From contig BEXV01000677.1 of the NCBI GenBank assembly GCA_003118195.1, positions 27,768 through 91,767 of the forward strand: DNA of 64,000 nt. Direction: 5' to 3'. Shown here in pieces: positions 1 to 64,000 of the stretch (positions within the stretch are counted from its first letter, which is position 1; each line of letters opens with the position of its first letter). This DNA is from Hemicentrotus pulcherrimus (lineage: Eukaryota > Echinodermata > Echinoidea > Camarodonta > Strongylocentrotidae). A program made the translations under genes and the position numbers. Under the pieces are notes generated by a model. The model was not told where the DNA came from, did not search any database, and saw only the letters and a program-made list of their open reading frames with translations.

Positions 1-510
1 ATATACCGTAGATCTACTCACATTTACTCTCCACTTGACATGAGTATTGTTGATTGAAGTGGTTAATTAGTGCGGGTAGGATGCGATCGGTATGGCTAGC
101 TCTTCCGTGCGCTCCGCCCCACGGTAAGCGTAAGGCAGCAAGCTCGCTATTGATCCGCAGCAGATTCCGGATCCGGATCCCATACCGGAAGTATTTTGTT
201 TTGTTTAAAGGGGCCGGTACACATCAACATAGCCCAAATTGTCCTATGTACCGTCTAAATTGCTGTATTTTGTAAGTATTAATATATTTTCATAATATCC
301 CATGTGATGCCTTAAATCTATTTTGTGCAAAAAGGTCTATTTTTGGCCGCGAGTGTCGTATGGAAGTGTAAATTTTGTGCTCAAGAAAGGAACGTAGTCC
401 GTCACATACATCATCATGTCATGTTTGTGTCATGATGTACTATAATAATATAGGAAGGATGATGAAGCTGAAGGGGCCCTCCCATGAGGCTTCAACATAC
501 TTCCTAAGGG

Positions 511-635
511 CCTGGGCAGTGTCTCACGAAACCATCATAAGTACAAGTTCACCGACATCCCATTGAAATGCATGTATCAATGGGATGCCGGCCGTCGGTG
601 AACTTGTATGACGGTTTCATGAAACGCTGCCCGGG
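511..635. repeat. Hairpin (inverted repeat) element
   Basis: The left arm starts CCTGGGCAGTGTCTCACGAA. The right arm ends with its near complement (TTTCATGAAACGCTGCCCGG). The arms continue through AAGTTCACCGAC / GTCGGTGAACTT and CATCCCATTGA / TCAATGGGATG, leaving a loop of about 10 bases. This is a short foldback or solo MITE. Confidence 0.85.
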
Positions 636-1420
636 TGCACACGGATGTACATGTAGGAGCATCACTATCCTGGCTGTGTTGTAAAAGCTGTGCTTTTGAT
701 TCTCAACATTTTAAACACCACTGTACAAAACTCAACTGATTTCACTCAAAATCGGTACTGTATTAAGTTTAGTGACAATTGATGATCGACACCTAGATCT
801 ATAGCAGTAAAATACATTTTTTTTCAACTTACTGATGTTAAAAAGAATAATTTGAAAATTCAAATTGTAAGTCTAGTGTCAAACTTTGCCTACAGCTGCA
901 TTGGCATGATTGTATACAGTCTATGGAATATTGTGTGGTGTGTATATTTGTGTATGGGTCTAATTACACCTGGCTCACAGCATGCATGTATGCAGGTCAA
1001 CGCGCACATTCCCTGCTTTGCTGGAGTGGTCCAGGTGCACACATAGGAGCATCACTATCCTGGCTGTGTAGTAAAAGCTCTGCTTTTGATTCTCAACATT
1101 TCAAACACCACTGTACAAAACTCAACTGATTTCACTCAAAATCGGTACTTTAGTGACAATTGTTGACACCTAAATTGCAGTAAAATACATTTTTTTTACA
1201 ACTTACTGATGTTAAAAAGAATAATTTAAAAATTCAAATTGTAAGTCTACAGTCAAACTTTGCTTACAGCCACATCCGCATGATTGTATGCAATCTATGC
1301 AATATTGTGTAGTGTGTATATTTGTGTATAGGTCTAATAATACCTGCCTCACAGCAAGTATGCAGTGCTAGAGGTCAATACGCATTAGCATTGACTCTCT
1401 ATGCTTTGCTGGAGTGCCCA
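633..1420. repeat. Two-unit tandem duplication, period about 390-400 bp
   Basis: Units 633-1032 and 1033-1420 share long near-identical blocks such as GGAGCATCACTATCCTGGCT, AACACCACTGTACAAAACTC and ACTTACTGATGTTAAAAAGA. A partial third start (GGTGCA at 1421) follows. The two copies differ by scattered substitutions and small indels. Confidence 0.9.
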
Positions 1421-2257
1421 GGTGCAGTAATTACATTAAACATATGTTTAATGAAGTGTACATGTAGATGTGTTATAATGATTATAGAGGTCTAGCTGAA
1501 AAGTATTCAGAATCAGATACCATTCACCATTGATTTTCAGACTAATTTCATTTAAAAATACTTCTTCGCTCTTATAGTTATAGTTAGATTTTCCAAATTT
1601 ATGCTAAGACTTTGATGAGTGTGATTTGGTATGATTGTGACTAGTAATACATGTATGTAGACTAGTAAAAACTAAAAGTAAAAACTTAAATAGTAAAAGT
1701 AACCCAACTGTTGGACTGAAAGCTTTAGAGTTTATTCTCTTAATCTATTATGTCGCCTCTACATGTATAGTGTTAGGATAAGGAAGGTTGACAAATGTCA
1801 GTTTTATTATTCTCACGTAACGTGGTAACAGACGGTTGTTTCTGTCCACGCATCAGTATGTTTGTATCTAGACTATTTTTTTAGTTAAATCCATATTTTC
1901 AGGGAAGTGCAAGAAGAAAAAAAGCACTGCATGAACATTGCTTTTTTCTCAAAAAATTTGTTCTTATAAAGGAAAACTTATAAACATCAATTTCTGGACA
2001 AGACGATCCATGCATTATGTGAAATTGAAATCTTCCACTTCACAAGTTTTCACTAAAATTTGTGTGTGCTGTCAAAATATAAAAACATAAAATAATATGG
2101 AACACCCTACTCCCCACTTTCGAATAATTCAGATGGGAACGTAGGATTCAATTTTATTTTTCCTTATGTTATAAAAAAAACCTCTCGGAATTTACCTATG
2201 TCACGTCTATTTTGTTTCTTTTGAACAGAAAACCTTGATGTCTAAAAAGACCTGAAG

Positions 2258-5200
2258 ATGAAGTGTCTACTGGTAGTCCGCAATCCTAGCATGCCAGACA
2301 TAGTCTTCATGTGGAATGATTGTGAGTTCAAGAGACACCTAGCCAAGTCTGCCTTTGACAGAGGCCTTACAGAGGTAAGATCTTAGGAAATAAATCATTG
2401 AGACTACCGTAGTAGGTAGTAGGATTTTGTCGTTGTCGTTTGTATAATATTCATTTTCCATAGGCTCCAGCCAGTTACACCTTGTTCAGTATAAAACAAT
2501 TTGAGAGTTTGTAACTATAAACAGCACTATGATTTCCTAATTGTGAAGTGTTAACAAAAGTTTGCAAATCACAACTGTACTGGATTATCTAATTCCGATA
2601 GGTTTAACACAGGGACCGCCCAGTTCCTGTAGGCGATTGGTAACTACCGGTATTACATACATGTTGTAGGTTAATCACCTGCAAGATAGAACTTTTGCAA
2701 AAAGGAGTCAGATTTCAGATTTCCTTCTATACACCGTAATGAGTAAACTTGTATATGAGGCCGACATAACACAACAAACATCCAGAAATCTGTGCTCTTT
2801 CTGCTCAGGAATAGGATATACTGGGTACACCCTTTTAAAGGGCTTTGAATGAAAAGCCATTGAGCCAAACCACAACTGATGCCACTTTTAATGGTCACAG
2901 TTCTTTATAAAAATCACCTTGTCTTTTCTTTGGTAGCCTGATGAGATCCTTGGAGACCTTGACTTCAGTGTAGTGACCCAGTACTTCTCACCCATCATAG
3001 CATCTCATGGGCTGCTCTCATCGGAGATGAACTGTCCGTACTCCAGCATCACCTGTAATAATGATTTCATCTTTGTCATGAAACAAGTGAGTAATATGTC
3101 CACAATTATAGATATCATGTGTTACTTGACATCTATAGGGGATCCAGAATTGGGTTACATGACCCTTCCCCCCCCCCCCCTCTTTTTTCCCTCCTTGTAA
3201 AAGAGATTTGGGATTCTAATCAACACACACACACTCATACACAAAACAGAAACAAGATAAATCAACAGAATCTGATGATATTTTGTTGTTGTTGATGCTT
3301 TCTCTGTTTGAAAGTCCCTGGGGGGAATTGGGGGCCCCCCTTTTTTAAACAAAATACTGGTTCGATCGCCCCTGTTTGAGATATGTCTAATGTTCCCCCA
3401 TGCGACAGAATAAAAACATTTTGTGTTCATAAGCCTATAGTAATTGGATTACATAGTAAAATACTGCTCTTAGTCTATCATTCTGAGTATGCAACCTAAA
3501 GAATTTTGGTTGCTTAGTTAATATTACATGTTACATATTAAAGGCCATCTGTACTAGTGTGAAGGAGGGATTAGACCACCCTGCAAGGTCACTGGACAGG
3601 TGGTTATCAACTCAGCCCTCAAATAACATAAGAAAAAGAGGATCATGGGTGACCAATGGTCACCGATTAGGCATTGTTTTCTATATAGAGGGAGCAAGTA
3701 GCCATAAGTAGTGCAGTAGGGCTTTAAGCAACTTTAAAGTTTGTAAGGCTTTTCAGACAACTACAATGTTCCATTTTAAACAAAGTCCTTTCACCTTTCA
3801 GTTTGGCCAGCACCTGTACATTACAGTCAATGGAGACAGAGAGGAAACGGAACAATTCCTTCACAAAAAGCTGCTGGTCTTTCATCGAATTATTCAGTTC
3901 TTCTTTGGTGCATCAACAGAGCAGTAAGAATAATTCTCCCCGGAAACGGATACAGGCTTGCTCCTGTAAAGTAGTTTTTATGTGGTTTTTCAATTATTAT
4001 TATTATTTTTTTTTAAATCTGAATTTCTTTTTACAAGACAGTGAAGACTGTCAGTGTTGACTTTACTTACAATACAACACTGACTTCGTTTTAAAGGCTT
4101 GTTGAGGTAGAGTTTAATTCTTTTACCATCCAACGTGTATGCGTAAAACAACCATTATCTTCTCATCTTGTCATATGCATTATGATGTAAGAGGATAGCT
4201 TGCAGTGTGGGAATGACGTCCTTGACTATAATTTGTTGCTGTACTCTGTGTTGAGCCTTTTGGGCTAGGCACATCAAGTATTCAGTGTTCTTTGAAAATA
4301 AGGCATACGAAACAAAGTTGGTATATATGTATATTGCGATATTGATACTTGCCATTTCATCACCAGAATCCTGTCACCCTTGCAGGTTACGGAAGGATAG
4401 TCCGAGTCAGAGAGATGCATTATGGGATACCTTAGGCTCCGTCTTGGACAGCTGGTGTGAGCTGTACCACAGGGAACAATCTTTTCTCCTGGAGGTATGA
4501 GAGTCACATGGCATGTATGAATAACTCGACTATCCATCAATCTACCATTACCACATAATATTAGGGGCAGTTGAAATGGAGCAAAGAATCACTGTAACTT
4601 TCTGTATTCAGATTCCAAAATGAAAATGCCCACGTGTACACCCCAAAAAGCCATATCTACTGATTAATTGGCTATGTTGGCTTCTTAGTGTGTTGAATGC
4701 ATCCGTTAATTTTCCTGAAATGTTGAAACTACTTCTGGGCAAAATCAGAGCAAAAAATTAAATTTTGTATTCATGAAATATCTTTGTGTCATTGGGTTTG
4801 ACAGATGTGTATCAATCAGATGTGATTACTTAAATCTGAGACCAACATTTAACCCTTTGGCTACAGGAGCTGAGTGCTCACTGTGCTAACTCTATGGGAA
4901 TGAGTGAATTCAGTAGTCAACGGGTTAACATCACCATCCAAAAGATGCGACTTGGTTTGGAACTAGGGTCTGTCAGACGAAGACTACTGATAATACTGCT
5001 AGACTATCTCACATCTCACATCTCAATGCTCGGAACCCTAATATTTAAAAGGGATTGGGTATCCTTGTCTCAAATTCTGAAGCGAAATCCTGGATTTAGC
5101 TTATGCTGCAATGATAATTGTAAACCTTTAGGTCAGTCAGGGACCCCATGACTTTTACAAGCCGATCGATTGCCTGTCTGATTATCAAGATATTTATGAT

Positions 5201-8200
5201 TGGAAATCGAAATTTCAAAATTTGTTTTCCTAACGGTTATTAAAACACTACAAAATGAGTATGAATTTTACTTTTTTGGGGCACTTCATGATGATTATTT
5301 TGAAGCGCAATTTTTTTAGAGCTTCAATATTAAATCATATCACAGACACTGATAACATGTAGGGCCATGCATCTCAGATTTAACATTGTTAAACGGTGAC
5401 TTTAATTTATATTTTGGATGGTTCTGTTTTGTCTCTCTTATCATCCGGTCATTAGGCTGTAGAGACTCTAGAGGTCAACCAAACCCTCAATGAACTCTGC
5501 ATCGGTCTCTTGGAATCCGTCCTGCTCAAGTTCAGGTCAGCTGGAGACAAGAATGCAGTCCATGCCATGCTGATCACAGGAGCTAAGCTTTTGGCGTTAT
5601 ATTCAAGGTAATTTTGATTTGTTATTTTGTATGTCTTCGGCACCCAAGGTGGAGGGATTGGGTGCCTAGGTTGTCCGCCTGCTCTTTGCTTCCACGATAA
5701 CTTGAGAACCTCTTCACAGATTTACCTGATCTTGGATAAAAACATGCATATGTATGAACATGCAAGGATGAATTGGATTTTGGTTGAAAGAGGTCACAGG
5801 TCACAGAGACTTAAAAGTGATTTTTTTTTAAATGCCAGAAAGTATCTCATCACTTGAAAAGCGTTGTAGCAATTCAAACCAAACTTGAATCAAGTATCTA
5901 TGAGCTTGCATGGATGAACTGAAAAGAATTTTGGTGTAAAGGTCAAAGGTCAAAAAATTGTTATCCCTGCCAGTGTGCAGTGCATGTGTTTTCTGCTGAA
6001 TTGTCACATTTCTTGTTGATATTTTGGTGATTCTAAATCATAGTATTCAGCAATACCTGTGTGCTATATAATTCACTTTTCCAAATGTTTTAACTTCATG
6101 TAAGATCTTTCACAATGCAGTTGCAGGTGACCAGGGGGGTGTTTCACATAGATCTGAAGTTGGACTTAACAATTAGGGAAAGCCGTTAGCATCTTTGAAA
6201 ATGTTTCATAAAAGTTATTTTAAAAGGCATAAAATGTTGATTTAAATCATTCATATTTTCTATTATCAAGGAGGTTTCATGTTCTTGATGTGGAATTTAT
6301 GAAAAGTCTAAAAAACTTTTGAATATATTTTATTTTTAAGGCTACAAATGGCTCTCCATAATGTTTAAGTCTAACTTAGAGTTAAGTTTGACTTAAGATC
6401 TTTGTGAAACACCCCCAGTACTCCACTTTATCTTCCAGTCAGCCTCAGTTGAGTCTGCTTTCAAGAAATGCAAGATCTGACAATTAAACCTTTAAGTATC
6501 ATCACCTTGCATTTCAGTCGCAATGCAGCCGAGCTCCACCCGTCCGATGTCCTCCTGATCATCAATCTAGCCCGGTCACTCTACCCTTCCCCCAAGGGCC
6601 CACTACAGGAGATGCAGGACGAGGCCCCGTCTCAGAGAGGAGGAGGAGGAGGAGGAGGAGGAGGGGGAGGGGGAGGATCAGACTGGGAGAACAGACAGTC
6701 AGGGGTCTTCAGCGATGGGGAGTTTCTGAGTGCTGGAGAGGGAGGAGGGTCTGATGGGGTAAGTTTAAGAAAGCTACTCGCTTGAAGAATTTTAGGGGGA
6801 AATGAGGTGATGTTGCTGCTTAGTGATGTTTCCGCTAGGCCATGACACCTTTATATGCCAAATTTCATTTCTATGTCGTCCACTATTCTCTTTATTTCCT
6901 CTCCTTTAAATTAAATTACTTAGTGTAGCGGTGGTGGTTATTTTACCTGACTGCTAAGAAAGCATAAATGCTTGTTAGTAAGCAACCAAAGATCGACTGC
7001 TTTAGGTCCTCTCCGAGAGCTCTGGTAATGAGGATTAATGCCTTACCAAAGGGCACTAGCGCATCGCCTTGGTTTTGAACCCGGGTTGCCGGATTACGGG
7101 ATTACTGCTCTGCCAGCTGAGCTATCGCACCTCCTACTTATGAAATGCCAAATAATATTCATACATTTTTATAAGGAAAAATATCTTGCCCTTTACGCAA
7201 TTTTCTTAATTGAGCAAAGCCAAATATCACAGAGTTAGGAATGAGGATATGAATGGTAAACCTACATTTTTCAGAATTCTATCTGTCATATGAAGTCCCA
7301 TGAATGAAGAATTTCCAGATTATCAGCCATTTTTCCTTTTTAGTCACAATACTACAGTCCAGCCAACACGCATGAAGATCGTAGCCCCCTACCATCAGAT
7401 GACCCAGAAGAAGACAAATCAGATGTCGACCGTACCAATCCTCCCCAAACTGAACGTCAGCAAACATCAGAGGGAGAGCAGCAACGGTCAACAATGTCCA
7501 CAAGGTTGAAGGGGTCAGGTGAAGGTCAGAGGTCAGAGGACATGAGTACATCAGGGGATTCCCATATGGACAGTTGGTGCGACCTGGCGGGGGGTCATGG
7601 GGCGGACACGGCCAGCATACCTTCCATCGACTGCACCCCAGGTGGGCGTGTCCCTGAACCCCCAAGCTCAAAGACCATCTGGTATACTCCAATTGAAGTA
7701 AGTCATCTTCAGGCCTGATAATTACCCGATTAAAATCAGTTTCCCATTTTAATTTTTTTTTTTCCCCCAGGTTTTTTTTTCCACCAATTTTCCTTTTTTC
7801 ACCAATTTTTTTTTACTCAAAAGGGGGGAAGGTTGTTAGATGCCATTTTTTCCCCCAAACCGTCTTCTTCTTCTTTTTTGTACTCAAGGGGGGAGAGGTT
7901 GAGTGGTCCTCACTATCACCCCTGCATCTTTCCGATTAACAAACTTAGTCTGTGTCACTTGACATATAACAAGTAGGGATATATACAGTGCGTCCCAGAA
8001 AAAACAAAACCGAGAAGTATCAATGTTCTATCATAACTTAATCACAACTATAATTAATAAATGATTCATATTTGGAAAGCTTAAAGTCTCCTCTTTCATG
8101 TGATGCTACTCAGATGATGCATATTTAACGCATGAGTGATTAAAAGCAATTTGAAGGAAGGAAACCAAAAAGACAATTGGCGGGAGGTATCTGAATTTCG

Positions 8201-11200
8201 AAGAAAAATTCACATTTCTAGAAAGTTGAGTTTCTGCCCTTTCATATTAAAATTTGTAATAAATAACTATACAATCAAAACTGTGCCACAGATATAAAAA
8301 AGGGGAAACACATCCACACTCCTTCCCTCTTTGATACACTGACATGTTTATGCATTCATGGAGTGGCACCAATTTATCTGCAAGAACTAATCCAGGAATA
8401 CAAACCCTCACTCAATTTATTGTCATCTTCACAATTTAACCTCGTGTCTACTTCTGTGTCAACTCTTTAATATGGTAATCGCTCTTTTTGCAAAGCTTCT
8501 GCTGGACTTTGGAACAGATCTACCTTTAAATGTCAAAAACTGTCAAACTGTTAACCAATTCAAAACTTAAGACACATTTATTCGAAATTGTTTTCGATGA
8601 TTAACTAACTCTGTTCACTTTGATGTGTTTTCCATATATGTATTGTTATTTGTAGGTTTATTTGCACTTTTTTGTTTTGTTTAATATGTAAGTGTTTATC
8701 AGTCTATTTTGTTTCTTATAGCGCTTGGAGACTTTGGTGGTAACGTTTTTATTATTTTTATTATTTGTAATCAAATGGTTTATTTTTTGGGGGAAACATA
8801 TGTCTATTCGATGAACATGGTTTGTGGTAAATTTGTGATAACATTCTGTCACCTTCACTTTTTTCTTGTATTAGTGATCCCTTTAACACTGGTGCTATTT
8901 TGGGTTATCCCAGTTAGATTTTTGTTTAAATATCAATGAAAAAAAATCATTTGAAGAGTTATATTTCCCGACTCATTTCCTCCTATTTTCTGTCAGCGTA
9001 AATGTTTTATCTTTTTGAAAGGCTCACTCATGTTTAGTTGAATAAAAATAAATTAGCAAAATTGAATTCTGACGTACTCATCATATTAAAGCATCCCCCC
9101 TACATGCATTCAACCCACAAGCTTCTGCTTTTTGAGGTTCCCATGCTTTCCTTATCTCCTTATCTATTATGTTAGAGTACATGAATTGTAAATTTGATGT
9201 AAACAATTTAAATATTTGGAAAAATTAAACAATTGAATTGAATTGAAAAATTTACCAAACAAGGGACCGAAACCTCATGATGCAGACACCAGTAGTACAT
9301 AGACCCTCAACTCCGATCACCCGTCAACTCCAACCAAATCAGCCACACCCACCCAACCCACCAACCCAGGCAATCAGCCTCAGATGACATACTCATCCTC
9401 TTCCCAGGCCTCTGCAAGCCGCCACTCCACTACATCTCCATCTCCCAAGGCTACCAGGAGGAGTAGAAGAGAGAAGAGAGGAGGAGGAGGGACGCTGGAA
9501 GATGCTGCTCAGATGACAGTATTCCTTCAACAGTCTTGCCCATGTAGCCCACACGTTCTCCATGTTGTGCGACTCCTACCAAGCATCATCTTGGTAGTGG
9601 TAACAGAGGTTAGTATCACAAGCAAGAGCCCACGATGGCTAATCCTAATGATGCAGCTGATTTGATGTCAGTTTTAAGGCAACTATTACTGCTTTCAAGG
9701 TAAAGACCAGTATTGGAAATGCCCCAATTTAAAAAAATGAAGTGGAACTCTTATTACCAATCATGTGAAAGAGTATGTTTTGACTAATACATGATGATAA
9801 AAAATTTGCCGGGAAACCGCCTACTAATTGATATATTTGGTAGATTAGTTTATCTATTGGTGTGTGAGAGATAAACGCACGTGTGCGTAGTCCCGTATAC
9901 ATCTTTCTGTGTACAGTGCTTGTAACTTTATGAAGACTGGGCAAAATTTCTTATCATTTTGATGATTCCAGAACCTTGCAGTACACACCAATACTTACAT
10001 GCTAGATGATCAACCTTTTCTGATCGATTCCACAACGTTTCTTTCACAATGCAATCGCATGACCATAACTGGTCTTTATCTTTAGGCAGCTGGGTGATCT
10101 CTTTAATGCCATAAAAACAATCACAATAACCAATTTGTTTGTTCTTGTATCAGGAACTTGCTTAGCCAGTTACTGCCTTCTGCCTCCTTAAATGATGATG
10201 CCATTTCAAGTACCGGTAAAACTACTAAATGAATTGACCAATTTGAGCTATGTTCTCAAGGTACCATGACCATCATAGTTTAAAAACTTCAAGTTTGAGA
10301 AACCTGATTCTGATTCTGTTCTGATCCTGGTCCTGCTCCTCAAGAGGGATATATAGATGACAGTGAAGCTATTAACAACCATCCACTTACAACAACCAGG
10401 TTTCACATGGAACCAAAACAATGTACTTCACAGTTTGAACTACAAGCCAGGAAAGCATTCATATAAAAATGCAAAATAGTGTAACCTCAAAGTTAGTTAC
10501 GTCCATACAAAAAAATAACGTTGAGCGAGGACTTCCTGCTGCTCTTAGTTTAACGCCCTAACCTTAAGATCGCTTATGGTTTATGACTTTGAGTATACTC
10601 CTAGTTTCATAATCACAAGTGCATCCACAAGTGAGGTGCCAAACTACAAGATAACTTTGAAGTTTAAAACATGACCTAACCTTTAAGTTAATGCAATGTC
10701 ATTTGAACCTAAAGAACATATTGTTTAAATCAGGTCAACAATCAGGTCGCGACCTGGGTCAGTCACTGCTTGAAGCGTCTGAGTGACCTCTTGAATGCCA
10801 TCTCTAGGACGGAGACCAGTGAGGCACTCCATAGACAGAGCAGTGTGGGTAAACTGGATGCAGATCTCAAGCAGCTTGGCAATGCCGTCAAGAAATCAAG
10901 GGTAAGTTGCTGTTTGGTACCTGGGGGGTGTTTCACAAAGATCCTAAGTTAGACTTAACAATTATGGAAAGCCATTAGCTTCCTTGAAAATATTTTGTAA
11001 AAGCTGTTTTGAAAGGCAAAAAATGTTGATTCAAATTATTCATATTTTCTATTATCATGGGAGATTTCATGTTCTTGATGTAGAATTCATGAAAAATCTA
11101 AAAAACTTAAATTTTTGCTTTTGAATATATTTTATTTTGAGGCTACAAATGGCTCTCCATACTTTTTAAGTCCAACTTAGGTTTAAGTTCAACTTAGGAT

Positions 11201-14200
11201 CTTTGTGAAACACCCCCAGTTATACTAGATTGTATTCTGATGTGTCAATTTTTTTATTTTAGGAAATAAGAATTAATCATCCAAAGCCATCCTGTTTGGT
11301 TCAGTAAATTGATTCACACTGCAGCTGTAGGGCTCTTTTGCCCTACATTGAGAGATGGAAGAAAAACTTCACATAAGGAGCACTGTTTTTGTTGCCCCAG
11401 CACCCAATCCTAGCTTTTTCCCTTGCTGAAAATGTGATATTGACTGTCATTCAATCATGAGTTATGATAATGACGTAATGAGGACAAGTAAACTTTTGCA
11501 GAAAAAACAACTTGCCCAGAAAGGTCAAGAAGACATATAAGTAATATCTGCTAACAAATGAATCTCTGCATTAATCACTGACACCTTTCCATATCAAGCT
11601 TTATCAGGCTTCATATTATACATAGCATATGTGGCTCCAACATGTCTGAGTCTCCTTTGAGGCTCATCAGGAGAAACCAATCATTATCCCTGATTTACCA
11701 CTTTTGGAACAACTGCAGAATACCCCACCCCACAAGTATCACTATAATAATCATAATAATTATAATAATAATCTTTTAAAGTCCACTCCAAATTTCATTA
11801 AGTTAAACCGAAAATGGAAATTCTTTATGCCCAATTGACCCTAATAACCCTAATGTTTTGGGCATTCTGCAGTTAAGCCACATTTCTATAAAAAATAAAA
11901 AAATATTTTGCAGAAATTAAATTGTACTCTTGAACATTAAGCACAAGTTAACTCAAGATGAGTTTTCAAATCTAAATGTATAATCGTTTCTATTTTGTTT
12001 TGTTTCTGTCCATGCAGATCCAAGGTGTTCAGCAGGTTCACACAGAACTCATGAAGCAGTGGATGATTGCTAAGGGGTGCGGCTTGACAACAAACCAAGG
12101 CTTCAGTGCTGCCATACCACCAAGGTAAAGTTCATTTTGCTCTGGAAAAGGTCATGGAACATACATTTTCTACAAAAGAATGCGTCTCAGCCAATCAACT
12201 TTCTAACTGCAGCAGGCATGTCCTGGGAAGTGTTTCACAAAGACAAACATCGACTCTTAGTTGGACTTACATGTAACTATGGCAGGCCGTTCATGCCACT
12301 GTTTGCTATCACCATTTACTGGCATTGGTCTCTCTAGGGACGTACAAATCATGGTCACAAATCTTTTTTAATCATTCATTATTGAAGGAAAAAATATAGT
12401 CTAAAGATCATAATGGTGAGAGCAGCCAGTGGCATATTTTTGTTGATTGGGGTCTATTTGACCACTTTATCTAGCATTAGGACATGTTTTTACATAGAAT
12501 AGGCCCATCAAATCTCTTCTAACTTTCACCACAAAAAATACTGATTAAATCCCCTTATATTCCATAATGCATTGTGTGAAATTGACTTAAGACTGGTGTT
12601 ACTAGATGGTGCTGGGAATTGTGAATTAACACTATTGTTATCAACATGTCAATTGAACGTACTTCTTTTTAGCTTGCAGCGTTTTACGTCCACTCCGGGA
12701 TGCTTCATCAGGCCATCTGGACTGCGGTGGCAAATGCATGTTTAATGTCATCTTTTAACAATAGATTAATTATCTCGTCAATGTGCTGTCTTTTTCTCTA
12801 TCAATAATACAGACTGGAATCCATTCTCTCTGAAATGAACAAGACCCTCAAGAGCATCTTCACACGCTGCTACATCCTGCGCAACGCCCCCCTGGTGCGT
12901 GCCCCGTCCCGCTACCTACCAGTCATAGGGGACGTGCGTGTATCCCTGATAGAATCACTAACCCTCTACCACGACTACCTGGCGGTGCGGGCGGAGCGCA
13001 ACATCACCATGACCAACTACCTGGAGGACTTTCCCGGCCTGGTGCACTTCGTCCATGTGAACAGGACTACGGATCAGGTGTTAGCGCCCTCTATCAATTC
13101 CAGCTGTGAATCGGAGCATGTGGGTGGCCAGAAAAAGCTTCTCCAAGAGAAGGTAAGTAAATAAGTTGAAGTTAAAAAATGCCCAACTATCTTAATTTCT
13201 TCGAAATATCTGTTCTTAGAAAGTGTCCATTCACGGAAAGATAAAAATGATTGAGGACAAATGCATCAACCACATAAACAAGGGATATCTTTTTAGAGAC
13301 TTCCACCACCAATTAGTCTAATTTCTGAATTTGACAATTCAGTAGTGACTTACATTCAGTCTTTGTTTGCAAATCTGTGAGTACCATTCACAGTTTCCAA
13401 AGATCTTGTTACAAAATGCAATTATTTGATAATTTCAGTAAAATGGGAAAAGGCAGAATAATCAGTGAGTATTTACTTTTCCAATCAGGTTTGGGGCATG
13501 GTAGAACAGTGTCATGAGAAACTGCAGCAAGGCTTTGTGATGGAAACGGTTCGAGAGGGAGACTTCACACTCTCCTATCTCCTATACTTTGAAGACCCAA
13601 GTGTAAGTTTCACATTGTTTCCTATATAATTGAGTTTTTAGTACAACCGAAGATCTTATACAATTACTGGAGACAGACTTTTTCATAAGGCCAGCCTTCC
13701 TGTCTAGTCTCCAAATACTTTCATTAATGAACATGTTGAGAATGTTTTCCCCTTGTTCCTCATGTCTTCTCAACTTGTGTTATTCTCATGTTAGATATTG
13801 ATACATGTATTATATTTTAACTTTTATATGTTTGTTTTCCTTTGTATATTTTAATGAAAGTATGGAATAAAGTGAACTTGATCAGTAATAAAATGTGCAT
13901 GATATTTATTATGTTAAGTCTTATCTTTGTCAGATAACAATTTCTGTCTGTTTGATTTCAGTTGTGTTGTTTTGTTTTTCAAAATAAGAGTGGGGTCTCC
14001 TATACTTTTTTTTGTTACGACCATCCCCTTTTTATGAGGTGCTTGGTAGAATGGCAGACATTACGGTGCTGCCATTGGATGTACATCCCTAGAAATGTAC
14101 ATGTTAAAGTTTTAACCTTACTGTGACTGCTTGTAGATCTACATCAATTCATTGTCAGTAAAATCGGATAGCTTATAAGGAAGTTACGATTTATTTTTTT

Positions 14201-15840
14201 AGGGTATGAAAAACTATGAAACTTAGAAAATCACTACACAAGCTGCCATTTCGGTCATCAGTTTGTGACGTCATAGTCTCTCTATTTATCAATCACTTCA
14301 TATATTTTTATCCCATTAAATTCCCTTTTTATCCCCCTAAACATTTCACAAAATCTTATATGAACTTTGAAGAATTGATATTATTTTTTAAATATTGTAT
14401 ATTCATTATCGTTGATTTTTCAGTTAAGTATTTACCCGTAACTGGAAAAAAAAATACTCTCTTTAATATTATCAATATAATTAGATGCTGGTGTGAGGAA
14501 ATAAGATTTTTAGGGGAAAAATTGGAAATTTATATTATCAATATAAAGAAAACTATTAGTGGATAGTGAGGCAATGACGTCACAAACTCATGAGTGAGTT
14601 GCCAATTTGTCTTGTGATTTTCAAAGTTTTTCATGTCATTAAAAGTTCATAACTTTCTAATCAGTTATCAGATTTTGTTCAAATTTTTCTGATCGGTTTG
14701 TCTGCTCCTATTGAAAGCAAGTTATTTTTGGAGTGGACTTGCTCTTTCAATACAGGGGTCACCCGGTTCCAGTAGGTAGTGGGTTAACAATGAAATTATT
14801 TTGCTTCCATCCTGCAGGGTCTGCTTGTGTTCAATAGAGGGCTCCCCAGGAATACGAGGAGTCCGATACCTGGTATACTAGCCGGAAAGTATTTCAGGTA
14901 AAAATCACTTTATGTTGTAAGAATAAAAACCCTCACAGATGGCTTTGGTAAAGTACAACTCTTTTTTCAAACATGTTGTTTCGATGACATGATTTACCGA
15001 CTGTCTGCCATAAGGCTGTTACTGCATTTACAGTACAAAGCTCTTTGGGCCTTGTAGACTGCTGCCAAACTATTACAGAGGATGATCAATAAAGATACAA
15101 ATACAGTTGAAGCTCATTCAAACAAACTCTTCCGGTGCAGGGACATAACCTCTTCTCTTTTCTCGACCACTTGTTATATCAGGACCAAAACAGTAGAATA
15201 CAGAGAAGTAGGACTAACAACATTTCTTGTTTTAATATGATCGTTTGCTTTTCATGTAATGTAGTATATCAATCTACATGTATATACTTGTGTACTTATC
15301 AAGTTAAAAAAAGTGAATGTATACATATATTTGTTCACACTTTCTGTAGTAATATCTGTAATGCCTTTGTTTATCTTTCTGTTTGAAATGAAATAAATTT
15401 GAATTGAATTGATAATGATAGTGGGTTCTTGTATAGCGCTCATGTATGTCAGACTTGACACACCTGGAACTCCTGATTTTTACCCTGGCTTTAGCATGGC
15501 TGCCATTACTTAATTCGAACTGAATTGAAATTCTAAATCTTAAAGAGTATTCAATGTTCATTGAAAAGAATATTTGCTTTGTGAATGATATGTGACTTGT
15601 GAGTTTAAATGAAATTTCAAGCACAGACGTATGTCTATATAAACTATTGTGTCGTTCTCACTTTGTGTATACAGAGAAGTTGTGAGCCATGCCTTTCCTG
15701 GGATGTCTGGAGTGACGTGCTATGAGCTTTTTTGTATCCATCTCTCGGTGGTGCCCTCACCGATGATAGCCAACCATGTGCGTAGGTTGAGGATCATGCT
15801 CCGTTCGGGGGATGCAATCACACCAGTTAATCTCCTCTAG
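2258..15840 (+). CDS. HPS1: Hermansky-Pudlak syndrome 1 protein (BLOC-3 subunit), 14 coding exons
   Basis: HPS1 and HPS4 form BLOC-3, the guanine-nucleotide exchange factor for Rab32/Rab38 in biogenesis of lysosome-related organelles. Coding exons: 2258-2374, 2937-3086, 3802-3923, 4386-4494, 5456-5607, 6518-6758, 7344-7697, 9303-9608, 10734-10901, 12018-12124, 12813-13152, 13489-13602, 14818-14897, 15675-15840. All phases agree and the sum is 2526 bp, about 841 codons (human about 700). The exon at 12813-13152 carries NITMTNYLEDFPGLVHF, almost identical to vertebrate HPS1. The next encodes VWGMVEQCHEKLQQGF and EGDF. The last has CYELFCIHLSVVP. The N-terminus MKCLLVVRN fits the first longin-like domain. 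The extra length lies in exons 6-8 (Gly run, Ser/Pro/Gln-rich), a linker that is also variable in vertebrates. An acceptor at 2227-2228 suggests a 5' non-coding exon upstream, not located. The exon 8 acceptor is uncertain. Confidence 0.95.
3540..3727. mobile_element. MITE-like interspersed repeat
   Basis: The segment is bounded by TTAAAGGCC on the left and GGGCTTTAA on the right. Its interior (AGGGATTAGACCACCCTG ... AAGAAAAAGAGGATCATGGG) recurs in reverse orientation at about 42890-43075 inside another element. It lies in an HPS1 intron. Confidence 0.7.
5035..5405. mobile_element. Interspersed repeat, copy 1
   Basis: It shares long blocks with 17758-18143, for example TGCTGCAATGATAATT, ACTTTTACAAGCCGATCG and CATATCACAGACACTGATAA. 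Both copies end near a GTGACTTTAA / ATCCCTTTAA boundary. It lies in an HPS1 intron, next to the exon beginning at 5456. No coding capacity is seen. Confidence 0.8.
6134..6417. mobile_element. MITE with GGGGTGTTTCAC terminal inverted repeats, copy 1
   Basis: The left end GGGGGGTGTTTCACATAGAT is complementary to the right end ATCTTTGTGAAACACCCCC. Inner arms carry AAGTTGGACTTAAC and AGTTTGACTTAAG. It lies in an HPS1 intron and is non-coding. Close relatives are at 10923-11218 and, as a right half, at 48090-48173. Confidence 0.85.
6925..7133 (-). mobile_element. tRNA-derived SINE, copy 1
   Basis: Read on the minus strand it starts with a tRNA-like head: TAGCTCAGCTGGCAGAGC (A box) and GGGTTCAAAACC (B box). 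A non-tRNA body follows, ending near AAAATAACCACCACCGC. The body is shared with 51134-51343. It lies in an HPS1 intron. It is not a functional tRNA gene, because the 3' acceptor half is replaced by SINE body. Confidence 0.85.
8320..9248 (+). mobile_element. 3' end of a CR1/L2-like non-LTR retrotransposon
   Basis: The conceptual translation at 8350-8570 has the usual C-terminal region of L2/CR1 reverse-transcriptase ORFs (GVAPIYLQELIQEY, then FCKASAGLWNR), with one in-frame stop. It is followed by an AT-rich 3' tail ending in AATTGAATTGAATTGA at about 9229-9244. The 5' part is absent, as expected for incomplete target-primed insertion. It lies in the HPS1 intron before exon 8. Confidence 0.75.
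9303..9608 (+). other. HPS1: HPS1 exon 8 with uncertain acceptor
   Basis: The 3' half encodes CSPHVLHVVRLLPSIILVV, homologous to the HPS1 segment before the central longin-like domain, and ends phase 0 at a GTTAGT donor. An in-frame TAG at 9300-9302 limits the exon to start at or after 9303. The AG inside that TAG would serve as acceptor, but it lacks a clear pyrimidine tract. In-frame alternatives begin at 9378 or 9384. A LINE tail ends only about 55 bp upstream, so the original acceptor context may have been disturbed. Confidence 0.6.
10923..11218. mobile_element. MITE with GGGGTGTTTCAC terminal inverted repeats, copy 2
   Basis: Same family and orientation as 6134-6417: GGGGGGTGTTTCACAAAGAT at the left, ATCTTTGTGAAACACCCCC at the right, with a similar middle (GGCTACAAATGGCTCTCCAT). 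It begins only 21 bp after the HPS1 exon ending at 10901. Confidence 0.88.
14200..14640. mobile_element. Decayed MITE with long inverted arms
   Basis: The left arm (TATGAAAAACTATGAAACTT ... GTTTGTGACGTCATAG) pairs imperfectly with the right arm (AATGACGTCACAAACTCATG ... TTCAAAGTTTTTCATG). Both TGACGTCA motifs sit at matching positions. It resembles 35053-35561 in layout. It lies in an HPS1 intron. Confidence 0.65.
15120..15414 (+). mobile_element. Possible LINE 3' tail fragment
   Basis: The segment ends in AAATAAATTTGAATTGAATTG, the same type of A/T tail repeat as the L2-like element ending at 9248. No recognisable coding sequence precedes it. It lies in the last HPS1 intron. Confidence 0.4.
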
Positions 15841-15950
15841 TACAGCTATGATGTCTACAGCCAATTATGTCCGGAGGTTGAGGATCATGCTCCGCTCGGG
15901 GGATGCATTCACTCCAGTTAATCTCCTCTAGTACAGCTATGACGTCTTCA
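15775..15950 (+). repeat. 91-bp tandem duplication of the HPS1 C-terminal coding end
   Basis: The end of the last HPS1 exon, from about GATGATAGCC through the stop and about 20 bp beyond, is repeated once at a 91-bp period. AGGTTGAGGATCATGCTCCG starts at 15784, and a near-identical stretch starts at 15875. The second copy has its own TAG at about 15929-15931. It is downstream of the real stop and out of frame with the first, so it should be 3' UTR. Confidence 0.9.
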
Positions 15951-15968
15951 GCGCTATAAAGATAATAC

Positions 15969-16123
15969 CCTGGGCCCTGTTTCATAAAACTTGATATCAA
16001 TAACAAGTCACAAGCTTCTGTTATAAGCTACTGATATCATGGCATCTGATTGGCTGAGAGCAAATTTGCCATAGAAATTTAGCAGTTGTTATAGATAACA
16101 AGTTTTATGAAATGGGCCCCAGG
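15969..16123. mobile_element. Short MITE with TGGGCCCTGTTTCATAAAAC ends
   Basis: The left end CTGGGCCCTGTTTCATAAAA is complementary to the right end TTTTATGAAATGGGCCCCAG. Length is about 155 bp. It lies just downstream of the HPS1 stop codons, probably in the 3' UTR or flank. Confidence 0.85.
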
Positions 16124-17757
16124 TCACTTGACTCAGCATGGTGTAACACACAGGGAACATGTATGTACTTTCTCCGTTCAGTAGAGAGTATTCTAGCTCT
16201 TTTTTAAAGAGATGCTCACAATGCCAAACAGACTACATGACTCAAATCCTACCTGGGCGAAGAGAAGCATTGAGGACATAAAGTACCATGCCAGGGAATG
16301 AATACATCATCAATAGTGATCTGTCAGTTTATGACAGGTTTCAGTGACCCAATCAGAATTCTACATCAAGTGTCTCTTCAAGTACCTTGGCCTTGGGCCA
16401 TCCGTTTCCGCATTTTATATCCTGTTGCTCCGAATTCTGTAATAAAAATATCTAGAAAGCCTCTACGAGGTCTTTCCCTCATCTTCTTTCCATGTAGACG
16501 ACCTTAAATGACTCTGATCATCAATGACATAACCTTCATGTACTCAGTCAAGTGTTAAAATAATTACCAAGGGATTTAGTTCCACGAGGTTGGAATATGT
16601 TAGGCTTACCGTGTAAGTAGGACTATATAGAGGCCTGGATAAGCTAGAGCTTGGAAAATAATACTCTCAGTCTCAGTGTAAAATCAGTGCAACTTGTGAA
16701 ATTAGTCTATCTATATGAGGTGATATGCTGTGCTAAAAAAACTAAAGGTGACCAGATGCATCAGTTTGTTTTGCTCTGAATGTTTGGTGTTTCTTGCCAC
16801 TATACACTTATCAAATATTAGCCTTACATGCAACTTTCACACTAGTTCACATTGACGCAGAATTGAGCATGGGGGTCATCCAAAGTTCTCTTGCTTTGCT
16901 TGTTTAGAACCAGAACAAATATGCACAAGTGTACTTAAGCTTACAATCTCATTAGACAGTGCAATTTTGTTAGTATATTTTTAAGTACTTATCAATCATG
17001 TAATTTGCTGCAGATTATATTCACCAAAGCTTAGCATATTAATGAACTATGCAATTAATTTTGAATTTTTTTTAATCTCACATGTTGTCTCTTTGTATAT
17101 CTTGATTTTATTTTGGGAAATGCAGTTCTTTTACATTCACAATTTTAATTAGCGCATCAATTTTCATCATTTTGTATGGGAATAGGCAATATATAAGGTG
17201 CTCTAATCTTCTGTTCTGTATTTCAAGTGATGGTAACAATCACATTGATTTCCATGTTCATGTCATTGTGGCAGATTGATACAATATTCTAGAGTTGTTA
17301 ATAAATGTATTTAAATTGATGTAAACTTACATTTCCATGTTGAAATAAAAGCATAATGATGCTTTTTTTTTTTAAATTGAGTTTATAACATGAAATATCT
17401 TTACGCTACACGTACAGTGTATACCATGAAGATTGGTCACATCCAGTTCTGAAATCATTCCTTTATAAATGAAAAAGATATTCAATGAAATTCCAATTCT
17501 CTTATGATATTTCTAGGTGTTTAATCTGATAGCTGTGTGGTTGCTGTAAACCTGCTAAGATTAACATTTTGAAAGGTTTTTTAAGTTAGAGGTCAACAAC
17601 TTGAGCCCCAACTCAGCTGAATCACTAGATTTTCTTTTGTTGCCTCAAATGAATGAATATGTATATAATCTTATAGCATGGCAGCTGTAAGATACCTTGG
17701 TGGTGTGCCATAAATTGTACCAATATACATGTTTATCACTTGCTTTGAGATGCACTC
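16124..17757. other. HPS1 3' flank, no second gene seen
   Basis: The stretch is AT-rich without a supportable ORF. Candidate polyadenylation hexamers AATAAA occur at 16441-16446 and 17344-17349 on the plus strand. Either could end the HPS1 transcript, but the sequence does not decide which. Confidence 0.5.
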
Positions 17758-18143
17758 TTAATGGGATCCGGTAACCTTGTCTCAGATTCCGAAACAAAAT
17801 TCTGGATTTAGCTCATGCTGCAATGATAATTATAAACTTTTAGGTCAGTCCGGAACCCCATAACTTTTACAAGCCGATCGCCCGTGTGATTATCAAGATA
17901 TTTATGATTGAAATTACAAATTTTGAAAACCGTTTGCCATACGGTTTTCATAACACTACAGTCTATAGGGGAACAGGAGTATGGTAAAACCGGTCACTCA
18001 AAGATTTTTACTTTTTTGAGGCACTTCTTGATCATTTTGAAGCATAGTTTTTTTTAGGGCTTCAATATCACACCATATCACAGACACTGATAACACGTAG
18101 GGCCGTGAACCTCAGATTTAAGATTGTTAAACGATCCCTTTAA
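17758..18143. mobile_element. Interspersed repeat, copy 2
   Basis: Second copy of the 5035-5405 family in the same orientation, with an extra insertion near the middle (TCTATAGGGGAACAGG). It lies downstream of HPS1. Confidence 0.8.
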
Positions 18144-18774
18144 ATGATGACAGGGCAAAATATTTGTAGACCTTTACAATTGCACAGTGCATTTGGAACA
18201 ATATTTTCTTAAATTTTGTCAATAGAAATTATGAATTTCAGCTGGGGTTCATTAAATCATCTTATTTTGTCACGTTAAGCATCAGGAAATTTAAACTGAC
18301 AATAAGACTTTCAAGAAATCTAATTACAGCATTTGCAATACCTGATTTTATTGCCTTTATGAATCTTGTTCAGATTATTGAAAGGTTATTGAAGTTGTCT
18401 TGATATTGTCCATTTCAAAAGACATCAGTATTAACATTATCTGAAAAAAATGAATTAAAACTATAAATTTGTACCGGTAGGAAGGAATTCTTTGAATGGC
18501 ACTGAAATTGGTGGCCCAGCTAGAGCTGGGGTAATGTTGAAGCAGATTGATAATTACATAGTGGTTGTGAACACTATGAAAGTACATGTATCTAAATATT
18601 CATTGTTAGAATATTATTATATCAAAAAGTATGTTCGGGGTATGTGACTTTGTACAAAAGAACATTTGTAATTTCATTATCTACATGTTCATCTTGCTAA
18701 ATTTTCATCTCATGTCTTACTCAATTGTGATCTGAGATGTGTTACGGTGACAGTTCTATAGGCTTTATTTTTTC

Positions 18775-19545
18775 AAAGGTTAGGGTTAGGGTTGCAAGGG
18801 TTTTCGACTTTGTTGAGGGTTCGGTTTAGGTTAAGGTTGCAAAGGGTTTTGGTTTGTTTGAGGTTTTGGGTTAAGGTTAGGGATGCATAGGGTTTTTGGT
18901 TCGGTTGGTGCAAAGGGTTTTTCGTTCTGTTGAGGTTTTAGGCTAAGGTTAGTGGTGCAAAGGGTTTTTGGTTCGGTTGAGGTTTTAGGTTAAGGTTAGG
19001 GGTGCAAAGGGTTTTTGGTTTGCTTGAGGTTTTAGGTTTTAGGTTAAGGTTAGGGGTGCAAAGGGTTTTTGGTTCAGTTGAGGTTTTAGGTTAAGGTTAG
19101 GGGTGCAAAGGGTTTTTCGTTTGGTTGAGGTTTTAGGTTAAGGTTAGTGGTGCAAAGGGTTTTTAGTTCGGTTAAGGTTAAAGTTAGGGGTGCAAAGGGT
19201 TTTTGGTTCGGTTGAGGGTTTTGATTATGGTAAGGGATGCAAAGATTTTTTCGTTTCGGTTGAGGGCTTGGGGTACGGGCTTTCAAAGGGTTATTGGTTT
19301 GGTAAGGGTAAGGGCTGCAAAGGGTTTTCAATTTGGTCTAGGGTTAGAAGTAGGGTTACAAAGGGTTTATGGTTTGCAGAGGGTTTTTGGTTCGCTTTAG
19401 GGTTTGGGTTAGGGGTTGCAAAAAAGTTCTCTGGATGTTTGAGGGTTAGGGTTGCATAGGGCCCATTGGTTTGGTGGAGAGCTACGGTTAGGTCTGCAAA
19501 GAGTTTCGGGTTTGGTTGGAGTTTTGGTTAAGGTAAGGTCCTGTC
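18775..19545. repeat. Minisatellite, about 47-bp unit, TTAGGG-like
   Basis: About 16 degenerate copies of a 47-bp unit containing AGGTTTTAGGTTAAGGTTAG and GGGTGCAAAGGGTTTTTGGT. The first copies include two perfect TTAGGG units near 18780. The G/T versus A/C strand asymmetry is strong. Short ORFs in both directions here are by-products of the repeat. Confidence 0.93.
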
Positions 19546-20857
19546 GAGAAATCGTTCAGCTGTTTTGATGATATTAGGCACTTCCATTGGACATATTTTT
19601 AACCTAATGCAGTTATTTCATTGTAGTGTATATATTTTTTAAATGTGTATTATTTTGATCGACGATGCAAGTTCGTATGCAATGTGCAATCAGCTATATT
19701 ATATTATACATACTGTATTATTGAAAATCAATCCTTGTTGGTTGCGTTTGTGTAAGAAATGCAAATATGAAGAAAGGTTTAAATAGTACAGATTTGAAGA
19801 GAAAGGATGAACAATAACCAAAGAAAATACAATACACAATTCACTGTAACAATTTTTAAAAGAATGTGGTTTTTAGTGAGATGAATTTAGAGTGAAACGC
19901 ACAAACTCTGTGAATAAAAGGGACTACGTGCAAGAAAGTGGTATAGAAATGAATTGTAATTAAATAGAGAGAGGGAGAAGGAGAAGGAGGGATAGAAAGA
20001 GAGTATTTTTTTACTAGGCGGGTAATAAAAGGTGATTCCGCAACTAACCTTTTAAGTATTTTAGAAGAGACTTCAGAATTAGGGTCTTTAAGAAAATAAA
20101 CAGGTCTGTTCAAGCATGGTCCTTTCTTTGGTCCATGGTTCAAGATCATTCAAATGCACTTTACGAAAAAGTACTAGTTCAAGCACGTTCAGCACATTTA
20201 CATAGCACAGTTCACGTGAGGTGCCTGGGAGGGAGTAGCCTTTAAACAAGGCCACTTGTCTGATAGACGCCGAGCGACTAAAACGAGACTAATCGCGAAA
20301 ACCCGAGTGAACGAGAGAGCGAAAAGCGCTTCCAAGTAGCCTTTATCAATCTGGTTTTGGATATCTTATGTTAACCCTTGTTTCCGACTGGAATTCGCTA
20401 CCGAAATGGTAGCGTCCAATCAGCGAACGTATCCTTGCATTGGATGTCAGCATATAGTATCCATCACACACAGACACGCAGACACACATGCACAGTAAAC
20501 TCTACGTAATACGAACATATGGTCTATTATAAACCTCATTTTAAGATTCTTTACTAATCCTGTCTTCTGATTGGTTGAAAATGCAGTCATGTTCTCAACC
20601 ATTCCCGCTAATTGAAATTCATAGTCATTTTTCCATGGCTCTACCGGTTTATGTCCATTTTTCATAGCACTTTTTCCATGGCTTTGAAACGTGACGTCAT
20701 TTTGCTGCTACCGTATACGTGTTACCGTATAAGTTTCTTTTTTGCTTGTTGGATTTCATACTGTACACAAGTTATTGTTGGTGTTAATATTCATGACTTC
20801 AAAGAGGTGGAAACCTAAATGGGTGAGTCAACATTTTCTTTTTTTCGGTATATAAAA

Positions 20858-21023
20858 TATATATTGACTGCTTTTAATATTCGAGGCATAGTGGTTTCTA
20901 TAGGGTCTCGGGAAACTCACAACCTGCTATGACCCCGCGGCGCAAGCGCCTTTGGGTCATAGCAGGTTGTGAGTTCCCTTGACCCTATAGAAACCACTAT
21001 GCCTCTCAAAGCAGTCAATATAT
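20858..21023. repeat. Long near-perfect hairpin (MITE-like)
   Basis: The arms are about 75 bp. The outer arm ATATATTGACTGCTTT pairs with AAAGCAGTCAATATAT, then GAGGCATAGTGGTTTCTATA with its complement, then ACTCACAACCTGCTATGACC with GGTCATAGCAGGTTGTGAGT. The loop is short and GC-rich. There is no coding potential. Confidence 0.92.
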
Positions 21024-21163
21024 CCTTACTATGAACTAAGAATGACGTACGGGCTAAGACCTCTGACCTCTAGATCGAACGAAAACGAGTTGGAATGGAT
21101 CGCCGATTTGATGGGTTAATGTATCTATGAATAATTCATGCAGAGCAGTGATATCTACATTGC

Positions 21164-21257
21164 AAAAGGCCTCGTAACGGTCGTCACTCGGTCGCGCGTT
21201 CACCCCGGGTATCTAGACTCATCTCAGCCGCTTAAACAGAGTCACGAGGCCTTGTCA
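21164..21257. repeat. Short inverted repeat
   Basis: CAAAAGGCCTCGTAAC at the left is roughly complementary to GTCACGAGGCCTTGT at the right, with about 65 bp between. Probably a small MITE. Confidence 0.5.
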
Positions 21258-21805
21258 AAAGGCTAGGGAGGGAGGGGCATCTCCCCCCCCAAAAAAAAAA
21301 ATTATATTCCGAAACAAACTTTCCACATCAGGAGTTTCATAATTCCCTAACTAAAGTATGGTAAAAAATTTCAAACATTTGTTTTATAAATCTGAAGGTT
21401 CGATGTTCTGAACATTCGTATCCCGCATGGGTTATAATTCTGAAATATGTTCGATGCCATTTTCAAAATTGTAAGCTTTTGGAATAACGAACCGTCAGAA
21501 ATATGCACCTTTGAAAAAGAAACGACATTACAAAAAATATATTAAAAAATAACAAACACAGTAGATGCATCTTATTGTATGTACTCGAAAAACACACATT
21601 GCAAACAAACAAAGAGGTACCAACAAATCTGAACATGGACAAGAACATGCATGTTTGTTGGGCAAATTTTAATCAACATTCGGTAATTTTTACCCAATTT
21701 CGGGTACAAAATATTCTATATTGAGTTAAATCTTACCTAACAAACAAACATGCCCTTTCCGTAATTTTACCCAAAATGGTTAAGTTTTTACCCAATACTT
21801 TACAG

Positions 21806-21960
21806 AGAAAGTATATTACTGGAATTTGGACCGTGAGAAGGAACATATCCGTCGTGTTTCGCACCGCGGGTTACTTCCAAGCACCATTGTTCCTCCGAGT
21901 TTACTTGACGCCTTGCAAGATGTTTTCATATACCTTTCTTCTATTTACTCGCTACTTTCC
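21806..21960 (+). other. Possible exon of an unidentified gene
   Basis: An open segment lies between a plausible acceptor (TTTACAG) and donor (CCCAG/GTATTG). It runs in phase 1 to 0 and translates to a helix-prone peptide containing WNLDREKEHIRRVSHRG and LLDALQDVFIYLSSIYSLL. A further open segment at 22208-22352 (acceptor TGTTCAG, donor GTGAGC) contains LTDSEELAKLLTAAVEGD, but its phase does not match. These may be real exons, a decayed gene or chance. The phase pattern resembles exon 2 of the cytokine-like genes, but no residue match was found. Confidence 0.25.
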
Positions 21961-22698
21961 CAGGTATTGTTAGTCAACATTGCTTGTGGAATCATGCTGG
22001 CATATCAAACTGCAGCCTTCTTTTTGTTGTAGCTCTGCCAATCACAGGGTCACAGTCGCGAGGACACAAAACAGTTCGTCTATTCCGCGTATTTACTCGG
22101 CATGAGATTCCAATATTTGATCGTCAAACGTTTGATAAAGAAAATCAAATTGCCATTTCATGCTGTGTCATCTTTTATTTTTGTTATAAATTGTTTTGTA
22201 TGTTCAGGTGAAACGAAAAAATCTGAAATCATTATAAATCTTACGGATTCGGAGGAGCTCGCAAAATTGCTGACGGCTGCAGTCGAAGGAGACACTTTAT
22301 ACATACACATGTATACATCTTTTCGTTTTTCTTCACAATTGATGTTTCTATTGGTGAGCTAATATATTCATTGTAACTTTAGAAATGTAATAACTAAGCC
22401 TGCATTTTTAATACTGCAAAAGAGTTATAATGTATTTAGAATATTACAATAAATGTAAGCGGAAGACACTGAGAAGAAGGGGGAGGAGGAAGAAGAACAG
22501 GTGGATGAATACCTAGATTGCAAAACAGACCGCCAAAGAAAGCCCACTTAAGAGGTTGAAATATCTAGACATTCGATCTCAATGCCGGTAATGGCCCATT
22601 TTCATATAAACAAAAAGAGTGGAATCATCTCAACAAAATATTCTGTGAAACAAAGTCCGTAACTTCTGAGAACAATCATACAATATCAATTATTATTT

Positions 22699-23850
22699 AA
22701 GGTGGTATCTCACTGAGCGCCGAATGCTTGCGAACTTAGCGAATTTGGGGCTTCGCCTGGGTTCGTAAAAGCTAGGTTGCAAAAGTGCGCAAAAGGTTGC
22801 AAGAAAGCTCGCAAACAGTTTTCGTTGTTGCAAACAGTTTTTCTTTGCGAATTTATTTTTCCGCAAACAGTTGCAAGCGTTTGCAAAATAGTCGTAAGCT
22901 TTTGCAACGGTTGTTTGACGGTGTCGCTAAAGTTCTTTTTGATTCGCCAATGCTAGCGACCACGTGACAATAATAAAGCGTTCGCCGCTTAGTGATCAAG
23001 ATACTCCCTTTACGAACGTTACTAATTTTGGATTCCCCAACTTTTCTGACGAACATTGGCGAAAACTCCTGGTACTCAATGGGTCGATTTTATATATGAC
23101 CCATTTACAAAGATTGTATTACAAACGCTTGCAACTGTTTGCAGAAAAATTAATTCGCTCATTGCGAGAAGAAAACTTTCTTGCCACCCAATACGAACCT
23201 TTTGCAACACAACACTTTAATCGTTAAGGCCCTATCTCACTGAACGGCGAATGCTTGTGACCGTAGCGAATTTGGGGTTCGCCAGGGTTCGTAAAGGTTG
23301 TAAAAGTTTGCAAGAAAGTTCGCAAACAGTTTCCTTGTCGTAAGCAGTTTTCTCGTCGCAAAGAATTTTATTTTTCCGCAAACAGTTGCAAGCTAGCGTT
23401 TGAAAACAATTGTGTTCGTTTGCAAAACAGTCGTAAGCCTTTTCAAACGGTTGTAAGACGGTGTTGCTCTTTGTTTTCGTCAGTTCTCTTTGTTTCGCCA
23501 ATGCTAGCGACCACGTTACCATAATGGTTCTTTTATAAACACCGAGCCATTGAGTACCACTGGTTAGCAAAAGGTCTCACACGTTCACAAAAAGTGGCAT
23601 TAAAGGATTGGCAAATAGTTGCTAATCTTCGCAAAAATTGTCGCTAACATTTTGCTTGCAGTCGCTAATAGTCGCCAAGACGCCAACTGCCTTTCGCAAA
23701 CACTTTCGGAGATATTCGCTCACATGTTATTAATTGTCGCTAAACGTCACTTAAAGTCGCTGATTTTCGCCAAAATTCGTTAGAAAAGTTGGCGAATCCA
23801 AATTCGCAACGTTCGGAAGCATTCGCCGCTCAATGAGATAGGACCTTGAG
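22699..23850. mobile_element. Two foldback elements made of degenerate micro-repeats
   Basis: A terminal motif (AAGG-x-ATCTCACTGA, then CGAATGCTTG) occurs at 22699 and 23226 in plus orientation and at about 23815-23850 as its complement. The unit at 23226-23850 is therefore a complete element with inverted ends. The unit at 22699-23225 is a truncated relative in parallel. The interior is an array of variants of TTTGCAACAGTT and TTCGCAAA in both orientations. Block GCCAATGCTAGCGACCACGT occurs in both units. Confidence 0.85.
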
Positions 23851-24032
23851 CGTTCCCGACGAGTTCTTCTACGACAACCAACTTTTTTTATTTCATATAA
23901 ATTGATTGTTAAAAGTCGAAATCAAATGGGTTTTTTAATAATAAAAAATATTAAATGCATGTTGAACAATATGGTAAAATGTGTTTATGAATCTGTTTAT
24001 TTGACTTGCAGAAGTTGCAGGTGGCACACAAC

Positions 24033-25454
24033 ATGTATCAGCAACAAGTCTTTCGGTCCTTGCTAACATTGGCTTTGGGAATTCATGTTTGCATCGCTCG
24101 TATCGACATCGTCTTTGAGAACCACACAGACGTGTACATTGAAGAGGGGCAAGAACTGGACCTGAACGTAACCCTATTAGTCTACAATAGTTCGGAGAGT
24201 ACGATTATCTTTCAAAGTCTCAATGAAAATGAATTTGAAATAATTAACGCATCGACGTACATTGTTTCCGCCGGAATGATTTTACCGAGAGTATACCATG
24301 TGAAAATACGCGGAAATAATCTTGGATTATCGAGTATTGTAATAATGATGTCAGGAGTAGGATCAAACGAAATGACACGCGTTGCTGAGTTTCCTGTCAA
24401 GATTTTGCTTGTGGCTAATTATTTTTATGAGAACGTTCTGAATTATCTATTTTTCATTCCAATATCTATCACGTATTTTTTGATGGGATTCACGCTGGAA
24501 ATAAAACTAGTTTTGAAGAGCTTAAAGCGTCCATTTGCTGTTTTCATCGGTTTCACCTGTCAGTTTGTGCTCATGCCGGCATTAGCGTTTGGCATCGGTA
24601 AGATGCTGCAATTGGAGCCAACAACAGCTATTGGTTTACTACTGGTTGGGTGCTGTCCTGGAGGAAAACTCAGCAATGATCTGAGCATCCTTGTAGATGC
24701 AGATTTCATGTTGAGTGTTACCATGACCACTTGCTCAACTCTCCTGGCCCTCGGGACTATGCCACTGAACATATTCATCTACACGCCTCTCATCACTGAC
24801 TCCAGAATCGAGACACCCTACGATCAAGTTGCTATCCAGCTGGTTGCCATGCTCATCCCTATCGCAGCGGGCGTCCTGGCACGATTAAGATGGTCACACT
24901 ATGAGAAGAAAGCTTTGAAGATAATGAAGCCAGTAGTCGCAGTAGTCATCATATTGGTTATATGTTCATCTTTACCGTTTCAGCTCTACATATTCTACGC
25001 CCCCTGGCAGATTTATGTGTCTTCTCTACTGTTGCCTTTACTCGGAGGCACCTTAGGCGCCATCATGGCAAAGTTGGCTCGTTTAAAGAAAGAGCAGATA
25101 GCCACAATTGCCTTTGAGACTGGCATCCAGAACGGAATAATAGCCTACGTCGTCCTAATCAACGCCTACCCCAAACCGGAGGCGGATCTTGCAGGGCGGG
25201 TCCCCTTCATCAGCCTCATGCTACAGTTCTTTCTAGGTATGGCAATTGTCAGTATCTACACCCTGCTAAAGCGATTCGTTTTCAAAGAAGACAAGGAACC
25301 TGTGGAGGACAAAGTGGAGATGGCCATCGACAATGGGACTTACCGATCTACCTCCGATTCCCCTGTTCTCAAAGATGATGTGAATGTAGAAATACAGCAA
25401 CCAACCGATCTAGTATCAGTGATTAATCCGGCTATCGAAGATACTGAATTTTAA
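24033..25454 (+). CDS. SLC10-family transporter (sodium/bile-acid cotransporter type) with extracellular N-terminal domain
   Basis: Predicted 473-residue membrane transporter of the SLC10/BASS fold, which moves bile acids, sulfated steroids or other organic anions, usually with sodium. Residues 1-22 form a signal peptide. Residues 23-130 are a luminal or extracellular domain with N-glycosylation sequons (NHT, NVT, NSS, NAS). From about 133 there are nine or ten hydrophobic segments. The family motif GCCPGGKLSN lies at 206-215. The crossover motif ETGIQN is at 362-367, keeping the Glu and Gln that bind sodium in characterised members. The long N-terminal domain resembles vertebrate SLC10A3/SLC10A5 rather than SLC10A1/A2. 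The coding region is a single exon. An acceptor (TTGACTTGCAG) ends at 24011, so a 5' UTR intron is likely and the ATG at 24033 is the natural start. The substrate cannot be told from sequence. AATAAA at 26266-26271 may end the transcript. Confidence 0.93.
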   Translation: MYQQQVFRSLLTLALGIHVCIARIDIVFENHTDVYIEEGQELDLNVTLLVYNSSESTIIFQSLNENEFEIINASTYIVSAGMILPRVYHVKIRGNNLGLSSIVIMMSGVGSNEMTRVAEFPVKILLVANYFYENVLNYLFFIPISITYFLMGFTLEIKLVLKSLKRPFAVFIGFTCQFVLMPALAFGIGKMLQLEPTTAIGLLLVGCCPGGKLSNDLSILVDADFMLSVTMTTCSTLLALGTMPLNIFIYTPLITDSRIETPYDQVAIQLVAMLIPIAAGVLARLRWSHYEKKALKIMKPVVAVVIILVICSSLPFQLYIFYAPWQIYVSSLLLPLLGGTLGAIMAKLARLKKEQIATIAFETGIQNGIIAYVVLINAYPKPEADLAGRVPFISLMLQFFLGMAIVSIYTLLKRFVFKEDKEPVEDKVEMAIDNGTYRSTSDSPVLKDDVNVEIQQPTDLVSVINPAIEDTEF

Positions 25455-25849
25455 TTTTCTCCTACAAGCCCCTACAAGTACATAAACAATTGAGCAGATT
25501 GCTAGCTAGTATACACATTACGTCGGCTTATTGACGATAGGTTGCAGGGAAAATCATGCTTCAATTTCTTTGAATTATGTCATCAAGTGCCATGAATATT
25601 GCGGATTTATACACACAAGACATTTTCGGAGAACTTTTGTACAGTCTATTGGAGGTAAACAAAAGTGTGAAGAGTTGTTTCAGTTAACAACAGCTCAGTA
25701 CCGAGATGCACTTAGAGTTTCCATAGTTTTTTCCGTTTCTGTGAAATGCTGCCCCTTCTAGCTCTCCTTTTATTCTTCTTCAATTCTTTCTCTTTTTATC
25801 ATTTCCCCATCTCTCTCCTCTTCCCTGATATCCACCTAATATTTTGATT

Positions 25850-26250
25850 CTTTGTATAATCCTACTTCTTCATACACTCACCCGTCCACTCATTTTCTCA
25901 CTGACACACTCACTTAGGCGTTCACTCAATCACTATTCCTCACCTGATCACTCACTCGCTCACTCGCCCACATACCTACTCACCCTCGAACCCACTCATT
26001 TCCTTACTCTTTACTTAATACAAACTCACTCACACTCACTGATATCTTCAATAATTCACCCACCCATACTTTCTCACTTACATCTTCACTCAATCACCCA
26101 CACCTCCTCACTCACCCACACTTTCTCACTCACGTCTGAACCCATTAAGTACTCACTCGATCACCCATTCACGCACTCCCACAGTCTTACCCACTCACTC
26201 ACACCTGATTCAGCATCTAATGATACTTTCTCGTTCTCTCACTCACCCAT
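25850..26250. repeat. Degenerate CACT/CTCA-rich tract
   Basis: The plus strand is a long pyrimidine-biased run of ACTCACTCACCCA-like words with drifting spacing, downstream of the SLC10 stop. The 156-residue open frame through it is Ser/His/Thr-rich low complexity, not a protein domain. It may lie in the 3' UTR. Confidence 0.85.
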
Positions 26251-26697
26251 CCATTCATTTACTATAATAAAGCTTGCTTTCACCAACATATATTATAACA
26301 GGTGTCCTAAATGACTCAATTAATTACTTTGAATGGTTATTATAATTCTAGTTTGATACAATTTTAGAATTAATAATCAAGTACGTAAATGAAATAACCG
26401 TTCATGAATATTGAAATTCAATATTTGTTTTAAATAAGCTAATATAAATGGTTGCGCAATCATACTGATCAACAAACAGTAAATATGTATTAAAGGCTGG
26501 ATTCTATAAACTTACAGGCATAAGCTTGGTTGGGTATAACGATTTTTTAAACATAATAACTATTTTTTTTTTTTTTGCGTCTTGTTAAGAACGCAGTAAC
26601 GATTTTAGCAATGCTGTTAATGGTATACTATAACCTGTTTCAATAAGGCTATGGTAACTCTTCAGCAAACGCCTCGCGCGGTATATATATTTTCTTC

Positions 26698-27400
26698 TTA
26701 GATTATTACTTCCGTTATTAATCAGACTAGTCACTATGTTATGGTTTTATATAGCTGGAATATTCATTTTTTGCGAAATGATACACACAGGGAAAGAGGA
26801 GGGTGGTAGTTTTCCTTTAAAAAAACAAAAAACAAAGTAAACATACACTGTACACATATCATAATTTGCTTATTAAATTAGTTTATTGCAAAACGGCTAT
26901 AGTGACAAAAATGTCAGATACCTATGACGTGATACACGCTTTTATAGTTTTGTTTTTTACTCAATAAATAACAATAACTTTCACAAAATAAATCTGTACG
27001 TCTACTACAAGTTATAATGAATATATTCATTCAAGTCCACGTAAATTTATCAACTTCTTAGATTAATTACTTCCGTTATTGGTCAGACTAGTCATTATGA
27101 CTGTTATGGTTTTACATAATCAAATTTGAATATTCATATTTGTGAATTGATACACATAGGGAGGGTAGGGGTGACGGATTGTAATTTTTGTTTTTAAACA
27201 AAGTGAACAATACACACATTATAACTTGCTTCTTAAATTAGTACTTTGCAGAACGGTTATGGTGACACAAAATTGTCAGATACGTATGACGTGATACACG
27301 TTTTTTTCTTTTATTTTACACAATAAATAACAACAACTTTCGCAAAATATCTACCGTTATGGTAAAATGAACATATTCATAAATGTCAATGTAAATTGAG
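26698..27400. repeat. Tandem duplication of about 350 bp
   Basis: Units 26698-27058 and 27059-27400 share, in order, TTACTTCCGTTATT, CAGACTAGTCA, TATGACGTGATACACG and CAATAAATAACAA, with many indels. It is non-coding. It lies between the SLC10 gene and the 3' end of the first cytokine-like gene. Confidence 0.88.
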
Positions 27401-28923
27401 AAGAAAATATTTTTATGGAATATGATTTATCGAGGATATTCTAATAAACTAGTTTACATCATTTTTTGCGTGATACACGTTATATTGTAAACTAAATAGC
27501 ATATAGAGCATAGAGATGAAAGGGAGTCATGCGAGAGAAAGAAGGGGGAAGGAGAGAAGGGTACAGGGGAGAAAGAAAGAGAGATTTGATAAATGTAAAG
27601 AGCATAAGGAAGTATAAAGATGAAGGAGAGAAGTAAAGTAGTATCAGTTTGAGTTGGATATATAACGAGGGAGAGACAGACAGAAATAGAGGTAGTCAAT
27701 GAGGATCTGGGATACTAGTGTAAGTGAGATTGAAGTAGATTGATAATAAAATCAATTTTTGTTGTTGTAAAGTTCATGTTCAACAAATGTCTACCTATTG
27801 TTCTACATAATGTATTTGGGACAACCGTTCTCTTACTCACACAATACCCCTCATCGTTCTCTCGTTTCCCGAAGAGGAATAGTTACTGTACGGAATAATT
27901 ACAATATATATTTTTAAATATTTACTGCAAATACGTCATACTTGACACAAGTAGAAATTTGCAAGGTGTATTCAACGAATAAGTAGAAAAGAAAAATGCT
28001 TATAAAATAAATCGGTAATAACTTTACGGAGACTAAAATATTTGCTTTAACCTTGTATAGTACTGATAGGCTGATCTGATAAATAATAATTTCTGATTAA
28101 AAGAAGATATTAAAAATCGGTGCTAGGTCGGGACCATCATATTCATTATCATGTGACGGCCACAGCCGAGGAGTCTGCTCTATGACGCCAAACGCTTGTT
28201 TTCACTCGTGACCTTAGGAATGTCTCCTATCTTAAGATTAAGACTGGCAGGCCTACTACTACATGGCAGATTAATTTCTCAAGATAAATGATCAATGACA
28301 TTATGAACTTATCGGACCAACAAGGTAAATATGCATATTCATCTCAATAATTTAAGCAAAAAAATGTACAATAGGCTTTACATACATTGCACGTGTTGTA
28401 TGTGAATACTGACAATACTAAATATCAAAGGCAAACATCTTACATCCCAATATCAAGAATATATTTCGTATAAAGTAATAGACTGATACTATCTTATTTT
28501 GACAGTAAAAAGACAATTTTATGAAAGTGTACCAGTTGTTACTTAAAATATATATATTAAGAACTTAACAATTTACATATTTTGTATCTTCGATGGGACT
28601 TATAAATAAACGGAGACTAAATTTTCGTCTGATTTGTACATTTTCGGACTTTAATGCACTTTCGCACCAGGCGCCTGTAAATTTGATTCCATACGTTGAT
28701 TCCGTTCGATAAGTTCAAAGGAAAGACTCATCATTATAATACGGAAATCACAATTTTTGATTAAATATTTATCAGGCGTAGCAGAGACAAATTAAATGGT
28801 CTTTCCTTTGCATTATACCCAACGGAACCAACGGGGTCACATTTTAGGTGCCCGGTGCGAAAATACACTAGCGCCAATATCCGTTATCAAGGCAATTAAT
28901 TGGATCGTTCCTAAAACGATTTC

Positions 28924-31900
28924 TTACTGGGCTATTCTACCGCTTATTGCTTCAACATCCCTGAGTAACGTATTGACGGCAATCTTTAAGCTGTCTAAGA
29001 TCACATAGTCACGGAGGACCAAGGTGGCTCTGTCCGGACGGGGGATGTAGGGCGGACGTGTCATGACTGGTGACGGGGCGGAGGTCGCAGTTGGCGGTGA
29101 CGGCTGTAAGATGTCGACCTGGAGAGAAGAGTAATATGTGACACAAACGTAAGATTTAGAAGGGAACTGCGGTTTGCTGGAAATGAAGCCTGAACATTAT
29201 AGATCCAGGCGCCACTCGAGCACCAATGACGTGTAATTAAACCGAAAGCTGAACGTCTTGCTCCACTGACTGCCTCTTGACCCCAGCCCCCTTCCTCCAC
29301 TAATTGTTATTTGGGGTACGCATATATTATGCTCGTTCCCTCTTATTGAAAGCACCCCCTATCTGAGAACTGCCAACATCTCCGAACCCCCCTTTCGCGG
29401 GCTTTTCGCGGGCTTTTCCTACCTTGGAGACCCCCCTAATTCAGGAAAAATGCTCAATGTACCCCCCCCCCCTAAATTCGGAATAATTTCTCAGGAGTCC
29501 AAAGAGATGAGAGAAAAGAAAAAAAAACACCCCCTTTTTAAAGAAATCTCCGAGTGAAAAGTCAAATACACCCCTTTTTTTACAATTCTCGGGCCGGACT
29601 TTGTCGGCGAAAAGTACCCCTTTACGGGACATTTTGGCAACACGCATGCGGTCATTTCGAAACCTGAGTGGGGGGGGGGGGNTTTTTTTTTTCAATAGGC
29701 TATGCTAGACGGTTATTTCTGTCTATAAAATTAATTGTCATAGTTTCATAAATGAACGACATCAACACAGACAGTAGAATCAATGCGGTTATACATACAA
29801 TACACCACTCACCCAGTCATTGAGAAGTTCTCTGGCGGTGAGCAATTTTTTTTGCAAGGCTCGGACCTGTTCTTCGAAGCTAGAGGTCCAGGAACTTATG
29901 CGCTCGTCCTCTATTATTGTATCCAAGAGATAGTCGAATGCTCGGAGAACGCATGCGTGTCGGTGAAACACTGTGATGTAGTCCTGCATCGGAAACAAGG
30001 AGTAAAGCAGTAAAATTTAATATCATCATAGGGTACGTTTAGGCCTACATCTCACAGGCCTGCATTATGAACTCTGGCTTAAATAAAACCGCGGTTCAAA
30101 TTTGGTCTAAGTCACGTCTAACTCCAGTTTAAATCAGCCAGTTTAACCGCAGCTTCAGAAGTCAGTTTTATCTTAAACTCCAGTCTAAGAGTCTTTAGTT
30201 TCACTTGGGCAGGAGTTTAACTTAGACCAGAGTTCTGAAGACGGGCCACAGACTTTAAAAAAAAACGGTCAACATAAGGCCGTTTTAATAGCTTATGTGC
30301 CACCTATTTACATATTATGTAGTTAAACATAATGGCGTTACAATAAGGTATTGAATATACACCTCGGTTGATTTCCCTAAAATATTGGCGATTGTGTTAC
30401 AGATAGATTAATAGTAATTAAAGGGATAGTTCAGTTCTGTTGCAGAAGGCGCTACGCAACTCAACTATCCCTTTAAGATTCGGATATATTGAGAGGAACT
30501 GCAGCCAGCGAGAGATAGAGAGATAGGAAATCATAACACCAATGCCTTGGTAGAGCGTCGATCTCATATTACCTAGTTCTTCGGGTACACTTAGATGCCG
30601 TAGGTCCGCAGCTGATTTTTTTTTTCTTCAGTTTATTCGAAACAAATTGCAATGATTGCATTATTCAACGATTGATTATTCAGTAACCAGATAGTGACTT
30701 ATCATGATCTTTCTTCAGAACTATGTGTTTACTACGGGAGTGTACACGACTATATCCGTTTGGTATTTTGGCGCCCAATTCCGGTATTCGTATCCCAGGG
30801 AATTTCCCTATTGCAGTAAGAATGAGTAATACGGTAATCAGGAAATTTCCATGATTTTATTGGAAAGGTTGGAAATGTCCATGTCTGATGATCGAGGCTA
30901 TAGCTTCACAGATTTGAACTCTGAACCCTCACTTCTTTTCGAATGTAAATGTTCATAGATGTGGAGTATGATACAAACATTGCTCATTAATACTGGCTTG
31001 ATAATGATGAAAAACATCGGGCTAAAGTTGTTTACTTTGAAAATAAGCTAATTTTCGTTTTATGCGCGACATTACAATTTTCATTGGCGGACTCTCATAC
31101 AGAAGAGCTATTGGCGAACGCACGGGAAAGAATTCTGACTGCATTGGAGGCTCTTGTTTCTTTAAATTTGTTAATTTTTCAATATTTTTTCAATGCACGA
31201 AACACGAAGGATATTTATCAAATTGAATTGATAATGCAATTGCTTTTTAAACAGAGGGAGAGAGAGAGGGAGGAGGGAAATTTTTAGTTATGGAAAAATA
31301 CACAGTGGTCCGCTTTGATTCGTTTAATGAAAAACAAAACAATAAATTGTAGAGGTTTTAGAATGTTTAGATTCCGGCCTCTGAGGAAGTACGACGAAAC
31401 TCTCACTTTTGATTCTGTTTGATAAAGACTTTTTTTCGTTTGCGCTACCTTTTACCTTCGTCACTTTACAAATCAGCTCCAAACACATNGCGCTCCAAGT
31501 ACTGTGTCTTTTTTCTTCTCCAGTGCTGGTTTTTTAAAACGAAAATAACTTCTCTCTCTTTCTCTTTATTTTGAATGCAGTATTCCTTCATTAAAAGTTC
31601 AACAACAAAAAAAAAATGGTCCCATTGTAACACATTTCTTAAAATAGTCCTTGCTACTCCCTTGAGTCGGACGTAAAAACGACAGAGTCTCTAAACATTT
31701 ATTTGGATGGCGCTAAAACCATTTACACGTTTCGCCTTATCGATCCGTTTTAAAAACACAGGGAGAGCGTTTTGGGGTAGATTGTGTGTTTTAATAGAGA
31801 AAATACTTATAACTCCAATTGGATGATAACATGTTGACTTAATTGTTGTTTAAGTATTCAGTTTTATTCTGAACATAAACCAAAGCTTGTTCTATATCAA

Positions 31901-34900
31901 ATAAGTTTGAAGTGCGGTATTGTTCTATTATTATGTAATTGATATAGGCCTATACATATTCAGATACACACTCATATATATACCTATATTGACATTTTTC
32001 AAAATACAGAATCCAACGATATGAAAAGTCCGGATATAATTAGGAAAAAAGTCGAATTCACAACGCTCTAGTTTTGTATATTCTATTATATCATAATGAT
32101 AATTACATTTCCCTTACTATAACTGTTCATGCTGTCTTAATGCAGATGGATGGAAATCCCAGTTTAAAGAGGTTACATTAGTGGTCACTTCCTTTGGTGT
32201 AACACCACACTCAAACAGGCAATTGAATAAACTCCAACGTTAGTAGTTGAATAACCAACGGCTCTTGAAAGTGCAAACAAAGTGACTACTGATATGACTC
32301 CCTGCAAAGAAGATATTCACTCCCATATACATGCCATCACCCCTCCCACAAGAACATGCACTGGTAAATACAATATGAAATCTATATACTTTAAAGCCTC
32401 ACTCTTAGGGTGTTAGGAGCCCCAAATTCGCCAAAAACTTAATAGCAAATCTTGATAAAAGAATTCATAATTTGGGTCTTTTTTAATACCCAGAAATCCT
32501 AAGTTTTGTTTCTTTCATCAATATTCGACTTTAAACACATTTTTTTTTTGGGGGGGGGGCGAATCCTTGCAGAAATGTGTTTCAAATTGCATCCTCTTTC
32601 ACATTATGATACAATTTAAGTGAAATTTCGCCATAAAATTTCTAGAGTTCTCGACACTTTAGAGAGATTTTAAGGTGATTGATCTTTCATACCCCTGCTC
32701 CGATTAACATTAGGGTGCTTCCAGGACCGCTACACATTGAGACCAATCCTACGTCTGTACTTAGCGGGAAATCGCCTCTTTGTGGTTGTCGGATAGTCAC
32801 CTGTTCAAAAAATACCAGCAAAAGCAAAATTACATGATCTATTGCGATACACTTTCAATGTGTTCTATCTCATACTCGTGTACAACATTACAAATTCCAC
32901 TCTGGAACGGCAATGAACTGCAATTTTATTTAACGGCACTATGAAACGAGAATTTTGCTGAGCGAGTTGATATAAAGTGAGCATTTAGAGATGGTGACAT
33001 AGGAACTATTGGCCTAAATTACTACTGCAGATGATCAATCACTGCCTCTCTTAATACTGTCATATTCGTTATTCAGTTTTGTCCAACGCAGGAAAGACAT
33101 GTCGGTTTAATTTGTGTTTCGGTAGTTTCATGTTACATTTCAAGCATTTTTGCAAAGACTTTCAAATTTCAACCTGAAGCAATTTCTATAGCCTCAGGCA
33201 TTTACTTTTGAAAAGTGGAAACATTTAAGTGATGTAAGACAAAATCTAGAGACCAAAAAAAAAAAGTTGTTTATCAATCGATGAATTCGAACAAACACGT
33301 TACTTAATTTAAAAAGAGAGAAAATGATGCAACTCACGTAGTTGAGAACTGTTGTCTGGATGTCGCTAGATAACATGATGAGACGGAGCCGAGTTCCGAT
33401 GGAGAGATCGGAGACGCTAGATGCCTGGGGTGCGGTTGGACTTGGAACAGGGCTAGCAAGACCGGCTCCGAAGACAGTCGCTTTAAGTTAAGGGATAACA
33501 CGAAGTTTAGTTAAGTGACGAAAAAATGCCAGTGCTAACCGTTCTTTCGTCTTTCCAGTGACATTTACTGTTTGTATTGTATTATAAACAGGTATAATTA
33601 TCTTTCAATCTTTCCTAATTGCTTCCACACAGTGTATTTCGCGATGTAATGGCATGCTCCGTATATATTCAACTCTGTTTACACCGAAACCTTTTTTAAT
33701 GCAGTAAATTTGGCAGGAAACACTTGGAAGTAATTGTGTATTATGCAGTTTCCGGTAGCCTTGACTGAGTATTCTAGTCTATGATATTACCAGCTGTGGT
33801 AAAATTTATGTTAAATACATTTTTCACACATACGCCTGATAAGTGCTTATTTTAAGATAACTAGAAACTGTGAAATAGATTTCATGAGACTAATATCCCT
33901 CTCGACTCAAATGAGGAATAAAGATAGAGATTATATGAGAAAGAGAGAGGAGAGAAAGATGTGATAATTGCAGTGAGCTCATTGTGGAACCATGATCCTT
34001 GCCCTTCTCTGTACACACACAGCAACTTGTACATTGTAGAAGTAATAGTTTGTTTTTTTGCGGGATGCAAATGCGAGATTAAAGGATGTGTACCTTTGTA
34101 CCTTGTTAAACATGAATATATGGGAGAGAAAATTATATGATTATGTAAATTCATTATTTTTCCTCTAACAAAGTTTGAAGTCGACAATCTGATGAGAATT
34201 AAATGATGAATTAAATTTCTCGCAAATGCGATGATTTCCGATTGTGCGTGACATTGTAGTGAGAAAAGAAGTTTAAAAACTTGCTGAAAAAAAAAAATCC
34301 CCAGTGAAATCCTGTAGCGTGGGAACTAAAATGAGAATTATTGACGCGACTTGTTGCTATAGAAACCAGATGTCGCCATACCAATGTTCTTTGGCAAGGC
34401 ATTACTCTACATTTGCAACTCTCCTCCTAGGTGTTGTAAATGGATACATGTAATATAGTTTGGAAGAAATTCCTTGAATGCCAGAGCACATTTTAGGTAA
34501 TATGTCCCATTTGCAGGCCAACAAAATGAAAAGGTTACATTCTAACGGCATTTGAAAGATAATCCTAATTTTAGAGCTTCCAAAAGGGATTGAAAACTTT
34601 TTTTTTGGGGGGGGGGGAGAGGAAGATTTCAGACCCTTGTACCGAATGGTCGTTCCTTTTTGTGCTGCGCAAGGATTCAATCAAATTAATTCTGGCCATT
34701 ACAAGAAGTGGGTTATTGTGTAGACAAATGCTGATGTACCCTTTACAGCTCTTTTTATGTATGTTATTGCCAAAGAAAAAAGAATTCAGTCAGTCACTCA
34801 ATAGTGTTTCACAAGGGAGTCTAGAAAGTAAACGGGTTTCCTTGCATACAAATTGAATACTAGGACACTGCTAATATTAGATTTCACAGATAGGTCAAAC

Positions 34901-36125
34901 GTGACATATTCATAATTCCTGCAAAGTTCTACAGAATTTGATGTTAGCTGCAAAAGGGATACACTACCTTTAACATGGTAGCTCAAGTAAGGTTAGAAAT
35001 AGTAAAGCGCACACAAATAGATCTCCAAAGTTACTTCTTTCTTTGTTAAAAGTCTTAAAGGGAAAGTCCACCCTGAACTTAAGTTGTTTTTAATAAAAGC
35101 AGAACAGTGAGAGAAACATATCAGTGAAGGTTTGACGAAAATCCGACAAAGGATACAAAAGTTATGAATTTTTAAAGTTTTAATTTTGTGACGTCACATG
35201 AGAGCTGCTCTCCTATACGTTGTGTACTGTAAATTCCATAAATTGCCATTTTCTCAGAAAAATAATAATTATTTTACCTGTGCATTCGATATATTATCAG
35301 ACACATGCTTTTATACACGCCTCTATGAAATAGATCCATTCCTTCATCAAGAACCATGAAAAGGGGGCAATTTATGGAAATTACAGTACACAACATATGG
35401 AAGAGCAGCTCGGAAGTGACGTCACAAAATTAAAACTTTAAAAATTCATAACTTTTGTATCCTTTGTCGGATTTTCGTCAAACCTTCACTGATATGTTTG
35501 TCTCACTGTTCTGCTTTTATCAAAAACAACTTAAGTTCAGGGTGGACTTTCCCTTTAAACCCAACATATATAATGTTTAAAGTTTTGCAGAGTTCGGGCC
35601 AGGTTGTGAGCCAGAGAATAGACCTGTTTGAAGCGAGCAAAGTTACAAACATGGAGAAAGCCCACTTTGTGTTTTACCACCAAAGTGATGGGATGATTTA
35701 TGAATACCTTTTATTTTGCCCATTTAAAAATGAATACCACGTGCATATCATAGAATGTTTCGTCGCCGCAAAAATAAACAATTATTACATAACTTTCATA
35801 AACACGTATCCAGCATTCTTTGCGATAGGTTTTACGTTTTACGTTTTGTTCAAATGACCATCGGTAGTTGTATGGAACGATAATAGATAGTATCTCTAAA
35901 GGTGATAGATGTGGATATGAATTGTGATAAAGATCGAGTAAATACTAACATCATATTCCTTGATTGAATAGCCCATGAGCCTATAATAAATAACAAAATG
36001 TATTGGATTAGTTGTCAAAGAAACAGAAAAGTTATAGACACAATATAAGTAAGATTATAACTATTTATATTTATCTTTGAAATTAACTACCTACCGATGA
36101 GCGCCAGAATCCTCAAAAGATGCAT
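28924..36125 (-). CDS. Candidate IL-6/G-CSF-like secreted helical cytokine, paralogue A (5 exons)
   Basis: Not recognised by direct homology. Assembled from GT-AG signals and its match to paralogue B. Coding exons (minus strand): 36095-36125, 33338-33480, 32693-32800, 29813-29983, 28924-29118. Phases are 1-0-0-0 and the product is 215 residues. Residues 1-20 form a signal peptide (MHLLRILALI, then ATVFGAGLA). Mature N-terminus is Pro/Ser-rich. Putative helix A is GTRLRLIMLSSDIQTTVLNY (exon 2). Exon 3 is a loop with one Cys. Exon 4 holds two amphipathic helices, with ACVLRAFDYLLDTIIEDER and then EEQVRALQKKLLTARELL. Exon 5 starts VDILQPSPP, a proline-rich linker, and ends with helix D (LDSLKIAVNTLLRDVEAIS). 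This order and the Cys on each side of the exon 3/4 junction fit IL-6/G-CSF-type cytokines. A role in JAK-STAT signalling is inference. Confidence 0.72.
29440..29690. repeat. Repeat with C/G homopolymer ends
   Basis: The segment runs from a poly-C tract at about 29461 to a poly-G tract ending in an unknown base at 29682. It lies in the last intron of paralogue A. Such C-tract-bounded repeats recur near 38600 and 62000-62130. No coding sequence is supportable. Confidence 0.5.
30057..30247. mobile_element. Short MITE
   Basis: The left end (GGCCTGCATTATGAACTCTGG region) is complementary to the right end CCAGAGTTCTGAAGACGGGCC, with several mismatches. The interior has repeated AGTTTAA/TTAAACT words. 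It lies in an intron of paralogue A. Confidence 0.75.
30417..30476. repeat. 60-bp inverted repeat with TTAAAGGGATAGTT ends
   Basis: ATTAAAGGGATAGTTCAG at the left pairs with CTCAACTATCCCTTTAAG at the right around a GC-rich loop. This is a very small foldback element in an intron of paralogue A. Confidence 0.7.
34494..34983 (-). mobile_element. MITE family with TGTCCC..TTTGCAG ends, copy 1
   Basis: Ends (AGGTAATATGTCCCATTTGC at the left, TGCAAAAGGGATACACTACC at the right) match the complements of the ends at 42718-43384. Shared interior includes AGTTCTACAGAATTTGATGT. It lies in the first intron of paralogue A. Confidence 0.8.
35053..35561. mobile_element. About 510-bp MITE with arms of about 200 bp
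   Basis: TTAAAGGGAAAGTCCACCCT begins the left arm and AGGGTGGACTTTCCCTTTAA ends the right. The arms stay complementary through TTTGACGAAAATCCGACAAA, TTTAAAGTTTTAATTTTGTG, GACGTCAC and GTTGTGTACTGTAA. The high arm identity suggests recent activity. It lies in the first intron of paralogue A. Confidence 0.93.
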
Positions 36126-36164
36126 TGTAGATAGGTTTCAGTGAGATATGATCTGTGAGTATAA

Positions 36165-36264
36165 ATCTTCAGTCCAATCGATGGCTCTAAATTAATGAGA
36201 GTTTGCTTCATAAAACCTATCTTTTATAGCCGATAACAGAATTTACCCACTGTATATTGCGAAA
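36165..36264 (-). promoter_or_regulatory. Core promoter of paralogue A
   Basis: On the minus strand, in order: TTTCGCAAT (36256-36264), a C/EBP-like half-palindrome; CTATAAAAG with the TATA box at 36221-36228; and ATTGGACTGAAGAT (36165-36178), which matches the equivalent place in paralogue B. The ATG follows 40 bp later. The start of transcription is expected about 30 bp after the TATA box. Confidence 0.6.
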
Positions 36265-38621
36265 CGCCATAGTACGCACACGCACTCTAGCGCTCACCCA
36301 CACACACCCTCCAAAACATACACATACACACGCAAACACTACACAAGTCATATTTAAGGCATGCCTAGAGATATTGAGTAATGATTGAATTATTAAAATT
36401 AAATTATGATAATCTCATCTTCTATAGATAGGATATTTCCACATTCGTTTTACCAAATATAAATAATAGGAATATTTCTCTGCACGCATGATGCGGCAGT
36501 TCCCTGAATAACGACGACGGGAGTAGGGGCTGTATAGTATACACCCCGCTTGAAAAACGCTGCAGAACTCAAGTTTCCCCATTTCAATCTTTTTAATTAA
36601 AAATCTAATTTTCTATAATGGATTTCTTAGTAGATTTCAATGCTAGGTTATGATTGTAACCGGGCGTTTGCTGTGAGAGTGAAAACGGATTTTTCTCTAC
36701 CTGATATTTCAAGGAAGTGTATGGGAAATGTAACGGATCGTTCAATAGGATATGGCCGGTCAAAACTTTTGATCTTCGTCTGGACCACAAGGGATTCAAA
36801 CAGGTATAGTAATCGGCAAAAAACTCTAGATTAAAAGCACCTATAACAAATCCCCAAAAGAGTTACTATGTCAAACGAAGAAAGAAAACCAATGAATAAA
36901 CCAACAACGTGTCATCGTATTAAAATTAGAAATTTAGACACATGTTAGGAGAAAGGCAATATATCTTGCTTAGTTTTTATTATTTGGTTGCCACTACCAC
37001 ACAAACGAAGCCCGCATGGTTTATTCAAAAGATATATGTAAATACACAATATTTCAGAGGTATTTTATTTCTAAATTTGTAGCGGCCCCCCGTAAATCGG
37101 AGGGGGCTTCCAAAAAAGGGGACCATTTTGATGACAAATAGTATTTCGTTAATAATGTTTAAAGGAAACCTTGAAACACCATATGAAAGAGAATTAAATT
37201 ATTCATATTTTGATTGATATCAATTACAACGGAAGTGGGATTAATTAAAGTCGTAATTCTAAGTAAAAAAACTAGGTTTTGGGGGTGATTTTCATGAATT
37301 GAATTTTATCAAAAGACCTTATTTTCCATATATTAAAAATGCCCACGCCCACATTTCCTGAAAATCACTGAAAATAGGGAAAATAATGATGACTATTGTT
37401 GTAAATTATGTGTAAGGAAGAATCTCGTTATTGGACATAAACATCTTCACATTCGGAGAGAGTGAAAGAAGAATACAATGAAATGCATTTCAATACAAAT
37501 ATTACTTTAAGGTATTCAAGAAGCATTGTCTGTATGCAGGAATCGAATCTGTTTTTATTCTTTGCTATCAGATAGTTATATTTTATTAATCAAATCATAA
37601 GCATTAAATGTGGACATGTTCATTTTAATTATCTAACGTTTGGAAATCGTACTTAATGCATTTATTCCTACATCCTAAGGGTTAACAGAAAATCATAATT
37701 CCTAAATTTTCAAATACGTGTGCATGCAAGCTAATAACTTATTTGAACGGAAAACTGTTTTACATGAAATGATTATCATGATTCTGGTAATTAGTGCATC
37801 CGATAGGAAACCTAAATTCATGGCGTCATTCATGTGAAGTGCATGTATTAATCGGATTAGAGAAAGGATGACAGAAATTTGATAGACATGATATTGTATT
37901 GAACTAATCATCAAGGAAATCATCAATGAATAAATAAAATTGCCATTATTGAAGTACATAAATTGAATTGATCATCATCAGTTGATTATTAAAGATTGAA
38001 AGCGAGAGAAAAAGAAGGAGACCGAGAGAAAAGTGGAAGATCAAAACTTCTTCCACAAAATGACGTCATCAGGCAAACTTTTGATATGTGTAAAACTTTT
38101 GAGCTTGGAATATATCTAAAGGATGGGAGATAATGATGGAGGTATCATTGGACAGTGTTCAGCAGAAAAAATCACACTTTCAATTCATCACAGTAGGCTT
38201 GAAGTAATATTAATTCGCTTGTCGAGAAGGAAAACTTGTGTCTGTAGTATAGGAGAATGACAATAAATATATGTTAAATAAATTCTATGTATTCAAATGT
38301 TCACGTAATGGAATTTTAATTAGTGCCTCAATAAGAGCTGATTTCATACCGAGACTTTAAACAGCTGCTGGCGTAATCAGTTTTACGATTCAATTCTTAT
38401 GGGACTTTATAGGCGGCTGTCCAAAAGTCCCAATATTGCAATTCGTTATGAATCTATATGTTGAGAAGTGTAATACAAACTACTTTGCTCCGATTTATTT
38501 GAGGCTTTTTACGTGATTTTTCCGGCCGATTACAAGGATAACAAGGAAACCTCAAGGTAATGGACCATTAAAAAATCTCAACGAATCAGGCGGCCGCTGA
38601 ATAAGCGGGGGGGGGGGGGGG
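36265..38621. other. Intergenic, no gene seen
   Basis: AT-rich sequence upstream of paralogue A. A CA-rich tract lies at about 36270-36345. Apart from that I see no repeat or ORF that can be supported. The stretch ends in a poly-G run at the assembly gap. Confidence 0.6.
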
Positions 38622-39476
38622 NNNNNNNNNNNNNNNNNNNNNNNNNNNNNNNNNNNNNNNNNNNNNNNNNNNNNNNNNNNNNNNNNNNNNNNNNNNNNNN
38701 NNNNNNNNNNNNNNNNNNNNNNNNNNNNNNNNNNNNNNNNNNNNNNNNNNNNNNNNNNNNNNNNNNNNNNNNNNNNNNNNNNNNNNNNNNNNNNNNNNNN
38801 NNNNNNNNNNNNNNNNNNNNNNNNNNNNNNNNNNNNNNNNNNNNNNNNNNNNNNNNNNNNNNNNNNNNNNNNNNNNNNNNNNNNNNNNNNNNNNNNNNNN
38901 NNNNNNNNNNNNNNNNNNNNNNNNNNNNNNNNNNNNNNNNNNNNNNNNNNNNNNNNNNNNNNNNNNNNNNNNNNNNNNNNNNNNNNNNNNNNNNNNNNNN
39001 NNNNNNNNNNNNNNNNNNNNNNNNNNNNNNNNNNNNNNNNNNNNNNNNNNNNNNNNNNNNNNNNNNNNNNNNNNNNNNNNNNNNNNNNNNNNNNNNNNNN
39101 NNNNNNNNNNNNNNNNNNNNNNNNNNNNNNNNNNNNNNNNNNNNNNNNNNNNNNNNNNNNNNNNNNNNNNNNNNNNNNNNNNNNNNNNNNNNNNNNNNNN
39201 NNNNNNNNNNNNNNNNNNNNNNNNNNNNNNNNNNNNNNNNNNNNNNNNNNNNNNNNNNNNNNNNNNNNNNNNNNNNNNNNNNNNNNNNNNNNNNNNNNNN
39301 NNNNNNNNNNNNNNNNNNNNNNNNNNNNNNNNNNNNNNNNNNNNNNNNNNNNNNNNNNNNNNNNNNNNNNNNNNNNNNNNNNNNNNNNNNNNNNNNNNNN
39401 NNNNNNNNNNNNNNNNNNNNNNNNNNNNNNNNNNNNNNNNNNNNNNNNNNNNNNNNNNNNNNNNNNNNNNNNNNNN
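38622..39476. other. Assembly gap (855 unknown bases)
   Basis: A run of N between a poly-G tract and an A/G-rich tract. The sequence next to the gap (GGCCGCTGAATAAGCGGGGG) is complementary to CACGCTTATTCAGCGGCTGG at about 62265, so the gap probably begins inside a C-tract-bounded repeat that could not be assembled. Open frames crossing the gap are artefacts. Confidence 0.98.
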
Positions 39477-39899
39477 AGGAAAAAAAAGAAAAGAAAGAAA
39501 AATAAAAATGGGGGTAAAAGGATAAGAAGGAAACAAAAGACGCGGACTATAGGTGGGATTAAAGGGGGTCTTATATAGCCCCACCTATATATGTCTGTTT
39601 TCGTTTTAACCCGTTTTAGCTCAGATGACACATGGGGAGACAGCATTTGCCAAAAGGGTGTGTTAAAATACTACTTCATTGGATCTTCTAGTATGTAACC
39701 GAATTTTAATGTAAAATCCTTGGTTCTACGTCCAAAAGCTAATCTAGAGTTGGTACCTCCAAGAATATTAAACTGTCAATAATCTTTCACATATTCGCTC
39801 AGGGGGTGGTTGCGCATACTCTCGATACGGTTAAATTGATAACATTTCTCGCCTTAAATCAAGAGGTATTTCGCCTAGTTTGACTTGCAGGGTTTGAAG

Positions 39900-41250
39900 G
39901 GATGTACCTTTCCGAGCACAAGCAAATAAAGATTGAACTGAATTCAGCGTATTTTTTTTTTTTTTGCGCTTGTCGTAGCCAAGTTGTAGGCTTCAATAAT
40001 TCATAGTATTAATGCTGTATATACCCCCACTAGTTCTTTAGCATCTATGTTAGACTATTGATAATTTTAATTCTACCTTTAAATCTTTTTTTTTTTAGTA
40101 ATTTTTAATAATTGAGGCCTCCAAATCATCCTTTTGTCAACGATGGCCCCAAGATACTTTTGCTCGTTATGTGGTGTCAACTTTTGACCTCTTGTATACG
40201 TATATCGTAGTTATCATTATTTGTTTTGTTCGAAAATAAGAAAGGGGTAGTTTTTCTCTGTCGACATAATGAGTCCAGATATAGACTAGATATTATTTGA
40301 TGTTCTGGATATTTTGGTTTACATCATGGCCTGATTCCCAAATGACGATTTGATCTGCATTATTCAAGCTATGTATATCTGGTATTAAAGGTATATCACT
40401 TATCATTATATTAAAAAGGATGGAACTGAAAATGCTACCCTGGGGTAAACCGTTTTCAGGATGCGTAATTGCCGATTTAGCATTAACTACTAGCACTTGA
40501 TAGATACGGTCGACAAGTAATTTATCAAAATGTCAATATGTATCCTTGGAGACCTATTCTACGTAACTTGACCATTAATCCTGTCGTCCAAAGAGTATCA
40601 TAGGCATTGGCAAAACCATTAAATACGACTATGGTTTCCATACCCACAATATTCTAAATTTTATTTTCTAAATGTACTAAATTATCTACTGAGCTTCTCT
40701 TTTTTCTAAAACCATGTTTTCTATGTATCATTCTAATCTCTCCTATTTCATACTTTCAAATATCTTGATAAAGCAAGGTAATAATGAGATAGGTCGGTAG
40801 GATCTTAGTTTTGGAGAGGTACTCATTTGGTTTCAAGATGGGTATCAACATTGCGTGTTTGCATTGTTCCGGAATCATCCCAGTAGAACATATCATTTTA
40901 TAAAGACAGAGTAATGTTTCCTACCCCTGGTTGGAAAGTTTTGAAACACAGTATATATGAAGCCATCTTCACCAGGGGCTTATGTCATTTTCATATTAAG
41001 AACTTTTTCAAGTTCCATTATAGTAAAAGGTTCATTGATAATTAAATAATGTTCACCTTTATAATCGATAGATTTATATTTATCTAGCAATTCTGTTTTT
41101 TTTTTTTTTTTTTTTGTTTTTTTTTACTACTGGTCTATAGAAAATGCTTTCCAAATTCGTTAGCTTTTTGTTGATCATCTACAATTAGGTATAGATAGTT
41201 CTTAAGAAAATTAGCCACCGGCCCCGGGTTTATAGGTAAAATCTGTAGAC
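39900..41250 (-). pseudogene. Decayed non-LTR retrotransposon (reverse transcriptase remnant)
   Basis: On the minus strand the best-kept open piece (40293-40496) contains GLPQGSIFSSILFNIMISDI, the conserved motif before the catalytic YADD box. The catalytic box itself is degraded to NNADQIV. Upstream on the same strand, translated pieces near 40600-40850 look like RT fingers (FKIFES, KKRSSVDNLVH), broken by stops. It is not functional. Confidence 0.7.
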
Positions 41251-42717
41251 ATAGGCACATTGGCATTACTATATATTTGTTGGTAATCGGTAGCCTCTAC
41301 TCTACTCTATTAATATAATATATTAAAGCAAATATATTATATTTGTCGGTAATCGGTGGCCTCTACACCTCCCCCTACTGTAAAAGGTCTAGCGACGCCC
41401 TGGTTGCTCATTCACGAATTTGCCTGCATCTAGTGGTGTTTAATTATAATTTTTATTGGGCTGTGATGTTATTTTATCATTGGAGGATACGCCACAAAAT
41501 AATGATTCGAAGGTTAAAGTGTCGACTAAATCAGTATTGATAAAATTCAATTGCATAGAAATTCTGTTTTGCAGTCAATTTGCAGAATTACATGCAAATG
41601 TCAGCCTGATTGTCCGTGAACGGATGACCCCTGATTAACAGGAATTCTCACTGTTCCACCTGCGTTTCACTGAATAAATGACTACAAACTCCCCAATTTT
41701 TTATTTTGATATCTGTATTACAAATTTCAAACTGATCCGTATCAAGGACAGGTTTTGAGTGTAAATTATAATTATTACACCTGAGATTCAGAGAATAAAT
41801 GACCACAAAAAAATACTTAAAACATATAACTGCATCAGGATTTCCCATAGCTCCGTTGTGGCCCATTCTAGGCTAGATTTTTTTTCGTTGGTCATAATTC
41901 TAATTGCCTCACTTCAATTCCATAAAATATCTTACCACAAATTAAAAAAATACACGATATATGTGATGAGAATTTACCATTGTTCCGTTTCATATTAAAT
42001 ACAGGATTACGCCGACAGAATATTCTCCAAAGGAGGAAATGTGGGTCGATCCCACACTTTAACTGACCGACAATTTCTCGCCTTTCCTCTTCTTTGTCCT
42101 TTTCACACTATCGCACTGTTCTGTCTGTTTCCTCTCTTATATTTTGTCATTTCTTTTACTTTCATGTTACTTTCTCGGGCCCTCATTCGGTTGATAGTAG
42201 GTATTAACAAATCACCAATCGAAATGATGATACTACAAAGTTTCAACTCATTTTACGTTTGCGTATTGTAAAGCTGAAAATGTATGTTCTGAAATTATCA
42301 TGCATGTTTGATTACTTCCCATAATTTCACATAGTGTTTGAATTTGTCCCCCTCCGATGGACTATTTTAGTATTCCCTGTAGAGCATAATTGAACATAAT
42401 AAAATAATGATTATTAAAAAAAAAAATGGTCATACTTTCAACAAAAATATACATAACACATGATAACACCAGATATCAACGGAGTGAATGAGAATGGTTT
42501 GGGAATTGCAGTTAGACTTGTGCCGTTTAAACAATCATAATTCTCTCGAAATTCGATATAACTTTTAACATGAAATTTCTCAGTTTTGTTTGCTCGACCT
42601 GCCTCTCGTTCGTAATTGCATATTGAAGAGATTCTTCAATAGGCAATAAATATAATTTCGTATCGGTAGGTAATTAGACCTTTTGTGCATCACACCTGCT
42701 ATTTCTGAAAGTGTTTC
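41251..42717. other. Intergenic, no gene seen
   Basis: AT-rich spacer. A short duplicated phrase, ATTTGTTGGTAATCGGTAGC / ATTTGTCGGTAATCGGTGGC, occurs at about 41273 and 41342. The small open frames show no domain features. Confidence 0.5.
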
Positions 42718-43384
42718 TTAAAGATACTATGTCCCTTTTGCAGCCAACATCAAATTCTGTAGAACTTTGCAGGAATTATGAATATGTCATGTCTGTCCTA
42801 TCTGTGAAATTTAAACATTAGCAGTGTCCTCATATTCAAATTATGCAAGGAAACCCGTTTACTTGCTAGACTTCACTGTCAGACACTATTAAAGCCCCAC
42901 TGTCCTACTTGTAGCTACTTGCTACCTCTATCTGTCTATAGAGAAAACTTCCCAAATCGGTGCCTGTTGGTCCCCCATGATCCTCTTTTTCTTATGTTAG
43001 TTGAGAGCTGAGTTAATGAGATAGCCACCTGTCATTGACCTCGCTGTGTGGTCTAATCCCTTCTGGCCCGGTAGTGTTGACGGTCTGTAAATGACTGACT
43101 GCCTCTTTTCTTCTTTGGTAATAACATCCATAAAATGAGCTGTAAAGGGTACATGAGCATTTGTCTACATCAATAACCCACTGTTTGTAATGACCAAATT
43201 TAAACTGATTGAATCTTTGCGCAGCATAAAACGTAAGACCATTCCCATTTAAAGACATTTTCAAGCCCCCCCCCCCCTCTTTTTTAGGGAAGTTCTAAAT
43301 TAGTATTATCTTTCAAATGCCGTTGGAATTTATCCTTTTCATTATTTTTTTTTGGCCTGCAAATGGGACATAGTACCTTTAAAG
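42718..43384 (+). mobile_element. MITE family with TGTCCC..TTTGCAG ends, copy 2, with nested insert
   Basis: The left end AAAGATACTATGTCCCTTTT and right end AATGGGACATAGTACCTTTA are near-complementary. The flanking AACTTTGCAGGAATTATGAA block matches 34494-34983 in reverse. At about 42890-43075 it contains the 3540-3727 repeat in reverse orientation, so one element has inserted into another. Confidence 0.8.
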
Positions 43385-44089
43385 GCATATTCATGGTGAA
43401 TTATTAATACAACCGATTAACTAGTGTCCAATTGCAAAATGCAAAATTGAATATGTGTTGTCGTGTTTCTTTATATTTGAAAAAAAAAATAATGAATCAA
43501 AATATTCCAAAAAACTTATTCTAGAATTCAACAATTTGAAACATTACATTATTACGGTTATGAATGAAAATCACGTTTTTAATCACTCAGTACTTCAAAC
43601 CCCCATAAGGAGCATGCTTTGCCCGCTCTGTAAGTGACCCCCCCCCCCAAGATAACATCCAAGCTACGCAGTTGCGATTGATTGAATGAGTTCGATTACT
43701 TTGGGGAGAAACACTTAATCCCAACTTCATTTACATATGGCCTCTATCTCCATTCTAATGGCGCTATTTGTCATGTATGCATAAACATATTTTTGCGATG
43801 TGAATCTAAATGTATTTTGACAAGATTACGCAACATAATCATAGTCATATAAAGACTCAATCTCATAGTAAACGTATTAATGAATTAAACACAAAACAGT
43901 CACCATGGTTACAATCATAGTCATGTTGTCTGTCGTTTTTAGTTATTCTTTGTTCTGCTGCTAGCCAACCGTGTATATTTTCTACCACTTTTTGCGATGT
44001 ATTGATGTTCCTACGTTCTTGTCAACGGAATGATGACTGACTTACCTTTTGCTGAAACAAGTGATATTGATTTAGACATATAATTTCCA

Positions 44090-47000
44090 AGTTTGCATAA
44101 TGTTGATTCCACTTCCTCATCTGACAAACGATATAAGCACTATAATTATTATAGTAAATTCGATGAAATTTCACTTCAGTTTGATCTTATTGATATTCAT
44201 TATGTATTAAAGAGAATCTCAACACCAACCTCAAAACCAGATCATTCAAAATTTTACAAAGCACATCAAAATGTGATTTAAATTTCTTGAAGCTCAATAT
44301 TCGTAGCCTGAACAAATATGTTAAGCTGTTGAGTTTATTGCTGAACAATATAGATGTGTGTACTATATCATCGGTCTCACTCCCTTTTTCTCTCTCTTAA
44401 CATAACCTCATATTTAAATACCTGACGAATAAGAGAGCAGGAGGCGTTGCAATGTATGTTACCGACCACCTTAATTTTAAATTTCTTTTAAAAGTGGTCT
44501 GTATCGAATTAGTCTTACATTGCACGAAAATATCGTAGTTGGTATTATTCATCGCCCCCTTTTTCCAATCACAACGAATTCTTACTTGAATTACAGCACT
44601 TACTTGTTATGTTTTCCACCTTCTTCAAAATAAACATTGCATTATTATGGGAGATCGGTTCTCTCATGATTTTCTTGATACCTTACTTTCATATTCTTTT
44701 GTTCGATTATAATATAAAAACCAATGCGTTTATCCACTCAGTCGTGTACTATCATCGATAATGTATTTGTAAATGTTGATCATTTACAAACTGAATCTGG
44801 CATTATACTATCTGACATATCAAATCAATGTCCAGTTTTTATTTCAAAAATTCAAAGTTTGTTAAATCTTACTAATTCACTTTCCTCCTCAAAAAGGGTA
44901 AGGAAATGTACAGCCTCCAAAATAGATAAATCAAAGGAAAAGCTGGGATCGATTAATTGGGCAGAAGTGTTGGTTTATACTGACGTAAATGTGTCTTACA
45001 ACAATTGTAAGCACGTCTTAAAAAAAAGCTCTTGACGAATGTATTCCACTAGACAATTGCATTTTTTCTAGGTACAGTCACGAACCATGTAACCCTTTGG
45101 GTCTCTAGGTCTTTATTTAGATCAATTCATAGGAAAAATAACTTGTGTTACGAATTTCGTGCGAATCCCACACCAAAACTTCGTGATTAATACATTAAAT
45201 ACATATCACAGAAGCAAAGATTCAGCGACTTGAAAAACAAAGATAGTTTTGTATCTAGTTTGAAGAAAAAAAGAAATCCCACATAAAGTTAACATGGGGA
45301 GTTATTAATAAGGCCTTGAACACCAAAAATATTTTAAAAAACATAAAACAAATCCGAGAGGTTAATAAGACCATCGACGATGAAGAATCTTTTGCTAATC
45401 ACTTTGATGATTACTTCTCAAACATTGGACCCAATCTTGCCTAGAAAATTCCAGTTGTCGAAAAACTTTTTCAATCATTTTTGGAGAACAAAAATAAGAA
45501 TTCTATATTTTTTTTTATTCCAACCAACTCATCTGAGATTCTGAAATTTGTTAAAAAATTAAAAGAAAAAAATTATTACGGATTAGAATGAAGTCAGTAA
45601 CTTTTTATTGATAAAATATTAAATACGAAATCGTTGTTCTCCTAGAACACATATTTAATCTTTCCATGACCCTGGGTGCGGTTCCCGACATCATGAAACT
45701 TGCAAAAATTGTTCCGATTTAAAAAAGGGTGACACAAGTAATCATAGGCCCCTATCTCTCGTGTCTTCCATCTCTAAAGTGTTAGAAAAACTCATTTATG
45801 ATCATACAGTAGCCTTTTTAGTGAGTAATAATACATTCTCCGACTCACGGTTTGGCTTCAGACGAAAACATTCGACTGTTTATGCGTTTTTACGTTTCAT
45901 TAATCGTGTTGCCTCTGTAATTGATGATCACTGTCATACCCTTGGAGTGTTTCTTGACCTCTCAAAGACCTTTGACACAATTGACCATCAAATTCTACTA
46001 TACCAACTTTCATACTATGGTATACGTGGAGGGGCCTTGGAGTGGTTCGAAAGCTACCTCTGGGATAGGAAACAATACGTATCCATCAATGGAGTAGATT
46101 CAGCCTTTTAACGGTTCATTTGTGGAGTTCCACAAGGATGCCTTTTGGGCCTCTTTTATCTATATTGTATATGAATTAATTTTAAAACTCATCCAATCTG
46201 TTGTCGTTTATATCATTTGCTGCTGATTCTTCTGTGTTTTCTCACACCAGAAGCCCATTGCACTACTTAAAACCCTTAACCTTGAACTGTGTAGATTAGA
46301 TTTGAAGAGTAGATTTGTGCTAATTAACTTTCCTTAAATTTAGATAGCACTCAATGTATACTCTTCAGCAGCTCTATTTTAGGGTTTACATTTATAAAAC
46401 AGTTATAAACTAAGTTGATACGTCAACATTCCTTGGTTTTATCATTGACAATTAACTCTCTTGGAAAGAACACAACTTATATTCAAGCAAAACACTATTA
46501 AGCAACATTGGATTAATCAATAATTTGAAAATGTCGTTTCCTAAGTATATTTTGAAAAGTTTGTACTCGACGCTTATCTTGCCTTATGTTAACTATGTCA
46601 TACTTGCATGGGGAAATTCGTTTAATTACCAGTTGGACAAATTATTGATACTCCAAAATCGAGTCATACGAATAATCTGCCACACTAATAGGTTGAGCTA
46701 CACTATGATTTATATTTAGAAAATAAAATATTAAAAGTTCTTGACTTGTACAATTGCTTTTATGCTGTTTTATGTTTCAATTAAATTCTAACGAAGTTCT
46801 TCATGCCATCACGTCGACATTCTTCCGTTTTCACTTACACAAACTGAAAACTTTACAGAGAAAAAAAACTTTGATTTATACTGGTCCTGTGTACTGGAAC
46901 TCTTTGGACGTGTCGCTCAAACAGCTGCCCAATTTAAGTACTTTAGATATCACTTGAAATGTAAACTTCTTCTTCTGTAAGGAAATGCTAAAGAAGGTCA

Positions 47001-47330
47001 TTATGGAGACACCGTTATTATCATAATTTGTTGGTTGGCAACACCACACACCCGTTTTTATTCTTCTTTTGTTTTTTCTTTTGTTTAAAATATGTAACAA
47101 ATATATTATGTAAATGAAACCTTAATCAGAAGCAGCTTCCAAGGTTTCCTCCTCATTACTGTAGATCTAGTTAGCATCCTTTGTGACTTGCATAAAATCG
47201 TTTTGATTTTTTAAACCACCTATCTATCGAATACATTTATATGGTTTGTTACCTTGTTTTTTCGTTACCTTGTAAATTATGTTAATATACTGTACAGTTA
47301 AAATGTGGAAATAAAACATATACAAAAAAA
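44090..47330 (+). pseudogene. Near full-span but decayed CR1/L2-like non-LTR retrotransposon
   Basis: In order on the plus strand: endonuclease-like fragments at about 44500-45035, then an RT domain. The open part at 45761-46111 contains SKVLEKLIYDH, FGFRRKHST and GVFLDLSKTFDTIDHQILLY. C-terminal pieces follow: LPYVNYVILAWGN at 46525-46719 and GPVYWNSLDVSLKQLP at about 46870-46930. A 3' UTR ends AATAAAACATATACAAAAAA near 47330. Many stops and frameshifts mean it is inactive. Confidence 0.8.
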
Positions 47331-48777
47331 ATATTACGACGAGAGAATTTTACAGTATTGTAAAAAAGAAGAAGTTTATTTCCAGAATTGAACATAATCA
47401 AATAAATCATAGGGATATTGAACATAACATAGTCTTAGTCATATTAAGGGGACAACATTTTACAAAAGTATAACATGTTATTTTGCAGAAATTATCGTAA
47501 TTATAAAATCAAAATAATATAAATGTATGATAATATAACTTAATTGCACAGATCAAACGATAACATTGCAGTAAAATCTAGGCCTGATCTTCGAATATCG
47601 ACAGTTAACATAAATAAAGGTTAATAAATGTAAAAGTCTTCATAATCTGTTTCATGCAACAGAGACTCCACATTATTTTTTTTTTTTGAGTAACTCGAAG
47701 TAAATGCTCAAAATATTCAAGTACATTGTACTCTACATAGTAGATACATAATGATGGTTTTGATCCCTGTATGGCACTGTTTGTCCTTTGGAAAGATATT
47801 AATTCACATTTGCCACCTTTCACCCAGGTGTTAAATTGATACCCAGTAAAATCATAAAGTCATTAGGCGGTGTCACACAGAAAAAATCCTTTTAAATAAT
47901 CCCTTGAAAAATCATTTCAAGGAAGAATTTTCTTGCTTCGTTAGAGGATTTTTAATGGGATAATTGATGACAGACAGTAATTTAAGAGGATAACTAAAAT
48001 CTGGATTTTTGGCCTCGATGTGACAACGCCTATTGTAGTTTGCTCCGTATTGTGAGTATCTGAAAATATGGTGCTTTTTACAAAATATTTTCAATGATGC
48101 TAACGGCTTTCCATAATTGTTAAGTCCAACTTAGAGATAAGTTCCACTTAGGATCTTTGTGAAACACCCCCTGGTTTACTGATTTATGGAGCGCCAAAAT
48201 TCAAACTCTTCATCCCATATTATTACTATTATTCCGAGAAAAGAAGAAGAAAAAAATAATCACTATATGGAATACATTTGAATTTTAGTTTTCGATGTAA
48301 GACTAAATTTCAATTTTCGTTGTAAGACTAAATTTTTTTCATTTATTCACTTTATCACAGAATTATAGCAAACTGTACATAATAGCGAGCTGGAGACTTC
48401 TCGATCCATACAAAATAGGTTTTGATTAATCCGCTGAAATTTATGTATACAAGCTATTACGAATTGTGCTTTACATGCGTTTGCATGCCAAGGTTTAGTA
48501 CTGTACACGTTACGGTATACAGGACTTATGGAGTAAAAAGACATTCAGAGATAGATTGACAAACTATAGAACAATGAGAAAGAGAGATGGGGAGAGATCG
48601 GTCGACGAAAGCGGAATATGTGTTTGTCTCCGGTGATAAGCATTATTATAACATGCTATTAAAAATCGCGTCATGCACACAATGTTTTGTTGAGACTATC
48701 GAATTCACATGGAATGCCCTCATAACAATACTGATATGATATATTATCTACAAATATGTAATGTATTATGTTACTCT

Positions 48778-48778
<1 letters not shown>
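47331..48778. other. Intergenic, no gene seen
   Basis: AT-rich sequence downstream of the LINE 3' end. The only feature recognised is the MITE fragment at 48090-48173. Paralogue B's transcript may end here (AATAAA complement at 48342-48347). Confidence 0.5.
48090..48173. mobile_element. Right-end fragment of the GGGGTGTTTCAC MITE
   Basis: AACGGCTTTCCATAATTGTT, TAAGTCCAACTTAGAG and GATCTTTGTGAAACACCCCC match the terminal half of the copies in the HPS1 introns. The left half is not recognisable. Confidence 0.7.

Positions 48779-48811
<33 letters not shown>
48779..48811. repeat. (TAA)n microsatellite
   Basis: About 11 perfect AAT/ATA triplets on the plus strand. Confidence 0.95.
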
Positions 48812-49117
48812 GTTCGTCCTTATAGTGGAAAACCTCATGCAGACCGGCTTTACACAAATAGGTTCTGATTGGCCAATGTTTACATTTTTAAAATTTGACT
48901 TTTCTCTTTGGGTTTCGAAGGCGTACGAAAATCTTGTACAACCCATCCCATACGATGTAGGCACCGACAGAACAAACAAACAAGTATTATTTTGGCAAAG
49001 TTACTGCTATCAATTGCTAAAACTACATTTTATGAATTGACTTAACTATTATTATTTGAAATATTCTTTTAACGTACAATTTCTCAATATAAATACTACA
49101 ACAAGAACAAAAGGCAC

Positions 49118-52100
49118 TTATGAAGAAGAACCTAACATGTTAAATACCAAGCGGACATCCCTGATTAACATCGCTTCGACGTATGTCTTTAAGGCTTCAA
49201 TGATCTCAAAAAGGAACTCGCCCAAGGCCGGCAAGTCCAAATGGGAGTTATTTGAAGGCGGTTGAGTAGATGATAACGATGGGAAGGATGTTGATGTCGG
49301 CGTAGAGGTCAAAGTTGGCAATGATGATTGTAGGATTTCGACCTGTGTATAAAGAAAATTAATTTAAAGACTAGACTTATAATGAATATGTTTAATTCGA
49401 TTCCTTCCCCCCCCCCCTCCATTTATTGATGTTCATTTCCAACAAAATACATGTATCATAATACAAAAGTACTGGGCAAAATTTATACAAACCATTATTA
49501 CATTTGAAACAAAGACAACATCGATACAGTGCATTATTTTCTTAGAAGAAATCACAGGTTAGCTTCTGTATACTTCGAAATTAGAGGCCAGGCTCAAGAC
49601 CGACCATAACTTTATAGAACGATAAATGTAAACCATTTCATCCAGGACTGTAGATATCGCCGTAATTCTTTAAAATGAAAGTAGAACAATTCGTCTCCTC
49701 TGAATTTTTCTCCCCATTTCCTTTACACTACAACATTAATTGTGTTTCTTTATTTTGTTACATTATAAAAAGCTTCGTAGATACAATCTGCGCATGAACA
49801 GAAACTTTGCATTTGTACAACATATGAAAACCCACTGAGACAAAATGCTGGATACATGCTCATAAAGTTTTGTTATCAATATCTGTTTAAGCTCAAGTGC
49901 ATTTCAGGGTATACAGGTTGAAGTATTATTTTCAAGAGGGGAATACAAAAGCCATTCACTGAGCACATTCTACATGATCAGTCTAGAATGTGCATAGTGG
50001 ATCTCCCCATGTTAAGGCCCGGTCACACAGAGGGGACGCATGCGGGACGCACGGCCGGCGCATGGAATATTTCCAATTTTGGCCAGTGCGTTGTCGTTCG
50101 CTAGGCGTGCGTCATTACTCGTTACTCGTTCGTCGAGCGCGCTGGACCAACGCTGGACCAGCGCTATGCATTCGTCGTTATTCGCTGTGTGCGTCGGGAT
50201 TTTTTGAGCAAGCTCAAAAGTGTGCGCGGAGCTCGACGCATGAATGTACACGCCAAAGGCACGCCAGACGTGCGTTGAACGCGCTAGACCAGCGCCAGAC
50301 ATACGCGGGGCACACGCCCTGTATACGCACAGCGCGCTAGCTACACGCTGCGCATTTTATGTCAGCTCGATAGCTTTTCCAAAATCATGACAAAAGTTAG
50401 GCACACGGCCTTTTCCGATTTCCAATGCGCTGACCGTGCGTCGTAGAACGGGGTGCATGCGTGGACCATTCGTCCAGCGCGCTAGCAACACGCTGTGCAT
50501 TCGTGGAAGTTATTATCATGTGCGCTCTGGGTACGGTCTGTATGCGTACTGTATGCGCCCTGTATGCGCTCAGCGCGCTAGCAACACGCTATGCATTTGG
50601 TGTCAAAAGTTGGGCGCATGACAACGCACTGGACAAAATTGCAAATTTCCTATGCGCTGGCCGTGCGTTCCTCATGCGTCCTCCCTGTGTGACCGGGCCT
50701 TTAAATAGATCGATGGAAATTTAGGGTCATGTGTGCCATGTGCTAATTACGATTCTCACCTCCCTGATCTGTAACAGTACTTACATTAAATGGCATTCCA
50801 TAAAGTCATGAACTTTGAACAGTTCAATTGAAAATTAATTAATCCGTCGCTCACTTTCCCTTTTTTTTAAAGCTCATCTTGAGGTCTGGTATGGAAGTCG
50901 TATTTTGAGAGAAAATTGTTATGATTTATTCTGGACTGTTTATCCTGAAGTTGATTGGTTGTTCGAACCAGTGAAACAAAAACAAACGAGCAAGAACTTA
51001 CTGGGCATTATCTTCGATAAAAAAAACACGTCTCCCATTTGCACATAGTGACCAGCACAAGGTGTCGGGCCTACTTACCAGGATTTCCTTATTAGAACAG
51101 CATTATTTGGAATTTGGAATTTGGAATGGAATGTAATAGTGGTGGTTATTTTACCTGATTGCTCAGAAAGCATAAATGCTTTTAAGTAAGCAACCAGACG
51201 GCCGACGGCTTTAGGTCCTCTCCGAGGGACCTGGTAATGAGGAACAATGCCTTACCAAAGGGCACTAGCGCATCGCCTTGGTTTCGAACCCGGGTCACAG
51301 GATTACGAAACGAATGCTCTACCGACTTTGCTATCGTGCCTCTTATATCTTTCTAGTATGCTCATTACTCAGCCACTATACATTTTCTACGAAAATTGTT
51401 TTGCAAATGTCCTTTATTTGTAATCTTGAACAATCAGTTTAAGTTTCGTTGGATTCTGAGAGAATTTACTTTCTATATTTACCAGAATTCAAGTTTATCT
51501 TTATCCGCAAGGCCACTTTCGAAAATAATGAGCCTTGGGTTTCCCAAGTTCTTCTTCTCTATAGGGATAGAAATCACTCACGCATTGAAAAAGCCAGTAG
51601 GCGACATCGAGTATATGTGTCTTCACGTCTTGGATTTTTCCTGTCAATGTGACGTTATATGACACATTTCGCTCGTTTTCTAGGACTGTGTCCAATAGGC
51701 GGGCGTAGGTTTTTAGGGAGCACTCGTGTTGCCGAAGAGCGGCTGCATATTCCTGTGTTTTGGTAAAGTAAAGAAGAGGCTTAATAGAATTTAGTATCAA
51801 TCTGGCCTTGAGATAAAGTACAGAAATATATGTATATATAAACACACACACACAGTTACGTACATAAATCTTATTAGATACATATGCTTATGGATGATGA
51901 TATATGGAGATATAACGATTTTACACAGCCCCCCCCCCCCCAAGTAAAAAATAGAAAATAATGATTAATATGCCTTTTCTCTGCCTTCCTTTTTTGTTGT
52001 TGTTACAATAACTTAAATTGTTCCAAAAGCTCTCTCCCTGTGAAAGCTGTTGTATTATTGTATTACAAAATTAAATTTGCTCCTAATAAACTAAATTTAG

Positions 52101-54946
52101 AAAAACAATTTTCTGAGCTTAAAACTCATAATAAATCCCCACAAACAATGAGACGTTAAAAGCAGTACAAACAAAGCCGCACACCACAGAAATCAGAAGA
52201 AAAGAGAGAAAGAGTGAAAAAATGGAGACGCGAGAGCTCTACTCTCATCCCAGAAGTCCAACCCGCAGGAGACATGCACTTCCGTGTCAAACTCCCCTCA
52301 AACCCTCCACTAAAACCACAAATTAAGTGTCTTCATATCATATTCAATTAAACACAATTAAAAGAAACTTTTCATTTCTTCCGTTTCTTTTTTCATTAAA
52401 AAAAGCACATTTTATACATACATAATGACACAAGCAATTTTATATAGCAACCGTTTTAATGCAGGGAAGACGGTGTACTACTTCTTATAACAATGCATTA
52501 TAAATATGTAAAAATAAAAAGAAGAATAGAAAAAGAAAGGAAAAGAAGAGAGTGGGAAAAGGGAGTCGGAGTATTAAAAGCTGTTGCAAATTATGATAGT
52601 TAGCGTATACATTATGTGTACGTACTCTAATAACGATACTGGCAGAAATCAAGAGAAATAATGCTACTGGAAACATAAGGAAGTAAACATCCAGACAGGA
52701 TTAATACCAACGCAATGTTGATATTATTCTTGAATATGATGCAATGCTATTAACAAAAAAAAATTAAGATGATTTTCTGTGACGTTTTGTATTTCTTACC
52801 CTTTGAAGGATTAACGTCAACGAATTTTGTACTGTGCATGTATCCTTCACTATCTCTACAATCTCATTTTCCACTGATTGGTTCTTTGCTGGATGCCTAT
52901 CGCTCTCCTGTTGAAACAAATAGAACAGTACAGGTGTGTCGTTTTGTGTATGGTAAAAATAATTATACTTATTACTGCTGCTACTACTACTACTACTACT
53001 ACTAAAACTCCTACTACTACTACTACTATTGCTACTACTACTATTAATAATGATTATAATAATAATAATACTTATAATAATATTGATAATGATAATTATT
53101 ATAATAACAATGATAATAGATTAGCATTTAATATGTTAACAAATAATAATTCTAGTGAATCAAATTGAGTTGAATAAATTAATCATATAAGGGAAAAAGC
53201 AGTCAAATACTTGAATTGCTGAGAATTACACAATTTAATATATCAATTTCATGCCATGTTTGTATAAAAAGAATTCAAATGTATTCTTTTCCCATCTCAA
53301 ACAATTACTGTGATATAGAACAGTGCAAAACTTACGTATTCTAGCATTGTGTTAGAGACCGAACCCCTCAATAACAAGGCACGAATATAGGCAGAGTTGG
53401 CGAATTCCGTGCTTGTCTGTTCTGAGACAGTCGAGACTAGAGATGCGTTTGGAACAGGTATAGCAAGACTCACTCCAAAGGCGGCCGCTTTAAACAGACA
53501 GAAAATACGTGTAACAAGTAAAGTTGGAATAGGAAGTTTGCCATTATATTCGAAGTCATTAAGTAACCGCTAAAGGTTGTCCCCCGCTCGATCACACTTT
53601 CCTGCCGAATAGTCCCATTTACACATTTTTGTACAGGGTGCATGTGACCTTTACCATGACTGGGCTAATTTTAATGATAACTAATGCTCACGTGATCAAC
53701 CTTTCCATTTCCTCCAATCACAATGCAATCGCAGAACCAGAACTCAACTTTATCTTTTAAAAATTGCTTCAAAGTTGGAAGTCCATTATCTGCGATGGCT
53801 GTACAACAATCTGATTGGCAAACGTGAAACAACTAAAACACAAAATAGATCAAAGGCTATCGCACAAAGAGCTACTATTTTATTGATACTGATCCATTTT
53901 TGACCAATAAGAATACGCCTTCCTTCATGTCGCAACGGATTAACTTGTTTTTGATTGGCTGATTAAATTGGTATTACACTAATAATGATAACATAATTTT
54001 CATGAGCACTTTTCCAGAATTCGTTATGCTATGGTCGCCATACCCAAAAGTAGCCTGCTCGGCGGCTGAGCGGCGAGTTTTTAACCAATTCTGCCTGGCG
54101 GCTGCCCGGCCACCAAGCGGCGGCCGCTCAGGCACCGCTCGTTTTTATGGCATCGCTCGGTCGCCGCTGAAGTTTTAGCGCGGAGTTAAAATTTGGGCGG
54201 CGCCTGCTCACTTTTCACTTGCCGCCCAAAATACGCTCGGTGCCTGGGCGGTCGCCGCCCGGTCGCCGCCCGGCACCGACCTAATTGCTGAGCGTTGCCT
54301 AAATTCCAGCAGCGACCGAGCAGGCTACTGATCGGTCGGTCGCTGCTCAGATTTGTGACCATAGCATTATTACGTATTTTCAAACTTTAAAGGCAGTGAA
54401 ACAGACCCTCTGTGGATCTGAATGGGACAACTAGGCCTTTCAAGGAAAATATGAATAATTTAAGTAATTAATACATCGGCTAAAGAAATATTACACAAAT
54501 ATTTGTACTCCTTCCCAAACTGTAATAATAATGTACAGAAAAAAGCAATGTTGGTGATCATAATTAGAACAACAAGAAAAAGAAAAGAAATTGGTAAATA
54601 GAAAAGCAAGAGAAAAAGTTCTATCATGAAAGACATATTACTTTGATTGACTTGAAATTTCCAGAAGGAGGAAACCACTAAAATCGCTAAAATAGCGTAA
54701 GACAAACTCTTTAAAACAAAGGAATTTGGAGCTAAAATACGCTGTTAAAATTACAATGTATATGAATATCAGGCAAATAACCAGATCACAATGATTATCT
54801 ATTCATCCGACATAATAATAATGCACCTAATAAGAAGAAACATACATTACTGTATAACTATAGTAAGGCTGTATATTTAAACCGATAATTAGAAGCATCT
54901 AAATTAAAGACCTACCAGTAAGCGCCAATATTATCAATCGAAACAT
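49118..54946 (-). CDS. Candidate IL-6/G-CSF-like secreted helical cytokine, paralogue B (5 exons)
   Basis: Coding exons (minus strand): 54916-54946, 53336-53487, 52800-52907, 51582-51752, 49118-49342. Phases are 1-0-0-0 and the product is 228 residues. The signal peptide is MFRLIILALT followed by AAFGVSLA. Putative helix A is YIRALLLRGSVSNTMLEY. Exon 3 is 36 codons, as in paralogue A, with one Cys (KDTCTVQ). Exon 4 is 57 codons in both; 14 of 57 residues are identical, including Cys 11, LLDT and ER (HECSLKTYARLLDTVLENER). Exon 5 begins VEILQ, has a long Ser/Thr/Pro linker, then a C-terminal helix (FLFEIIEALKTYVEAMLIRD). All donors and acceptors are canonical. The pair is tandem, same strand, about 13 kb apart. 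The low identity at fixed exon lengths indicates an old or fast-evolving duplication under selection. A possible AATAAA lies about 770 bp past the stop (48342-48347). Confidence 0.72.
50014..50703. mobile_element. 690-bp foldback element with AAGGCCCGGTCACACAG ends
   Basis: The left end AAGGCCCGGTCACACAGAGG is complementary to the right end CTCCCTGTGTGACCGGGCCT. The arms continue as GACGCATGCGGGACGCACGG / CCGTGCGTTCCTCATGCGTC. The interior is GC-rich and consists of short degenerate words (GCGCTAGCAACACGCTGTGC, CGTGCGT, GCATGCG) in both orientations, unlike the AT-rich surroundings. Open frames inside it (up to 116 codons) are low-complexity by-products. It lies in the last intron of paralogue B. 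Confidence 0.92.
51134..51343 (-). mobile_element. tRNA-derived SINE, copy 2
   Basis: Same family and strand as 6925-7133. It shares TTAGGTCCTCTCCGAG, CCTTACCAAAGGGCACTAGC and GCATCGCCTTGGTTT on the plus strand, with a B box (GGTTCGAAACC on the minus strand). The two copies differ mainly in the anticodon-arm region. It sits between exons 4 and 5 of the second cytokine-like gene. Confidence 0.85.
52976..53110. repeat. Compound trinucleotide microsatellite (CTA)n-(TAA)n
   Basis: TACTACTAC runs change into AATAATAAT-like sequence over about 135 bp. It lies between exons 2 and 3 of paralogue B. Confidence 0.93.
54023..54371. mobile_element. GC-rich foldback element with TTATGCTATGGTC ends
   Basis: The left end TTATGCTATGGTCGCC pairs with the right end GTGACCATAGCATTA. 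Inside, GTAGCCTGCTCGGCGGCTG pairs with CAGCGACCGAGCAGGCTAC. The middle is built of GCCGCCCGGTCGCC-like words in both senses. It has the same build as 50014-50703 with different words. It lies in the first intron of paralogue B. Confidence 0.85.
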
Positions 54947-54996
54947 ATTGAATGAAATCTCCGTCAGATGTTGTCAAAATTCGATGTATTTTGTTG

Positions 54997-55109
54997 ATAT
55001 TCAGTCCAACTGACGGCTTTCTCTCGGTGTATGACAATAATCATGTGGAATCATCTTTATTTTATAGGAATTTATGGAACATACCCATTTTTTTAAAATC
55101 ATTGCGTAA
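54997..55109 (-). promoter_or_regulatory. Core promoter of paralogue B
   Basis: On the minus strand, in order: TTACGCAAT (55101-55109), C/EBP-like; a TATA box TATAAAAT at 55059-55066; and GTTGGACTGAATAT (54997-55010), matching the leader block of paralogue A at similar spacing. The ATG follows about 50 bp later. An imperfect palindrome (GCGGTATA ... TATACCGC, about 55117-55158) lies just upstream. Confidence 0.6.
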
Positions 55110-55159
55110 CGTTAAAGCGGTATAGGTAGACAAAACGCCTACGTTACGTATACCGCCGT

Positions 55160-55851
55160 GTATTCTTTCTTCCATCTCATTGGCCCACAAGAAAATTTCA
55201 CCTGTGTAATATCTTTTCTTGGAATAAAGCAAATTTAAAACAAAACATTGGATTTTTCAAGGATTCACGAAGACGAATTAGGTTATTTTCCCGTTTTTAT
55301 AGAGACATATCACATTTAGAAACATGTCAAAGGTATTGCAAAAAGAGCGAATGCAAAAGTATATAATATGCTCCGTTCTTTGCGGAAGTTTGGCCTTTCA
55401 CATGAAGATCTAATTACTTTTTCCATAGGCTATTATTCGCCCAATCCTTGAATATGCAACTCCAACTCCTTTTGTATGTCATTTTTATATTTCTTAATAT
55501 ATTATTAATTCACCAATCTGAGGATGTTATATTACACAGTTATTCAATGTATTATTTTATGACATGAAGTATACAAATACATATTTATATATTTCTAGTG
55601 TTCACCTTAATATTCATATCTTTTGCATTGTATCATTGTATTTTATCAGTATGTACGTAATCGTTGTCAAGAGCCCATTTTCAATTTTATCTATCTGTCC
55701 CCCTTCACCACCTCCCCCTCTCTCTCTCTCTCTCTCTCTCTCCTGGTTTCCCATCTCTCTGAATATTGTCATCTCTCTTTCCTTTTCAACTCAAATTATT
55801 AAATTGTAATATTGTATAAGTTTAATTGTATACAGTATACATGTACAAGCT
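55160..55851. other. Intergenic, (CT)n microsatellite only
   Basis: Spacer between paralogue B and the LINE tail. A perfect (CT)n run of about 12 units lies at 55718-55742. Nothing else is recognised. Confidence 0.6.
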
Positions 55852-58800
55852 CTTCAAGTTTCAAGTTTATTTAATTTCACTTTTATCAAAAATAACAAAT
55901 TTGAACATAATGAAAAATGGTAATTATTATAACTAAACATACAATATAGAAAACAAAATATACATGATGATAGTTATAACAGATAATACAATTCTATACA
56001 TCAATCAATAAAGTGGGGGATCTACTAAAAAGCAAAGCTTGTATCATGTAGGTCCCGGTTCATGGGTTTGTGTATAAATAAGGGTATTTAAATTAACATA
56101 GTTACAAAAGCATATGATTACACGAGGGCTATCTTTAAGTGAACATTTTACTGAAAATATCGTAGACAATTAAACAAAGGAAGAGTTCTGTGCTCTTCTC
56201 AGCATAAACGGATATATATATATATATATATGTATATACATTAAATAAAATGATCAGTTCTTAATTTAGTACAACTTGTGTGAAGAGAAAGAATGATAGC
56301 AAAGAAAACAATTCAGAAAAGAGAACAGGTACGTAAGGAAAGATGAATAACGAGAAGAAAAAAAGAAGAAGAAAGAAAGAAGAAAAAAAGCAATACGAAA
56401 AGAAATAAACATGGGACAAATGAGAACGTTGTGAACGAGGGGGAGGAAAAGAAAAAGGGGAGAGAGTTTATGTATCATGGTTGTCGTAGGTATTAAAAAA
56501 GAAATGCTTGAGTTTACGTTTAAACGTGTTAAGTGTGGGGGTTGATTTGAGAGCCGGGTTGAGTGAGTTCCAAAGTATGGGTCCAGTATAAATGAATGTT
56601 TTTTTGTGAAGTAACTATTCTTGTGCGCGAGGGGGGTGAAAATGATTCGAATGCCTAGTTGGGTAGTTATGAATTTCCTGGTTTTTGATAAACATTTCCG
56701 TTAATCTTACTGGTCGTTTATCTCGAGTTGATACATAAAATTAGCAAGGTTGTAGGAGTATAAATCATTTATTTTCAGGGTTTTGCTTTGGTGGAATAAC
56801 AGGTTGGTTGGAGCACGATATCTTTTGTTAAAAATTATTCTCATTGCTCTTTTTTTGCAAAAGGTGTATTTTATTTAGGTTAGATCTATTGGAGTTACCC
56901 CAGGCAAGAATACCATAGTTCAATATAGATAAAATCAAGAGTGCAATACAATGTATGAAGGGTCTTCCAGGGGGAAAAAAATGCTTCAGTTTATTAATAA
57001 TACCAATGTTTCTAATAAGATCTTTGCAGAGGTAATGAGCTTGTGTTTTCCATGACAGTTGATCGTCGATAATGACACCCAAAAATTTAGTTGAATTAAC
57101 CTTATTTATGGCCAGATCATTCATGATTATATTTCCTGGTATTGTATGAAGAGTATTACTGAAAAGCATTAAATTGGTTTTGTCTAGATTCAAAGAAAGT
57201 CTATTGGCTCTTATCCATTTAGTCATGTTGTTTAATTCAGTATTTACAATTTGTACTAGTTGATGTGGATCTTGATGAGAAAAGAATATATTTGAATCGT
57301 CTGAAAACAATATAAAAGTTAATATTTGCGATGATCTATAGAAGTCATTGACATAGATGATAAAGAGTAGTGGACCGAGGATCGAACCCTGTGGCACTCC
57401 ACAACTGACTTCTTTTTCCCAAGATTTATGGTTATGAATTATAACATATTGTTTTCTTTTTGTAAGATAACTCATGAACCACTCCAAGGCCTTCCCTCTA
57501 ATTCCATAATGGTATAATTTATGTAGAAGAATTGTGTGATCTATTGTATTCGAAGGCCTAGGAGAAGTCCAGGAATATACATATTGTGTCAGAACTGTCA
57601 TTATATGCTTTAGCTACTTTTCCGATAAGTGTTAAGAGTGCATGTGTTGTATTGTGTTTCTCTCTAAAACCATATTGCATGCTACTCAGAATATCGAAGT
57701 CATCAATGAATGTTATTAGTCTTTTATACATAATTTTTTCAAGTATCTTGGAAAAAGTTGTTAGGAGAGATATTGGACGGTAATTGCTGAGTTCGTTAGA
57801 ATCACCCTTTTTAAAAATAGGGATTACTTTGGCCGTTTTCATAGCGTCTGGCACTACCCCTGTTGATAGTGAAAAGTTAAATACATGTATTAGCGGAACA
57901 TTTATGTCGGGGAAAATGTTCTTCAGAAGAAAATTATTAATACCATCGAGTCCAGGACTTTTATGGTTTTTTAAACTATTTTGCAATGTCGCTTACTTCG
58001 ATCGGGTCGGTCGGGTATGAAAATAATGTGTTTTGATTAGGTTCCGGCAAGAAATCTGAATAGTGTTTATCTACGCTAGGAATCATTCGTGATAGTGAAT
58101 TGCCTCTGTTAAAAAATAGTCATTAAAAGACTCTATAATTACTTGCTTATCGTCTGTAATGTTACCATTTATCCTGATTGAGTGGACTTCTTTTTTATTT
58201 GTTTTCTTGTTAAGAACAAGATTAATAACTTTCCATGTGGCATTCAAGTCATATCTATTGGTATTTATTTGAGAATCAAAGTATTTTTGTTTTCATTCCT
58301 TAAAAGAGTAGTAAGAATGTTTTTATATTTTGTGTATTTTAATCGAGTTTGTGGAGATGGATTATGTTTATATTTGTAAAACAGGCTGTTTGTCTTGTTG
58401 ATACAGTTTATTAGAGATCTGGTGACCCATGGCGACCGTGGGGTCCTTTTGTAATTAGACTCATTAGGTGTTTGCTCTGGAATAACTGTAATCAGTCTCC
58501 TTTTTTTTATACGGGGTGATTGTACTGACTGAAAGGAATCCTAAATATGAGTAAAGATGGGAAAGTGATCAGTCATGTCTGACATTAGAATTCCAGCTAG
58601 TGGGTATGGGTGGATGTTTGTAAATATGTGATCTATTAGTGTTGCAGATGGATCTGTTATCCGGTTTGGTCTGGCAATAAGAGGAACAAAAGAATTGGAG
58701 AGTAATAAATCCAAGTAGTCATTAGTAAGATGTTTGTTGCGGTTAAGGTCAATATTAAGGTCACCCGTGAAAAAACAATGTTTGGAGTTAAATATAGGTT

Positions 58801-59700
58801 GATCCATTAAAGTCTGATAGTCTTCCAAAAGTCGTTAGAGTTAATGTTTGGTGGTCAATAAAATACACCGATTCTTATTCCTTTTTTTTTTTTCCGGGAG
58901 TTAATATTTCGATCAATAGGGATTCAGTCGTTGGTGACATAACATTAATTTCCGTGAGAATTTTGAATTTATATCTCTTGGAGATATACATGGCTACTCC
59001 TCCCCCTCTGGATTGTCTACTGTTTGTAATTAGGGTGAACCCGGGCAGTGTTAGGAGTTGGCATGGGTTTTCTGTTAACCAGGTTTCAGAGAGACATACG
59101 ACGGAAACATTATTACTAATTTTATCGAGTAAAATGTGAGGTTTTTAAAAAATTCTATTCAGGCTTCTGATGTTAAAGTGCATGGTAAAGAATCTATTTT
59201 TTAAAGTGTTCATTTCATCGACAAATTGGTTTTCGGTATAATATTGATCTGTTATGTTTGGTACATTATCATTTTCATTAAAATTGTATTCTAAACCGGG
59301 TTAGTTTCAATTGAAAAATGCAGCTATACATTATCATAATTGTGATTGTGTATGTCCGGGGCGTTGGTCTCATATTGTATAGTTGTAGTGAGTGATTGGA
59401 ATTCGATGTCGTTTAGCTCATTAAAAGGAAATTTATTTGAGTCAAGGCTCAAGTCATTGTCATCATCATCATGAAGCCCTACAGAGCAAATAGAGTCATT
59501 TTCGTCAACATGTACAAAAGGCATTATATCTGTTAATGAACTATCCATGGCTGATGATCGCGTAAATTGATAATGTATGCAAAAGTTTCGAAATGCGTGC
59601 AGAGTTCCGACAGGTGAACGAGAAAAAGTGAGAGATGCTAGAAAAGAGAGATAAAAATTAATGATGCAGTACAGTATGAATAATACGGACAAAATAAAAT
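55852..59700 (-). pseudogene. CR1/L2-like non-LTR retrotransposon, best-preserved copy
   Basis: Minus strand, about 3.8 kb. The start at about 59692-59324 is an acidic N-terminal ORF piece. The endonuclease C-terminal part at 58828-58541 has FTGDLNIDLNRN, SATLIDHIFTN and SDMTDHFPIF. Reverse transcriptase begins at 57986 (LKNHKSPGLDGINNFLLKNI, YRPISLLTTFSKILEKIMY). It continues at 57601-56828 with GVPQGSILGPLLFIIYVNDF and FSDDSNIF in place of the usual YADD/FADD box. A stop codon and a one-base insertion near 57555-57575 break the RT. The C-terminus (NYGILAWGNSN) and a 3' tail, AATAAACTTGAAACTTGAAG, end at about 55852. The open reading is otherwise long, so it died fairly recently. Confidence 0.88.
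56214..56232. repeat. (TA)n microsatellite
   Basis: A short perfect run of TA dinucleotides within the 3' part of the LINE. Confidence 0.85.
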
Positions 59701-61980
59701 AAACTGAGTAAGAGAATAAAGAGAGTTAAACTAAACAGGGAAGTGAGGAAAAACATGAAATTGAAAGAAGAAATGACTAAAAATAAGAACCCAAAATACA
59801 TGATAGGTTTCGTTATCATGAAGAAAAAACGAACACAAAAAGGATGACGGAGCTCCCGTTAGGTCAATGAAAGTAAGAACAGACAATAAACAACGAAAGA
59901 ATCCTTATAGTTTATCATGCACAAGACATTTAAATTTAATAAAAATGTAAATGTTCATTATGCTATACGTGAATAACGCTCTTAGACGGAACACGAGATA
60001 AATCTACATAAGCAAAAGCGATTGACCATTTAACTGTGAATATAGATTCAAAAATATATATCGAACAAGGAAATGACAGCCAACAGTATACGTTGTGCTT
60101 TCAAAATAGTCAAAATTTATTTTGAAGGTGTTGGATTCGCGGGTTTGATTCCATCAATAAATAATCAGAGACCCTTCTGGTCTACTCAAGACTTGCAGTG
60201 CTGTTCGATATTAAACCAAACTATTTTGGTCCATTCGACTGCACATGTTTATATTATCGGTGTTAAACAGAACAAGTAACATTTCGCGAAAACCATCAGA
60301 GCGGTTTGTGTAAAAGCAACTATAAAAAGGTCAAAACAGGAGGATCACCTGAAAAAAACAGCTGTTCACATCATTGTCATTCAAAAAAACTGCAAAGGAG
60401 GAAAATGTAATGAAAGGATTTATCTTATATGAGCGTTCTCAGGTGTGTAGATAGGGAATTTACGTTCATAAAAGTCAGTGCATAAAATTAGTACATGTAG
60501 CTATTCGCTTCATATGCACATAAGTGTTTTTAAAGGATTTTGAAAATAAAGAGCATAATTGCTTATAAGTTCGGCTAGTTCCGAACTATGAATGGTGATA
60601 AAGGCATACATCAGTTGCCTTAGTGATGAATAGTAAAAAGGAATGTATCGGTGAGAAAATATATGGAGTTGACCGAAAAGAGTAACACGTATTAATTGTC
60701 AATTCAAAAATGTAAGTGCAGCAGTGATTGTCAAAGAAGAGAGCATTCTATCACATCTGTTTGTAGTCGTCAAGCATGCATTAATGATTCAGTTGCAGAC
60801 TGTGTATTAAAAAGTAAAATTATACGTAGCGGTCATTAAGGATCACGGAATGTGTTTGCATTAAATTGAACTCCTCCGATTTCATTTTGGGTCTTTAGAT
60901 TAGTGATCTATAACAAGCCACTACAATAGATAGTAGCAAAGATCGTATTAGGAATTATACAGGGGTCACATGTTCGAAATCAAGTTCGTAATCGAGTTGT
61001 ATACAATGAGTTATTAACGCATCCATGACGATTCAGCATTTGCTAGAAAATCGTCGTATATAACTAGTTGCATTATTTTTAGTGTACATATTAAGCAACA
61101 AATGCAAGTATCCACAAAACCCAGGTTTGTTACCGTCGAGAAGAGCAACAAGCACAATTTTTCGAAAATTCACAAATGAAAAGCAATGAAAATAATTCGA
61201 CCATAGATTTACCAGGTAAACATTTTTATTTAGATTAGGCAGAATCAAAGTGCACATGTATGTTATAATCAACAACAACAAAAATTCGATGTTTCTACAT
61301 ACAGTTGTAAGCTGAGATAAATGTGTGATAGCGTCACGAGATTGACTGGCATAAAGAGAAGAAAAAAAAAAGCCATCAATTAAGTGGATTTAATCCGTAG
61401 CTAGTATTTAATACAATTGTAAAGTAGTTATAAAGGGTTTATTAATATAAATATTATTCCATAATGGTTGTCTTTTCATGATGCGCTAACAGCTCAGATT
61501 ACATACTGTGTGCTTCAGTATTGTATAGATAAACAACAACCAAGCAGTCAAAACTTAATAACAATTTTGAAATTTTGTTGCCTTCTAGATAAATATTCAA
61601 GACAAAGCTTGGATAGTAGGTCATCAGAACTGGATCCCACAGTCTTTCTTTAGAGAAATTAAAGTCCGTTAAGATCCAGATAATTATCAAACAAAAGTAG
61701 CAGTAACGATAGGTTACATTGTTACATTTCAGTATTGGTTAAGGAAAGGTAGCAAAATCACCACTAGCATCGAATGATCACCTTAAACAGGTAATACCAA
61801 ATAGCATTATATTTTGTGAAAAGACAACGTAAATATGAATAGTGATCACGTTGTCAAGGGAAGTCTACATCTAGCAGAGATACACAGGTGTGTAATATTC
61901 AAATACAGTAGGATAAATGGATTTTGAGTGAATCGGGTTCAATTAATCTAATATCCGGAATTGTGCCAATATACAAACAG
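59701..61980. other. Intergenic, no gene seen
   Basis: AT-rich sequence upstream of the LINE. Short open frames lack domain or splice support. No repeat family shared with the rest of the window was recognised. Confidence 0.5.
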
Positions 61981-62156
61981 TCAGTGGCGGATCCAGGGGG
62001 GTGGGGCGGGGGGCCCGGCCCCCCCCCCTTGAGAAAAAAAATAAAAAAATTTAAAAATAAAAATTAACAAAATCACGTAATTTTTACCTTTTTTTGGGGG
62101 GGGGGTGCAAATTGTAAAATTTTCGAGGACCCCCCCAAAAAATGTGCTCACTACCA

Positions 62157-62187
<31 letters not shown>

Positions 62188-62330
62188 CACACTATAAACA
62201 TGACGGACAAAGAAAGAGGATTAAACAACAAAATGAACTCTTACCCCCCTCCCCCACGCTTATTCAGCGGCTGGCTGAGTCGTTGCGAAATTTGTTGGAC
62301 CCCCCCTCAACAACAACAAAAACTCTTNTT
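61981..62330. repeat. C/G-tract-bounded interspersed repeats with (TA)n
   Basis: Starts CAGTGGCGGATCCAGGGGGG, then poly-C, an A/T-rich middle, poly-G and poly-C (to about 62140), followed by a (TA)n run at 62157-62176. A second segment (62245-62310) has poly-C tracts around CACGCTTATTCAGCGGCTGG, which is related to the sequence flanking the assembly gap at 38600. Confidence 0.65.
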
Positions 62331-64000
62331 CAATTACTTGTTACTGTAAACCCTCTGAAAATGAATACTCGTCTTTTTTATCAATTTTTATTCATGTGCA
62401 ATTCAGTTACAAACAGATTGCGTATAATAGATAAGGTCGAGACGGTGGGACTGGGTGTGTTCAGGTTAGTATGGAATGGAAAAAAAGCACCACGAAAAGA
62501 CTTCTATTTATGGCATAACACATGCCACATAAACACACATAACACGGGGGATGCAACCAGACGGTGCTCGTTCTTTTAAACACAGGCGAAAACTCTGAAT
62601 ACATGCAAAGTTTGACTTTTTATCTTACCAATACGGGAAAGTGTAGGGAATTGGAGACCGCGGGGATTTGGAGACCACCAAGCTTGAACCCATCACTGTC
62701 TGTCCGCGTTGGCTCCAATATTGCTATAGCGCCATTTGTGAATAATGCATTCTTTCTCCGTGAAAATTGGCAAAATTGACCAAGGTAACCAATTTTGATC
62801 GTAAAATTTAGCTCTGATATAAAAACACAATTTTCACTTAATGCTGTGGTGTATGCAGATATTTAGGAATGGCTCTTCAAAATTAGTTTTAAAAGAAAGT
62901 TTATGATGTGTGCCAACCATCACATAAAACTTATGGCCATTGTGTGTTGTGAGTAGGTGTTGCACATCACATTATGAATGGTGTCTGATCAGAAATATGT
63001 CTAGGCAATGGGAGACACCAGGTCCAAGATTTATTATTGTAATTATCATTATTTATTTTTTGGTATATAATGATCGACCAGCAGCACAAGGCCGAAAGGA
63101 TCAATTTACAAATGAATACAGTGATGTAAATTATATACATAAACAATAGTATTACGAAACATAGTAAATAAATCTCAGTAACATAATGAAAATATAGCAG
63201 AATTATATTTAGTTCGTTTATGTAAATTAAAGATGAAGTTGAGTTCTGGTCATGCGATTGCATTGTGAAACAAATGTATATGGGACTACACAAAAACGTG
63301 GCGAAAAAATCCTACCCCGGAGTTTTACGATGTTACATGACATATTTAGAATATGAAGGCATTTGAAGAGCCATGCTTTTCAGGGAACATGTCTTATCTG
63401 ATGTTCTTCCACACTTGCATAATAAGAATGATAACGCTCACAAATTATTTTTCACCTCTTCCCAGAACTCAACCTTCTCTTTAAGTGAAAGGATGTACTA
63501 GCAGAAGATATACAAGAACAGGTGATGGCTCATGAAAGTGATAGTGATAAAGAAAATGGAGTAGAGAGAGAGAGAGGATGGGAGAAAAGTGGAGGTACAC
63601 AGAGAGAAAGGAAGAGAAAGAGAGAGAGAGAGAGCAGGGAATGGAATGATCATAACTAAATAAACATATTATTCCTGATTACATGTAATACATTTATGAA
63701 AATTAAGAGCGTCAGATTTTAGCGAGACAACAATAATCATCATAAAAGTACATGCTAGAAGAGAGAAAAGGGAAGGTAAACGAAAAAAAAGAAGGAGAGA
63801 AGTTTGAAGAGAGAGAAAGATGGAGAGAGAGATGGGGGTCGTTTGTTGTGAATGTCGAGTATGCCGAGGACAGTCAATGACCCGATGCTGGTTGGTTAAT
63901 TGTCCATGTACAGAAATATTTTGAGGCACATTGTTTTTAAATCGTTTCAAAATTACAGTATCAAAGTTCATTGGCTGCATGTATCTCTTTCAAAAAGTGT
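62331..64000. other. Intergenic, GA-rich tracts
   Basis: No gene recognised. GAGA-rich low-complexity stretches occur at about 63550-63640 and 63755-63835. An ORF on the minus strand through the second tract is a by-product of it. Confidence 0.5.

Follow-up and report, generated by a model that had tools for sequence, protein, structure and literature searches.

The question raised by this locus of the sea urchin Hemicentrotus pulcherrimus is whether an invertebrate carries genes for helical cytokines of the IL-6/G-CSF type, as a preliminary description had proposed for two predicted genes lying in tandem. The DNA analysed, here called the window, is a stretch of 64,000 nt (contig BEXV01000677.1, positions 27,768 to 91,767, forward strand), and all positions below are those of the window. 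From our analysis, the two genes are likely a diverged tandem pair belonging to a new echinoderm family of predicted secreted long-chain class I cytokines, with a fold nearest to that of CNTF, IL-11, G-CSF and IL-6. Direct support for this reading comes from gene anatomy, paralogy, the conservation of gene B in a protein of Strongylocentrotus purpuratus and the resemblance in fold between known cytokines and a low-confidence model of B. Gene A (28924-36125) and gene B (49118-54946) both lie on the minus strand, head to tail with about 13 kb between them, and have five exons each:

54916-54946, minus strand: gene B exon 1, 31 nt, phase 1, start codon and start of the putative signal peptide
53336-53487, minus strand: gene B exon 2, 152 nt, remainder of the putative signal peptide and predicted helix A
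52800-52907, minus strand: gene B exon 3, 108 nt, AB loop with short helices, Cys85
51582-51752, minus strand: gene B exon 4, 171 nt, predicted helices B and C, Cys108
49118-49342, minus strand: gene B exon 5, 225 nt including the stop codon, proline-rich CD loop and predicted helix D
36095-36125, minus strand: gene A exon 1, 31 nt, phase 1
33338-33480, minus strand: gene A exon 2, 143 nt
32693-32800, minus strand: gene A exon 3, 108 nt, Cys81; the exon of lowest certainty
29813-29983, minus strand: gene A exon 4, 171 nt, Cys105
28924-29118, minus strand: gene A exon 5, 195 nt including the stop codon

Coordinates and translations, re-derived from the sequence, gave products of 215 (A) and 228 (B) residues, and here the preliminary description proved accurate: two same-strand five-exon genes, the exon lengths of 31, 108 and 171 nt common to both, intron phases of 1-0-0-0 and GT-AG borders at all introns of both genes, a single cysteine in exon 3, another at codon 11 of exon 4, and a last exon that begins with VDILQ or VEILQ. 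From the exon-4 cysteine to the end of exon 4 there are 46 residues in A and in B alike, a distance which we take to be the same in IL-6. Gene A has no cysteines other than 81 and 105 and can thus form at most one disulfide; gene B has Cys85, Cys108 and Cys154, the third of which ends exon 4. The gene B product has five N-glycosylation motifs and the gene A product none. Both products have a hydrophobic N-terminus, as judged by eye.

Several other features lie in and around the pair. Intron 1 of gene A holds a foldback element, an inverted repeat at 35055-35558 with 202-nt arms that are 94% complementary and 100 nt apart, and also, at 34719-34973, two stretches (arms of 97 and 78 nt, 91% and 88%) that recur in inverted orientation about 8 kb away at 42718-43169, between the two genes. 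Intron 4 of gene B contains an element with 93-nt terminal inverted repeats (85%) at 50009-50706. A run of N at 38622-39476, also between the genes, is of nominal length and may hide further sequence. Open reading frames at 45761-46111 (plus strand) and 56828-57986 (minus strand) look by eye like fragments of a non-LTR reverse transcriptase. On the plus strand, an exon-like frame at 12835-13164 gives a match to the BLOC-3 subunit HPS1 (8zwc_A, E 1.6e-17), so that an HPS1 gene probably lies near it, and a 482-residue frame at 24006-25454 belongs to the sodium/bile acid symporter family (PF01758, E 2.9e-36).

When about 5.8 billion proteins were searched with the gene B product, a single match came up at E up to 1, the uncharacterised S. 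purpuratus protein LOC115924277 (E 1.3e-71; 74% identical to B across 72% of its length). In LOC115924277, exons 3, 4 and 5 follow on the final four residues of exon 2 just as they do in B, which supports three of the four exon joins of gene B; the final residues of the two proteins differ. The first residue of LOC115924277 is a Met four residues before exon 2 ends, so its support does not extend to exon 1 or to almost the whole of exon 2, with the putative signal peptide and helix A. A further search with the alignment of A, B and LOC115924277, in which the 8000 candidates sharing most words were scored, recovered LOC115924277 again and nothing further. In the three-sequence alignment, A and B are 30% identical. 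When single exons were used as tblastn queries against the 64-kb window, exon 4 of each gene found that of the other (E 5.5e-6 and 6.9e-6), as did exon 2 (E 0.022 and 0.007); exon 5 of B found exon 5 of A (E 0.021), exon 5 of A did not find that of B at E 10, and the two exons 3 gave no mutual match. As judged from these sequence comparisons, the resemblance between A and B exceeds chance. These matches, together with the 30% identity, lead us to regard A and B as old tandem paralogues, and they are almost certainly a real pair of paralogous genes.

What kind of protein, then, would the pair encode? In the first AF2 model of B, which retained the N-terminus, residues 2-14 were helical, several structural alignments started at residue 1, and Foldseek returned chiefly axonemal and TRPV1 chains. 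The signal peptide seemingly occupied the position of helix A in that model, and the fold was therefore rerun on mature B. The one model obtained has a mean pLDDT of 56 (34-41 in the helix A region), and in its structural alignment the first 30 of the 50 rows were class I helical cytokines. The best of these had 157 aligned residues, the first and last of them at model positions 16 and 205, a span that includes all four predicted helices. In this low-confidence model, the helices run A-B-C-D, connected by long links between A and B and between C and D, and exon 2 corresponds to helix A, which terminates at the end of the exon, exon 3 to the AB loop, exon 4 to helices B and C, and exon 5 to the CD loop and helix D. 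Among the 50 rows listed, of 373 in all, from a viral library, no named cytokine appeared. Helix order and bundle match are thus those of a long-chain class I cytokine in this single low-confidence model of B. The proposal of a helical cytokine is well supported by the structural ranking together with the correspondence of helices and exons; the four-helix fold itself is favoured by the cytokine ranking and qualified by the low pLDDT of a model that covers B only. Products A and B are therefore probably long-chain class I helical cytokines, A being expected to fold like B.

The gene plan can be read in the same way. The introns of the IL-6 and G-CSF genes sit at helix/loop borders that correspond to those of A and B, and growth hormone (GH) and erythropoietin (EPO) genes likewise have five exons with phases 1-0-0-0. 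Five coding exons, these phases and introns at helix/loop borders are all present in our pair, and the plan with which they agree is largely general knowledge of the family. Since GH and EPO share it, the plan indicates long-chain class I cytokines generally and is less specific to IL-6 and G-CSF than had been supposed. A disulfide across the exon 3/4 junction had also been counted as a common trait: by the exon maps of the two genes it fits IL-6, but in G-CSF both cysteines are in exon 3. For human IL-6, five exons and four introns are described in the excerpted text of PMC5165036.

Sequence comparison with known cytokines gave a fainter picture. Neither product matched a Pfam family at E 10, Rfam gave nothing at gathering score, and the 2 and 17 sequences listed by PDB sequence searches at E 10 include no cytokine. 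The chains that were listed there, nanobodies (E 0.78 and 2) and a nucleoporin, REST corepressor, histidine kinases and one ribosomal protein (E 0.32-1.7), do not fit. Ten human helical proteins were each compared with A and with B, which makes 20 pairs, and every pair was shuffled 300 times; A/IL-6 had the highest z at 5.6, followed by B/CNTF at 3.5 and B/IL-6 at 1.9, with the other 17 pairs between -1.2 and 1.1. With 3000 shuffles, the A/IL-6 score was reached by 1 global and 10 local shuffles, that of B/CNTF by 32 and 20, and that of B/IL-6 by 128 and 90. The A/IL-6 alignment opens with 60 ungapped columns and pairs the exon-4 cysteine of A with residue 82 of the IL-6 chain used, presumably Cys83 in the usual numbering. 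After correction for 20 pairs, this similarity is no more than suggestive. HHalign placed CNTF (21.1), IL-6 (17.0) and GH (16.3) at the top, none of them significant.

The differences from each known family are also considerable. The IL-6-family signature is C-x(9)-C-x(6)-G-L-x(2)-[FY]-x(3)-L. In place of its nine-residue spacing, B has C-x(22)-C and A has C-x(23)-C, and the second cysteine is followed by C-x(6)-R-L-L and C-x(6)-Y-L-L in the two genes. The first disulfide of IL-6 is missing, and with two cysteines in A and three in B the pair lacks the two disulfides of the IL-6/G-CSF family; exon 4 also begins eight codons earlier than in the IL-6 gene. G-CSF shows no sequence similarity to A or B and places its cysteines differently. 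CNTF is 13-14% identical to the mature-B model in the structural alignment; its gene has two exons, and it lacks a signal peptide such as the putative ones of A and B. We do not file A and B as IL-6 or G-CSF, since both the signature and the second disulfide are missing. Of the original assignment to the IL-6/G-CSF type, the fold ranking favours the direction, while membership is not established in view of these absences and the empty Pfam search.

If A and B are long-chain class I cytokines, they could belong to another branch, being similar to GH, EPO or leptin, similar to the Upd ligands, or basal to all. The shared gene plan leaves room for this, and GH and EPO were absent among the 50 structural rows, an absence that amounts to no exclusion. 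However, the best rows of CNTF, IL-11, G-CSF, IL-27, IL-6, LIF and IL-23 outrank the best leptin and interferon rows, and GH, EPO, leptin and interferon alpha-2 gave no sequence signal with A or B (z -1.2 to 0.9). We thus consider another branch rather unlikely and give moderate preference to true common descent with the IL-6/CNTF/G-CSF branch. Further from our reading, A and B could be lineage-specific secreted helical proteins with another role, such as defence or lipid binding, for which a shallow alignment produced a model that merely looks like a cytokine. Against this stand the uniform run of class I cytokines in rows 1-30 of 50 with a best alignment of 157 residues, exon boundaries at the helix/loop borders known from IL-6, and the best A/IL-6 alignment, which keeps the register expected from exon 4. 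Such a role is unlikely on this evidence.

Gene A has to be considered separately, as its exon 3 is the least certain element of the pair. The window contains 55 open 108-nt frames with AG..GT borders, and the equal length of the two exons 3 is therefore weak as sole evidence. Candidates were scored instead against exon 3 of S. purpuratus, independently of the original gene model and excluding those carrying the single N at 31489. Among the 12 candidates in its intron that measured 90-126 nt, the exon 3 chosen for A scored highest, at 16 (runner-up 5), and this choice, made in the preliminary description, is the best supported of them; all alternatives in that intron scored lower. Among 629 candidates across the window, the chosen exon included, four scored higher, all of them overlapping exon 3 of gene B. 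The exon ends in LIGAG in gene A and LIGDG in S. purpuratus.

The regions upstream of the two genes also resemble each other:

36126-36325, minus strand: proximal upstream region of gene A, with a TATA box at -103 and ATTGCGAAACG
54947-55146, minus strand: proximal upstream region of gene B, with a TATA box at -120 and ATTGCGTAACG, collinear with gene A

A block reading ATTGCG(A/T)AACG precedes the TATA box at collinear positions in both genes, and we take it, as ATTGCGAAACG in gene A, to be a C/EBP-like site. Compared with the 200 bp upstream of A, 11 of 1946 random pieces of the window scored at least as high as the B region. Extending the A/B alignment to 300 bp gave a score of 39, while 300 shuffles averaged 26.6 and reached 46 at most. 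No NF-kB, AP-1, CRE or ISRE site turned up in motif scans covering 700 bp of upstream sequence. There is a loose NF-kB match at -379 in gene A only, and STAT-like TTCN3GAA words occur at -591 and -383 in A and at -278 in B, in unmatched positions. A C/EBP-beta (NF-IL6) site is described for the human IL-6 promoter in part of PMC5165036; the promoter parallel is only a hint. Of additional note, the 1200 nt 3' of the stop codon contain 11 ATTTA words for gene A (27724-28923, minus strand) and 3 for gene B, an excess that may reflect A+T content only. That gene A is decayed or misjoined, leaving B as the sole real cytokine gene, would suit its divergent exon 3 (score 2 against that of B), the lack of homologues among 646 candidates and of a known transcript, but is very unlikely given five exons that are all open and in phase with GT-AG borders, the agreement of its exon 3 with S. 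purpuratus and the upstream block shared with B.

On the preferred reading, that A and B are a diverged pair of class I cytokines, we suggest a plausible course of action. Each gene would be transcribed from its own TATA promoter, and the product would be secreted once a signal peptide of about 19 residues is lost. It may then adopt a fold of four helices, A-B-C-D, in which the AB and CD cross-overs are long and one disulfide ties the AB loop to helix B. The ligand could join chains of a receptor of the gp130/IL6R/Domeless type, the target cells most likely being coelomocytes and the role putatively immune, and receptor assembly would lead to JAK-STAT signalling.

Beck and Habicht are said to have found in 1996 an IL-6-like bioassay activity in the sea star Asterias forbesi, without a gene sequence. 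This activity, an earlier hint of an echinoderm IL-6-like molecule, is cited in excerpts of PMC4503460 and PMC8226699, and the former excerpt also reports raised interleukin-6 receptor expression in treated sea stars. The statement that class I cytokines are poorly known outside chordates, with which the locus had been introduced, overlooks the insect Upd ligands named in the excerpted text of PMC13203501; there Drosophila Upd and Domeless form an invertebrate JAK-STAT cytokine system, which we compared by description only. According to the same 2026 text, IL-6-family ligands are reported from vertebrates only, whereas an IL6R is reported in S. purpuratus and placed close to vertebrate IL6Rs. 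This disagrees with a 2012 paper, an excerpt of which describes the purple urchin as having no apparent cytokine receptor signalling system (PMC3296744). A 2021 survey failed to find members of the IL-6 superfamily among invertebrates (PMC8226699), and none of the papers listed by our literature searches reported an echinoderm helical cytokine gene. The 2026 survey relied on BLAST with cut-offs of E 1e-5 and 30% identity (PMC13203501); since the signal of A and B resides in fold and gene plan, surveys with such cut-offs would miss them. Whether the IL-6/CNTF/G-CSF family and its five-exon plan are older than the split of echinoderms and chordates, with A and B supplying the ligands so far missing for the IL6R-like receptor of echinoderms, is in our judgement evenly balanced. 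If this were true, the candidate ligand would move the origin of IL-6-type signalling back to the base of the deuterostomes, and a complete ligand-receptor-JAK-STAT system would predate vertebrates and adaptive immunity. With a candidate ligand at the level of genes, the question becomes directly testable in a laboratory animal.
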